Shown one piece after another: positions 1 to 64,000 of a DNA stretch of 64,000 nucleotides. Under the pieces are notes generated by a model, which saw only the letters and a list, made by a program, of their open reading frames with translations, searched no databases and was not told the origin of the DNA. Made by a program: the position numbers and the translations under genes. How positions within the stretch are numbered: the stretch's first letter is position 1; each line of letters opens with the position of its first letter. The DNA is from Nereocystis luetkeana (taxonomy: Eukaryota; Sar; Phaeophyceae; Laminariales; Laminariaceae): the NCBI GenBank assembly GCA_031213475.1, contig JARUPZ010000008.1, positions 12,847,393-12,911,392 of the forward strand. The letters run 5' to 3'.

Positions 1-121
1 GTTGAGTTCGTGGACGATGGGGTGGCGAGGGTTGATCTCCATGCTCCGCTGTCCCGCCATCATTCCCATCTGCCGGCTGTCGGACAAAGTCTGCGCCCTC
101 ATGATGCGCTCCATGTTCGCG
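1..121 (-). CDS. GRP94: GRP94 exon 16, cut by window start
   Basis: Starts at an AAACAG acceptor with the C that completes a Ser codon, then [14 protein letters not shown] and [15 protein letters not shown]. These are signature C-terminal-domain motifs of Hsp90. The rest of the gene, including any ER-retention tetrapeptide, lies before base 1. Confidence 0.94.
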
Positions 122-3100
122 CTGTTTACCGACGATCAAATCACCGCGGCGGGAGCAGACGCGGCAGCAGAGATGTGCGTCACTAGGAGGACAAACGCTT
201 GCATGTCTACCTCTGTCGTGCCCGAATTGTACAGAAAGGAGTTGTGGTAGAGCAGAGGTTCGCTTTGGAGAGCTAGCGCCCGAAAAACAATGGAGTTGTA
301 CTCGTACAAAACGGGCGCAGCATGGAATTGCTCGTCCTGGTCGCACCTGCTCATCCCATACGAGCACCTCCACAGCGAACAATGGAGCCGTGTAAAAAGC
401 TTGGTTTGGCGCAGCCTCGGTAAAATGTTTAAATTTGTATTTGGCTCTAACCCCGACCGTAATCAATATATACCACTATCCGCGACCGCCTGAGAAAGTT
501 CTCAGAATTTTCTCGGAACGATGCTGTAACGAGGAGTCTGTGTACAGTGCCGACCATTTTGTTCAAGAACGAGTCTTTCGCTTCCGTAAAAATCAATGCA
601 CTCAATCTAAATTCCATGTATTTTGTCGCCGGAAAAAATCAGAGTTACCTTACACTAAAGTCCAAGTCATTAGTCTCCGAATAAAATCCAATCCCCCCAC
701 TCTCATCGATATTCGAACACAGTAGTCGACGTTTTTTCGTACCTAACTCCCCGAAAATTCGCTACTTACTCATGACCCCCCCCATCCTATTTTATATAGG
801 TTGGGTTGGCGTCGTTAGGCAACGAAAGGGTAAAACATGCTAGACAACCAGGGTACCGTTTTTTTTTTTTTGGCGGTCACCCAAAGCTGGTTGTCGAGTT
901 TTGTGCGAGGTGAAAAGCCTTTACTCCACACAAGTGGGAATGATCGAGTCACGTAGTGTTCAAGGTAAGGCACCCAAGAGGCAGTTACATAGTACTCCCA
1001 TTGCTGCCTCTGGAAGTGCCTACATAGGAAATTAAATTAACTCATTGAAGCTGTCATCCATATGCAAGCCCGCCTTACAAGCGGTTCTTAGTAGGATGCA
1101 GCTCACCCTTCATGCGACTCGCCCAACACATCACGGCGCTTCGCGCTTGGTGCAAGCAATGTCTGCCTGGCATTGTAGGGATGCGAGGGTCTATGGTCAT
1201 ACGACTACGGCCATGCATGAGATCGAGTACATCTCTCCTATCGAGTACACCCCCCCCTCCCCCGTGTTGCTCTATAGACCGGGTCGGCGTCGGTTGGCAG
1301 TAAGAAAAGGCCGATAACTGCATCAACTACAGTAGACAACGAGGGTGTCGATTTCTGTTTTAGGCGGCCACCATGGGTGGCGGTCGACTTCCAGTAGTCC
1401 ATTTGTGCGGGGTGGGGAACCTATACCCCGCACAAGGAGAATGATCGTGTACCACGTAGTGTGTATCGCAAGGCGCCCACGAGGCAGTACACCCATAGCT
1501 GACCCTGGAAGTGGCCACGCCGGAAAAAAAAATGAATCAATTCGACGCTGTTATCTATATGCAAGAAAGTCCGCCTCACAAGCGGTTCTCAGCAGGATGC
1601 CGCTCATCCTTCATGCGACTCGCCCAACACATCACAACGCTTCGCACTTGGTGCAAGCAATGTCTGCCTGCTTGATGAAAACCCGACGTGCTCTGTCCCG
1701 GCATTCTAGGGGCGCGAGGGTCTGCTATGGTCATACGGCTACGGCTATGCATGACATGATTACCCCCCCCCCCTCCCCCTACTTTACTCCCCCCATACGA
1801 GGGACAGCATGACGAGCACGGTGCCTCACCTGTAGCCGTAGGCGGCGGAGACGATGACCGCAGGGCTTCCCTCCACCCGCTGGCTTACGGTAACCTGTCG
1901 CGGGAGCCAAGACGATACCAAAGTATTTAGCTTAGCATTTAGTTCACATAGCAGTACGACATGATTATCAGAGCACGGCAGTAACCACGAAACTATAAAA
2001 AAAAACTACAAAAGGGTATGGGTGGGAAAATTCATTTAATAAGCAATGGCTCGATTTGGTGTGAACAACAGTAATTGGATTGTTCCTTGCAGGAGACGAT
2101 ATCAGAGCAAAACCAAAGATTGATCAGACCAAGAGCAAGGCAACATCACACCAAGACAAAGGTAGAGCAACCGGAGCAAGATCAGAGCGAAAGCACAGCA
2201 ACAACAGCGATACCACAGCATGGATCAAGAGCAAGCTCACAGCAGGGCAGAGATGAAGAAAAAGAGCACAGCATGACCGAAAACAAAGAAACGGAGCTCA
2301 GTACATCACCGCACAGCACTTAAGCGCAGGAAAAAAACCCAGGCCAAACATCCCAGGGGAGGGCTGCCCGCCCGGCTGTGCTATAAAAAACGCACCTTGG
2401 TGATTTTCCCCTTAAAGGTTTCCTTAAGGGAGTCAGTGAGCGGCTTGAACATGCTCTTGTAGTACTTTTCCCTCTTCTTTACGTCCGCCGCGTCCTCATC
2501 TCCGAAGCTGAGACCCTCCTTTGTCACAGACTGCAGCCTGCAGGTCACGCGGCCAAGCATCAACATCACACTTCAGACCCAAACGAGGCCGAGCAACCAA
2601 TACGTTCATTGCGCGAGGAAGTAACTCTGATGCGGGAGAGGGTTTTAGTCCGAGCCACTTGCGCTTCGTACCGCCTTGGCGGCAATGTTATTAATAGCAC
2701 CGTCTGCTCTTCACGTCAATGTTTACACGCTCCGCATATTAATTTACATTTAGAGTGTCATGTGTTTACCCTAAACCCGACAAAGTAGGCAACAGAACCA
2801 ACGCATAGGGGGTCAGGGGCGGGTGTGTGTCTCACTTTAACCCCTTTAACCCTTTCAGTGTATACGTACCTGTACTGCAGTCCCGTTTTGAGGACATGTA
2901 CTTTTATTCTGAGTGATTTGTCCCCAAAACGGGAGCGCAATTGCCTTAAAAAGGGTTAAGACATGGCTAAAATGACGTGTTTGACTCCTTCAGAACCAGC
3001 CGCATATAATAGCTACACGTACTTGTAGTACACATGCAAGATGTATGGATGGATAGGGCGTCGGCGCGAGTGGTTGGAGGTCGGTCGGCTCACTTTTTGT

Positions 3101-6100
3101 CCTCGTACTCGGTGATGGATTGAATCGTCATTTCGTCCACAGCCTCTGTGAGGTAGAGCACCTCCAGTCCCTTCGTCGACAGTTTCTCCAGGAAGGGCGA
3201 CTTCTCAACAGCCTGTTAGAATACAACAACAAAACAAATACCGGGTACCGAGGTATTACACCCGTCGCCATATGGAGAAAAATAACAACAACAAAACCAA
3301 CAAGCGGTGAGACCGAAAATGGACACAAAACTCATCTTTGCCAGCTTGGTGTGATACTTCTACTACAGTGAGTGGTGATAATTCGATCGCGCGTTCTACT
3401 CGGCGTGAAAGCTTCTAGACTTCCTCTACAACATATTACAGGTTATAGTTAAATGTATACCTATGGCGTATTAAATGCCCAAACGTAAACCAGACGAACA
3501 AACATAAAATGCGTGAGATATACGAAACATCACGTACATCCACACGAACAAACGACAACAAAACACATGCATCATTATTATTAATATTGATAGTACCAAT
3601 TTATCGTGATTGACGGCACGGCATATCGACTAATATCAGTTTGGGACCAATCTAAATGCGAGGAGTAGCGTGAACGACAGTTCGCCATGTGACGAGGAAG
3701 GTGCCATGTATGGAGGAGGCTTTAAGGAGGGAAGGTGGGGCATTTCTTGACTCCGAGAGATAAAAGAAAGACGATTGCTACTATTAATAGTGCGGTATTA
3801 TATAGAGGATGATCAATCTAATACGTCGGAGTGAAACATGCATGTTGTATTAATAATACGATACATTGTCGAAAGGTACCATAAAAATATATATATCAAT
3901 CAAGTACAAAATAAAGAAACGACACCGAAACGACACCAAAGGCCATGCACTATCAATAGTAATAGTACTCCTTTCTCACGATGAATGGTGCAGCAACTAA
4001 CAACAATTTTGCGGCCACGGAACTTGTGCCTCCCTCCGGCAACCGAAAAAAAGCAGATCATTGACAGCGCGGACCGTAGGTGAAGCGATCATCTTTGACG
4101 AAATTACGGCTTCATGTGAAAGACAACAGCACGCCCACTTATGTTACAGGAGGGGATGACACGAACGAACCAACCGGTACGCAACGGCCCGCGCTCATAT
4201 CGTTTCAGGGAGGAGGGGGGGGTATACTCGACATCGTGACATCATGCATGGCTGTAGTAGTATGACCATAACGCCAGGGAGGGGGGGGGGGGGGGCGTAC
4301 TCATGGTCATGCTTGGCCGTAGTTGTATGGCCATAGACCCAGGGAGGCGTGGGGGGGTAGGGGGTACTCATTTGTTGCTTGCCCTAGTCATTTGACCATC
4401 GTCAACGCACCCTTTTCGAGACGGAGCACCTTTCCTACTCCTACCTTAATAGAGACACCTCCAACATTTGGACACTCAGTACGACTTTTCCCTATCTTAC
4501 ACGAGTGTAGACTTTTCAATCTTTTCCCTTTCGTGTTTCGCCGCCTGTGGACACCATCTATCTCCTAGGATATCGATCGTTTTCTCGGTGATATCTAGTA
4601 TACCAAAGGCGTCCCGTCACATTCGCCCATTTCCCTCATCTCGTCTTTCCAACACATCCCGTTCCTCCTTACACAGTTTCCATTTTCCTACTGTGTGGGA
4701 TCTAACTCTTTTTTACTTTGCCACATGGGCCCATCTGTGCATCTACAGCAGTGCCTCCTCCTCCTCCCGGCTACTGGTATACCTCTGTCTTCTTCCTGGC
4801 AGGTCCAGGTCACCTACACGAAATCGCGGTTTCAGCGTTTTCGTAAGTCGATTGGGCCGTTCAAATACGTTTTCAAATACGTTTTCACTCCTATCCCTCC
4901 GCTTAGAGCCGTGTATGTCTCTCAAGTGTTTTTCCGATTCCACCTTGTTTCTTAGCTCTAGCCGTTCCCTTGTTTGTATCTCTTCGTCTAGTTCTGCCTT
5001 GTACCTCCCAAAGTTCTCGGCGGACATCACCTCTTCTTGGTTCCCCCCTATATCCTTCCATACTCTCTCAACTACGATATCCCACCTTATTTCACCTCGC
5101 CCATTTATTACTTTCTCACATACTGCTCCATCAACTGTGGCTGGCAACCTCTTTTTTGGCATGCTCCTTACTTTATATTGCCGTTTCAACTTTCTCACGT
5201 CTCTATTACGGGGGACCATAGTTAATAGGACCAAATATTGTTAGTAAAAATGGTTAAATATATACCAGGTAGGTTTTTATGGATACCATAGGTTCTATTA
5301 ACTATGGCCCCCCGTAATATTTGTGTCAAGTGGGTACATTCTCAGTTCGGCTCTAAATACTTGACGGGGCATCATACCTCCGTTGACTCCCCAGCGATGT
5401 AGAAGATAGCCTTCTGCCACTCGGGCATGCGGCTCACGTATTCCTCCAAGCTCGTCCACCTTCACGATACGCAAAAAGACACAACGCCGTTCCGATAGGT
5501 GTAACCAACTACATACAGTAGCGGTGCCCTATTCATAGTAGTAAGGCGGTGGTGTGGTGTGCCAGAGAATAAATGACCGCCTTATAGAGGGAAACCGCCT
5601 TGTTCATTCCAGGTTACGGGTGCAGTTCTCCAGTCGCGCCAAGCGGTTTTGACCGCCTTATCGGGGGAAGCCTTCGTACTGCACACGACGGAGAGATGAC
5701 GATGTATCTAAGTTTATTATACGTGTCTACCGTACATTATCTATATCCTAACCTCTCGTTATGATACACCTGTACTCTACTCTAGTGAGCAACATCTCTA
5801 CTGTAGAGTACGTATCTTAGCCAGGAAACACGTGCTACAAATCATCGAGGTTACACGGGTCTCAGCCTTCAACATGAGCTACATCACCGACATCACCGAC
5901 ATCACACAGATCATCTACCCTGAAAGAGCTAGACTGCCAATGTGGGAACCGACTTTCTGTTGGACGTGCGAGCTAAAATAATGCAAAAGCTAGAAGCGAA
6001 GAGCAAAACAAAGGGCAAAGCAAATCACGTCAAAGCCAAGTGAAGAAAAGCAACGCATAGCAAAGCTGAACGCTGAGAACATACAACGCAAAGGAGCGTC

Positions 6101-9100
6101 CGAGTGTGCGTGTACCAGGTATGGCTGTTTCATCGAACGAGGGGGGTGATTGCGCGTGGGTCTTTCTCACTTTCCGTCAGACGTGTTGGTCTTGAACCTG
6201 AGGAGCTTCACAAGCTTGCTCTTATTCGCGCTGTCCTCCATGACGCCGAGCTTGATGCTCTTGCTGAATTCCTCCCAGAAGTTGATGTACGGGTGCTCCT
6301 GAACACAGGGCGGCAACGCATCCAATACACCAAGGGTAAGTCAGCGGTGCACGACAAACAGTAGAAAACGAGACCACAGGTCACACTTAAAAAACAAGCA
6401 CCCCGAAACAGGCCATGATGAAGGCGAAACACTTCCGAAACAGGTCATAATGAATTAGGTTTTAACTAGAAACACTCCTAAACAGGTCATGATTAACAAG
6501 ACGCACTCCGAAACACGTTCAAACAAACAAAACACACTTACAAAACAAATCACAAAAAAACAAAAATCACTCCTCAGAAGGGCAAAACCAAAACCAAAAG
6601 AACGAGTGAGGTGGGGATTTCTGGACGACTATTACGAGGGACCATAGTTAACCCTTTTAGGACCCCAGTCCCGTTTTGGGAGCAAACTACTTATAATTAG
6701 AGTGTTTTGTCCCCACTTATGGGACTGCGGTTCTAAAAGGGTTAATAGAACCTACCAGGTATGGTATACATACAACACCTACACCAGGTATATTTTACCA
6801 TTTATTATTTGGTCCTATTAACTATGGCCCCTCGTAATAGCATATACCAGGGTAGGGTCAAGGTGTGACAGGTGGCTTGGCCGACAAATACCGGAATCGG
6901 TGACACCAAGATTGCCCTGATGGCTGGTATACGTATATTTATATACCTGGTATATAGAGAGAGAGGATGTGTTCGAACTGAACAAATCTCTAGGAGCTGC
7001 ACGAGACGCGCGCAGCATCGTGATGCACACTCATAAAGCTTACCTCGTGCATACCTAGACGCTTCATTCTTAACATGGCACTCGTCGTTTTTTCCGTCGA
7101 AAGGAGTCAAGGTATACCACTCTGTCCTAAATGTTAGCACCACTTGTACATTCATGTCGAATTCAACTTGTTCTTGTAAAGTGGTGTACGACAAAAGCTG
7201 CTTTCGCCGGCTCTCTCACTCTCACCTCCACCTCCAAGTCGACTTCCACTGTTGCCAGCTTACGGAGCATCTCCAGACATTTTCGGACGAGCTTCTTCGC
7301 CATCACTTTTAGCACCTGCACCCCGGAAACGAACGCCATATATCCCACGCCCAGAGCCCCCATCGCCGCCAGAGCAAATACGGCAAAAAACAAACAAACA
7401 AAGGGCGTCCTCGATCCCTTAGACTAATTGGCCAGATCAATCACCTGCAAATAACTCAGGAGAATAAGAAGGGACAACACCATGAAAACCGACCTTAACG
7501 GCGCAAAAAAAAAAACCCAACACGAAAAAAGCGAGAGAGCGTTTCTCCGTTAAGACCGGCGGGGAAAAACCCAATCGTAGGCGGGTAGTGTCCACAATCA
7601 ACAACACGAGCAACGACATCGGGCACTGTCGTATACCTGGTATTACTAGTTGCCAATACGAGAAAACTACGAACCTCTGTAGGTAGCGGGGCCCTTCATC
7701 GCCAAAATACCAGACAACAAATTATATTGAGGGTGTTCTAGAGCAAGAGTAGGAAGATTGACTTGGGGTAATGTCGTGTGGCTTCCGTTTGGAAGCCCTC
7801 AACCCACCCTACTGTGTTCACGCCTGAACACGCCATCGAACTTTTTGAACTCCTGGAGCAGTTCGAGGCTGACTTCAAGCGGTAGGTCGTTCGAGCCAAC
7901 CATGCCTCGCGTGAAGCTGAGGCATCGCGGCAGGAGGTGGTTGAATACTCGAATGAGGACATACAGGTCTACTCCTAACCACTGCAGCCGTACCAGTGCC
8001 TATTGCTTGATGCAGCATAGTACTGGCATACTGCCGACGGCGGCATGAAGCCCTGAATACCTGCTGCAGACCTACCCTATTAATAGGACCTACCGCAGAT
8101 CTACCCCAGAACTACTGCACACTCATACTATACTACCATGTAGATCATAGAGTACTGGCATACTGCAGAATGTACTGCGACCGAACCTTGTGCTCCTGGA
8201 GCATCTCGCGGCTGACGTTAAGCGGGAGGTCGTCCGAGTCAACCACGCCTCGCATGAAGTTGAGGTATCGCGGCAGGAGGTCGTCGAACTCGTCCGTGAT
8301 GAGCACCTTGCGCACGTACAGCTTCAAGCCCCCCTTCTTGTCCTCTGCGATTGCCACGAGCGTCATCGTGTTATTGCAGCGGCGGCGGCAGCGGCAGCGG
8401 TGGCTGAGGTTGCAGTGTTGGCGACGAGAAGCGAACACATCCAGCTACCACCATACCAGGTACACATGTTAATGAGAGGGGTCAAGTCAAGACCCCGAAC
8501 TAGCCCGCCTCTTCGTCACGTTCGTGCATCTTGAGGGCGGGCGATCGACCAAGGGCGTGTCTTAACTCCCACCAAAGAGCATGGGAACGAGCTGAACGGA
8601 ACGAGGCTGTTCGTGGTCATTCGACCCGTTCCTATCTAAAAAAACGTGTTTGGGTCCACGCAGAATCCTGGGCCTCGCCAGGCGAATCGGCACGAACGGT
8701 ATCTTTTGCACATGCAACGGCAACATGCTGTCCGCATCCATCTTCGGTGGTGTCCATCTACATCAAAGAATCTGCTATTTGTTCTCGTTCGGTCGGGCCG
8801 TTCGGTCCTCCCAAACAACGAAAAGGGGAGCAACACTTCCTCTTCCACACTTCCTCTTCCTAGATGTACTGTTTTTCTCGGGCTGCACTGAATCTATTCG
8901 TTTCCCACAACCAATCAACACCAATTCATGCGGCAAATAATATTCCATTCGGCTCGCTCCAATGCTCTCTGGGGGGGGGGGGTTAAGACACACCCTAACC
9001 CCCCCACCCGACTCCCCCCCCCGGCCCCACCCATCCACCTTCTCGAGCGTTGAAGTTCGATCAGGCATGCGCGACAGTGCGGAAAAAATGAAGGAGCTGA

Positions 9101-12100
9101 CACCATTGCCACAGCGGCATGAAGGCCAATACAAGGTGCCCATATCATACCCCGTGTACCCAAACGCTAGGATGGCCTAGCACGCGGCAGTGGGGTCCGA
9201 CGGTCAATCGACGACAATGCCATTCCCCTTTTCTCTCTCCCTCCCCACCTCCCTTGGGGAAGCCATGCCTTCCTCAATACGTGGGCGAGCGATATCCCCC
9301 CTCTCCCCGCCCCCCCCTCCCGTTTCCCCCGAACAGACAAAACCTTTCTGACCACGTGGGCGAGCGACAACGACCCCCCCCCCCCCCCCCTCCGCCCTCC
9401 CCTGAATAAACATGCCTTCTTAACCACGCGGGCGAGCGCTCACCGTAGTACTTATCGTAGAAGTCGTACGACGCCTTACTGGGCGCAAAGAGGATGGACT
9501 TGAACTCCACTTCTCCCTCGGCCTTGAAATGGATCCACGTCGAGGGATCTGAGGAGTCCCCCGAGAGTGACTATGGGACGGTCAAGCATGGGACCAAAAA
9601 GTATGGCACGGTTAGATGTCACGACGCGGTACGGCACATCACGGTAAAACAGCACCGTGAACGGCACAGCAATCCGGTAAACGGCAAGGTACCCCAACAG
9701 GTACAGCAGTGGTGTACCCGTTTCAAGGCCCTAGTACAGGTACCACGGAGGGATATCGGCTTGCCACGAGAAACGCGCGACTTACTGAAAACGGCATCAC
9801 TTTTCAGTGTGGTCAAAGTTAACCCTTTTAGAACCGCAGTCCCGTTTTGGGGACAATGCACTCAAATTCTTAGTGATTAGTCCCCAAAACGGGACAGCGG
9901 GCCCGAAAGGGTTGATGCAATTTTAGAGATAATACCGCGCTTTTGGGCTGGTCTTCCCCCTTTTAGGACTGCAGTCTCTTTAGGTCACAGGTTTGGGGAC
10001 GAACTGCATCGAATTTGAGTGTTTTGTCTCCAAACCGGGACTGCAGCACTCAAGGGCTTGACATGGGTATACCACTGTATGCACAGAGTATGCACGGTGA
10101 AAAACCGAAGCCGGTACAGCGACGGGGACAACGTTGCGGTGCCTGCGGTGCCTCAACAAACTGGTCGGCTCGTCAGACATGAATATCACGATACAACTAT
10201 CTAGATCCTGTATCAGCCGTTACAGGCGTTACGATATACATGATGCACAGGATCTGTACCGCACAGTTCCAACGCGCGCAACATGTGCTGGATCATACAC
10301 AGATCACACCGCCCCCACCAGGCAACATCGCACATACTATGCAGACGAGGTCTGATCATATCATATAGATAGATGAGGGATGTGTCTACCTACTCGAAAA
10401 CATCTAGATCGTGAAATGGGATTCTGGTTCGCCCGATGTGCCAACAGATTCTAACCGTTGAACGCGAACCGTCAAGCATACGCGGACCGTCGCCGCCAAC
10501 ATCACCACCCTCATCATCCCCAAACCAATCACCACCACCGCCACCGCGAACACTGCCAAAACCACGACCACCGCAAACATCACAACCACCACCACCACCG
10601 CCATCACCCCCACCCCCATCATCACCACAACCGTTTTCATCACAGCCACCCCCACCACCACCACCACCGCACCTTGTAGAAGTTCTGGTAATCCTCGTCC
10701 GTGACCTCGTCCTTGTCCCTTGCCCAAATAGCGACGTTGGCGTTCACCCTCTCCCAGTCCTGCGTCTTGACAGTCTTATACTTCACGTCCACCTCCACCT
10801 CTTCGAACTCGTCCTCCTGTCGAACAACGAAACAGCACAACACATACCTTAGTTTGGACGAGAATACTATACCAGGTACAATATTGAATTGGAAGTACAG
10901 GTTTGGACGAGAATACTATACCAGGTACAATATTGAATATGTGCTGGTACCACGGTACGTATAGTATAGTAGTACCAGGTACATATCATACCGTAATATA
11001 GATACTGCTGTACGTGAAACATACAACTCAGCTGTGAGATCCCGAATGGCGTCGAAACCCACCTCTGATAGGATACTAATATTTTAAATAATACATTATA
11101 TGACTGGGTGCACCTACGGTCGACTCGAGGACTGCAGCACTTTCTCTCTTCAATGCCTATTTTTTTTTTTAATTTTTTTTTTTATTTTTTTTTCTCATCC
11201 CATTCATTATCTTCGCACACTCTTCTTCTCTCTCTCCTTCCAACTCGTAACTCAGATCCGGGGTCACATAGCAGGCTCTTCTCCCCCCTTCCCGCTACGG
11301 TACGTGCCTTCATTTTTATCGCGAGAAGATTTCAGCCTTTTCTTCCCTCGTCGACTCGCATCGAATTGTGCCTACCCACGCTGCAAGGCGCTCTCAACAA
11401 TTGAATCCCTTTTTTTATTTTTGCAAATAACGTCAAAGTCCGACCCTCCTGGGGCTCGAACCCAGGACTCAAACTAGTAGAATTAGTAGCGAGGATAGGT
11501 GCCAGGTGCTGGGATGGAGACTCGACGACGAGTCTGGAACGAGATGTAAGTGACAGATGCGTGACGCATCTTGTCATGCATCAGATGGTCTCAGGGCGAC
11601 ACTACCAATCATAGTTCGTCCGTCGACGAAGGATTGTACCGAGATCCTACTGACGAGATCCTAGGAGAGCTTGACGTCACAGAAGTTGTATGATAAAAAT
11701 ACGACGATCTTGCGACCAGGCAGATGAATTGGTGACACCGGCATGGGAGATCCTTACGATGATTTCCGGATACAGGCTACATAATAGGGTACTCCACTGC
11801 TGTAGTCTAAAGTTGATACTACTACTCAGTTGTGAGATACCTGGTACACAACTTCGTCGAAACTACTGCAGCATGGGTATAGGATGCTCTTCATGACAAG
11901 AAAATAATTAGTCTATATTTTGGTACTAAAGCATTTAGCATATGCAACAGCTTCGGGAGTGTTGATAGTTTTCGCCTCATATTTTTCCCCAAACCATGGA
12001 TAACTCCATTTCCTTACTCAAGTTGTAGCCCAGAACGAGCCTGCCAACAACGACACCTAGTACTACTACTATTAATAGCAAGTCTTGAAACAATATTGGG

Positions 12101-15100
12101 CCCCCAGCCCTGAGCAACCTTGAACTCAGGCTACTACATATTACTACAGTATGACCTTTTTTATGTTGATACTTGTAGGGAGGAACACAGCAGTGGTACT
12201 CTGGGCGGGAATGTACGGCACGTTACGTCAGCCACATCATTACTCCAACGATCCTTATATTTTCGTCCATAGTTGCATCGTAAAGGCTGGGCATTGGCAC
12301 AGTATGTACCGGCAGGAGTAGTCTACTGATTGACCCGGGGGTATATTCGCCAGCAACTTTCATCTCACGTACGCCCAAGAAATCCACCATAGTACAGTAC
12401 GGAAACCCACCAAATGCGTTTCGGGTGAAGAGAGGGGATAAAGTGTACTGCTGCAATCCAGCGTATTGATTGATTTCGGCGACAGCTTAATCGCCACGGA
12501 CTGAGTAGGTAAGGTAGAACGCTGTCTGTACTTCTAGCCGCCAAGCATAAAAAAATCTTACGAGTAATACTCCCAGCGCAACCCCACCAAGGGAGTATCA
12601 CTTTTTTGTTCTTTCACTCTAGGTAAGAGGTGCGTAGGTTCTTTAATGTTCGTGGGCCTATGCTGTACCTGGCATGTATATAGTGTACGGTAGGGCACAC
12701 TCTACCCCACACGGACAATACGCTGAGCCTGTCCAGACAATCGCAAGAGTTAATGGCGTCTTTTATAACAACACCAATATGATATAAATGAAGTCACCCG
12801 ATTTTTTTGGGGATAACTGCAGCTGTATGTACCACTCTGTCCCTACCGACCCAACCGGGGTTGATAGCAATGTCTAACCCTAACCCTTCTAATTCCGAGT
12901 ATACAGAGCGGTACTTCCAATTAGAGTGCCATCGTATTTTCGCTACCAACAGGGTTAGGTTAGTCCAGTGGTGTCGCGTGCCGCGCTGCTTGCTGTAAAC
13001 TGTCCGATATGGAGTGCATCGCAAGGCAACCGCGCAATCGACAGGAGATCCGTCTTTTAGGGCGCGCGAAGGCTTCTTTTGGCCCTGATGCCATGAGGAC
13101 AGCACTCCCTTTCTTACCACAACTGGGGACAAACAATACTTGGGAATAGAGATGCATACGTGTTTCTGGACAGTGCAGTACCGAAGGGGTTGACGTAGAC
13201 AAAACGTACTAGTCCAAGTGTCAGAGGGCGGTCAGTCAAGGGTTAGTAAATGTCTCTTCTGGCCTTAACACGATATCAACGTGATGCGCACATTTGTTTT
13301 AGTGCAAGAGGGCGATCGGTCGAAAGGCTTCTTAGGGGAGTCGTTTTGTAGGGCACCTCAAGGCTTCTTTACGGCTCAACATGCTTGTTTTAGTGGGGGG
13401 TGGGGGGTCAGTCAGGGGGTCAAACCGCGGTCTCCTACGGAGCATTTTTGCCGTGAAGGGCTACAGACGGGAACACGCTCACCTCATTCTCATCCTCGTC
13501 TTCCTTCTCATCATCATCAGAACCTATACCCCCGACGGCAACATTGCGTTCGTTTTTCGTTGTTGTCACGGTCACGCGCCGCCGCAACGAAAATATTGCA
13601 TGCAAGGGGGAGGGGGGGGCAGGACGCGGTCAGCATCGCACATCAAAGCAGCGTAGCCTACTGTGCAGCAAAGAAGCGTAGCCCAGCAAAGCAACGCAGA
13701 CAAGCAAAGTACTGTAGCGTCATATACCAGCAAAGTAGCGTAGCCTAACAACAAGCGGCGTAAAACAGCAAAGCAGCGCAGCGCATAATATAAATAGTAG
13801 AGGAACAACGGGTGTCGCAAGAGGGGTGACATACTTCGCTCCCCATGCTGCAAATTACTTATCATACCTATCATAGAACGACGTGATTCAGGACAGCAAA
13901 GCACACCACAGGGAGACCGCGGTTTGATCCTTTGATCGACCCGACTCCCATAACTCGAACATATAAAGGCCAAAGGGGCCTCGAAGCGCCCAAAACGACC
14001 GATTTCCCAGCATGCGCCACACTAAAACTAGCATAATGAGCCAAAAGAGTCCCCGACCAACCCAAAGAGACCGGTCTCCGATATGGAACATATTCGCGGC
14101 CCACCGCCACCACAACGAAAACCTGTATACAACTCTCACCCGTGGCCTCCGCCTCTTCCTCCTCCTCCTCCTCCTCGTCTACCTCTACTTCCTCTTCCTT
14201 CTCCACAAGCTGGAAGATGGGGAACGTGATGAACTCGGAGTAGCGGTGGATCAGCGACGTCAAAGATGCCTCACTAAGGAACTCCCCGGCGTCCTCCTTC
14301 AGGTGCAGCACGATTTCGGTTCCCCGGCCTGAAAAACGCCATCATACCCACCAACAACGACATCGGGAAAAACGAGCAACACGTTCGACAAAGGATGAGA
14401 AATGGCCGAGATATCTATCAGCAACGCGTCCTCCTTGAATCGGGTCACGACCTCCCGTTTCCCACCCTGTAAAACGCCTACTATGACAACCAACAACGCC
14501 ATCTCCAGCCCAATCAAGCAAACAATATTCGATCAAAATGAGGCATTTCCGGCACCACAAGCAGCGGCACCAACGTCGACACCAGCAAAATCAAGAAAAA
14601 AGATGATTTCGACTCCTTGCACTTTAGTTGTGGTCAACTCCTTGCACTTTAGTTGTGGTCAACTCCTTGCACTTTAGCTGTGGTCAACTCCTTGCACTTT
14701 CGTTGTGGTCACCTTCTACCACTCTCGATGACATCATGACAGAACCACAAAGTTCGGGCCACTGGCGATGCTGTAACCGATTTTTTTTTCATTCAAGTCC
14801 CAAAAGGGTAAAATAATCCCTGTTAGGACTGCACTCCCGTTGTATCAAAACACTGTGAACTAGGGTCACGTTTAGGTTTCTGTACAGCAGTGAAGCAGGA
14901 AAACGCCAATTCCACCCACCACCTTGGGGGCTGAAACCTAACAAAAGGCAAACACCTATCGATGTGGTATTCCTATTATATGACACACGCAGCCTCAACA
15001 CTAACACGATGCCAAGCGGGGCACATCATACAAGCGTCCGATATTCCACGCGTGATGGGGGAGGCGTTCCTTACCGAGGGTGTTTCCTCGTGGGTCCTTG

Positions 15101-16922
15101 GAGACAGTAAAAGTGCTGTCGGCCGTGGACTCCCACACATGCTGGTCGTCGTCGTTGTTCTTGGAGATCACCTGCAACACCGACCCCGAGCGCAAGAGCA
15201 AAATCAAGGTAAAAAATCAAAGACATTAGCAGGATTAAGCTGAAGACTCCTCTCCAAAAAAGCTTCGGCAAAAGGCACAACGCTCCGAACGACGATCCGC
15301 TCACCCACCCACCCACCCCCGTACCCGCACCCACCTGCACCCTGTCGGCGACGAGATATACCGAATAGAAGCCAACGCCGAACTGTCCGATGAGGCCGAG
15401 GTCTCCAGTTTCCGTGAGGGCCTCCACGAAGTTCGTCGTTCCGGACCGCGCCACGGTTCCCAGGTTGGAGATGAGCTCGGCGCGGGTCATGCCCACGCCG
15501 GCGTCTCGGATGGTGAGCGTTCGCGCCTCCTGCAAGGGGGGTCGATTGGTCGGTCGGTATTGGGTTAACTAGCTAGCTACAGTAGTCCATTTCGTTGCGA
15601 CAACTGCAAGACAACACAACCACGCTCTCGGCCAATCGCAGCCGGCCACCGCCAGAACAAGTCCCGACGCTCCCCTCTCTCTCTTCATGAACCTGTTAGA
15701 GATGCGCTCCTCATTTGGGACAAATGTTTTGGAATTAGTGGGGAATACTTGCGTGAGTAGTCAACAAGGTTATATAACAACCAATCAACCCACGGCAGGC
15801 CGACCGACCTTGTCAGCTTTAATCCGGATGTCAAGGTCCTTGGCGTCGCCGAGCTTGTCCGGGTCGGAGACGGAGAGGAATCTGATCTTGTCGAGCGCGT
15901 CGGAGGCGTTACTGATGAGCTCCCTAAGGAAGATGTCCTTGTTCTTGTACAGGGAGTTGATGATGATGTCCATCAGCCGGTTCACCTACATATTACCAGG
16001 TACAGCACAAGCACATCAGTACGGATCAGCACAAATAGCACAAACAGCATAGTTTGTATTGTTACATGGCAAACGCGGCAGGTGGCCGTCACTGGTGCAC
16101 CAAAAGAAGGAAGAGCAAGTGCAGTGGCGACTTTACCCCAGCGCTGACATTCCTGTGGTCCCGTGGTATTGGCAGCGACAACCCTAACCCTAACCCTTCG
16201 TTAGATTTTCATGAGACGACCGCCACAGCAGTGCGCCCATCCAACGAAGAGCTCTCAGCAATAACCTGAAGCATAAAATACAAACGATAGCTGCGTGGCC
16301 CGACAACGCGTCCGATTGGCAGAGCTACTTTAGGGCTAAGGCTAGAGCTAGGGCCACAGCAAGAGCCAAGAGAACTACGTAGTGAGCTAGCTACAGAGCC
16401 ATCAGTGCAGGACAGAGGTACTCCTATTAATATTACGGGGGGCCATAGAAAACAGCACCAAATATTGTTAGGCCAAGTATTATGGGAAATTTTTGAGACC
16501 TTATTTCTGGCTTTTTCAGCGATCTCCGAAGCCCAAAAATCAGAACCATCTATTATGGGACAGGAAATCATCGATATTTTTGATCTCAGTTCCTGGAGGG
16601 GGCAAAAATCAGCAAAACCTCTCAGAACTGAGCTCAGTTCTGAGAGGTTTGGCTGATTTCTGAGAACTGAGATTTTTCGTATTTTGGGTGCTACATCTCA
16701 CTACTACTGCCAGCCCACCTATCTACCTGCGCACCTGCCACCCGTCACCCACCACGCGAAAGCATCAAGCCGACGGCGGGCGGTAACTACGGCGCTTGTG
16801 TAAAGAGAGATGGCTTCTCCTTCACATGGAAGCAATATTAGCGGTGGCAGCAGCAGCTGCAACAGCGGCACCAGCAGTAGCAGAAGCAGCAGCAGCACCG
16901 CCAGCAGCAGCAGCAGCAGCAC

Positions 16923-16960
<38 letters not shown>

Positions 16961-18164
16961 GCAGCAGCGATGGCGACTCGATGTCGCCGGCGCTAATCCT
17001 CCCGTGTTTGGATGCTGAAACCACGCTCGCGGCCGCCGCTGCCTTCGCAACGTTTGAAGACGACGAGGAGGACGCTGAGACGCCTGCCGTAAAACGCTCG
17101 CGACGTGCCAAGCCACGCCCAGACTACAGAAAATCAACTTGGATGAAGATGCTACAGGCCGAAGCCAAGCTGTTGGACCCCACCTCAGACGAAGCCACTT
17201 TTATACAAAACCACTTTTAAAAATCAGAACCCATAATACACGTTATATATTTTCACCCACACTTTTCTGTAGCCCGAAAACTCACAAAATAAAAAGACAG
17301 AAATAACGTCTCAAAAATTTCCCATAATACTTGGCCTTAGTACAAATAGGTAAATATATAGTTTTTTTTGTATACCATAGGTCCCATTAACTATGGTCCC
17401 CCGTAATAGTAGCATCCTGGTAGTAAAATAGAGGACATGGCATGCCATATGGCCACGAAACAATTTATTTTTCTCACCATCCGACAGGTGTGCCAACAAT
17501 AATGACGAGACACAGGAAACGCAAATATACCAGGTACCCAGCAGCACCGGCCTGCTCGTAAGAAACTGACTTCACAAAAAACTCAGCCTACACATTTGAC
17601 AAAAAATAGGAACGCTACAAACCTACTCTGGGCCGCAGCTGCAAGAAAGTTGGTCCCTTCTCATGGCCGGCCTGGGCCCAACACACCAAGTCACCACTGC
17701 CACCACACGGTACTACAGACAGTAGAAATAACGTCTTCTCGGCGGCCGAAATAAGAAAATGTAACATGAGAAAGCCTGATTTTGCGCGCGGCCTAATAAA
17801 CAAAGTCGGGTTTCTTTCGAGAGAGCTGGTACTAAATTGTACCTGGTATATTACTCACAACAACAAAAACTACACGAAAAAAACACCATCTACGTACGAG
17901 TGTATGCCTCTGTTTTACTACCGAGGTATTTCTTCCACTCCAGAGTTAATTGAGCCTGTCCTGCGACCACGGACTGCTTTGTATAGTGGCGATGAGTTAA
18001 TGTGAGAACAACGACACATTCAGCAGCTGTATCGTACCGCCTTACCTCGGCCTGGAACTCGAAAGCCTCCGCCCCTTCCTTGACCTTGTCGTCGAACGCC
18101 GCGTCCATGCTGGACTGCACCACCTCATCGCCAAAGGCCAGCCCTCTTCCGCACGAGCCGCCCC
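1..18164 (-). CDS. GRP94: Endoplasmin / GRP94-type Hsp90 chaperone, 16 exons visible, both ends incomplete
   Basis: ATP-dependent Hsp90 of the ER lumen, which folds secretory clients. Sixteen exons on the minus strand, 5' to 3': 18164-18046, 15985-15809, 15529-15335, 15171-15075, 14328-14140, 13523-13483, 10816-10673, 9570-9444, 8344-8187, 7315-7226, 6298-6171, 5459-5378, 3212-3094, 2537-2396, 1894-1830 and 121-1. All junctions are GT-AG and keep phase, giving 1,994 coding bases. Order: N-terminal ATPase ([30 protein letters not shown]), acidic charged linker, middle domain with the catalytic-arginine loop (LPLNVSRE), and the start of the C-terminal dimerisation domain (ANMERIM, NPRHP). The acidic linker, [13 protein letters not shown] and the FEFQAEV lead-in fit GRP94 better than cytosolic, plastid or TRAP1 forms. 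The signal-peptide exon was not found and the ER-retention end lies beyond base 1. The GRP94 assignment is firm; exact exon edges are read by eye. Confidence 0.95.
805..1275 (+). repeat. Dispersed ~500-bp repeat R500, copy 1
   Basis: Begins GGTTGGGTTGGCGTCG. Internal landmarks are CACGTAGTGT, GCTGCCTCTGGAAGTG, CACAAGCGGTTCTTAG-like and ACGGCGCTTCGCGCTTGG; it ends near GGTCATACGACTACGGCC and a C-run. At least seven further full or partial copies occur here, with no coding capacity of its own. Probably a non-autonomous mobile element of unknown class. Copies 1 and 2 lie head to tail in intron 15. Confidence 0.8.
1276..1792 (+). repeat. R500, copy 2 (tandem with copy 1)
   Basis: Same landmarks in the same order as copy 1, diverged by point changes and small indels, directly adjacent in the same orientation. 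Ends in a run of C about 35 bp before GRP94 exon 15. Confidence 0.8.
1830..1894 (-). CDS. GRP94: GRP94 exon 15
   Basis: 65 bp encoding [20 protein letters not shown] then YS. It fits the VVVS.RL...P...V.S.YG.S segment preceding ANMERIM. Acceptor GCGACAG, donor CAG|GTGAGG, phase 2, completed by exon 16. Confidence 0.92.
2095..2310 (+). repeat. AGAGCAA-type purine-rich degenerate repeat
   Basis: Loose reiteration of AGAGCAA/CAGAGC/CAAGAC words inside a GRP94 intron. Similar AGCAAAG-rich stretches occur at 5980-6095 and 13640-13790, also in introns. No stable period, so it may be an eroded short-tandem array. Confidence 0.4.
2396..2537 (-). CDS. GRP94: GRP94 exon 14
   Basis: 47 codons from [18 protein letters not shown] to FKGKITK, linking the middle and C-terminal domains. 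An acceptor 6 bases further into the exon would create a stop, so the CCTGCAG acceptor is preferred. Confidence 0.93.
2848..2957. mobile_element. MITE-2 copy (piggyBac-like, TTAA-flanked)
   Basis: Palindromic element with ends CCCTTT...AAGGG and inner arms carrying GCAGTCCCGTTTTG / CCCCAAAACGGGA. Flanked by TTAA on both sides. TTAA target duplication with ends starting CCC is characteristic of piggyBac-type elements. About 20 bp longer than the 90-bp norm of the family. Confidence 0.7.
3094..3212 (-). CDS. GRP94: GRP94 exon 13
   Basis: [20 protein letters not shown] through LTEAVDEM to ITEYEDKK. Conserved SPFLEKL and VLYLTE..DE motifs. Acceptor TCTAACAG, donor AAA|GTGAGC, phase 2. Confidence 0.95.
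3213..4184. other. GRP94 intron 12, nothing recognised
   Basis: AT-rich intron sequence between exons 12 and 13. Contains one CTATTAATAG palindrome (3781-3790) and a CTATCAATAG variant near 3951. No exon-like frame or known repeat seen apart from these. Confidence 0.5.
4185..4330 (-). repeat. R500, two partial copies (minus orientation)
   Basis: Two successive G-run-plus-CATGCATGG-like 3' ends of the R500 family (near 4205-4275 and 4278-4330), read on the minus strand. Only the last ~70 bp of the element is present each time. Confidence 0.6.
4325..5205 (-). mobile_element. Degenerate LINE-type retrotransposon 3' end
   Basis: Minus-strand frames give ordered fragments of what I take to be a reverse-transcriptase ORF C-terminus: [33 protein letters not shown]-like, [18 protein letters not shown]-like and [15 protein letters not shown]-like. 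They are split by stops and frameshifts. The longest open stretch is 4743-5234. A shorter copy of the same terminus lies at 19632-19740. Family assignment is from recalled resemblance; the repeat relationship is visible. Confidence 0.5.
5206..5317. mobile_element. MITE-1 copy a, with CCAGGTA insertion
   Basis: Near-perfect palindromic element: TTACGGGGGACCATAGTTAA at one end, its complement at the other, loop AAATATTGTTAG. Flanked by TA on each side. Relative to the other copies it has an extra CCAGGTA in the loop at 5265-5271, making TACCAGGTA. Lies in GRP94 intron 12 beside the degenerate LINE. Confidence 0.9.
5378..5459 (-). CDS. GRP94: GRP94 exon 12
   Basis: 27 codons: [18 protein letters not shown] to FYIAGESTE, matching the SLDEYV..M...QK.IYYI.G motif of Hsp90s. 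Acceptor GTGAAG, donor GAG|GTATGA. Confidence 0.93.
6171..6298 (-). CDS. GRP94: GRP94 exon 11
   Basis: [20 protein letters not shown] to [13 protein letters not shown], the conserved FW..F...IKLG segment of the middle domain. Acceptor TGTTCAG, donor AAA|GTGAGA. Confidence 0.94.
6632..6837. mobile_element. MITE-1 copy b, split by a nested MITE-2
   Basis: Ends TTACGAGGGACC and GGCCCCTCGTAA, flanked by TA. The left arm is interrupted after CCATAGTTAA by a complete MITE-2, and the sequence resumes with AATAGAACC. The loop is diverged and holds TACCAGGTA motifs. Confidence 0.88.
6652..6741. mobile_element. MITE-2 copy nested inside MITE-1
   Basis: 90 bp between two TTAA tetranucleotides (6648-6651 and 6742-6745). 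Ends CCCTTTTAGGACC and GGTTCTAAAAGGG. The interrupted MITE-1 supplies the empty-site sequence (GTTAATAG), so TTAA duplication is shown directly. Confidence 0.92.
7226..7315 (-). CDS. GRP94: GRP94 exon 10
   Basis: 30 codons, [20 protein letters not shown] then a Val/Glu-rich tail. Acceptor GGTGCAG. Two nearby GT sites could be the donor; GAG|GTGAGA is chosen because it keeps phase 0 into exon 11. Confidence 0.88.
7844..7981 (-). pseudogene. Decayed duplicate of GRP94 exon 9 in intron 9
   Basis: Reads [16 protein letters not shown] then [20 protein letters not shown], colinear with exon 9 but lacking a few codons near its start. Over the alignable stretch most differences replace the amino acid, and the catalytic Arg of NVSRE is Leu here. 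A possible acceptor (GCTGCAG) precedes it in phase 0, matching the exit phase of exon 9, but no good donor follows. Most likely a dead copy or, less likely, an alternative or poison exon. Confidence 0.8.
8187..8344 (-). CDS. GRP94: GRP94 exon 9 (catalytic-arginine loop)
   Basis: Encodes [20 protein letters not shown] through [20 protein letters not shown]. The Arg in NVSRE is the middle-domain arginine that contacts the ATP gamma-phosphate in Hsp90s. The donor is weak (AAG|GTTCGG). A decayed duplicate lies about 200 bp downstream in the intron. Confidence 0.95.
9190..9443 (-). repeat. G-rich imperfect tandem repeat abutting the exon 8 donor
   Basis: On the minus strand the start of intron 8 repeats three times a unit beginning near CGCTCGCCC(A/G)CGT, then TTGAGGAAGG-like sequence, then a long G run. 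The first unit overlaps the splice donor region of exon 8. The runs of 4-17 G could form G-quadruplexes in the pre-mRNA. Confidence 0.7.
9444..9570 (-). CDS. GRP94: GRP94 exon 8 (middle domain)
   Basis: 42 codons plus one base, [19 protein letters not shown] to YDFYDKYY. The segment [15 protein letters not shown] is the conserved middle-domain strand. Acceptor CCCATAG, donor GTGAGC. Diverged copies of the donor-flanking intron sequence recur twice further into the intron. Confidence 0.94.
9580..9740 (+). repeat. Degenerate ACGGCAC / GGTACGG motif cluster
   Basis: Loose reiteration of (T)ACGGCAC, GGTACGGC and CACGGTAAA words in intron 7, adjoining exon 8. Resembles the ACGGGAC clusters at 19.9, 23.0 and 62.5 kb in style but not exact sequence. 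Confidence 0.4.
9823..9911. mobile_element. MITE-2 copy
   Basis: Ends CCCTTTTAGAACCGCAGTCC and a diverged GCCCGAAAGGG. Left flank TTAA, right flank mutated to TTGA. Loop CTCAAATTCTTAGTGATTAG matches the family. Confidence 0.8.
9958..10056. mobile_element. MITE-2 copy, degenerate
   Basis: CCCTTTTAGGACTGCAGTC at the left, CTGCAGCACTCAAGGG at the right, with the family loop AATTTGAGTGTTTTGTC. The outer flanks no longer show TTAA. It lies 47 bp from the preceding copy, which may have been a preferred target region. Confidence 0.65.
10470..10672 (-). repeat. (GGT)n tract at the start of intron 7
   Basis: The plus strand is a (CAC/ACC)n trinucleotide array, so the pre-mRNA begins the intron with GTGCGGTGGTGGTGGTGG. 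ORFs read through it on either strand are pure repeat translations. Confidence 0.85.
10673..10816 (-). CDS. GRP94: GRP94 exon 7 (linker end, middle-domain start)
   Basis: 48 codons from [17 protein letters not shown] to DEDYQNFYK, including [13 protein letters not shown], the start of the Hsp90 middle domain. The donor AAG|GTGCGG runs straight into a (GGT)n tract of the intron. Confidence 0.94.
10854..10949 (+). repeat. 48-bp tandem duplication containing TACCAGGTA
   Basis: GTTTGGACGAGAATACTATA then CCAGGTACAATATTGAAT occurs twice in succession with almost no change (10854 and 10902). Both copies carry the TACCAGGTA motif, so the duplication came after the motif arose. Confidence 0.85.
11158..11486 (-). 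mobile_element. tRNA-derived SINE, copy 1 (5'-truncated head)
   Basis: Minus orientation. The poly-A tail appears as the T-rich stretch 11160-11192; the body includes GGCTGAAATCTTCTCGCG and GCGAGTCGACGAGGGAAG. The head retains box B (GGTTCGAGCCC) but breaks off before box A. Inserted in GRP94 intron 6. Confidence 0.88.
11550..12800. other. GRP94 intron 6 remainder, no gene seen
   Basis: No convincing exon-like frame. Holds TACCTGGTA (11838), CTATTAATAG (12069) and, a little further on, a short CCCTAA tract (12875-12890). Confidence 0.45.
13300..13445 (+). repeat. Imperfect inverted repeat arm flanking exon 6 (left)
   Basis: Contains a C-rich stretch ending TCAAACCGCGGTCTCC. Its reverse complement is recognisable at 13905-14080 (GGGAGACCGCGGTTTGATCC, and ACTAAAAC.AGCAT..TGAGCC). 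The 41-bp GRP94 exon 6 lies between the two arms. Confidence 0.55.
13483..13523 (-). CDS. GRP94: GRP94 exon 6, 41-bp exon in the acidic linker
   Basis: Encodes [13 protein letters not shown] after a split Gly. Acceptor GGTATAG, donor GAG|GTGAGC. Phase matches both neighbours, and the acidic content suits the charged linker. Because 41 is not a multiple of three, skipping it would shift the frame. Confidence 0.85.
13905..14080 (-). repeat. Imperfect inverted repeat arm flanking exon 6 (right)
   Basis: Partner of 13300-13445, with about two thirds of positions matching in the parts I aligned by eye. Confidence 0.5.
14140..14328 (-). CDS. GRP94: GRP94 exon 5 (N-domain end and acidic linker)
   Basis: Starts [12 protein letters not shown], runs through [15 protein letters not shown] and ends in a run of glutamates and alanines. 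Acceptor TTTTTCAG, donor GTGAGA, phase 1 at the end. A decayed copy of its first third lies just upstream, at 14410-14466. Confidence 0.93.
14410..14466 (-). pseudogene. Decayed partial duplicate of GRP94 exon 5 start, with acceptor
   Basis: After an acceptor TTTTACAG the frame reads [16 protein letters not shown], parallel to [18 protein letters not shown] of exon 5. Homology continues into the intron side of both acceptors, where the plus strand of each reads CCAACAACG. It lies in intron 4, directly upstream of the real exon 5. Confidence 0.65.
14613..14712 (+). repeat. 25-bp tandem repeat, four copies
   Basis: Unit CTCCTTGCACTTTAGTTGTG then GTCAA at 14613, 14638, 14663 and 14688, with single-base differences (AGC, TCG variants). 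Lies in GRP94 intron 4. Confidence 0.95.
15075..15171 (-). CDS. GRP94: GRP94 exon 4 (end of ATPase domain)
   Basis: 32 codons plus one base: [15 protein letters not shown] to DPRGNTL, with the split Gly completed by exon 5. Donor is GTAAGG. The NTLGRGT junction is diagnostic for GRP94-type proteins. Confidence 0.95.
15335..15529 (-). CDS. GRP94: GRP94 exon 3 (ATP lid and nucleotide pocket)
   Basis: 65 codons joining directly onto exon 2. Contains DAGVGMT (DxGxG nucleotide-binding motif), the lid GTVARSGT and GQFGVGFYS. Acceptor CTTGCAG, donor CAG|GTGGGT, phase 0. Confidence 0.95.
15809..15985 (-). CDS. GRP94: GRP94 exon 2 (ATPase domain, start)
   Basis: 59 codons, from [16 protein letters not shown] to DIRIKADK. 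Carries the conserved [14 protein letters not shown] helix, with the catalytic Glu and Mg/ATP-binding Asn of Hsp90 ATPases. Acceptor TATGTAG, donor AAG|GTCGGT, phase 0 at both ends. Confidence 0.95.
16615..16650. repeat. 36-bp perfect palindrome
   Basis: Left half AAACCTCTCAGAACTGAG, followed immediately by its exact reverse complement with no spacer. Lies inside the 974-bp element, upstream of its ORF. Could form a cruciform or act as a binding site for a dimeric protein. Confidence 0.95.
16810..17220 (+). CDS. Transposase-like N-terminal ORF with poly-serine tract (136 aa)
   Basis: Residues 10-50 are almost all Ser, encoded by an (AGC)n trinucleotide run. Residues 51-97 hold an acidic patch (FEDDEEDAE) and a basic patch (KRSRRAK). 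The C-terminus reads [12 protein letters not shown] then [14 protein letters not shown] before a stop. That ending resembles the stretch at the start of PIF/Harbinger-type DDE transposases (KS.W..ML....DP.S); this is recollection, not a search. The catalytic domain is absent, consistent with an internal deletion. Its place between MITE-1 termini is the main support. Confidence 0.5.
18046..18164 (-). CDS. GRP94: GRP94 exon 1 of those visible (pre-N region)
   Basis: Follows an acceptor ending ATGCAG and stops at GAG|GTAAGG. It encodes a variable segment ending [11 protein letters not shown], which in GRP94 lies just before the ATPase domain. The exon starts in phase 1, so at least one upstream exon with the start codon and signal peptide is missing. 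I found no convincing hydrophobic start on the minus strand between 18.2 and 22 kb. Confidence 0.85.
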
Positions 18165-18569
18165 CTGCATCCATACACCCACCACACACACACACACACG
18201 GCACAGCCACACGCCTTATCGTGAGAGAGTAGCCCTTCTGTATGCTGTACCTCAACTCCAATTCCAAGTATGCACAGTTTATCACCGAAAAGTGGATGCA
18301 GCAGTTCTACACCTCAGGCAGATCATCGATTTCGACAGTTCACGAGCTAGAGCTTTTGAGGACAGATCTATTCCCTATGATGTTTGGTGTGAAATTATCT
18401 ATAGCTCATGTTGCCGGGTGGGAGCCGTGTAAGCCGCACCATCCACATAGTGAACAGGTACCAGGTGTCTCCTGGGATGGGTCTTGTACGTGCTCATGCA
18501 GATGCCGCCTACCCCCTCTCACAGAGGCAGGTGAGGAACTATATCATCCACAGTAGATAGGTAGATAGA

Positions 18570-18578
18570 TACCTGGTA
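18570..18578. other. TACCTGGTA scar-like motif (example)
   Basis: Sits in a GATAGATA run, reading as TA + CCTGG + TA. One of 27 exact TACC(A/T)GGTA sites: 5263, 6113, 6753, 6944, 7634, 8454, 10870, 10919, 10973, 11838, 15994, 17528, 17840, 18570, 23128, 23196, 23698, 24874, 24881, 25460, 30180, 30187, 37423, 46838, 52692, 53620 and 60028. Confidence 0.85.
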
Positions 18579-19011
18579 GATCATGATCTGTCTGAGGTCT
18601 GAAACGTTCTAGACGGGTCGGCACGGACGAAGAGAAGGGCGAGCGCGAGAGGGACGCCACATCGACCATCTCGAGTACTCTTCACCACTCTCTCGCGGCA
18701 GCAGTACGTACTCGTAGTAGTCTTAAGTGTTCGGAGTACATACGATTATACTGTTCAAGTGCTTTCGTTTTCGAGTACTCTTATACCAAGTGCTTTCGAG
18801 CACTCTCCCGTATTTTCGAGCACAAAATGTCCCAGGTGCAGGATGTACATAATATAGCACACACGTATGCCCGCCACCAATGTTGCGTACTGTATTCCAG
18901 TAAAGAGCTACATTCAGCAGTATTAACTACAGGAGTGCCCACCGGATGCCGTTGCAGATACAGTTAGCATGTACCTGATTTCGGCAGGAGTTATCATTTT
19001 GTACAGGTATA

Positions 19012-19195
19012 CGATATACACATGAAACATTCGACGGGTAGGGTACCTTTTTGTGACCAATACACATACGTACAGACCGCCTCAGCCATTGCTCTACGCT
19101 CGTCGATATACACATGAAACATTCGACGGGTGGGGTACCTTTTTGTGACCAATACACATACGTACAGACCGCCTCAGCCATTGCCCTACGCTCGT
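19012..19195 (+). repeat. 92-bp tandem duplication
   Basis: Two copies starting CGATATACACATGAAACATT at 19012 and 19104, differing at only a few positions (GGGTAGGGTACC versus GGGTGGGGTACC). Recent; no gene seen. Confidence 0.92.
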
Positions 19196-19631
19196 ATCAT
19201 AGCAACGTAGCTGCTGTGCGTTACCGTACGGTACCGTAGGCATGATAGCACACGACTCTGCCCCCTACTATAGGAGTACTTGCGAAGCCGGTTTTCTCGA
19301 CAATGTGGAAGGTGCAAAACGCCGAGCGATGCGTCAGTCTATGGAAAGTTCTCGACGAGAGAGCCTTTTTCAAACCACGATCGTCGTCGTGTTTAATTCT
19401 CGACGCGAAAGAGCTTTCCAAAACCCCTTTTTTCGTTGTGCCTGCCCCCCGTCTCTTACGGCTTGCAGAAATTTTGCACGGAAATTTGTCCCAGTTACAC
19501 TGTTGTGCTATGCGAGATGCACGGCTATATATGCTTCGCGCATCATCTTGTAATACACCGGGATACTGGGCGTAGTCTGTACCGACAATACTCTACACAC
19601 GGGCGCCCAGGAAAACAAATCTACGAACCCC

Positions 19632-19740
19632 CCCCACCCCAAGGCGGGTCCGGACACCGTCTCGAAAGGGGTGCGTGGTCAATGGTCAAATGGCCCAGGC
19701 AAGCACCAAAGGAGTACCCCCTCCCCCCGGAGGGTCGAAT
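19632..19740 (+). mobile_element. Short 3'-terminal LINE-type fragment
   Basis: Reads, with frame changes, [13 protein letters not shown]-like then a GTACCCCCTCCCCCC terminus, matching the 3' end of the degenerate element at 4325-5205 in opposite orientation. Confidence 0.45.
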
Positions 19741-19904
19741 CTGAAAAAAAAACCCGGAGAGTTGGGTCATTATTTTCTGTTCTGGGCACCCTTGCCGTAA
19801 CTGGTACGGACAACTCTAGTGCTGTATGTACAACAGCAGTAATACAAAATCAAGTATCAGTACAAGGTACGTTTTTTGCAAGGCCTATGACAGTGACTGG
19901 CAAT

Positions 19905-20125
19905 CGAGACCGGACGGGACGGGATTGTTTTGACGTGTTTGGCGGGAAGAAATTGTGAACGGGACGCTAAAATGACGACAAAACTAGCTGGCGGAACGGG
20001 ACGGGACAGAAGTGGGTGCCCACTATCTCAACGGTGAGGGACGGTACCTTGGTCTAATTCAACGGGACAGATTTTCAAGACGGGTCGGGACCGCAAATAC
20101 ATTAGTTCACGACGGGACGGTAAAT
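19905..20125 (+). repeat. Degenerate (A)CGGGAC motif cluster
   Basis: Repeated CGGGACGGGAC, AACGGGAC and GACGGGTCGGGAC words without fixed period. The same style of cluster occurs at 23000-23480 and 62440-62740. Confidence 0.6.
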
Positions 20126-20394
20126 AAAATGGGATTGCTGTTGAGGTATTTGGTGTGTAGTGCGGTCTGTTTTGGTTTGTGTGGTGGGTGGGGCAGCTGG
20201 TTGGTGTTTGTGTTGCCACTGGAAACATGGGAGCTTCATACAGATTCATGATTTATGACCTGATTGCAAATTTGATTGTTATTAATTACGATGCCTCGCG
20301 AAATGAAAAAAACCAACGAAGTTTGCTATTAATACTTTTTTCTCCCGTTACCGGCGACTAGTAAAAATGCCTGGTCAAATTTGCACAAATATCA

Positions 20395-20631
20395 CGATCT
20401 TATTTCGGATGGCATAGTACACTAGGGCCATATTTGTGTGACATGAGATTCGACCGCTGCATTTTCTTCGCCCAAAACTCTCCGGGCGCTTTGGAGTGGC
20501 CCCGCTTGCCCCGAGGCCACGTCTGCTACCGGCGAGGTTCAGCGAGAAGAATTGCGGCCGCTGCTGCTGCATGCCTCTGCCGCTGCTGCAGCAGGTAGGT
20601 GGTGGTGCTGCTGAAAGTAAGTGTGCTGCTT

Positions 20632-20675
<44 letters not shown>

Positions 20676-21165
20676 GCTGTTGTCACAAGCGCCGCGGCAA
20701 GCAAGCACTGCTGCAAACAAGCGCTACTGCGAGCAAGATCTGCTGCAAGCAAGCGCGTGCACCGTTGCCACCACGCTCCTGATGTTAGCCGCTACGGCCC
20801 CTTCTCTGGCAGAGCGGACACCAACGAACAAGAGGGAAGGCGACTTTGTCGTTGTGGCGGCGTTGCTTGCACAGCGAGTGTCGAGGACCACAGGATAGAC
20901 CGCACTTCTGCCTGCTGGTGTTTGCTGGTGCTGGACGCTGCTACTGCTGCTTTGCACGACTTCTGCTCGTCCTGCAAGTACTGCCGCTGCTACGAGTGTT
21001 TTTTCGTCAACGTAAGAATCTAATCTTGAAGCGTTTTTTCGTCTCCGATTATGCGCATGTAGGAATGTTTTCCATTTATTACCATCTTTCCGACGGCAAC
21101 CCTTGACAAACAAAAATATTATGCGCAGACACTGTACTGTCAGCATTTCAATAGTGTCTGCGCAT
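20395..21165 (+). repeat. Long tandem duplication, unit A
   Basis: Begins near GAGATTCGACCGCTGCATT and ends near ATGCGCAGACACT. Matches 21280-21925 along its length, with insertions, including a (GCA)n expansion at 20630-20676 absent from unit B. Both strands have long ORFs here because of GC-rich triplet sequence. The plus frame is Cys/Ser-rich and the minus frame contains a poly-leucine run; neither is conserved between the two units, so I do not call a gene. Confidence 0.8.
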
Positions 21166-21279
21166 GAGAAAAAATACTACTAGTTTTGCTTGTCTATCCT
21201 CTCGTTACCGACGATTAATAAAAAAGAATAATCAAATTATAACAAAAAAGACGAAGTTGAGCATTTTTGGATAACATTA

Positions 21280-21925
21280 TATATACAAGAGCCACATTCG
21301 TGTGATATGAGATTCGACCGCTGCATTCTGTTCGCCGAAAACTCTCCGGACGCTTCGGATTAGCCAAGCTTGCCTCGAGAGTGACCTCGGGCCATGTCTG
21401 CTACCGGCGGGGTTTTGCGAGGAGAACTGCTGCCGCTGCTGCTGCATGCCTTTGTACCAGCAGATAGGCGCTGTCGCAGCTGCTGCCGCAATCGCTGCGG
21501 TAAAATCAAGCTCAGCTGCAAGCGCGTACGCCCTTGCCGCCACGTTCCTGATCTTCGCCGCTACGACCCCTTTTCGGGTATAGTAGATAGAGGACAACGA
21601 AGGAGAGCGATGTTCTCGTTGTGGCGGCGTTGTTTGCACAGAGAATGTCGAGGAGCGCAACATAGACCGAACTTCTGCCTGTTGGTGCTCGCTGCTGCTG
21701 CTGCTGGTAGGTACTGCACGACTTGTGTTCTGCATGTTTGATCCTACAAGTGTTGCCCCTGCTGCAAGTGTTTCGTTTTTTAAACATGATAATCCAATCT
21801 TCAGCCTGTTTTCGTCTCCGATCATGCGCATGTCGGAAGGTTTTCGATTATGATTATCTTTCCGACGAAAATCTTTGATGAACATTTTTTTTATGCGCAG
21901 ATACTCTAATAGGGTGTTTGCGAAA
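21280..21925 (+). repeat. Long tandem duplication, unit B
   Basis: Starts GAGATTCGACCGCTGCATTC and ends ATGCGCAGATACTCT; shares GTCTGCTACCGGCG and TTTTCGTCTCCGATCATGCG with unit A. A 225-codon minus ORF (21277-21954) spans it but is not kept intact in unit A. Confidence 0.8.
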
Positions 21926-21959
21926 TAACCGATTATGGTTGGTTTACGAACCACGAGCT

Positions 21960-22985
21960 ACTCACCAAACCAAAACATAGTCGGGTTTGAAACTGCTTGC
22001 GAGAATCCGAAACGATCATTTCGGTTTGGAACTGGAAACCATTTTGTAGGAATTTAGAATACAGCAACAAATGACAAAAAACAACATGAAAGTACGAAAA
22101 ATGGAACACCAACGGCTTCGTACGAGATGGTGTTCCCTGCGGCTGCTGCTGCTGCTGCGTGGCTCGCTGCGTTTGTGTGTGTGTCTGCTCTGTGTGCTCT
22201 GTGGCAGTTATGCGAAGAGTGTCAATCGATGCGACCGGGGCCAGTTGTGCAGTGCGTGCGTAGGCGTGCTGTGGGTGTGCCTGTGGTGCGGTAACACGCC
22301 CCAGAGCCCAGAGTACCGCTACTTTGTTACAGCAGCACCAACAAGCAGCACAGCAGAGCAACAACTTCAGCAGCAGTCCACAACGCACACGGCGCCGTCA
22401 ACGATGTTGAAGCTGCACCCTGCCAGCCCCCCGCCGCATATGGCCGTATGCCTTCGACGGCCATCACGAGGGATTCGCGTTGACACGGACTCGCCAAATG
22501 GGCCGTGCGCTTGGTTAGATAGTTTGGTTGTGAGAGGTAACCCATGTATCATGCCTCCCTCCTTCTGGCTTTGCTGTACGCTGTGCGATGAGCACCTGAC
22601 GTAGACGATTATGGTTTCTTGCCAAATACGATGTTTTCATTCGTCCCGGGCGATTCCGGGTTGTCCTGGCCAATAGGGTGAATATCATAATCGAAACCCA
22701 AGGGGCCAAACCCCACCCGATTTTTTTGTGAAGAGATGGGCCACATGAGCCGATTTTGAGTCCTGATTTTGGGACGTTGGTTATTTTTTGGGACCGGGAA
22801 AATATAAATTGGCCAAACCAAACCATAATCTGCACTTCGCACACACCATAATATTTCAGAGTTTTGATATTTTCGTCAACTCGAATATCACGTGAAATAT
22901 CAGCATGTCTTCAAAAAATTAAATGAATAAAAAATACCGGTATTTGTATAAAAGGCAGTCTCAAAATGATGAAATTTGGAATGTC
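21960..22985. other. No gene recognised
   Basis: A 177-codon plus ORF (22071-22604) begins with a basic then hydrophobic, Cys-rich stretch that could mimic a signal peptide. It arises from CTGCTGCTG and TGTGTGTCTG low-complexity sequence and has no supporting splice or homology signal. Confidence 0.35.
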
Positions 22986-22999
22986 ATACATTCTTGGTG

Positions 23000-23480
23000 T
23001 GAGTGAATCTTGGACGGGTTGTGTCGGCGGGATGGTAGACGGGACGGAACGAAAAAGAAAAGTGTGAATAAGTAAAATCGTACTGGAAATAGAGATAATT
23101 ATTTGTTTTCCGAATTCGGGGAGACGATACCAGGTATAATATTTTCCGAATTCGGGGTGTGGGCAAGAAAAGGAAAGTGTGATTAAATAAAATCGTACCA
23201 GGTACTGGAAATAGAGGTAATTATTTATTTTCCGAATTCGGGGAGACGAAATCGGGGAGACGAAATGGGCAGCGCAAGTGATTTTCTCGACGGACGGGAC
23301 GGTATCGTACAACCGGAGTGGGTTTCTCGACGGGACGGGGTGGTAAAGTACAACGAGGCGGAGTTTGGTGGCGGGATGGGACGATAGGTATATAATTTTT
23401 CGACGGGGCGGAACGACGGGACCCGTTTCACGACGGTTTTACAGTCCCGTTCCGCATTACCGCCGCTCCCGTCCCGTCAG
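23000..23480 (+). repeat. Degenerate ACGGGACGG cluster with repeated GAATTCGGGG units
   Basis: Two ~80-bp subunits (about 23048-23125 and 23168-23250) share AAATCGTA..CTGGAAATAGAG and TTTTCCGAATTCGGGGAGAC. The second has TACCAGGTA where the first has TA. Followed by CGACGGGACGGG words up to 23480. Confidence 0.75.
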
Positions 23481-23759
23481 TCAATATACCGTGATATGCC
23501 TTGATTTTTTGTACGAGTTGTTTTGTCACCACCACCCAGGCTTCCTGCCCACTTCAGATCCTGGCCGGGTTGTTCAGCTAGCGGCACTACATCGAGATGA
23601 AACAGCTGTGGTAGAGAAACACTCGGCGAATGCCCAAGCAATGACCGCCGTGTGCAACATATCGGCCGCCTACATACTGCTGAACAGCGTACAGCAATAC
23701 CAGGTATCAGTGCGTACGGCAGCACAACAGCAGTATCTGCGGTAGGCTGCCTTACGAGT

Positions 23760-25300
23760 AGACAGTATTAATAGAAGGGAGTACGAGTAGGGGAGTAGGG
23801 CGTGTCAAATCTGTGGCGGCAAGATCTGGCCAAGAGAACGTCCGGCAAACACCCAATCTCAGGACGTCCATGGCAAGCTCCACGGATTGCCAGGAATATC
23901 TACTGGCAGCACCCACCACTGTAAAGCATACGTGCCCCTACGAGCATCCGCCACGCCATAGTGACGGGGGTAATCTAGGTTTCAAGGACGAGGACTGAAT
24001 CGAAAGTTCACGGCCGGCTACCGGTTGTGGAAAGGCTTATGATGCTGTAGATTGCAACAAGAAGAAGCTCGTCGATAGGGGGCACTCACATTGGGCAGAG
24101 GATTGCAGTGCGGCGGCAACGCACAACGTGAAGAATCCTGACCTTCTCATGCTCGCTGTCGGTACTGTCCAACGCTTGGGGTACCGAAAGCAAGGTGTCA
24201 AGCACGAGTAAAGTGCTTGTTCTTGCCAGCCCTTGGGTCCGAAGGTTTCTACAGCCTTGGTTGAGTCTTACAATATCGGGGGTTTCCGAGAAAATACTTG
24301 ATTTTAATGGTCCAAGAACCCGTCTACATGGCAAGCGCTGATTGGCCCACGATTTACATAAAAATTAACACTGCTTTCACTGCTGCTGTTTCAAAGAGCC
24401 AAGGGTCCAAGGCTCGAACAAACAACATCGTACACGGCACCACAGGTGGCAGATCATACAGCAGTCGTACGGACTCGTAGCTCTATACAGCTCTGCCAAA
24501 CACACGAGGAGATGGGCTAGGAAACCTTGTCGGACAGAAGGAGTTGCGTACCGTACGAGTGTAACATACAAGAAAACACACCCTGGGGGAGGCGTGGTCA
24601 CCCCTTGATGCGAGGAATCTTTACCGAGGCAGTTTTTTGTGCTTGTGGCGCCTAAAGCCGACCCTCATCCTACCCACACCCCAACCTAACCCTAATCACA
24701 ACCCGACCCCCTAGCCAGTGGACAGTTCTAGGACACTATGTTTTGTATACGGTAAAACAAGACAGATAGATGCTCATTGCAGCACAATATCGGCGAGCTT
24801 ACGAGAAGCAGGCCGTTGTCGGGTTACAAGGAATAATGACTGAACAAAACTCACCGTGGAGTACGTATTTATGTACCAGGTACCAGGTACGTACGTACGA
24901 ACAGTACTGCCATGAACGCTCCAGAGAAAGGCTGTCCTCTGGACAGAAGGAAAGCAATACCCGTGGGTAAGTAGATATCTCCTACCACTGACCAGGTGCA
25001 TACATACATACGTACCCGGTTACACACAGTATGACATGACAAGGGGCATCTTGTGCCTTGTTCCATGGCATGTCACGCCGGACAATAAAAACACGGCGAT
25101 TTCCAAGCCGGCCGCCCCGGAAGGCACACTTAAATTAAATGAGGAACGAAGGAGCGTGAGGGCAAAAAAGTTGGAGCCGGAAGGCAGAGTGGAAGGAACG
25201 TAGGGTGGGGTGGGAAGACGGGAGCCAGACAGGTGTCGGAGGATTTGGAATAAATAAGAGTCGATCGGAGATCTACACATTTTATTTCCACGATTATTAA
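23760..25300. other. No gene recognised
   Basis: Only small unsupported ORFs. Contains a double motif TACCAGGTACCAGGTA at 24874-24889. Confidence 0.4.
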
Positions 25301-25302
25301 TA

Positions 25303-25409
25303 TTACGGGGAAGCATAGTTAATAGGACCAAATATTGTTAGTAAAAATAGTTAAATGTATAGGTTTTTATGTTTACCACAGGTCCCCTATTAACTATGGT
25401 CCCCCGTAA
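25303..25409. mobile_element. MITE-1 copy c
   Basis: 107 bp, TTACGGGGAAGCATAGTTAA to CTATGGTCCCCCGTAA, flanked by TA; loop and arms match the family closely. Confidence 0.93.
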
Positions 25410-25724
25410 TATTAACAGTAAAAACAATCACTGCTACTACTGTACTACCTGCAAATTAATACCTGGTAACATGCAGCAGCAGAGTAAATAAGGCCCATTT
25501 CGGGGAGGACGCTACGGAAATCAGCCTTATATAATGGCCACAGGCGCTCGAAGTTTTTGAAGGATGGTGTCACATTGAGGCTTTTGCTCAGATTACGTCT
25601 TCTTCCTGTTGATTATTTAGCACTACAAGTCGACGAGATTCCACGAACTCCATAACATACTTTTTGTTGATTATGTACACAGATAGGCTGGCTGAAGACC
25701 CTCCGGGCCATTCTTGTCGGAGAG

Positions 25725-25965
25725 CTTTCCCCCCCAAATTTTCGATATTTTGTTCGCGCAATTTTTCATTCTTCCAGTTTTCCTGATTTTTTTTCCAAAT
25801 AAATGTGTGAAATTTAACGAACTTGATTTTTTTGCTTTTTTTTTTTGAGAATTTCACGAATCGTGACAGAACGCCTCCGTATATTGATACCTTGCACATA
25901 CATATCTCCTATTATTTCCAAACTCTGAAAATGATGGGAAAAGCGCTCTCCGATAATAATGGGTT
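25725..25965. repeat. Dispersed ~240-bp repeat (first copy)
   Basis: Shares AATTTTTCAT.CTTCCA, GTGTGAAATTTAACGAACTT, CGCCTC.GTATAT and TATCTCC.ATTATT with 56405-56645. There it interrupts one unit of a tandem duplication, so it behaves as an insertion. Confidence 0.7.
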
Positions 25966-26339
25966 ATGAGTGGTCTAGCAGGTAGGTATATTCAACAGTT
26001 CCTTGTTTGCGGGTGATCAAGTAAACACCTTTCGCTTTAAAATTTTGTAAACAACGTTCAACGCGGGAAGCCGCCTGCTCTAGCGACGGTGAAGGCGGGT
26101 GGAGACGGGGCAATGCTAAGGGATAGCGATCTCTAGGTGCAGGGACCCCCTCCAGGCAGGAAAGTGCCCAGAAATAGTTTGTTCATTGACGAAGGATGTA
26201 GCTGCGTCAGAAGGGGCGCGGCGCACATGACTTCGGAGACGCACAAAGGGACGAAAGCGGAGGTAAAAATTGGGGGGTAGGGAAGAAACGGAAGTGGGTG
26301 TTTTGGAGGGAATTATCCAGGGTTCTACACTATTTGCCT

Positions 26340-26590
26340 TTTTCGTGGCAGGCCGTGGCATTGACATCGTACCACTCATGGCATACCATGGCATACCATG
26401 GCATCCCATGGCGTGACACCCACGGCATACCATGACATCCCACGGCATCTCATGGCGTGACCTAGGATGCCATGGCACGCCGTGGCATGCCATGGGTGGT
26501 ACAAAGGCAACCCCCGCGGCAACCGCCACAGCATCCCCCACGGCACTCCATAGCAACCTCACGACATGTCATGGCAACCCCCACGGCACC
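26340..26590 (+). repeat. CATGGCATNCC short tandem array
   Basis: Many near-tandem copies of CATGGCATACCATGGCAT and variants (CACGGCA, CATGACAT, CATGGCGTG), each containing the palindrome CATG or CCATGG. Degrades towards the right into (C)CACGGCA words and abuts telomere-like repeats. Confidence 0.9.
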
Positions 26591-26622
26591 TAGGGTTAGG
26601 GTTAGGGTTAGAGTTAGGGTTC
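26590..26622 (+). repeat. Interstitial telomere-like (TTAGGG)n
   Basis: TAGGGTTAGGGTTAGGGTTA then GAGTTAGGGTT. Five near-perfect hexamers. Other short tracts: 12875-12890, 16178-16196, 50698-50745 and 54265-54298. Confidence 0.85.
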
Positions 26623-26639
26623 CATGGTATGCCGTGGAG

Positions 26640-28198
26640 ATCCGTGGAAGGTTCCGTGGCTCCGCGACAAGGACGGCGGGGAAAACTACGACAGAGGCTC
26701 CTACTGTGTTGGAAGGAGTCGGACAGCTGGAGGAGGTAGGTGGCTCAAGTCGCAGGCACGGACGACAAACGTGATTTGGTCATACCAATGTAAAGTTTGT
26801 ATTCTCTCACTCCAGGGTTATCGGAGCCCGTCCTGTGACCACGGACTGCAACATATTTTTTGACGGTGGGCTACTGTATTACGAGAGCAATGGCAACAAA
26901 GCTGAGGTTAGCGACTTCGGTTTTGTGCGGTCGTCGCCTATCTGTGGTTCGCTGATACAACGAGGCCCAACAGGCGGCACAGACGGAGACGCCCCAAGGC
27001 AGTGGCGTACACAGCCCCACCTCACATTGGCATGCGGAGCTTGACTGTCTGTGGCTGCACTTTCGAGGCACAAGTTGCGGACGTACTCGCTTTTCCAGTT
27101 AGGTTGGGTCAGTTTAGCCTCGCCACTACAGTACAGTAGTACGATACTGTACTGTAGTGGCGCCAACCTGTTAATCGCTGTAGCCACCGATGACGCAGAA
27201 GCGGAGGAACCCCTTCCATTGCCGTGCTATCGGAGTAGTCATAGCAGCTGCTATGGCCGCCGCAACGCGTTCGTAACACAACCCTTTCCCGCTTCCTCTT
27301 CGCACAAGCAACGCCTCCTTATCGGTCGTTTCTTACGCTGTGTCGTGAGCACTGCAGTTCTGCCGCAGGCATGCACAAGTAGCTCTATACGGGAACACTC
27401 CTACGTACCTCGCCTGTGACATCGTTCTGAGCTACGCTCTGCTGCCGCCCCTGTTCGTAGGTTTGATCAGCTCATATTTGCTGCTTTATGGCGTCAGTCC
27501 CGCAGCTGTTTGTTTAGGTTGTTTCTTGTTGTTCTTACATAACAGCAACTCGTTGCCACAATCTAGCCCGTGCTCACACGACAGGATACAAAAACTCTGG
27601 AGTGGCAGAATGCCTCAGAGAAAATGAACAAATAAAATGATTACACAAAACTACCGAAACCCGCTGTGAAAGAATCCTCTCGGAAGTTGCTACGCCTTCA
27701 TCACTTTAACGGAATGCCGGGGAGGGAGTGCCGCTGCTGGGTGAGGAGGATTCTAACGTCACGGTAACGCCTAAGGGCAGGGGGTGATCGTCCTGGGAAG
27801 GCGCGGGGTAGTCGAAGGTGTGTTCGTCGCCACCACTGACGATTTAAGGGCGGTTGAACCACCCAACTGATGGGGAACGGCTTAGGAACCTCGGAAAGTG
27901 GGGATCCTGCGTTCGCGAGGATATCCGAGATGTTGGGATAGGGAGACCGCCAAGGGAAAATTTTGTAGGGAGGAGGAGGAAGGACTACCGAGCCGGGGGC
28001 CAGGGGAAAGGACACCGATACTACGTTGCTCCGAGCGAGAACGGAACGATATCGGATCAGGATTATGATCACCTATGCTCTTGTTTATTTTGGTGGACAG
28101 AAGAAGCGATAACACGCGTGGGACGGGTACTGTACGTCACTATCGGTGGAGAGGAACCCGAACCCAGCTAGTTGAAAAACCGACTTACTTCGTCCGGT
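26640..28198. other. No gene recognised
   Basis: A stretch near 26805-26855 (CTCC.GG.TTA...GAGCC then TGACCACGGACTGC) matches 17938-17985. A segment at 27470-27580 resembles 30770-30900 (ACTC.T.GCCACA.T.TAG then CCGTGCTC). These are pieces of dispersed repeats. Confidence 0.4.
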
Positions 28199-28265
28199 TT
28201 TGTAGGGATGCGGGGTTCTATGGTCATACGACCACGTTCATGCATAGCATGAGAACCCCCGCGCC
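28199..28265 (+). repeat. R500, 3'-terminal fragment
   Basis: GTAGGGATGCGGGGTTCTAT, GGTCATACGACCACG, CATGCATAGCATGAG and a C-rich end match the last ~70 bp of R500. Confidence 0.7.
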
Positions 28266-29324
28266 CCCCACCCCCTCCACGCCCCTTCCTACCGAAACAG
28301 TCCTCGCCGCGACCGCAGGTGGGGCATGAGCGGTGCAGGACTTTGCTGGTGTGGCGAGCAGGGAGCAGGGCATGCCCACAGGTCAGGCGGTTAGTGGCAA
28401 CACTTCCCCCCTGTTGCAGCGTGTACGGAGGTCCGGGCCCGGCAGATATTCGGCGACCGCACAAGAGAGGGGTCACAGAGAGAGAGAGCAAGCCGGCCGG
28501 TGGCATACACTCTGCTGTTGCTGTGACGAGCTCAACGGTGGTTCCACCGTCGGCAGGACAAGGGCGAGGGCCGTTGAAGAATTGGTAAAATCCCTGTGCC
28601 GGGCCAGCTCCAGCAAGAGGCAATGTTCAACTTGGAGACAGGGTTTGTTCGTATTAAATCTCCTTTGCCCGTTATCAGCAAAGGCTCCACAACGATTAGA
28701 CGTCGGGCTGGTATTCTAAGGGGTTGGCAATTGTCTGCATCGTCCCCCACGGAGGTGTAACTACATTCTCGCCAGCGGCCCCGGGCCACTTTCGATACGG
28801 ATGACCAGCACCACCCGACATCCATACAACGCGCCGGTCGCACCGCTGTTCCAGTAGTAACCAAAGGCCAGAAAACAGGGAACACATTCAGTCTAGTTCA
28901 CGGTAGGCTGCGCGTCTCTCTCGCGCAAGTCAATTACAGTCCATTCTGAATGCTGTGTTCACCGGCCTCCTACTAACAATGGTCGGCGACTTGGTGACGC
29001 TGGACATACATACATGAGGCGTTCTACGATAGGGGTGCATCCTAATTTTTCTGAGGCTCCTCACTTAAGGAACTCCATGCCTCACCCGAAAACCGTCTTC
29101 AGCAAAAACCAAAATCGGCGCAATAATCCCATGACCCAAGTCTGCAATTTGTTTTTTTCGAAATCAAGATTGGCATTCCGACGATTTTGGGATCAAGAAA
29201 CCCCGTCTTTCAGAAACAAAATAGCGGAAATGTGCTACCTCTATCGTAGAACGGGTCATATATATGCTCTTTCTTTCTTCCCACTCGACCCCCTACTCCC
29301 CCCAACACCCCCCCTCCCATCTTC

Positions 29325-29815
29325 TAGGTTGGGTTGGCGTCGGTTGGCAACGACACTGTAAAACATGCCGCACCGGGGTACCGTTTTTGTTTTTGTTTTT
29401 GGCGGTCGCCCACAGCTCGTTGTCGAGTTAGATCATTCGTTCGAGGTAAAGAACCTTTACTCCGCACAAGTGCGAATGATCGTATCACGTAGTGTTTATG
29501 GTAATAGGCACCCACGAGGCAATGACATACTACCCCCCATTGCTGCCTCTGGAAGTGGGCACACCGAAAAATAATTCAACTCGTTGACGCTGTCATCCGT
29601 ATGCAAGTCCGCCTCGCAAGCGGTTCTCAGCAGGATGCCGCTCATCCTTCATGCATCTCGCCGGACACCTCCCGGCGCTTCGCACTTGGTGCGAGCAAAA
29701 ACTCGACATGTTCCGTCCCGGCATTGTAGGGATGCGAGGGTCTATGGTCATACGACTACGGCCATGCATGAGATCGAGTACATCTCTCCTGTCGAGTACA
29801 CCCCCCCCACCCCCA
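29325..29815 (+). repeat. R500, full-length copy
   Basis: Starts GGTTGGGTTGGCGTCGGTTG, carries GGGGTACCGTTTTTG, CACGTAGTGTTTATGGTAA, GCTGCCTCTGGAAGTG, CAAGCGGTTCTCAGCAGGAT and ends CATACGACTACGGCCATGCA then a C run. The most complete copy in the window. Confidence 0.85.
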
Positions 29816-29829
29816 CCTTCTGCATTGCT

Positions 29830-31590
29830 GCGTGGGATTCCTGCACGCCGACACCCGACGTCTTTCATCGGCTTCGTTGGGTTCCACCAAGTTCCTTGCC
29901 TTGCCTTCCTCTTGCTGCCCACTGCCCTTAGCTTCGTCTTCCATCACGCCTGGTAACCACTGTTGATACTATGCATTTAATTTGTATTTAAGCACGGAGT
30001 GCACCCCTTCGTTTTCCCTGAATGCCTATCGGCCATCTCCATTCAGTCTTCAGTTTTCGTAAACACTATTTGCGCTGCATTGTCGCCACTTGCCTCCACG
30101 TTCTCGTGTAAGGAGTGGGGAGAGCTAACCTGCCATCACCGCAGCCAAACGGCATTAGCAAGGTTGATACGATGATGTATACCAGGTACCAGGTATGCAG
30201 CAACAGAGCAACTCGACACGTGGCTCTACAGCGCCCCCCAGCGCCCCCCTCGGCACCTACGGTCGTGGTAGATTTGCTGATCCGGGTCAGTATCGCTCCC
30301 AACAGGCAACCATTGTAAACTCGAAAACGCGCTCCGATCCGCCGCACCGTCGACCACCTAGTCACGTTTCAGCTGCATCCCGCCCTCTGATGGAAGCCAG
30401 CGTCCACACGACTCCGATAGAAACGTCATGCACGAGTCTGCGCGTTTGAGACAGCATGCATCTTGGGTGTACGCGTAATGAGTAGCAGCAGCAAGGTTAG
30501 TGCCCAACGTCACCCCGACCCTCCCCCCCCGACCTTCCAATCGGTACCAACCACTCGTGTCCGACTACGAAACTGCTACTACGTGCGGCTGTGCGGAACT
30601 CTGGAAATAGTTACTACGTGAAGAGGAATGTACTTGACCTCCAGCTCAAAGACTTGCGACATTCGGTGAAAACAAAGAACCAATAGCGAAAGTCTGACCC
30701 GTGAGGGTTTTGGCCTGCATTTCTTTGGCTGCAACGGCGGACGCCGTATTCTTCAAGCGTTGTGTTTTGTTGCAGGAGTGGCCGCAGCGTGTTCGTGTCA
30801 GTGCGGCTACAATGTGTCCGTGCGACTGCAGTCCCACTAGTTGTTGATGTGCTTCCCGCATGAACTCATCGCCACAGTTTAGTCCGTGCTCGCATGCCAG
30901 GCCAAACCATTCTTGATGCAACTACAGCCGGTCGCTAGCGGTGGAGCAGGGGCTTGGCCGGCCACCTGCGGAAGAGCTGAGGGATGGAGATGACGTGCAT
31001 GAGGAGTTCTGGCTGGCGATGGCGGCGTCGGGCCCGATCGCATTGCAGTGGCTCCGGGTTCGGTTCCCTTCTCAGAGAAAGGTACGGGTGTTGGTGTGCG
31101 TACGAGTTATTCGCCAGTTGACACGGTGTACGTGCAAGGTGCCGTCGGCGACATGCTTTTGGATGCTGTGCGAATCGACGGGGTAGTTGTGTGCATTGCC
31201 GAGCTCGGGAGGCAGTGACGCAGGCAGTGTCTGCGCGAGGCTCGGCGAGCCTCGACCGTGTCGGTTCAATCAGTTCCACACTCTTACGACAATGTCACAC
31301 CAGTGTTGCCCATTTCCTGTCCACCATCGGCTCCTCATTGCTCTCTCTTCATATTGACGGTGCTATCGTACAGCACTGATTTGGTTCCGCTAAGAAACCC
31401 CTCTGTATTTCTCCGTTGCTTCGTGTGCTGGCGCTGGATGCGCCTGTTGGTTTTGCGCTCGGGGTGGGGCTATACCACAGAACTCGCGTATGGTAACCAC
31501 CCGGCCGTTGCCATGCATGCTGTTGCTAGACATACACACAACGACATGCGCAGACCTTGTGCGCGACCGTGCGTTGCTGTTTGATCTGCC
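29830..31590 (+). other. Poorly resolved stretch before the DIRS-like element
   Basis: Holds the double motif TACCAGGTACCAGGTA (30180-30195). A plus-strand stretch at 30950-31080 (EELRDGDDVHEEFW and IALQWLRVRFPSQ) reads like coding sequence and may be the 5' part of the retroelement that follows. No intact frame joins them. Confidence 0.4.
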
Positions 31591-31599
31591 GATTTGCAG

Positions 31600-34440
31600 C
31601 CGAGATTGAACTGTTCTTTGCCTTTCACCACTGATCATCGTTCTCAAAATTTAGGAGTATTCACGATGTTACATTTGACCACGAGGGTGGCAGGACCGGT
31701 GATGACGGTGACTCTGACTTCGACTCTGCGCCACCATACGAACTCGGCCATGTGCTTCGTGACGTGCTGTTACGGTGTCATTTTTGCGACAGACCCACGG
31801 TAGTTGCGCTCGAGTCCTCTTCTACGGCGCGGACGTCAAAGATGCCTTTCGGCAGGCTTCGGTCGATCCTGCAGGCGCGCCGACCTTTGGATACCTGTTC
31901 GGCGATCATGTGGTCGCGGAGTTGCGCGTGCAATGTGGTTGGTGTAATAGCACTGGGCTTAGGGGGTTGATGACATCTGAGCTCGAGCATGCTCACACAC
32001 ACACTCGACGCTTCTATTACGAGGGACCATAGTTAATAGGACCAAATATTGTTAGTAAAAATGGTTAAATATATAGGTTTTTATGTACACCATAGGTCCT
32101 ATTAACTATGGTCCCCCGTAATAGGCACAGCCGTTTCCCAACAAGGGGCTGCCGTCGTTGCCCGCGTCGAAGTTTCTCCGGCGCGGTTGGGTTCTGGTCG
32201 CTGCTATCCCGCGTGATTGTGGGCCTGTTCCTGGTGCAGGAGGCAACAACGGGAGCTATTTGTTCATGAGGTATTATGTGGGCGATGGTATTCTCTTCGA
32301 GTTGCAGAGGTGGCCCGATGGCCGCCGTTGCTAGCGTGCTGAGCACTCGCTGGCGCCGGACTATCCCTCTTGTCGGGCGAACCTGGGGTTTCCGATCCAA
32401 CCCTTTTTTCCGGCCGAAACATCACTGTTAATAACTGGGACACGTAACTGGAGGTGTTGGGCTGATACATTGACACGGAGGCGCTTACGACTCCGTTGCC
32501 GTCCCATAAGCGCCTCAAGCTGCAGATCCCCCTCGCGGAGTGGCCATCGTCTTCGTTCGTCTGCTTCAGCGAAGCGGGTTTCGTAGGTCGTTGGCTTTCT
32601 CGCGCATGTCTGCTTTGCTGTGCGTCCAGGAGGTTCCTTCGTTAACCGCTAGTTGGCTTCGGTTGGTGTGCCCCGTTTAGCGAACGGAGCTGATTTTTCT
32701 TGTCAAAATGGCCAGCCCCGGGCGGTGTCTCGCCCTGGGACGCGAGGTTCACCGTGACCTCGAGGTTTGGCAGTGGTTTGTTGAAGAAGGGTTGGACGCG
32801 CGTGGAGGAACCTTGTCGGCTCCGATGTATCATTTCCTTGAGCGACCCCCTCGACGTACTTTGTTTTCGGACGCATCCAAAGCCGCGGTCCTTTGTTTTG
32901 GCCTTGGCACTGGTGCATTCTCGCGACACGAGCTTGAAGTCTGTTGCATACGAGAATAATATTTCGACTATCGTTCTCGAACCGCTAGGTATGGTCGTTT
33001 TGGCATGGGTCTTCTCCGTGTGCCAAACGCCCGTCCGCGATGGGGGATTGTGCGCTGTTACGTGGAGACAACGAAGCATCCGTAGAATGGGTGCGGCGTT
33101 GTCGGGGGGGGGGGAAGGAGCCGAGATCGGGTGCGTCGATGGGCCTCCTTGGTGTGCTCGAATGGCCCTCTGGTTGGGACTTTGACTCAAAACACGTACG
33201 GAGAGATTCTACGTGGCCGCTGACGGTATCTCATGGTCGGGTTGCACCTCTAACCTCGTTGAGTTTGGGTGCTGTTCGGGCCGACATTCCGTGGCAGGAG
33301 CAGGACCTGGGGGACGCGGGCACATCCCTCTGTACTTCGATGTTGGCCTCGAACTCATGCGAAATGCCATTGCAACCTCGTCTGAACGCACCAATCAGGG
33401 GCCTTTAGGTACGTGGTTAGACTTTTGGGGGGCGGTGGGGCATGCCTGCATCCCTCGAGCACTGCAGAAGTAGCATGGCCAAACGTGTGGCATTTGTTCG
33501 AAGACGGGGCGTACGCGTCAGCGACCAAGAAATTGCGGTTGGTCGCTATTGAGAGCAATTTGTCAGCGATCGAGCTTTTCCGTCGTATTTCGCGAGGGTT
33601 CGAGCTGGACACCACTCAGTCTGTCTACATAAATGCCCTCAAAAGTGCTACTCGATCGCGTGCCGACGCCGGTAGCCAAGCAACCGTGCGTCGGCCCGTT
33701 TCGTGAGAAATGTTGATTGCGGGCGAGAAGCTGATCCCTGCGTGGCGGACCGATGGTCGCGTCCTGTTGCTTTCCCTTTGTGATTCTTGTAGTTTCTCGG
33801 CTCGTGCATCCGAAACATTTGCGGAAACACGGTCACGTGTTCACGAGACTCATTGTCTGCGACGGGCTGGCGTAGTGGTCTTCCGTGAACAGGTGTCAGC
33901 TTACTGCGGCGCAGTAGTCTGCCGCAAACCACGTTGAGGTCAGATTTTGTGGGTCGACGGCGGACCGTCTGCCAAAAGGGAGGGTCCTTACGCGCGTACG
34001 GGGGGTCCGGCGATGCACAAGGACGACAGCGACGGTGCTGTCGATCTCATGATCGGCTTTATGTCTTGTTATCGGTTTCTTCCCTTGTCGGCCTCCCGTG
34101 CCGCGTTCGGCGTTGGAAATGGCAGGTCGTCCATGTAGACACAGCAGGAAGTAACGACAGCTTTGCGGAAAGTGGTTGCGTTGGCGGGCGTGCGCGCGGA
34201 AGAGAACGCTTTGCACTTTCTGACGAGTGGAAGCGCCACGCACTTGTCGGCGGGGGGTGCGACACCAGAGGGGTTACAGCGTAAGGGCAATGTGCGTCTG
34301 ATGCGTACAAGACGAATGTTCGCAGTCACGGAAAGGATGCCAGTTGGGGAGCAGATGTTATGGCCCAGGAAGGTAATAGTGGTGGGATTCAGCCGGGGCA
34401 GGAAACAGAGTAGGGGCGTGTTAACCCACCCTTAGATCTG
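31600..34440 (+). mobile_element. Degenerate DIRS-like retrotransposon: RT, RNase H, tyrosine recombinase
   Basis: Reading along plus-strand frames: RT motifs ADVKDAFRQ (about 31797) and RYYVGDGI (about 32269, where the catalytic YxDD has become YVGD); RNase H motifs LFSDASKAA (about 32865) and LRGDNEASVEWV (about 33058); then a long helical stretch (SATKKLRLVAIESNLSAIEL, about 33514) and a tyrosine-recombinase-like end, HFLTSGSATHLSAGG (about 34215). There the HxxR arginine is Thr and no catalytic Tyr follows in frame. RT followed by RNase H and a YR in one unit is the hallmark of DIRS-type elements. Several stops and shifts, plus a MITE-1 insertion, make it dead. Confidence 0.72.
32017..32121. 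mobile_element. MITE-1 copy d, inserted in the DIRS-like RT
   Basis: 105 bp, TTACGAGGGACC to GGTCCCCCGTAA, between CTA and TAG flanks. The reverse-transcriptase frame runs up to it and resumes after it (GCTGCCGTCGTTGCC), so it landed in the older element. Confidence 0.93.
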
Positions 34441-34833
34441 ACTAGGCAGACGTGAAGTTATGGAGAAGTGTGTTATCACAGGCGCCTCCTATGATATTGG
34501 TAGCAGGGGGGCGGGGGGCGAAAGAGCACGTCCGTAAATAGTGTCAACTTCCATTTGTGATAGAGGCTGGCGTCGAGAGTTCTATGTCGCCAGTTGGACT
34601 GGGAGTTGACTCAAATATACGGATGCTAGCTGGGGGTTGCCGTTGGGGAAGTCTCGGGGGTCTCCCCCCTCTCCATCCCCCTTCTCCGGGCGGGGGGTGG
34701 CGCATTAATATAATACAACTTTGAAAGCAAAGTGTAGAGCAAATTTTGAACATTTTCGGAAGAGTGGAAGAATATGAGTTGCGTACGCACGTAATAACTT
34801 TGGCCACTCAAATGGATGCAGTGATACATGATA

Positions 34834-34938
34834 TTACGGGGGTCCATAGTTAACAGGACCAAATATTGTTAGTAAAAATGGTTAAACATATAGGTTTTTA
34901 TGTGTACCATAGGTCCTGTTAACTATGGTCCCCCGTAA
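34834..34938. mobile_element. MITE-1 copy e
   Basis: 105 bp, differs from copy f at one base (T versus G at position 10). Flanks ATA and TAG. Confidence 0.95.
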
Positions 34939-35054
34939 TAGTATGAACCGTAGCTCTTGGAACACACACCTTGTCCGGTACGAAGCCGCAACCTGCGCGT
35001 GATAGAGCAGTGGAGCATAACCAGAGCTACAGGTCCAAGCTGTGCTATAGACTA

Positions 35055-35159
35055 TTACGGGGGGCCATAGTTAACAGGACCAAATATTGTTAGTAAAAAT
35101 GGTTAAACATATAGGTTTTTATGTGTACCATAGGTCCTGTTAACTATGGTCCCCCGTAA
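35055..35159. mobile_element. MITE-1 copy f
   Basis: 105 bp, CTA and TAG flanks. Almost identical to copy e 116 bp away; both have AACAGGACC arms rather than AATAGGACC, marking a subfamily. Confidence 0.95.
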
Positions 35160-36420
35160 TAGTTCATAGACTAGTTTTGAGTCCCCACCCACCCGCCCGT
35201 GCTTTTGAGGGAGTCAATGGAGTGGGGGAGTTAAGTGGTCGCAGTAACATTGTCTGTGTCTGTTGTTGTTTGTTAGACGTACGCGTTGTTTTCGCTGATG
35301 GTGCAACCATCGTAGATTGTGCAAGTTGCGGCGACGGTTAGCCGCATCGGTGTATTTGTTATGATGCAAGTGGTGCTGCTTTATATCATAAGGAACGTAG
35401 GCGCTACTGTGATTAATGGGAGGAGGAGCCGCTTGACGGTCTGTCCACATATATATTTGTATGGCACCCCAAAAGAAGTAAACTTGACGTTGCATCGGCT
35501 CGGAGTTTTGCGCGCAATCTAAACGTTGAGGAGAAGAGGCGATATTCATATTTTGACATTCAAGTAAAAATGTTCAGCCTGAATGTACCTGTGCTATTCG
35601 TGCATACATATTATTACGTGGGTACCTTTAGATGCATGTGGTCATGAGGTGGTTACCTTGTAGGTCTTCTTCGAGTTGTCAGAAATTGTTTGTCTGAAAG
35701 CGGTTTGGCTGGCTGGTATCGAGAATTCTATGTGGGCTGGGAGTTGACTGGAGTATACGGCTGTTAGTGCGGGGTTGCCGTCGGGGGAGCCCAGGGTGTC
35801 TTCCCCCTCTACACCCGCCTTCTACGGGCAGGGGGTTACGCATTAATTTAGCACAGCTTCGAAAGGGAAGGGCAAACTAATTTATTCCGGCGATGTTCCG
35901 GCATGCACCCGTCTCTCGTACACAACGGTGTTCGTACACGGGGGATGCCGCTACAGGTACCCGTAGTACCGACAAGCAATATCAGTAGCAATATCATCTG
36001 CGTCCCTCCTTCCCTTGTTTGTCCCGTCTTCATTTTGCCGTTTCGATTTCGTCGCTCGCTCGTTTGTGTTTTTTTCTTTTCAGGGGTAGTATTTCGTAAC
36101 GCCAACAACAAACCAGCGCGCACTGCGGTGTTGACGGTACGATACTGTTGTTGTGCCGGGTGCGGGCTGAAAAGGAAGGCTTTGTATCGAAACGTGGCTG
36201 CAGGCATTTGGCAGTGGGACAAGCCTCTCACGTGCAATTGTCGAGAGTCTCATAGCTAAATACCGGTATGGTCGCATTATCGGGAACCGTTTTCCGGTAT
36301 CGCAGCAAGGCAGGGGCTTTCGCTGTCATCCCCGGGTTTCAAATGTGTGCCTTGCCATCACCGGCACTACGTGAAGAAGAAAAAAAACTCTGGTTTCAAA
36401 AGTGTACTTCTTATGTGTTA
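35160..36420. other. No gene recognised
   Basis: A segment at 35715-35850 resembles 34570-34710 (TATCGAGA.TTCTATGT, GGGAGTTGACT, GGGGGTTGCCGT.GGGGA, CGGGCGGGGG-like), so a ~140-bp repeat flanks the MITE pair. No coding signal. Confidence 0.5.
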
Positions 36421-36690
36421 ACACACCCCTTCATATCACACCCCCTGCAATGTTGCCGCGGTCTGTTCGCTCTCCCTAGCAATCATCGCTGACGGTAGCA
36501 CACCCCCTGTAATCTGGCCGGGTTTTTTTCTCACCCCCTAGCAACCAATGACAACATTAGCACACCCCCTCATTACCCCACCCCTTCGTTACCACACCCC
36601 CTTGCTGCCGGGCTATCGTGCATGGTGGCTATCGGCGGGGATACGTTAGATAACACACCCCCATACAAAAGCACACCCGATGAAAAAAAT
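36421..36690 (+). repeat. CACACCCCCT reiterated motif
   Basis: At least eight copies of (A/G)CACACCCC(C)T spread at irregular spacing over 270 bp, often after TTAA, AGCA or TACCA. Function unknown; possibly an eroded minisatellite. Confidence 0.75.
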
Positions 36691-36699
36691 GTTTGAACG

Positions 36700-38450
36700 C
36701 CAAATTGCCATCTCTGCGGTGTGCTTTCCCCCGTGTGATACGTTATATACTACGTTGCCGTATTTGCAGGTGTTGTGATGGCATCGTATTAGCCCGTTAC
36801 GATATCATCCGTCGGTCGCCTAACAAAACGTTATGGTGGTGTGTTGCCTAAACATTGGCAGCAGTATAGCGTTACTGTGCTAGGGTCGGCAGCCCATTGC
36901 GCGTACCGTAATGTTAAGGTGTCGGCTGGATTCCTACATGTCATCGTAGCACACGTTCGGGTGGTAACATACCTGCACAATGTGTCACTAACCTCATGTT
37001 ACTGCTGTGTTAGCTCGTTCGCAAATGTTGATGTGACGTACAACGTTATGCCGAGCAACATGGTCGGCGCGGCCTGTAGCGAGTAACGCCCCGTAGTGAC
37101 GATAGCGGAGTTCCTAGTGATTGCCGTAGCGAACGTTACGCAAATAACGTACATGCTCAGTAAAACACCTACAAAACGCCAACAAAATGTTCCTGTGTTA
37201 GCTCGTACGCACACCTACAGTAGGTGTGACATACAACGTTAAGCAGTCTACTGATGTTGATAGCGATGAATGCCATTTTACCGTAATGTCGTATCGATTT
37301 AGTATGTAAGCATACCTTTACGTACTAAGTACGCATAACACGCACTATTCATCTATCGTTATCAATCTATCTGGCAGTGGATAGCAATAGAAACGACGAC
37401 GACTACTCGTACGTGGTGCCGATACCAGGTATGTGAGGCAAAATGGAAGCAGGTATCGGTACCATACCGTTAAATTCAAGGTCGGGACACTGCGTACCCC
37501 TCGCTATCAATAGGTTCGCCTATTGAGCAGGTGCTCGTTGGTGCTCACGTATGTTGAATGCCGACATATACCGGTAGAAGAATATCAGGTGTATCCCTGA
37601 CAAGCGCGATGAGAGACAGAGAGCAAGGCTTGTGCCTCGCCGGAAAACCCCCTGATATTCCATCTAGGATACGTCTCCCAAGTACTAAAAGTATGATCCC
37701 AACACCTGACCCCAGGTAATTACCGCCCTTTCGGCCTCATTTTTCGGCCTCATTCAAAACAATACCGTAACACTAGCCCACTCTGATGAGCCGTAAATGC
37801 AAAAACACTATTATAGAAAAAACATGGAAACCCCGATTCCACGAACCAGAACATGTGTCGAAGATGCGGCCTCTCTGATCCCACTTACACACCTCTAAAC
37901 GGCAAGGTTACAGAACCGACAAGATACACAGAAAAGGAGAAAGGAAGGCCTGACCGTAAGGGACAGGAAATAGTAGTCAACTTAAGCCATCGCCATGCCA
38001 CCCCCAAGTGGGGTGGGGCGAGAACGTGCCTACGGAGAAACGAAAGGTTAGCGCGAAAAGCGAGACGGCCCTCCGTGCTCCAGGAAGAGTAGCCAATTTA
38101 ACCCAGATCGCCTCCGGCTCCCGACCGGGGGGGATCGGCAGGACGAATAGGGAAAAAAACACGGAACACGCCAAAACCCCCCTAAACCCACACCAAAAAC
38201 TCCGGTAGCGTGTCCTGTGCCACAAATTAGTGGCCCCATTTCCTAGACCACCCCGAAACTGAGCGGGGGGGTCGGCAAGATCAAATACGCTATAACCATC
38301 CCCAAGCCGGACCAACAAAGATATTCACGAAGCGCTCTATCATGCCGAGTAGGAAACCCCCGACCCGAAAACTCGGAAAACGTCAATTGTGTAAGACGAC
38401 CCCCCAAAGCCCAGGAAGGTGACAAACAAAAAAATGTGGAGTGCAGTCGA
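36700..38450. other. No gene recognised
   Basis: AT/GC-mixed sequence with many GTACG and AACGTTA words; one TACCAGGTA at 37423. No frame with splice support. The 3' end or LTR of the gypsy element could lie near 38.2-38.4 kb but no terminal repeat could be identified. Confidence 0.4.
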
Positions 38451-38460
38451 GATGCGAAAA

Positions 38461-40280
38461 TCAGCCATCCGCGGTTGTGCCTCGAGATTCATCCACGTTG
38501 CGCTGGACTCCCCGTGCAAACGCGCCAGCCAAACGCGCTAGCCAAGTGCACTTGCAGACACCAAGAACCTCGTACAGCTCTCGTCGAAGTCGTGTATCGC
38601 GCCGGAGAAAAAGGAAGCTTGGTCGGTCCCGGCTCATCTTAACGTCGGACCAAGTATACCCCATCCGTCGGTAGTCGCGCTGACTTTCCTGAGCCACCGC
38701 AGAACGTCGCCGCCCTTGTACCAAACGTGGGCCCCGTTGGGAAGCACGGTGTTGCTGTATCAGCAAAGCCTATCGGCGTGCGATACGCAGCCAAAGCCGG
38801 GTGCCAGAACCCGCTCGCCGTTACCCCGAGAAAGTTCCCGTTGTGGCGCGCCAGTTCGCATCCGGCGATACAGGCGGGTGGTTTGGTGGTGCTGCTTCGA
38901 TATGCTGGTCCAGTAGCGCAAATTTTCGTGGCGAAGAAGCTCGAGATTCAAGATCTATTTCTCACTCCCCGGGCGGTCGGCAAAGCCCTGTCCAATGCGT
39001 CTCGTACGTCACCGCGATGACGCCACCTCGACTTCGAACTTATGGGTGTCCGGTAATAATCCGTTTCACTTCGAATCGTTGAAAAGGGATTGAAACGTCG
39101 TCTTGGGTGGCGTGGTACGGGGGGGGATTCCTTCGATGATTATTGAACACGTACTTCATCAACCCCGCCAACAAATTCTTCGGCATGCCCGTACAGTCGT
39201 GGGGGTTGGCACAGGGCTTGCACCGTTGAATTGATACGCGTCGGCGAGCATCAACGCCGGGCACACCGAAAGGAAGATCCTAACACAGGAGCGAGGAGAT
39301 CCGTCAGGGGTGTCCACTGAGGAGCAGGGGCCAACCGCGAGGTCTTCGTAGGGGCCCGTCCAGTTGAGGGAGAGTTTGGCCTCGTTGACCGTGGTTCCCC
39401 GTGTCAGGCTTCGTTCTCTGGTGGATGGTGGCCGTGCCCAGATCCAACGCCGATTTTGGGCACTGGACGCAGTACGTCAGATAGGGGACGCGTGCTACTG
39501 TACGATGGAGGTGGCACGTTTCCGGTAGAATGGTTTCTGAATGATGCGGCTCCTCATCCCAAAATCGGCGGAATGGCAATCTTGTTTAAAAAAACTCTTT
39601 TTTTTTTTGTAGACGCGGGCCACGGGATTGTTCATCGGGATGCGCGTTTTCGGGTGGCTTCCTCTTAGTAAAATAGCTCCCCAAGCGAGGATCCCCAGAA
39701 ACGAAATGGTGCACCTCTAGTGTAGCATGCGACAGGGCGGAGTTGCGGCGGTTCGAACGAGCAACGGTGTGGGCGTGGTGTCCGCGGACGGTATCGTTAG
39801 CGCGCTGCTGGTGGTCCGTCGCCAAGTCGCAGTAGGCTAGGTGGTCGCAGGCCAAACTTTGGTGGCTGGCGACTCCAACACGCTCGAAAATCGTGGGAGG
39901 GAGACGAGGCAGCCGACCCATATGAACCCCGTTGGGAGCCGAACCCGTGGCGATGCTGACGGGATTGTTATACACAAATTCGACACGAGGGAGCTGTTCA
40001 TCCAAGTTGTTTTGGAGTTCGTTGGCGACCATTGCCAGCATCTGAGCCGCTGTGTGGGTTACACGTTCCACCCCACCGTTGCCGTTTGGGTGGTAGGAGC
40101 TGGTGGCAATTTTAACCCCGAGAATCTGATAAACGACGTGCGAAAGCTTGGAGCATACCTGGGGATGGAGTTTCACTGCGGGGATGATGTTGCCATTTTT
40201 TTTTATCTTTTATCAGCAAAGACATGTAGATTGCATGCAAGATTACGCCGGATATTGTTGCTACGGCGAGCTAGTCAGTA
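38461..40280 (-). mobile_element. Ty3/gypsy retrotransposon, 3' part of pol (integrase), degenerate
   Basis: Minus-strand ORF 39586-40176 (196 aa) carries the integrase-core pattern SYHPNGNGGVERVTHT (the Glu of the D,D-E triad), then VEFVYNNPVS and a region between the integrase core and C-terminus. Further minus frames continue it with shifts: RRRVSIQRCKPCANPHD (39040-39264), ENLRYWTS and LYRRMRTGAPQREL (38760-38951), GVQRNVDESRG (38461 onward). Upstream reverse transcriptase and both LTRs are not visible. Stops and frameshifts make it non-functional. Confidence 0.72.
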
Positions 40281-41700
40281 GCAAATAGCGAATCGAGGAT
40301 GAGCCGCCCCCCGCTCTTGGCAAACAGCTGGGATAGCCTTTTCAATAGCAGGAGGGTTGGCAATCTTATGAGTAGCAATGCCTCCCGTCTCTTTGCTGAC
40401 ATATGGAAGTGGAGGGCTATGGATACACCACATGTCAAGCGTTCCAAAACGTTCCGCCCGTGCGGTGACCAAGAAATTGATGCTAAAGCCGTCAGCCGAC
40501 AGAGGAAGTTCATGGCGTGGACGTCATGTGTATCAACATAGCGCGAGTGCTAATCCAACTAATATGTGAGAGAACTTTACACATGGGCCCAGCCTAAGGT
40601 CGCGAGTTTGGGATGGGTGCTATCGACAATATTCTCTCCTACCCGGCTCACCCATAAGTGAATGCCTGGTGGCGCGAATACCCACAATTCTGCAAGGGCC
40701 GATGGGCAGGGACAGCGCGTACATCCTGTGCTCGACGAAAACCCAAACCATGCCGATCTCTCGTCTTGCTGAGCGGTAGCACGAGCAAACTTGCAACCGG
40801 ACGCCTGTAGGACGAAACCTTTTCCAGATAGACAATATGTCACCACCGTTGCATAGTGGCCCTGTCGCTAATGGTTCGCATATGGCCACATTCAATATTT
40901 CATGCCACGTTTAGCAAACGTTTCACATTTTGATTCGAGCACAAGCCCACTTTTCTCGTTCGCGCAATGTCCGGTGCATGTCTCAGACGACTAAGGAGTC
41001 GACTCTGACCGCCCAAAAACAAACCCGCAGGCCAACACCTAGCCGCACATGAACCACGTCGAAGGAAATGTGGGACAGGAGGCTGACGAGAGTCAGAAGG
41101 GAGCCAGAAGCTCCAGAAAAGATCTGCAGCCACGAAATGAAAAGGTCGGGTCTCACGATGGATTCTGAGGAGAGCGTGGTAATGTAGAGCGGTCGTTTTC
41201 AGCTTTTGAGCAACTGCTGTGGCCGCCTATTTGGTAGACGTTTGGTGACTTCAAGCCATTTGCGCGGCAGCACGCGAATACACACAATGTGCTGTGCTGT
41301 GCTGTGCTATACGCCTTGATTCTGCGTGCAGAAGGGGCCTGATGACCGTAAAAGACGGATGTCGTATTTGACTATAAACTGCTGCGGACAGCTAGTTCGC
41401 TGACGAACCCATTTACTACAGTATTTTGGCGAAACACTGGTACTGGTGGGAGATTTCCGCTGTATGCTCCCGACTATGAACTCTATTTCTGATAAATATG
41501 TCGAGCACTACATATGGCTGGTGTGCCGTCTTCGGAATGCAACCGCACCAACGCAATCACCGAGTCGTTGACGAGGGTATACTCACCCTTCCCCTCAATA
41601 AATCAAGCAGCGCACGGGCCATATCAACCTATTCTCACGCCCACGCGCTTGCCGGACAGACTCCGAGCGCTTTGGTGGAGACGGTGACCAGATGAAGGAC
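40281..41700. other. No gene recognised; possible gypsy remnants
   Basis: Minus frames at 40275-40472 and 40577-40846 look protein-like in part (GTLDMWCIHSPPLPYVSKET; GKGFVLQASGCKFARA) and may be upstream pieces of the same element, but I cannot place them. Confidence 0.3.
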
Positions 41701-41722
41701 ATTGCACGCGGTTTCGTTGCAG

Positions 41723-42040
41723 GTATGGGTGAGGAGCGCCTGCCGAGAAGGGTTATATTTTGGGGAGACATTCGGGGGTGGGAGCTACTCCTTTGAACAG
41801 GATAAGGATCCCATAAAGCGCCTCGAGGAAGGTCTGAAGAATGTCGGAATCAAGTCTGAAGGGGAGCACGACGCAGTACAGAGGGGCTGCAGATGGTTTG
41901 TAGGAGGAGAGGGCGGGGCGGAGGCCTACACGCGAAGAAGACAGGACGCAGAGAAGAGCAATGACGCCATGAGGGAATACTGCACGCGGCAGCTGCAACT
42001 GCGACATCGACCGTGGGCATCAATGCGGGCAGGGGGCGGG
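41723..42040 (+). CDS. Possible exon, unknown protein (3' end unclear)
   Basis: Follows a plausible acceptor (GTTTCGTTGCAG). The frame has a balanced, protein-like composition: EGLYFGETFGGGSYSF, DPIKRLEEGLKNVGIKSEGE, RRRQDAEKSNDAMREYC. No domain recognised, no donor identified before low-complexity GGGAGGGA sequence. Could be a single real exon or chance. Confidence 0.3.
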
Positions 42041-42189
42041 CAGGGAGGGAGGGAGGGAGGGAGTGTTCTTCCCAAACGACTGACGACTAGCTGTGGCTAT
42101 CATCGATGCGCGCACACAGAGCCGTTTCCACCCCCTCACGGTCGTGTTTGCTTGCAATGCCTGCCTTGCGCTTCCCCCTTTTTTGCCCT

Positions 42190-42510
42190 CTTTTAATGTT
42201 TTCGTTCTTTCTTTCGTTCTTCCTTTCTTTCTTGTTCGTTCTTTCTTTCGTTCTTCCTTCCTTTTTTTCCGTTCTTTCTTTCGTTCTTTCTTTCTCTCTT
42301 TCTTTCTTTTTTCGTTCTTTCTTTCGATCTTTCTTTCGTTCTTCCTTTCGTTCTTCCTTCCTTTCTTTTTTCGTTCTTCCTTCCTTCCTTTTTTTTTTCG
42401 TTCTTTCTTTCGTTCTTTCTTTCTCTCTCTCTTTCTTTCTTTCGTTCTTCCTTTCGTTCTTTCTTTCGTTCTTCCTTTCGTTCTTCCTTCCTTTCTTTTT
42501 TCCTGTTTCG
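42190..42510 (+). repeat. TTCTTTCGTTCTTCC polypyrimidine tract
   Basis: About 320 bp of nearly pure pyrimidine on the plus strand, made of TTTC/TTCG/TTCC tetramers, with a few larger repeats (TTTTTTCGTTCTTTC). Minus-strand ORFs through it are Lys/Arg/Glu repeats. Such tracts can form triplex DNA. Confidence 0.95.
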
Positions 42511-42759
42511 CTCTTTCGTGAGTTTTTTTGGCTTCGTTTGTACGTGCGTGCTTACGTATAGCCGACTCTTCCTGTTGATTGGTTCTCTTTTTGCTCGTTC
42601 GGTTCACCTTCTCCCTTCACTCTGCCGGTCTGCGAGGATGCAAGTCTGAACGTTCTCTTGGAGGTTCACTTGCGTGTTCTGTTGCGTTTTCCGTTGCATA
42701 TTCTTTTACGTACTGTTATGTGTCTGACATCTTTTTTCTTCTTTCTCCTCTTCTTCTGT

Positions 42760-42791
42760 TGATTTGATTTGATTTGATTTGATTTGATTTG
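42760..42791 (+). repeat. (GATTT)n microsatellite
   Basis: Six consecutive GATTT units. Confidence 0.97.
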
Positions 42792-43262
42792 GTTTTGCTT
42801 CATTGTGTCTGTGCTCTTCCTACGGTTCAGGGTCGGGATTAGAAAACACAATAATATTACGATCCCTTGTTCCCGGCACAACGAAAGGCGTAATCTATGG
42901 TGCACATGAGCAAAAGTCGCAACACGACCCAATCGACTCCCCAAAATGAAGGTTCCCCTATGTTTTCACGAAGATCCCCCCACATGCCCGACCGCCGGCC
43001 CGCCCGATCACGCCCGATCACTCGGTCACTCAAGAGACTACGAACACGTCCGTACAATGGTTGTGCTATCAAAGGTTGGTAGCCTCGCAGGACAATAATA
43101 GGCGAGTCTACCGAACGTCGTGTTAGCGTGGCGTGCCTATGCTTGTGGGTCCACAATACGTCAAGGGGTACATAAAAACATTACGCTTTGCACCAAGTTT
43201 AGACAATAGCAGTGTGCCACAGTACCGCTAGGTTCACTGCGGCAGCTAAGTTCCCTGCACTC

Positions 43263-43436
43263 TCAATAAGTGCTTATACTAGCACTCTTGATTCTGAGCG
43301 AAGCTCGTTCGTCGTCAGAAATTAGGGATTGTCGACAGACTAGCGACCGTCCGCGACCGCATTCCGAACGTGAATTCCTGACCGCAGTCAATAAATCTGG
43401 AGGTAGGGCAAGCGTTTGACATCGATATGGGTTGAT
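43263..43436 (-). CDS. Unknown gene, possible terminal exon iv
   Basis: Begins after CGACCGCAG in phase 0, matching exon iii, and ends at a TGA: INPYRCQTLALPPDLLTAV to KSASISTY. The intron to it is 885 bp. Protein-like but without independent support. Confidence 0.3.
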   Translation of the reverse strand: MNPYRCQTLALPPDLLTAVRNSRSECGRGRSLVCRQSLISDDERASLRIKSASISTY

Positions 43437-45363
43437 CTGCGGTCGAAACTTTACTGCATCAGCGTCCGACAAACTAGAGGCTACAACTAAATATCCAAGT
43501 TCGATTAGCGCGATGACGGGGAGGGGGGGGGTGTACTCGATAGGAGATATTTACTCGATCTCATGCATGGCCGTTCTCGTATGACCGTAGACCCTCGCCT
43601 CCCTACAATGCCGGGACGGAGCATGTCGGGTTTTCCTCTCGACCAGACAGGCATTGCTTGCACCGAGCGCGAAGCGCCGTGAGGTGTTGGGGGGGGGGGG
43701 GGGGGCATGATGCCATTATTTTCGCTATTACGGGGGGTGGTCATTCGGCCGGGTGGCTCTCACCGTCTGAACGTAAAGGACTCAATAGTGAGCCCGCCGC
43801 GGTGCAGTAGCACAAGGAAAATTATCGTGCCACGTAGTGTTTTTGGTAAGGAAACTTCGAGGCAGATACATAGTACCCTCATTGCTGTCTCTGGACGTGG
43901 CCACACCGGAAAATAAACTAGACCATCGACGCTGTCATCTATACGCAAGTCCGCCTCACAAGCGCTTCATAGTGCGATGAATCTCATCCTTCATGTGAAC
44001 ACCTCACGGCGCTTCACGCTTGCAGTAAGCAAAGCCTACCTGGTCGGTGTAAACCCGACGTTCTCCGCCCCGTCATTGCAATGATGCGAGGGTCTACGGT
44101 CATACAACGGCCATGCATGCTATCGACTGAAATCCCATGGTTTTTATGAGAAGGAAGGTCGAGCCTTCCTTCGGTATAGTATGTGCGACCCACGGTCGGT
44201 CCATCAGAAGGCTACGCTGTCTCCCTATTATAGGTACCATGGCTCACAGCGTCCACGTCCAAATGAAGGCTCGAGTTTTTATTTCACCCAAATCCCTCTC
44301 GAATAAGAAAATAAGTCTTACGGCGTTGGAGCTGAAGATACCCGCAAGCAGCTCGGTTGCCGCCAGCTGCTCGATTTCTGCTAGAATATAAACGAACGGC
44401 CTGCAACCCTTGCGAAGATAGAGCGAAAACGCAGCGTAGCGATATAGGCGATGGGGGGGGATCGATATGAGTTATGCACATTATTCTCACAGTAGTCGCT
44501 GGAAGATTCTACTGCGTCGGCATTTAGTGACGTTGATCTTTGCCAGAGTCAGAGCGAGCATGGGCCCTCGACGTCCGCGTTTGTGGTTAAAATGAACTCG
44601 CACATCTCGCCTACAAATCGATTGCTACGTGCACGCAGCCTTCCGTAGCGTTTGGAGGAGAAACCGAATGCATGACGTATAGCCCGTTGAATGGTTGTTC
44701 GATTTCAGGCCATTTACGCGCTGCATCAAGCCTCGGCCGTGGACGAGACAATACCGTACCGCCGTTACAAGGTACAGTGCGGGATTACCAAGCGCCATGA
44801 AACATACCTGCTTCGGGGGAATGGATTCACACCCCTGGTATTCGTCCCGCCTGTCACTCCGTCTGCAACGTACACGATGGCCTCGTTGAGTACACTGGGA
44901 ACGTATGAGGGGGCGAGGATGCGTAATTCATTCAAATTGTCGGAAACATTGGAGGCAACCGATATGGCTTTGACGCCATCCACTCCCGTTGGAGCAGGTT
45001 CTTCTTCAAAGTACTCCCCGCTGCCGCCTTCAAGTACTCCAGGAGAGGTAAAACACACGCTCGTGAGAGTGGGTTCTACAAATTTGTATTATTGTTGACG
45101 AAACATAGCGCGTTTTCGCAGCGTTGTTCATTCCGAAACTGCAAGGTATGCGTCGAATATTGTGCGTCATTAGATAACTCCGTTATCTACCGGTGCCGAG
45201 TGCACGTCGACGGCGACCGGCTCTGGCGTCGTGATGATATATTTGTTCACCTTGTCCAACGTGCACTCCCAAGATAGAGCGACTTTTCGATTGCCTCTCC
45301 TGCATGAATCTCAATTTTACGTCGTTTCGGAGCGAGGGCGTCATGTACCTCCACAGCTACCTT
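43263..45363 (-). CDS. Unrecognised multi-exon gene, 3' part (four exons)
   Basis: Exons 45363-45251, 45020-44808, 44400-44322 and, less surely, 43436-43263. The first three join in phase (2, 2, 0) with GT donors GTGAAC, GTATGT and GTAAGA, giving about 134 codons. Sequence landmarks: VAVEVHDALAPKRRK, IHAGEAIEKSLYLGSARW; GEYFEEEPAPTGVDGVK, SNVSDNLNELRILAPS; PFVYILAEIEQLAATELL. Composition is that of an ordinary soluble protein. No motif recognised and no function is proposed. Upstream exons are missing; one candidate is AITVLLRVQLDF near 45685-45750 (acceptor TTAACAG, donor GTTAGT). The last intron contains an inverted pair of R500 repeats. Confidence 0.55.
43505..43695 (-). repeat. R500, 3' part, minus orientation
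   Basis: Reverse complement of R500's last ~190 bp, including CTCATGCATGGCCG and GCGCGAAGCGCCGTGAGGTG, bounded by G-runs on both sides. Confidence 0.75.
43740..44125 (+). repeat. R500, plus orientation, facing the previous copy
   Basis: CACGTAGTGTTTTTGGTAAG, GCTGTCTCTGGACGTGGCC, ACGGCGCTTCACGCTTG, GATGCGAGGGTCTACGGTCA. Together with 43505-43695 it forms an inverted pair inside the last intron of the unknown gene. Confidence 0.78.
44322..44400 (-). CDS. Unknown gene, exon iii
   Basis: 79 bp after acceptor GGGTTGCAG, ending GCC|GTAAGA. Encodes PFVYILAEIEQLAATELLAG then IFSSNA, an amphipathic helix-like stretch in phase with exon ii. Confidence 0.55.
44808..45020 (-). CDS. Unknown gene, exon ii
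   Basis: 213 bp starting after GGCGGCAG with the base that completes a Ser codon. The open frame continues further upstream (to about 45077), so the acceptor could be different. Donor CAG|GTATGT is strong. Confidence 0.55.
45251..45363 (-). CDS. Unknown gene, exon i
   Basis: 37 codons plus two bases after an acceptor GTGTTAG; the frame is closed by a stop immediately upstream of it. Ends at ACAAG|GTGAAC. Reads KVAVEVHDALAPKRRKIEI and onward to LGSARWT. Confidence 0.55.
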
Positions 45364-45379
45364 CTAACACCTACCTGTG

Positions 45380-46270
45380 TCATGACGGGGTATCAATATG
45401 CAACAATTATCTCCACGTGTTGCTCGTTATTATAACCCCCCCCCCCCTCGACCCAGTCAATATAGTTAGTTGCGAAGTCGGAGCTCCCGCACTGCAAGAT
45501 TGCGGCATGGACCTAAGACTTGGGATGTGGCGCAGACAGAAAAGCATTATTATGCGTGCATTTATCCTACTCTTGGTCGACAGTCCTACAGTAGGTTGTC
45601 AATCTTGATGTCCATCGCTGATACTACTTGAACACTATGACCGTAATATTTCTTTTCGGAGGCGCACGGTAAAAGGAAAGCTCACTGTTTGGCTGAAAAC
45701 TAACCCCACGAGAGCGATAAAGTCCAGCTGCACACGGAGCAATACAGTGATGGCCTGTTAAGTTGGTAGAATAGTCGTCCTAGTCGTATATATGCCCGCC
45801 CGTGAAATGCTGAGGGCGGACGTTGGTACGTACGGTACACGTTTCCCCGGCAAAGTTCAATCGACATAAAAAATCACAATAGGGACGATTGTTTGCCGCT
45901 TTACTCGTAACGTCTTTCACCGGCTACATGACTCAAACCCTCACCTAACTCTAACCCTCACCAGGCCAACGGAAAGAGGGGGGGGGGAGAATCGGAGGCC
46001 GCTTGGGTCGCCCGACCAGTTCCGCTCGTTAGTGTTTTGCTGCTGACGCCCCACCATAACCCAATGACCTACCGTAGCCTACTCCTTCAACTGCGGCTTT
46101 ACCCAGTTAGTTTCTACGTTAGTTAGTCGGACATAATATTGTTTTCGCTAGGAGCATAAAGTAGCGATACAGATGACTGCACATATATATTATGGTTAAC
46201 TACCATCGCCAATGGAATTGCACACTAAATCCGCTCCGTGCTCTGGTTACGCTCAAGGCGCTTATTCTAG
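45380..46270. other. No confident gene
   Basis: May hold upstream exons of the 43-45 kb gene. Contains a C-run, a G-run and CTCACC/CTAACC words at 45935-45965. Confidence 0.35.
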
Positions 46271-46330
46271 CTACCCCGGGGCTGTTCCCGCCGCGCAGAA
46301 GCCCGACCTGTGACTGGGATTTCTTGTGAA

Positions 46331-46555
46331 CTCGCTATGAATGGAGAATCTAGTATTTGTATACCTGTACGAAGTATGTTGAGCCGAAAAACGCGATTTT
46401 TGGTTGTTGTGTTTATCACTCATGTTTTTCGGGTCAAATCTCACAGATGTGTTCGCTCGATAACGCTGTGGACAAGGTATAGCCACAGGTGTTTCCGTCG
46501 GTCTCGCCACAGGTGTTTCCCCCTTGGTTGTATCGTGAGTAGGATCAAGCTTCAC
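46331..46555 (-). CDS. Possible exon, Thr/Pro-rich, unknown
   Basis: Minus frame KLDPTHDTTKGETPVARPTE then TPVAIPCPQRYRANTSVRF; a plausible donor CAG|GTATAC follows TSY. Its exit phase (2) does not fit exon i of the 43-45 kb gene directly. Could be an upstream exon of that gene with another between. Confidence 0.25.
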
Positions 46556-46574
46556 CAGGAAAGTTTACGCTGAA

Positions 46575-46890
46575 TGCCCCGACGCCTCCACCCGCAGTAT
46601 CATAGTACCCCAACTGCTGACCCTCTCGCCACACCGGAAAAAAAAATCACCCCATCGGCGCTGTCATCCATGTACAACTTCACCTCACAAGCGGTGCTTA
46701 GTAGGGTGTAGCTCACCCTCGAGGCGACTCCCCGTACACCTCACGGCGCTTCGCGCTTGTTTCCAGCAATGCCTGCAGAAAATGCGGCGTTCTCCGCCCC
46801 GGCACTTTAGGATGGCAACCCCCTCCCTTCTGTATTATACCTGGTATATCAATAGGCTGGGTTGGCGTTGGTTGGGGACGACGCTGTAAA
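46575..46890 (+). repeat. R500, internally diverged copy
   Basis: CTGTCATCCATGTACAACTT, CACCTCACAAGCGGTGCTTA, ACGGCGCTTCGCGCTTG and a terminal GGCTGGGTTGGCGTTGGTTG. Contains TACCTGGTA at 46838. Confidence 0.7.
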
Positions 46891-46909
46891 ACACGCCTCT
46901 CACTTAGGG

Positions 46910-47400
46910 TTAAAACCCCGCCCATCGTTCACGAATTCGCACCTTATCCCGTAAGATCGTGCCATCCTCGTCCCTAATGAACTGTTCGCTCCTCGCTTTA
47001 GTCCCTTCCAATCCTACCGTACTCTTAAGGTGCTTGTAAAAGCCTCTTTGGTCGTTGTTCGCTAGGAGTCGTTCGGTTTCGGCAAGGTACGCTTCGAAGT
47101 ACGCATGCAGTCCTGCGGCAATCACCTTCTGCAGGTTCGCACACGCGGATCTCAGGGTCTTCCACGCGGTTCTGTCCCGGGGGTGGGCACGCAAGAATCG
47201 TCGTGCATCCTCCCTCGCTGTCCATGCTGGCATGAATGCGGCCAAGGTTTCGGCAGACTCACACCATCCATGTCTGCGGTGGCGACCTGCATCTATACCC
47301 GTCGACAGCCAAACAAGCTGGTGTCCGTTCCGATTCTTCAGTATTTCTTCTATTAATAGGTTTCCTTTGTATACGGAGATTTCTTCTTCCAGGAAAGTTT
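46910..47400 (-). mobile_element. LINE fragment (region between endonuclease and RT)
   Basis: The minus ORF reads AWTAREDARRFLRAHPRD, then HAYFEAYLAETERLLANN, QRGFYKHLKSTVGLEG and EDGTILRDKVRIRERW. This resembles the stretch preceding the reverse transcriptase in non-LTR elements (recollection). It is cut off at both sides: R500 at the 3' side, another dispersed repeat at the 5' side. CTATTAATAG lies inside at 47350. Confidence 0.6.
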
Positions 47401-47440
47401 GTTTTTTCTTTATATTGAGCCGTTCTTTCGATATAACCGT

Positions 47441-47775
47441 CGATTTTTTTTTTTTTTTCTCATCCCATTCATTATCTTCGCACATCTTCTCTCTCTCCTT
47501 CCCACTCGTAACTCAGATCCGGGGTCACATAGCAGGTTCTTCTCCCCCCTTCCCGCTACGGTACGTGCCTTCATTTTTATCGCGAGAAGATTTCAGCCTT
47601 TTCTTCCCTCGTCGACTCGCATCGAATTGTGCCTACCCACGCTGCAAGGCGCTCTCAACAATTGAATCCTTTTTTATTTTTGCAAATAAAGTCAAAGTCC
47701 GACCCGCCTGGGGCTCGAACCCAGGACTCAAACAAATAGAATTCGAGGTTAACCACTTGAACCACCGGGGCGACC
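47441..47775 (-). mobile_element. tRNA-derived SINE, copy 2
   Basis: Minus orientation with a poly-A tail shown as a T-run at 47444-47460. The head has box B (GGTTCGAGCCC) and box A (TGGTTCAAGTGG on the minus strand) and ends GGTCGCCCC. It interrupts the dispersed repeat whose uninterrupted form is at 48336-48410. Confidence 0.93.
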
Positions 47776-47821
47776 GGTATCGAGCACAACCAATGCCCGT
47801 GCCGATTCTCTAATCCTTTCC

Positions 47822-48990
47822 TTAATGGGCAAATAGCCTCAATGAAGGAGTCGTGTGGCGTGGGCGCATATATATGATGAGCCTGCTTTGCTTGTTCCGT
47901 ATTGTCTGTTGTCTGACGCCGAGGGGCTGGGCATAGTTGACGAATCCAGGACGGAGCCGGCAGTCAGGGTAGCACGGTACCAGGCGGACTAGCGGGGAGA
48001 ACCTGGCCACGCTACTCGTACCACAAACTGGCGCCGCTATCTGGAGGGTGCTTTGTGCTTTGGTTTGCCTGTTATTGTCCCTCGGTTCTTCGTCTTACTC
48101 TGTTTACAAGTGGTGGTGCTGTTTTTTTTTTTCCCCCCAGCTCGTTTTTTTCAAGTGTTTGTCACATCCCCTGCGGGGGGGGGACACGCCAATTTGTTTT
48201 ACTTTTTTGGTTTTTAGTTTATTTTTTGCTTTTTCTCGTTCGAATGTTCTTCTGTGTTTTTTTATTCGTTTCCTTTCGTTTAATCTATTCCATAGAATAT
48301 GTATGTCGTGCCTGCCGTATCCAGTGTGTGTGTTCTTTACATTAAACCGTTCTTTCAACGCGTCGACATCCAGCACAACCAGTGTCCGTGCCGATTCTCC
48401 AATCCTAGAAGAGATACAAGTTCTGTGGTCACAAAGATACGCCACAGAGATACTACTTTGCCACGTGTGCAGTTAGCACTGCAGTGGGCGATGCAAGGCC
48501 ATGTCATCATCTAGATACGACAGGCGCGACATACACAATCTATGAAATAGTGAAACGAAATGAAACAATCAAAGAGAAAACAAAAACAAGGTAGACAAGT
48601 CGAAAAAGAAAAAGAAGAAAAATGAAAGCAAAATCTAAGAGAAACAATCTGTCGTGCCCCCCCCCCCGCAGGCGAGGTGGCCTACACTTGAAAAAAACGA
48701 GCTGGAAAAAAGAAAAAATAACAAAAACACCACTGCTTGTAAACAGAGGAAGACAAAAAACCAAGGAAAACAAATAACAAAGGGAAAATAACAAAGGGGA
48801 AATAACAGGCAGACCAAAGCCCAAAGCACCTTCCAGGTGGCGGCAGCAGTTTGTGGTACGAGTAGTATAGCCAGGTTCTCCCTGCTAATCCGCCTGGTAC
48901 CTTGCTACCCAGACTGCCGTCTCCGCCCTGCGTTCGTCAACTATGCCCAGCCCCTTGGCGTCAGACAATAAGAAACGAGCAGAGCAGTAA
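47822..48990. repeat. Inverted pair of a dispersed ~450-bp repeat
   Basis: The plus-strand copy (about 47880-48300) includes GACGCCGAGGGGCTGGGCAT, GGAGGGTGCTTTGTGCTTTG and a poly-T run. The minus-strand copy (about 48990-48560) includes the same landmarks (GACGCCAAGGGGCTGGGCAT, GGAAGGTGCTTTGGGCTTTG). A weaker relative lies at 52390-52560. The arms meet near 48540 and could fold as a long hairpin. Confidence 0.75.
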
Positions 48991-49145
48991 GATGACATGG
49001 CAGTGCATTTCTCCCTACTAATCCGCCTGGTACCTTCCTACCTAGACTGCCGTCTCCGCCCTGAGTTCGTCAACTATGCCCAGCCCCTTGGCGTCAGACA
49101 ATACGAAACGAGTAGAGCAGTAGGATGACATGGCAGTGCATTGCT
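48880..49145 (+). repeat. 133-bp tandem duplication
   Basis: CTAATCCGCCTGGTACCTT recurs at 48887 and 49020 with nearly identical following sequence (CAGCCCCTTGGCGTCAGACA). Confidence 0.93.
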
Positions 49146-49179
49146 CACTCTGTGCTTACTGCATGGCGGTACGTGGCAA

Positions 49180-50645
49180 CGTAGTACCATCTGTACTGCT
49201 GTGGCGTAGCTTTGTGACCACATAATAACTTGTATCTCTTCAATGATCGAAGAATCGGCACGTACACTGGTTGTTTTCGATGTCGACGGGTGGAAGGAAC
49301 GTGTAATGTGAACAACACACACGCCCTCTGGTCACATACCTACGACTCAGGGATACTACATTGTGGTCCGGAAACGACATCATGACATCGTACTGAGTAC
49401 GACAAGCACGACTCGCACATTCAATGGAAACGAGAAACCGAAAGAATCGAAAAAACAATTTTTATTATTCACTGTTATTAATAATCCGAATTCACGAAAA
49501 CACCAAGAACAGCGGCGCCACTCCCCACGACACATACATAGCTCAGCTCAGACTTCATCACAATAATGGTCAAGTGACAGGCGAACTATCCGCACGAATA
49601 CTATCAATAGGTGTGTACTGGATGTCGATTGTGGACGGGTAGAAAGCACGGTTTGATGTAAAGGACCCAGAGATATCATGTGAAACGGGAAGGGCAAAAA
49701 AAGAAATGAGACGGTAAAAACCCTTTTCAAAGCGTACGGGTACGTATTAATATATACAAATGAATATGCTTACCCCGGTGGTGGTATGTAACAGGTACCG
49801 TGTGTGGGTGTCCTTGACATTTTTGTATGAAACGATTATTTCTACCCGCGACATAGATATCGACGGGGAGAAAAAACGGGAATTTTGATGTCATGAACAC
49901 ACAATCACCGTCGTAGCAGGTACGGACAACGTACAATCACTATTAATAGTAGTACTTCCGAAAGAGAGTCACCACCCACAGCGTGTGTGTATATTCTTCA
50001 CACACGACCACCCAACCGCTATCATCAACACAATGAGAAACATAAACATCGACCGCCACCCACGACGCAAACACAGACAGACAGAGACGACACTGCGGGG
50101 AGGATCCACACCAAATTCGGGGCACATATATATGACGACACAACACAGCAGCAGTAGTTCCCAAGGGGGCATGAACGAACTTTACTCTCTTCATTCCCCA
50201 CGATATACCGAGCATGTTACTGCTGTGTGCACATAAACGATGTATTGCTGTGCGTGTTCTTCATATTTAAACATTTTATTCATTTTTTCTACCCGTCGAC
50301 ATCGATATCGACCGGTAGAGACAACGGTGTATTGCCTACTACAGCCAGTCTTACTGCTAATAGTAGAGTGGACACAAAATCACAGCCGTAGCAGGTGCTG
50401 ACGACGCACAGGAGTAGTAGTGGTAGTGCATTAGTCGCGAAAGAGCGTCGCCGCCCACATCGACACAACTGCCCGACGGCCCTCATCGACAGAACAGACG
50501 CATCTGCAGTCACTAGTGGGTGTAGTATACTGCCCCCCTTAATACACCCAAAACGAGAGCACGAGGAAACCTCACACCAAGCTCGGCACGTCACGACGAC
50601 ACAAGAGTCAGGACCCTTACTAGGTCAACTCTCAATACGCCAGGA
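49180..50645. repeat. Field of CCCGTCGACATC-type dispersed repeats
   Basis: Segments near 49180-49310 (minus), 49620-49960 and 50280-50600 share a GTCGACGGG(T/G)(A/G)GAA landmark, and two share GAAAGAG(A/C)GTC. Related sequence also lies at 48336-48460, 53555-53600 and 57365-57480. ORFs here are short and not conserved between copies. Confidence 0.55.
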
Positions 50646-50746
50646 TATACCACCAGGTATGCATGTATGTCGGATTCATTAACCATGTATATTCATCTAA
50701 CCCTAACCTCAGGTGGGTTAGGGTTAGGGTTGGGGCTAGGGTTACC

Positions 50747-51087
50747 GGTCGCCCCGGTGGTTCAAGTGGTTAACCTTGAATTCTACTTGTTTGAGTCCTG
50801 GGTTCGAGCCCCAGGTGGGTCGGACTTTGACTTTATTTGCAAAAATAAATATAAAAGGATTCAATTGTTGAGAGCGCCCTGCAGCGTGGGTAGGCACAAT
50901 TCGATGCGAGTCGACGAGGGAAGAAAAGGCTGAAATCTTCTTGCGATAAAAAATGAAAGCACGTACCGTAGCGGGAAGGGGGGAGAAGAGCCTGCTATGT
51001 GACCCCGGATCTGAGTTACGAGTTGGAAGGAGAGAGAGAAGATGTGCAAAGATAATGAGTGGGATGAGAAATAAAAATAAAAATAAA
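50747..51087 (+). mobile_element. tRNA-derived SINE, copy 3
   Basis: Full head GGTCGCCCCGGTGGTTCAAG with box A TGGTTCAAGTGG and box B GGTTCGAGCCC; body with GAGCGCCCTGCAGCGTGGG; A-rich tail (AAATAAAAATAAAAATAAA). Preceded directly by TTAGGG repeats. Confidence 0.95.
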
Positions 51088-51207
51088 CCTCAACCCTAGC
51101 TGACAGACACAGCGGTGCTGTAATGAACACCAAACAGACAAGCCTTGCCCCACCGTCCGTTATCGAAGCAGCAGGACAGAGGTATATACAATATATCCAG
51201 TAATTAA

Positions 51208-51297
51208 CCCTTTTAGAACCGCCATCCCGTTTTGGGGACAAACCATTCAAATTCTAAGTAGTTTGTCCCCCAAACGGGACTGCAGCCCTAAAAGAGC
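51208..51297. mobile_element. MITE-2 copy
   Basis: CCCTTTTAGAACCGCCATCC at the left, GCAGCCCTAAAAGAGC at the right; left flank TTAA, right flank changed to CTAA. Confidence 0.82.
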
Positions 51298-51299
51298 TA

Positions 51300-52050
51300 A
51301 ATGCGCCATTATCCACGAAAACGCTGACCTCTCGCTGGAAATCGACCTTCGGATCCGTCTTATTCGGGCATACCTCAAGCGGTTGGGCCCGGAGTTGTAT
51401 GGTGGGACGGCCGCCACGCTAAGTCTGAAAGCCTGCATGCTGCAGGCCGAGGTAATGGGACCCGCCTGTACGGGTGTGGGACGTGGACCCTCAGAGTCGA
51501 ACACGTTCCCCTTCCGATCGGCTCATGACGAAGTCCTCTCGCGGGTCGTTGGCGTTCAACAGCGGCTTTGGACGGGCCACACCACCCTCTCGTACGCGAA
51601 GTGCCTTCAGGTGACACGTTGAGAGAGCATCGAGAAAACCCTCTCTAAACGGCGGCCCTTTTTCACGGGGGCCTTGGCGTGACAATGTGAGGAGCGATTA
51701 CCCAGTCGGATATATTTTTCGGGACGATGGCTGGTGGGGAGAACCCGAGACCGGGCGGAGGGTCAAGATTTGGCATAGATGCATAGTCAAAGACCCTCGA
51801 GAGTTCCAAGCCATCGAAGGAACAACAGAGCCCTCCCCCCTGGTGCGTGGGTTAGAGATCGCTGTGGCCAACTGGAGCGAAACATGTAGGCAAATGGTAC
51901 CGGCGGGTCCTCGAAGCAGCCGAACGGTTCATGGTGAAGTAGCAGGATGCATCACAGCTGGGTTGGCAGCGCCGCGCATCCGCCGTCGGTGGTGCCGAAG
52001 AAAATGTGGAGGGGAGGGGGGGCAACAGGGGGAGTGGAAGGAAACCCGAC
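51300..52050 (+). mobile_element. LINE fragment, 3' end of RT ORF
   Basis: Plus frames with stops: LEIDLRIRLIRAYLKRLG then ELYGG, LSLKACMLQAEVMG, HDEVLSRVVGVQQRLW, TLSYAKCLQVTR, then GRWLVGRTRDRAE and LEAAERFMVK-like sequence. Order and content resemble the post-catalytic part of a non-LTR reverse transcriptase. Probably the same LINE family as 46910-47400 but a separate insertion, cut at its 5' side next to MITE-2. Confidence 0.62.
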
Positions 52051-53950
52051 CATGACAACTGGGGCAAGGAGATCAAAAGGAGCATATATATGCGCAACCA
52101 CGGTGGACAAAAGTAGGATCGAAAGGGCAGACAGAGTAGCAAGGCACCAGGCCAACTGCAGTATAATAAAAAATATTTTAAGCTATTCGTGCCTCCAACT
52201 GCTGAAGCTGGTTCGAGCGTGAACTTCCTTTGCTTTCGGTACTGTTTTGGGGGTTCGATCCTCCTTCTTGTCTTGTTTCGTGGGTCCATGACGAACCTGT
52301 CTTGTTTGTGGTATCTGATGCATCCTCTCCGGGTCTTCGTGGGTGGATGGTGAGCCTGCGTTGTTTGTTTTGTGTTATCGGACGCATCATTTTCCGGGGG
52401 TGGGGCATGGTTGGCGAAATCAGGTAGACAAGGTAGCAAGGTACCAGCCCGACTATTACTAGTAGGTAAGTCCTGTCTATTCTACTCGTAGCAACGTTTG
52501 CTGCGGCTGCCCTGGAGGATGCTTTTTGATATGCTCGCGTGTTGTTGCCCTTGGTTCTGTCTTGCGATGTTTTTATGTGATGGCATTGCTTCTCTAGTTT
52601 GTCCTGGTACTTTCTGCTATTGATAGGTGGCTCGACCCCTGCTTTTCCTTGGTTTACTGTATCTGGCGTATTATTGTGACCACAGAGCTTGTACCAGGTA
52701 CGAGTATCTTCAAGAATGTAAAGAACCAGCAAAGCCAAAATCAGGTATACCTGTTGCATTTGAGCCCAAACCGGTTATACACTGAAACCAAGTAAAAAGA
52801 ACATCATGAGTGATGCTTTTACCCACGAGAAATCACACACTTTTTGATGTTTTACTTAGGGTATAGGTTCTACTTGGACTAGAGGGCCATCAGGCTTCGC
52901 TCGTCTCTCGACGGTGGCGCCGAGAGTAGTTATTCTGGCACCCCCCCCCCCCCTGTTGCCAGCTTTGACGTTACTCGACCATCCTCGCGGAATCTCCTGC
53001 TCGGCACGAATTATTTGGCCGTAGCAAGCTTGTGACCATCTCGACGCGAGGCGGGGCAGACGAACAGCCGTGTGTGTCCACGATTATATATGACTCCTGT
53101 AATAATAATAATACCGGAAGAAAACATCTGAGTACATCCCAAAAGAAGAAAGAGTGCAACAAGCGTACGCAAGAATGCATAAATACGTACCTACCCGGTA
53201 CGTATTATGAACGAGTACGTACATAGTTTGTACACATACTTTGCAACCGATGGACCGCAGACGCATGCATGCGCAGAGGAAACACAGTGTACGTAAGGCC
53301 TCTCTGATTATTTCAAAAGTCGGCAAAATCAGTTGCAAGTTGAAAGCTGCAGCAGACAGAGAAGACAAAAGCAGGCATGCCTGGCCGTTTCGAATCAAAT
53401 CAGGAACGATGCCAACCTGGCCAATAGCAGGGGTCCTGGCCTCTGATTTGTTGCGTGTTTTTAGTATCTAAGTTTGGCGCAAAGATGGCCAGGTGTAGCC
53501 GATTTTGAACGAAACCCTTGAAAAAAATGGCAAGGGCTCTGGTTGTTGTGCTGAACGTCGACGGGTAGAACACGAAACGGGTTTCATGTGAAACACACAC
53601 CTGGTACATGCATATTAATTACCAGGTAACTGGTATGAATTTTCTTGGTTATTTTACACTTTTTCCACACTTCGCGCGTCGATATCTAGGTAGTGTCACG
53701 CTATTAATAGTATCCGTACTGGTTCTCGATAACCTCAAGCACGACACGAGCGTATGTATGTTGATTCCGGAAGAACCGCACGGAGACACGCCAAAACACT
53801 GCGTGCCGGCAACCAGGTAAACGCGTTCCGGGTGCATCACACCGCAATCGCATACCCCAGAGCCTTATCACCGTCGGAGGGGTATAGAAAATCGTACACG
53901 ACGTTCCCACCGGAGAGACAACGGTAGGTAGCAGAACCCCTAACCAACTA
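52051..53950. other. No gene recognised
   Basis: Contains a diverged copy of the 48-kb repeat (52390-52560), TACCAGGTA at 52692 and 53620, and CTATTAATAG at 53701. The segment 53690-53740 is related to 54745-54790. Confidence 0.45.
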
Positions 53951-54055
53951 TTACGGGGGACCATAGTAAGTAGGACCAAATATTGTCGGCAAAATTATGT
54001 AAATATATAGGTTTTGGCGTGTACCATAGGTCCTACTTAGTATGGACCCCCATAA
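53951..54055. mobile_element. MITE-1 copy g (tandem with h)
   Basis: TTACGGGGGACCATAGTAAG to CTTAGTATGGACCCCCATAA. The arms carry compensating changes (AAGTAGGACC / GGTCCTACTT), keeping them complementary. Confidence 0.93.
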
Positions 54056-54057
54056 TA

Positions 54058-54162
54058 ATACGGGGGACCATAGTTAATAGGACCAAATATTGTTGATAAA
54101 AATGGTCAAATATGTAGGTTTTTATGTATACAACAGGTCTTCTTAACTGTGGTCCCCCGTAA
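54058..54162. mobile_element. MITE-1 copy h (tandem with g)
   Basis: Starts ATACGGGGGACC immediately after a single shared TA (54056-54057) and ends GGTCCCCCGTAA followed by TA. Confidence 0.92.
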
Positions 54163-55035
54163 TAATAGGGTTAGGGGCTGAAGGCACCCGCAAAACGAAT
54201 ACGTCTGAAACGAGCGACGACATTGATATAAGATAAAGGTCAACAAGGGGGTCATCTCATGCTTCATCTGAAACCCTAACCATAACCCTAACCCTAAGGA
54301 ACCCTCATTGATCCCAACTTTGGACGAATTAAAGTACGACGCGACTTTACTTAAGATTAGTAATCTGGAGCAGGAAATAGGGGACGCTGGCAGGGTGGAT
54401 CCATTTTCGGGAACACCTCGTTGTTGTATGGGGAAACAGTGACTGTGACTGAGCATCACTCCATGAGCGATATCGCAGCTCTGCCGCCGCACGACAAATC
54501 AGAAAGGCTATTAATAGGAAAAAACGGACCATGCCGCCCGCCCATCGTTGCAAGCGAGGTATACCGTCGACAACGGTATCAGTTTTGTGGTTGTTAATCT
54601 TACCGGGGTACCCAATCTCTGCGAAGAGGTGCCGCGTTGATCGCCAGACAACCGACGCGGGGGTGGCAACCCTGGGTGAGAGTCCCCGGCTGGTCGCAGC
54701 AGGAGGCCTCATTGATCCAGAGCTATATACGAATTAACCTACGACGCGATGTTACAACAGTATTCGTACTGGTCTTCGATAATCCTAGAGAGTTCTGAAG
54801 TCGCAACCTGCAACACCGCTTAGTTAAAAATGACGTAAACTGAAGCTCCGGGAGATTGTTAGCTTGCTGTACGGGTACGGGTGGGTGATGTGGAATCGCG
54901 CGGAACAAGTGCAAGCTCCGACCGGCGCACCACCAAAATCTACTGAGTGCCGACAACGTACCAACCACGCCATCTTGTCGGTACATACGCAAAGGGCCTC
55001 ATGCAGAACCTACGAGTAAGCGTCGACACGGCCGT
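54163..55035. other. No gene recognised
   Basis: Telomere-like CCCTAA repeats at 54265-54298, CTATTAATAG at 54508. A stretch near 54680-54740 (CCTCATTGATCC then GAATTAA) resembles 54300-54345, so the region is itself partly duplicated. Confidence 0.45.
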
Positions 55036-55039
55036 CCGA

Positions 55040-55345
55040 AAACCCCGATAGTTCGTGGCAGGGACCGTTCGAAGCGTATCAAAGCAAGAGGCTACTACCG
55101 AGGTGGGTGATCTTCCGAGACGAAGATCGGTGGATAGAGGTCCACACTACGTAAGCGAACAAAGGCTTGGCACGAAAGCGCACAGGTTGCTTACGACTTT
55201 GAAGTGCTTCCAGCCACCAAGGCGTCCACGAAACACTCACCCTCGGTGTTCAAAATCAACAACGAGCTTTGGCATACTGCAGTGAAGGCGGCTGAGTGAT
55301 ACCCGGGGGGGACTCGAAGCAGCCGAACGGTTCCGTGGTCATAGG
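55040..55345 (+). mobile_element. Possible degenerate LINE 3' fragment
   Basis: Plus frames show WQGPFEAYQSKR-like and GGDSKQPNGS / GLEAAERFRG words resembling the terminal part of the element at 51.3-52.0 kb. Heavily eroded. Confidence 0.3.
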
Positions 55346-55714
55346 GCGCGAGAAGACACGGAACAGAGAAAGCGGAACCAGGAATAAATACGGCAAACGA
55401 GGCACGAGGCTATCCAGTGGGTGGGACTTCTGTACGCTTTCCGTAGTGCAAACTGAAATATTTCGGCACATCTCCAGGGGCGGGTCCGCGGCGACAGTAC
55501 CGGTACCGACACCACACCGCTCTCGAGAAAACAGGAAAAGGCTGTATTTCTACTGTCCTCTTGTTCGTTTAGATGTTTTTCTTGTAACGCGTTTCATTTA
55601 TTATGCAGCGTCAGCTCCGTTTTGTGCGCTTCCCATTCAGTCGTGTGTTTTTTCTTTCGTGAAGTTTTTCTCGTTTTCCATATATATATACTGGTATAAA
55701 TTTTGTTTCCCGTT

Positions 55715-56340
55715 GCCCATGCGGGTTCTGCTGTTGGAAGGGTCGCAATGATGCTGGTGTGGACACCGTTGCTGTAATATCAAAAACAACACACTAAGGA
55801 GGTTACAGCCCGCGTGGCAATACATCGATATATATTCGGATCCCATGTGCCAGCTTCTGCATTGAATGCTACTCGTGAGACTGCGGTGCTTTCTGCTTGG
55901 TTCGAACATGGTACCTCGTATGTTGAGTTTTGTTTTTTCTCCATTTTTCCCCCCACCTAAGTTTCCTCCTCACGTGTGTGTCTAGTTTTTATCAACCGCT
56001 CTGACATCATCCCAAGAACGTATTATATGCTAGCTGATCGTTTTTTTTTGTTTTTCTTTCGTTATCCACTGCTTGCTGTTGTATCTCGGTTGCTGGCGTG
56101 TGTAGGTTGCGGTTGCCGTATCCAGAAATATGACAATGCATTGCCTCGTGTATTCTCCTTACTGCATTACAACGTAGCATCTGTGTCGTGGGTTTGTGAT
56201 CACAAACTTGAAGTGTTTCTTCAGGGTGAAAAAGCACGACACCTGATGATAGCATTTATTTCCTATTTTCTGTTTCCTTTTTTCTTTCTTCTCGGGTTAA
56301 TACGCATTTGGCGCCAGGGATATTTTTCGTGTTGCCTCTT
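55715..56340 (+). repeat. Long tandem duplication, unit 1
   Basis: Starts CATGCGGGTTCTGCTG near GGTCGCAATGATG; includes CCAGCTTCTGCATTGAATGC, TTTCCTCCTCACGTGTGTG, GTGTATTCTCCTTACTGCAT and ends near CTCGGGTTAATACGCATTTG. Matches unit 2 throughout. Confidence 0.82.
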
Positions 56341-56344
56341 GTCC

Positions 56345-57200
56345 TCGGGGGTTTGTTGGTAGGGTCGTAATGATGGTGGTGCGGACACCGTTGCTGTATA
56401 AGTCATTCTTATCGGAAAGTGTTTTTTTCGCATTTTTCGACATTTTTTTCGTTCAATTTTTCATCTTCCATTTTTTCCTGTTTTTTTTCCACGTGTATGT
56501 GTGAAATTTAACGAACTTCTTTTTTTTGCTTCTGGAAAATTCACGGATAGTGATAAAACGCCTCAGTATATATTCATCCATATCTATCTCCGATTATTCC
56601 CAAACTTCAGAAAATATGGAAAACAATGCTCCCCGGTAGGAATGAGCCTAAGAAGGTGGTGACAGACCGCGTGACTAGTACTTCCATATATATATATATG
56701 TGGATCGAATGCCAGCTGCTGCATTGGATGCTCTATTCGCGAGACTCTTGTGCTTGGTTTGAACATGGTATGTTGGGTTTTGTATAAATATTTCATTTTT
56801 CCTTCGCCACCTAAAACATTTCCTCCTCACTTCTCTAGTTTTCCACGCGCTAGGACATTTTTTCAAGAATGTATTTTCTCCCACCTGGTCGTACTTTTGA
56901 GTTTTTTTCTTTTTTTCGTCTTTTCCTCGTTCACTGCTGTATCTGTATTGCTGGCATGTATGTGCAGTTTGCGCTTTGCCCCATCCATTACGATGACAGG
57001 GTTGTGCCTCGTTTATTCTCCTTGCTGCATTACAAGGTAGATGGGTCTGTGTCATGGGTTTGTGATGACAGAGTTTGGGTTTCATCGGGGTGAAGAACCA
57101 CTACAACTGCTTATTATGCTATCAAATATTGAAATGTCTCCCATTTTCTGTTCCCTTTTTCGTATATTTCTCGGGTTATTAGGCATTTTGGCGTAATCTT
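56345..57200 (+). repeat. Long tandem duplication, unit 2, with insertion
   Basis: Same landmarks (CCAGCTGCTGCATTGGATGC, TTTCCTCCTCACTTCTC, GTTTATTCTCCTTGCTGCAT, CTCGGGTTATTAGGCATTTT). It is longer than unit 1 because of a ~240-bp insertion at 56405-56645. Confidence 0.82.
56405..56645. repeat. Dispersed ~240-bp repeat inserted in unit 2
   Basis: Absent from unit 1 at the corresponding place and homologous to 25725-25965, so it is a mobile insertion. Ends and target duplication could not be fixed by eye. Confidence 0.7.
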
Positions 57201-57459
57201 GTTGATAGTACAACCAGGTACAATTTGTATGGTCCCGTGGATATAAATTTGAACTACTTCGTACAAACCTTATCTGTGTACGCGACAGACGTCCATCTAT
57301 GAGTCGAGCGCATATGAAATGAAGATTTTTGACACCAAACACCAAACCATCGAGAAGCCGACACGACAGTTCTTCATATTAAACCCTTCTTTCTACCCGT
57401 GGAAATCCAGCACAACCAGTGTCCGTGCCCATCCTTCAATCCTAGATAGTTACAAGTTA

Positions 57460-57627
57460 TTATGTGGTCAAAAACCCGTACGGTTCATCGTTGTACACTA
57501 CGTCCGAGATATGCTTGCCAACTTCTCGGTAATGTTGTAGATGAGTGGGCAGCAGGAACTCGTACCCATCTGAAATGCGATCTAAAATCCATGCGCGTAC
57601 CAGGAACCCAATCACCCTGCTGTCCAT
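57460..57627 (-). CDS. Small ORF or first exon, 55 codons, unknown
   Basis: ATG at 57627 (MDSRVIGFLVRAWILDRI) to YREVGKHISDVVYNDEPYG, stop at 57460. Composition and codon pattern look genuinely coding. A GT inside GGGTTTTTG near the end could be a donor, making it a first exon. The right-hand part runs into a dispersed repeat. No domain recognised. Confidence 0.35.
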   Translation of the reverse strand: MDSRVIGFLVRAWILDRISDGYEFLLPTHLQHYREVGKHISDVVYNDEPYGFLTT

Positions 57628-57664
57628 GTAAACAACAGTAGATCGTCGCGCTCGGGCAGATAGT

Positions 57665-58205
57665 TGAATGCACGGTGCGGTTCGGTGCGGTGTTCAGATG
57701 TCGGCAACCCTACGGTGCGGTTCGGTTGTGTTTGAAGTCCTACGGTGCGGTTCGGTGCGGTTTTTCTATTTATTTCGTAAATTTATGGTGCGGTGCGGTT
57801 TTGCAGAGGCAAAAACCCTACGGTGCAGTTAAGCGCACCGAACCGCACCGAACCGATAGGAAAACCCGCACCGGAAAAAACCGTGCTAAATACCGGTTTG
57901 TTTCAAGGGAACCACAACGTTGAATAACCGACCTAACGTTTTTTGGCACCGTACCTTGATTTGATGTACACGGTGCGGTTCGGTTTCGACGGCATATTCC
58001 TGCGGTGCGGTTCGATGCGGTTCCCGAGATCGTATATGTCACTACGGCTGGGTTTGATGCGGTGTTTCACATGTCGTGAACCTGACGGCACGGTACGGTG
58101 CGGGTGTCAGAAACCAGATAACCTACGGTCGGTGTGGTTCGGTGCGGTTTTCCGATGTCGCAAAGCCTAATGTGCGGTGCGGTGCGGTAAACCGCACTGA
58201 ACCGT
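57665..58205 (+). repeat. GGTGCGGTTC degenerate array
   Basis: Dozens of GCGGTTCGGTGCGGTTT and, near the ends, inverted ACCGCACCGAACCG words at irregular spacing. The array ends on inverted copies, so parts can pair as hairpins. ORFs through it (RFGAVRCGF) are repeat translations. Confidence 0.9.
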
Positions 58206-58244
58206 TAGATGACCGACTGCACCTTGTATTACCCAGGTAACCTC

Positions 58245-58735
58245 TTAATAGAACATCTCACATTCTCCTATACGAACATGTGCATAGTCCTGGAACCACC
58301 TGGAAGCAGCTCGTAATCTCCAGACTACTTGTTTGTCCTGGAACCGTCTCGGGAACACAGAATCACAGAGTATGGACGATGCCCCCTCTATTTCCTTCAG
58401 CCTGCCCAAACTTGTTTGCTCTACGAGTACAGTTTTTTCCCGATCCGAGCTCGAGATATTCCACACACATTCTTCTAGGTTTTTCTTGGTTCAAAATTAC
58501 TTCATGATGATCTGCTCCGCATAACAGTTTCCGGCCATTTCGATGCAAAAATAAGAAGCTCACGCCGTCATGACCTCCAGTTTGCCAATGGACAGTTTTC
58601 TCTGAACAATGACCCGTCACGATCCTGAAGGACCATAAAACTGTCGACTAAGGATTGTGTACTAAGAAAAAAAGTTAGGCAAAACATGGACTCAACTAAG
58701 ACCAAAATTGCTGGCAAAGTGTTTCACGTTATTCA
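58245..58735. other. Unclear; coding-like minus frames without support
   Basis: Two overlapping minus frames look protein-like in part (HRNGRKLLCGADHHEVILN; DKQVVWRLRAASRWFQDYAH) but cannot be joined by obvious splice sites. May be a decayed gene or element. Confidence 0.25.
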
Positions 58736-59129
58736 ATAGTATATCCTATTAAGACTGCGCCTAGGTAAATATATATGTTCACCACAAAAATAGACACGCG
58801 GGCGCCCACAACAGCAGACCCTTTTAGGTATCTATCTCCCGAAATCCTTTGACAATGAAAAACAAACCGGAGCGCGGTCATTATATATATAGGACGATGT
58901 CTTACAGAAATTGTTTTTTTATGCGACACACAAGTGACACAACCTGCAAAAAAAAAAGAACGTTTTCGTCGCCGATCGTTCCCCATCACACCATCACACC
59001 AATAGTAGTGCTCTTGTTCGTTGGTCATCATGATCGCCGTCCTCATATATATGAAGTAAGTGTCGAAAGGTCAGGGTTAGGCTGATAGACAGGCCAAATC
59101 TGTATGCACCAACGCGCCTTCCCGAGGAA

Positions 59130-59467
59130 TATCTCTCTCTTTCTCTCATCCCATTTATTATCTTCGCACATCTTCTCTCTCTCCTTCCAACTCGTAGCTC
59201 AGATCCGGGGTCACATAGCAGGCTCTTCTACCCCCTTCCCGCTACGGTACGTGCCTTCATTTTTATCGCGAGAAGATTTCAGCCTTTTCTTCCCTCGTCG
59301 ACTCGCATCGAATTGTGCCTACCCACGCTGCAAGGCGCTCTCAACAATTGAATCCTTTTTAATTTTAATTTTCGCAAATAAAGTCAAAGTCCGACCCTTC
59401 TGGGGCTCGAGCCCAGGACTCAAACAAGTAGAATTCGAGGTTAACCACTTGAACCACCGGGGCGACC
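59130..59467 (-). mobile_element. tRNA-derived SINE, copy 4
   Basis: Minus orientation; box B GGCTCGAGCCC variant, box A TGGTTCAAGTGG, head end GGTCGCCCC at 59467. Faces copy 5, 66 bp away. Confidence 0.94.
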
Positions 59468-59533
59468 TGCTTGGACGATCAGAACTCCATGAACAACTCC
59501 CATACAGCACACTAGTGGAGCCTATATAATACC

Positions 59534-59862
59534 GGTCGCCCCGGTGGTTCAAGTGGTTAGCCTCGAATTCTACTTGTTTGAGTCCTGGGTTCGAGCCACA
59601 GGTGGGTCGGACTTTGACTCTATTTGCAAAAATAAAAAAATGATTCAATTATTGAGAGCGCCTTGCAGCGTGAGTAGGCACACTTCGATGCGAGTCGACG
59701 AGGGAAGAAAAGGCTGAAATCTTCTCGCGATAAAAATGAAGGCACGTACCCTAGCGGGAAGGGGGGAGAAGAGCCTGCTATGTGACCCCGGATCTGAGTT
59801 ACGAGTTGGAAGGAGGGAGAAGATGTGCGAAGATAATGAATGGGATGAGAGAAGAGAGAGAT
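59534..59862 (+). mobile_element. tRNA-derived SINE, copy 5
   Basis: Plus orientation, head GGTCGCCCCGGTGGTTCAAG, box B GGTTCGAGCCA, body as in the other copies, purine-rich end. Head-to-head with copy 4, giving a ~330-bp inverted repeat. Confidence 0.94.
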
Positions 59863-60477
59863 ATAAGACGGTATGAATAGGGCAGATCTTGGAGATACTG
59901 CGGTAAACATATATATGCTGTCTCGAGTGAAATCGTGAATGGGCCGATAACCGCCCCATCCACAGCCCATTCTATACACAACCTTGCTCGGCTTTGCTCC
60001 TCGCGGGATATATATATAATATATATATACCAGGTATATGTATCACCCCACTGCTGCTGCTGCTCCTGCTGGTGCGAGTACACACGAATCTCTAGACCAT
60101 AACGAGCCGTGGGGATAAGCACCACGCCCTACGCGGCAGATAAACAGTGTTTGGTTCGAGATGACACCTGACACCTGACATCCCAGGGCGCCCTGACGGC
60201 CACGAAAGTTGGGGAAAGTGCGATGGATGGTGGACGTCACGGAATCTGCGGTGAGGCCGACCCGGACTGCAAAACCAACGCAGCGCCTCTGCCGGAATGT
60301 CTTGTCACCATACGTGTCACGGTGGGGTTAACGCTGACGAGAAGGTTAGCGATAATGACGGGGCAGCCAACGGGACCGTGCCCCCCCCCCCCCCCCGCGG
60401 GGAGCCTTCGTCGCAATTTGTTTCACGGCTGGAGAGCGCGGCGACGGCGTGCGAATGCGGTTTTTTTGTATGCCACA

Positions 60478-61187
60478 TACATGGATAGCGTTTGCCAAAC
60501 GACATGTCCCCAAGACAGTCGCCCCGGTGATTAAAGTGGTTAACCTCGAATTCTACTTGTTTGAGTCCTGGGTTCGAGCCCCAGGTGGGTCGGACTTTGA
60601 CTTTATTTGCAAAAATATAAAAGGATTCAAATGTTGAGAGCGCCTCGCAGCGTGGGTAGGCACAATCCGATGCGAGTCGTCGAGGAAAGAAAAAGCTGAA
60701 ATATTCTCGAGATAAGAATGAAGGCGTGTACCGTAGCGGGAAGGGGGGAGAAGAGCCTGCTATGTGACCCCGGATCTGAATTACGAGTTGGAAGGAGAGA
60801 GAGAAGATGTGCGAAGATAATGAATGGGATGAAAAAAAAAAAAGAAGAAAATGACAGTGCTACAGAGAGACATCATGAAACATATTTTAAAAGGCAAAGT
60901 CGAGAAGGAGGGCGGCACAGCGCTGGCATCGACTATTGATGGAGCACTATGATGCTGTATGCATATTTTAGATCGTGGTACGGTACCGTCGTAACTGTTG
61001 AGAGTGGATAACGTTTGTCAAATCACATGCCCCTAAGACAGTGCGACAGACATCATGAAACGTTTTTTGAAAGGAAATTTCGAGAAGGAGGGAGGCACAG
61101 CGCTGGTATTGACTATTGATGGTGAACTATGATGCTCTATGCATATTTTAGACCATGGTACGGTGCCGTCCCAACGGTTGTTGGGAG
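60478..61187 (+). repeat. Tandem duplication with one unit interrupted by a SINE
   Basis: Unit 1 = 60478-60519 plus 60853-61003; unit 2 = 61004-61187. Shared landmarks: GATA(G/A)CGTTTG(C/T)CAAA, CC(C/T)(C/A)AAGACAGT, AGACATCATGAAAC, GGCACAGCGCTGG, TATGCATATTTTAGA. Unit 2 is the empty site for the SINE in unit 1. Confidence 0.9.
60520..60852 (+). mobile_element. tRNA-derived SINE, copy 6, with target duplication
   Basis: Begins CGCCCCGGTGATTAAAGTGG, box B GGTTCGAGCCC, tail GAAAAAAAAAAAAGAAGAAA. Flanked by GACAGT on both sides (60514-60519 and 60853-60858); the paralogous unit at 61004 has one GACAGT and no SINE. Confidence 0.95.
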
Positions 61188-61275
61188 TTCTTCTCTGAAT
61201 TTGTAGATAAAGGTGCGCACAATCCTGGCATCACCGAAGGGTGTGTCTTCAGCGGGCTCGGTCGCACGCAGCTCG
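61140..61275 (-). CDS. Possible exon or decayed gene end, unknown
   Basis: Minus frame ELRATEPAEDTPFGDARIV then RTFIYKFREELPTTVG ends at a stop at 61137, in a duplicated segment. Strongly protein-like composition, but no start or acceptor is clear. Confidence 0.25.
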
Positions 61276-61607
61276 TTTAGTGTTGAGTAATAATGTGTGT
61301 GTTTGCACCTGTCCGCCGTGCTGTGGTATTGTACGTGTTGGGCATTAGTACGTGTATGTGCTGGGTTCAGTGCTGGTACAACTCGACTACACTGGTAGAC
61401 GGCAGTACTGCTGAAATGCTTTGCCTTCCTTCTTCGAGCGCAACTCCCTCCGTATGGCAACTCGGTCATCTGTTCAGCCACGAGCACACTGCTGTATCGT
61501 GCACGACAAAGTGTTTATACTCTAGTAGGTCGGTTTCTGCCGTGTCGAGGTGATTAGCAAAATCCCGACAGACAGGGCATTCAACCGTTCTACGATATAT
61601 ACGTTAG

Positions 61608-61696
61608 CCCTTTTAGAACCGCAGTCCCGTTTTGGGGACAATCCTGTCTAATTCTAAGTAGTTTGTCCCCACAACGGGACTGCGGTTCTAAAAGGG
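61608..61696. mobile_element. MITE-2 copy, near-consensus
   Basis: CCCTTTTAGAACCGCAGTCC to GGTTCTAAAAGGG with nearly perfect arms. The flanks are TTAG on both sides, a variant of the TTAA target. Confidence 0.88.
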
Positions 61697-61762
61697 TTAG
61701 GGGAGCAACGCGAGATGAGGCCGGCTAAAATTCGGTGCACTAAACCGCGTATTGTATGAACG

Positions 61763-62156
61763 AACAGACAAATCGGAAAAATGGGAACGAAACAAAAAAT
61801 GAGAACGGACGTTTTTTTTAGAAAGCAAACCAATTGTGTACAACTCCAAGAAAAAAAGTTGACAGTCCTGTGGGGCTGTACAGCAGCCTTCGAATGAGCT
61901 GTCGCTCAGGCTGGAAGTCCTCGGCATCGCCGCGGTAGCCAGCATCTAGAGAAATCACAATAGAGCCAGCGTATATCGCTTTTTGCGCCCACCCGAAGGC
62001 ACGAGATGGAGCATGACCGTTCTGACGAGCTCCTCTCACAGGGCTGGCCAAGGGGTTTCGCAGGATCATTTTGGTTATCTGATACACCACATGGTTCTGG
62101 AGATACGGCTTGGTTCTCATTTTAGGTTTCGTTCCCATTTTTCCGATTTGTCTGTT
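61763..62156 (-). mobile_element. 394-bp inverted-repeat element carrying an ORF
   Basis: The two ends are perfect 31-bp inverted repeats beginning AACAGACAAATCGGAAAAAT; similarity continues imperfectly for about 15 bp further. Internal sequence is protein-like. Target duplication unclear (GAACG / GACGG flanks). Confidence 0.75.
61818..62138 (-). CDS. 106-codon ORF inside the inverted-repeat element
   Basis: The ATG lies within the terminal repeat (MGTKPKMRTKPY), then HVVYQITKMILRNPLASP, AIYAGSIVISLDAGYRGDAE, QPERQLIRRLLYSP and a hydrophobic end (LSTFFLGVVHNWFAF). Normal amino-acid composition, ordinary codons, full-length open frame. Not recognised. Could be a captured host-gene fragment (Pack-type element) or a small protein of the element. 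Confidence 0.45.
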   Translation of the reverse strand: MGTKPKMRTKPYLQNHVVYQITKMILRNPLASPVRGARQNGHAPSRAFGWAQKAIYAGSIVISLDAGYRGDAEDFQPERQLIRRLLYSPTGLSTFFLGVVHNWFAF

Positions 62157-62439
62157 GACGGCGAATCACTCCCACCGGGGGGTGTGCATTCGCGTCGTTT
62201 TTGACGGCACTGGATTATATATCCAAGGAATGTTTTGAATCAATATTTTTTTTTGTACACGCGTAAAACGAAGACATTTTTGATCGAAGGAGTTTTTATC
62301 GGAAACACCTGCAAAATATTCGTGGCACATTTGGGAAACAAATGTTGCACGCAAGGCCCGAAACCCTAACTTCTTGCCTTTGGAGCACACTTAAGGTTAA
62401 GCCATACACTAGAAATGCCTGGAAAATCTTGGATCAGAA

Positions 62440-62740
62440 ATTACGGGATAAATCCCGCGGAATCACGAAACCACGGGACTCATTTCGACGGGATATGGGA
62501 AATCTCCAGTTTCACATGTTCGCACGGGACGGGACACGGAGTTCTCAGGATTCGCTCAAAATTCACGGGAGATCGAGATTGAAATAAAAAGCACGGGAGG
62601 GGTTCGGGATCGTGAACATTTCCACGGGATCAGTTTGGACCGGATCGCGATTTTCAAAATCCCACGGGATTACGGGATTCTTAATATCGCGTGGAGTCCC
62701 GCGATATTTTCACAACGGAATGAAATCCCGAGGAAAGCCC
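62440..62740 (+). repeat. Degenerate CACGGGAT motif cluster
   Basis: ACGGGATAAATCCCG, CACGGGAC, CCACGGGATCA, GATTACGGGATTC and similar words without a constant period; many are followed by inverted ATCCCG partners. Confidence 0.65.
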
Positions 62741-62744
62741 TGAT

Positions 62745-63390
62745 AAACTAATTTTGTCTGCAGAAGAAAAAAAAGTTGGGACAGTTTATAAATAATTGAA
62801 AGTGGGATTTTGAAAGCTTCGTAATCGCTACTGGTATAATTCTCTGTGGGTAGTACAAAAATTTCAGTTGTACAAACTTTCAGGACGGCACTACGAGTAC
62901 TCGTTCATGTTTACGATTCGTTTGGAATTTTGAATTGTTCCCATTGCAAGTACCGAACATACACAGATAAACGTTAACGGATTATACGTACCACGCCCGA
63001 ATCCGCAGTTAAGTTGGAGTTCAGCGATTTTGTTTCCTGTCGGGAAAACAGCTTTATGGCCGAATTTTAACAGGTAGGTGTCATAGATGTTTGAAATAAA
63101 CGGTGGCCATCGTGGTGGTGCACCTACCGAAGAGTATCACCCCTAAATTCGGGTTGTCTTCACCGAGAATGCCAACACCCGTTTTATCTCTTGCGACGTC
63201 CTTCTATATATCGTTCTTTATTGTGGTCTCCCCACGCCTTTCCAACCCCCTCTTTCAGTCCTAGGCAACCGCCACTCGATTACAACCAGCAAATTCACAA
63301 ACCAGTGTTTCGAACGTCCTACCCTTCATTGCCTCTGCCCCTGGTCCTCCGTCTGAGCTGTTGCAGGAACTGAGATATACATATCCGAGA
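62745..63390. other. No gene recognised; possible promoter region of the next feature
   Basis: AT-rich to mixed sequence. A CT-rich stretch (63220-63350) lies just before the signal-peptide-like ORF. Confidence 0.3.
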
Positions 63391-63393
63391 ACG

Positions 63394-63513
63394 ATGATGG
63401 TCCACGCCAGTTTACGTCAGTTGAGCCTCTTGATGCTGGTGCTGATGCTGCCACTGCTACCCACGATACTGGCGCAAGGCAAGAAATATGCACCCTTACC
63501 ACGCGTCCAGTGA
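63394..63513 (+). CDS. Possible first exon with secretory signal peptide
   Basis: ATGATG start, then a short polar region (VHASLRQLS), a hydrophobic core of about 15 residues rich in Leu/Met (LLMLVLMLPLLP) and TILAQ, an AxA-type cleavage context. A stop follows after 39 codons. The CAAG|GCAAGA just after the hydrophobic core matches the consensus for the rare GC-type splice donor, so this may be exon 1 of a secreted protein continuing right. Not proven. Confidence 0.35.
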   Translation: MMVHASLRQLSLLMLVLMLPLLPTILAQGKKYAPLPRVQ

Positions 63514-64000
63514 TTTTGAATGCTTCTGGGTGCTTTGGTTGGACCGTTGGTGTGATGTGTTCGAGCCACCGCGGCTCTTGCGACTCATAAACGGATCTTG
63601 CCCTTATTCACACAATAGGTGCTTTGCCTGGCTTGGACGACGACCGGTGCTCGAGTTTTGGTCATGATCCCTAGCTGGTGTTAATAGTGTTAATAGTGTT
63701 GTAGTACTACGGTCGCGGAGAGTAAGAACATCCTCTACGTCGTTGTGTCGCGTACACCCATGAAGGGTGGGCCATTCCTTCAGGCACACACGAAGGGGAG
63801 TAACCCTGAACTTCAACGGGGAACATTGGACTACAAAGAGAAACACCACACTAGAGTGTTCTGGGGTATCATCGCCCAACCCAGAATGAACAACGGACGA
63901 ATGGATGTCCCGCGTCCTCGGGCGCGCAGACATGGACAGTTCGAACCAGGTTTCGCCGAACACTGAACACGGCGAGGGTGGGATTGGAGGAGCTGTTGAG

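Follow-up and report, generated by a model that had tools for sequence, protein, structure and literature searches.

A TA-bounded palindrome, TACCWGGTA, recurs throughout the genome of the brown alga Nereocystis luetkeana and is probably a footprint left when a TA-targeting transposon was excised

To our knowledge, transposon footprints have usually been studied a few at a time. The Tc1-like element Minos leaves a footprint formed by the TA plus four terminal bases, and the A/T centre of the TAC(A/T)GTA footprint left by the Tc1/mariner elements Sleeping Beauty and Frog Prince is explained by a mismatch. The Sleeping Beauty excision footprint appears as C(A/T)GTA in the accessible part of one source (PMC3878927), and lengths of 2–4 bp are quoted for Tc1/mariner footprints in the accessible part of another (PMC7913693). 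An account of the transposable elements of Ectocarpus, as far as its text was available, gives 17 Mariner-Tc1 families, and the word 'footprint' occurs 0 times in that main text (PMC12477816). The sequence described here, TACCWGGTA (W being A or T), was studied starting from a 64,000-nucleotide stretch of N. luetkeana DNA (the window). Like the footprint of Sleeping Beauty and Frog Prince, it has a doubled TA and an A/T centre, and would be a short palindrome derived from element ends; the element-derived bases would number five instead of three and, whereas the parent elements of the former are known, TACCWGGTA is known from ~180,000 genomic scars alone. Minos indicates that an overhang can exceed 3 nt in the Tc1-like group, although it contributes four bases and has different ends; the Minos-resembling word TACGAGTA is also over-represented here. 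The footprints of Stowaway MITEs and Osmar elements, as portrayed in the portion of PMC4561436 that was available, are similar in their 2-bp TSD, in being element-derived and in their repair by end joining; those elements are known, whereas TACCWGGTA is near-uniform and its element was not found in the sequence scanned.

The 27 exact copies that the initial annotation had reported in the window were all confirmed in place (Table 1), against 0.34 expected by chance from shuffles of the window; every one is exact, but those at 10870 and 10919 belong to the two units of a duplication, 49 bp apart, and represent one insertion that was copied. Once homopolymers and CAG-type repeats were set aside, TACCWGGTA was the most frequent 9-mer of the window, where each of its one-mismatch neighbours occurred 0–4 times. 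The over-representation claimed on that basis was upheld when the word and its reverse were counted genome-wide, the result being far from expectation: in the 465-Mb assembly the word occurs 182,395 times and the reversed-word control 1,744 times. This amounts to ~1 copy per 2.5 kb, and the bases added by the inserts total ~1.28 Mb (182,395 × 7). At round-number coordinates on ten contigs, ten 10-kb stretches unselected for the word were sampled; each held 2–12 copies, and TACCWGGTA is therefore not a local feature. The centre letter was A or T in 144 of the 148 occurrences of TACC-N-GGTA in a 307-kb sample. The excess of one-mismatch words equalled 0.40 of the exact count; scar divergence would be roughly 5% under a model with a single age, or 0 to ~11% under steady accumulation. 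The finding is real, genome-wide and large in scale, and a non-exhaustive literature search, judged by title, returned no printed report of the motif.

Table 1. Positions in the window of TACCWGGTA scars, of the copies lacking an insert with which they were compared, of MITE-1 and of the second palindrome
Feature	Position	Strand	Basis
TACCAGGTA in MITE-1 copy (5204-5319)	5263..5271	+	exact word; filled versus empty MITE-1 copies
TACCAGGTA scar	6113..6121	+	exact word
TACCAGGTA, 7-bp indel at TA versus repeat copy	6753..6761	+	exact word; repeat alignment
TACCTGGTA scar	6944..6952	+	exact word
TACCTGGTA scar	7634..7642	+	exact word
TACCAGGTA scar	8454..8462	+	exact word
TACCAGGTA, unit 1 of 49-bp-spaced duplication	10870..10878	+	exact word
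TACCAGGTA, unit 2 of 49-bp-spaced duplication, not independent of 10870	10919..10927	+	exact word
TACCAGGTA scar	10973..10981	+	exact word
TACCTGGTA scar	11838..11846	+	exact word
TACCAGGTA scar	15994..16002	+	exact word
TACCAGGTA scar	17528..17536	+	exact word
TACCTGGTA scar	17840..17848	+	exact word
TACCTGGTA scar	18570..18578	+	exact word
Sister repeat unit with empty site	23053..23127	+	repeat comparison
TACCAGGTA scar adjoining repeat unit 23053-23127	23128..23136	+	exact word
TACCAGGTA, filled site; sister unit near 23080 is AATCGTACTGG (empty)	23196..23204	+	repeat comparison
TACCAGGTA scar	23698..23706	+	exact word
Tandem double scar TACCAGGTACCAGGTA, 2 of the 27 copies	24874..24889	+	exact word
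TACCTGGTA scar	25460..25468	+	exact word
Tandem double scar TACCAGGTACCAGGTA, 2 of the 27 copies	30180..30195	+	exact word
TACCAGGTA scar	37423..37431	+	exact word
TACCTGGTA scar	46838..46846	+	exact word
TACCAGGTA scar	52692..52700	+	exact word
TACCAGGTA scar	53620..53628	+	exact word
TACCAGGTA scar	60028..60036	+	exact word
MITE-1 copies	25301-25414, 53949-54060, 54056-54167		
MITE-1 copy without insert, empty comparator	32015..32124	+	MITE-1 alignment
MITE-1 copy without insert, empty comparator	34832..34943	+	MITE-1 alignment
MITE-1 copy without insert, empty comparator	35053..35163	+	MITE-1 alignment
TATTAATA, first eight	2689, 3579, 3782, 3848, 8078, 12070, 16425, 20327		
TATTAATA, last eight	23766, 25295, 47351, 49476, 49745, 49941, 53702, 54509		

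Elsewhere in the window, an HSP90-like exon (15074–15568, minus strand) matches HSP90 structures; its best named homologues, which rank after four hits without names, belong to Phaeothamnion and Discosporangium, with 88% identity across 41% of the query, and this one exon would by itself make the host probably a brown alga or a close relative. An open frame at 39589–40209 (minus strand) was read by eye as a putative retrotransposon integrase. About five telomere-like TAGGGT units lie inside the chromosome, at 26591–26621. A ~330 bp repeat is present at 11179–11484, 47444–47779, 50743–51084, 59129–59864 (here as an inverted pair of two copies) and 60518–60846, in both orientations and with pairs mostly 90–96% identical.

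There is good support for CCWGGTA having been inserted at TA. The two filled/empty examples offered by the initial annotation, the MITE-1 copy at 5204–5319 and the pair AATCGTACTGG / AATCGTACCAGGTACTGG near 23080/23196, are both real, and its proposal that CCWGG is placed at a TA, which is doubled, was borne out by repeat alignments, by MITE-1 and by a search for collapsed sites. Repeats were aligned pairwise in a 235-kb sample, 71 kb of which (the C1 loci) had been chosen for containing TACCWGGTA. Indels of 7 bp were found at 24 places, and at 11 of these the indel was TACCWGGTA under a strict TA-duplication test. When these 24 rows were merged by reading, 13 distinct TACCWGGTA insert sites were obtained (12 exact, one with a substitution), the other 7-bp indels falling at six distinct sites, four of which had one common repeat-borne sequence; the ten unselected stretches alone gave four motif sites versus two others. 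Scored in this way, 7-bp indels were mostly TACCWGGTA at TA, although 8-bp indels were commoner (48 places versus 24). Indels of 6 and 5 bp were also seen in the repeat alignments. Once TACCWGGTA was collapsed to TA in the 307-kb sample, 18 of 144 sites had a relative that aligned gap-free, six of them being comparisons of a tandem with a single copy, and TA was at the junction in all 18; when other TA-N5-TA words were collapsed as a control, a gap-free relative existed for 18 of 996, with TA at the junction in 15. MITE-1 is a near-palindromic sequence of ~110 bp, bounded by TA, that begins with TTACGGGGG and finishes with CCCCCGTAA, its termini being TT...AA. Among the 21 distinct copies of MITE-1, 17 lacked the insert and four carried it, one of the four with a substitution and the rest exactly; two different TAs are occupied, and the three inserts at a common position may reflect common descent. 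The TA is doubled around the scar and not doubled at the empty site, as expected of a footprint.

The flanks were analysed at 110 unique non-tandem sites against a background of all TA sites, both flanks being pooled after reverse-complementing, which makes the chi-square profile symmetric by construction. Chi-square values reached 52 at −1 (A or G), 24 at −2 (T), 20 at −5, 46 at −6 (A) and 66 at −7 (A/T); they were 0.6–6.4 from −8 to −12, 6.8 at −13 and 9.0 at −14. The target signature is R-TA-Y flanked, at a distance of seven bases in either direction, by A/T, and A/T at both −7 and +7, counted separately from the pooled flanks, was found in 72 of the 110 sites. Genome-wide, G/C stood at both of these positions in 7,338 of the 182,395 motif sites (4.0%, a count including tandems, whose own structure puts T or A there) compared with 399 of the 1,744 reversed words (22.9%); dropping up to ~31,800 tandem members would, by arithmetic, move the 4.0% to ~4.9%. 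CTAG was the target at 0 of 132 TACCWGGTA sites, whereas TACWGTA and a second TA-bounded palindrome, TATTAATA, displayed no −7 preference and favoured CTAG ~7-fold. The target preference of TACCWGGTA is symmetric and TA-centred, again as in a footprint; it fits an enzyme contacting both sides of the TA and points to one that is dimeric and transposase-like. The evidence is good that a protein whose target is defined and symmetric carried out the insertion at TA.

The palindrome TATTAATA, which occurs 93,112 times in the genome versus 10,689 for its reverse, provided a positive control. It resembles TACCWGGTA in being a TA-bounded palindromic insert with very many copies and a target signature of its own; it differs in its other letters, in its target (T-A-C before the TA) and in that its element is present in thousands, the ends of MITE-1 having 36,387 exact matches genome-wide. 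The insertion-site signature of TATTAATA is shared with MITE-1: before the TA, T, A and C were found in 26, 27 and 23 of 40 distinct MITE-1 end flanks, and at 63, 55 and 47% in the flanks of TATTAATA. Of the 11 copies of MITE-1 for which both ends were read, only 3 sit in CTAG, and the match is therefore one of position preferences and not of one fixed word. One TATTAATA was found as a 6-bp indel at TA in the repeat alignments, and an empty relative with TA existed for 5 of 60, some of these lying in simple CTA repeats. Since end letters and target context agree, TATTAATA is best read, judging from sequence, as TA + TT + AA + TA, the putative excision scar of MITE-1.

With a probability of about 0.7, TACCWGGTA is a footprint left by the excision of a cut-and-paste, TA-targeting DNA transposon (Tc1/mariner/pogo-like) with CCWGG ends. 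This reading, already favoured in the initial annotation, remains the best fit because the target signature is symmetric and TATTAATA is tied to the resident MITE-1 by its ends and target context; no CCWGG-ended element was found in 307 kb or at the pogo-like loci examined. We infer excision itself from the scar, the target signature and the TATTAATA control. A dimeric transposase would insert the element at W-A-NNN-T-R-TA-Y-A-NNN-T-W, doubling the TA; staggered cuts inside the element would leave each flank with the TA and the terminal CCWGG single-stranded; and the ends would anneal via CC/GG, leaving a central W:W mismatch at which repair would pick A or T, ligation then giving TACCWGGTA. 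The CCWGG overhangs, which can pair at four of five positions, are probably self-annealing 5-nt overhangs, and their annealing would account for a palindrome of fixed length, for its A/T-only centre and for tandem centres that are mostly independent. In a variant of this scheme, a 3-nt CCW overhang would be joined through one base. An overhang of 5 nt is longer than the 2–4 bp given in the available part of the Tc1/mariner source cited above. The element would depart and the scar remain; since an excision adds a scar without adding a copy of the element, few elements could reach this scar number by accumulating scars slowly over a long time, a handful of long-active ones being enough, by arithmetic, for very many neutral scars.

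Real end joining usually yields more varied products. The near-uniformity of TACCWGGTA is the strongest reason for proposing annealing ends, and also speaks mildly against ordinary end joining. Candidate minor products in the 307-kb sample were TACCGGTA (13 versus 4.7) and TACC-N2-GGTA (16 versus 5.6). Close full-end joins with filler between CCWGG ends numbered 477 genome-wide at spacings of 0–30 versus 267 at spacings of 40–70, the reversed controls giving 326 and 328, respectively; part of this excess looks like decayed tandems. Such joins had been considered as proof of two full overhangs, on the strength of three close pairs in the sample, and were set aside given the weak genome-wide signal.

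A scan of 235–307 kb for elements with TA/CC...GG/TA or CCWGG inverted ends found none, only chance-like pairs, repeats and scar pairs. Half-sites numbered 46 + 52 in the 307-kb sample against ~70 by uniform-composition arithmetic, and repeats and mutated scars explain some of this surplus. An inverted pair at 47980/48897 of the window was rejected as parent as it lies inside a longer fold-back repeat (47909–48968). In that repeat, the TACCAGGCGG half-sites are internal and not at its ends, and a 133-bp tandem occupies 48876–49146. Among transposase domains, DDE_3 (PF13358) had no match in the genome, DDE_1 (PF03184) had 28, and Transposase_1 (PF01359) had 0 in a search whose control was likewise silent. 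Seventeen of the 28 DDE_1 places (12 cut loci and 5 further places) were read for ends, and CCWGG ends were not shown at any of these 17: four (L059, L062, L063 and L065) had CAGTACCGGCC-type ends, L061 had CGCGACA ends, L057 and L058 had other inverted repeats, and the remaining 10 had no convincing ends within the stretch read. The pogo-like element at L062:1602–3584, with CAGTACCGGCC ends, directly adjoins a copy of TACCAGGTA. These pogo-like elements share the TA target with the TACCWGGTA scar, but their ends are CAG, not CCWGG, and the scar expected of them is TACWGTA. TACWGTA sits in a CTAG context and fits both the resident pogo-like elements with CAG ends and the Sleeping Beauty footprint as far as the published source was available. 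In a 135-kb sample, TACGAGTA occurred 35 times versus 5.3 expected and TACAGTA 51 times versus 24.7 expected; both may be further transposon footprints.

A doubtful alternative is that there was no ordinary parent, and that a TA-specific DDE enzyme, host-retained or of very low copy number, long cut and rejoined TA sites, writing the self-complementary CCWGG. If true, this 5-bp sequence would be the smallest known insertion, adding a frameshifting 7 bp per ~2.5 kb. We consider it unlikely that a former transposase or recombinase joined the 5-bp CCWGG directly into a staggered TA cut, no larger element ever being involved. The lack of a parent element in the sequence scanned, the highly uniform product and a target signature that implies an enzyme-guided insertion step would all agree with such direct joining; against it, TATTAATA resembles an ordinary footprint in matching MITE-1 ends and context, as does TACWGTA with its CTAG context in a genome that has pogo-like elements with CAG ends. 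We know of no enzyme that joins such a 5-bp piece directly at TA.

Tandem scars bear on whether the word was instead multiplied by slippage, gene conversion or segmental duplication. The tandem TACCWGGTACCWGGTA occurs 15,917 times genome-wide versus 2 for the control, with centres AA in 4,800 pairs, TT in 4,739, AT in 4,522 and TA in 1,856 (the last by subtraction). Pure slippage predicts AA and TT centres only, and an array made by it would have identical units; the centres differ in 6,378 of the 15,917 pairs. Same-centre tandems (9,539) nevertheless exceed what independence predicts, and slippage may account for at most ~20% of tandems, mixed pairs being taken as half of all independent pairs. 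The tandem pairs are mostly separate events with mostly independent centres, and the suggestion in the initial annotation that tandem forms fit repeat events was right if it is taken to mean that insertion recurred independently, not mainly that slippage occurred. The T-then-A order of centres is 2.4 times rarer than A-then-T (1,856 versus 4,522). A mild preference for A at target position −3 matches this shortage in direction, its strength being below that needed. No triple tandem was found in viral contigs. Spread by copying can claim the same-centre excess and the window pair that was duplicated together with its flanks; however, the flanks of separate copies are unlike beyond the short symmetric signature, mixed-centre tandems are frequent and repeats have empty sites at the matching position. 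It is very improbable as the general origin of TACCWGGTA, and already largely excluded.

It is just as hard to credit that TACCWGGTA is a protein-binding site or other functional word kept by selection: it is palindromic and sharp, one-mismatch neighbours being rare, but it occurs about once per 2.5 kb, is present in MITE copies and originated by whole 7-bp insertions rather than point mutation. Programmed elimination of TA-bounded germline sequences during development, the sequenced tissue carrying rejoined scars, is extremely improbable, for although TA-bounded excised elements exist in Paramecium, we know of no programmed DNA elimination in brown algae, and the one-mismatch excess fits heritable scars decaying with age.

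Read as an excision footprint, TACCWGGTA would be a case in which one near-uniform footprint is a dominant word of a whole genome, its target signature being readable from ~180,000 natural events. Given the ratio of scars to elements, one may ask how a single element could transpose so frequently while leaving so few copies behind. The word draws attention to a transposase whose cut would be unusual, apparently 5 nt long and self-annealing, and would be rejoined almost cleanly, and the scars would form a fossil record of excision, datable and mappable, that could serve in studies of break repair.
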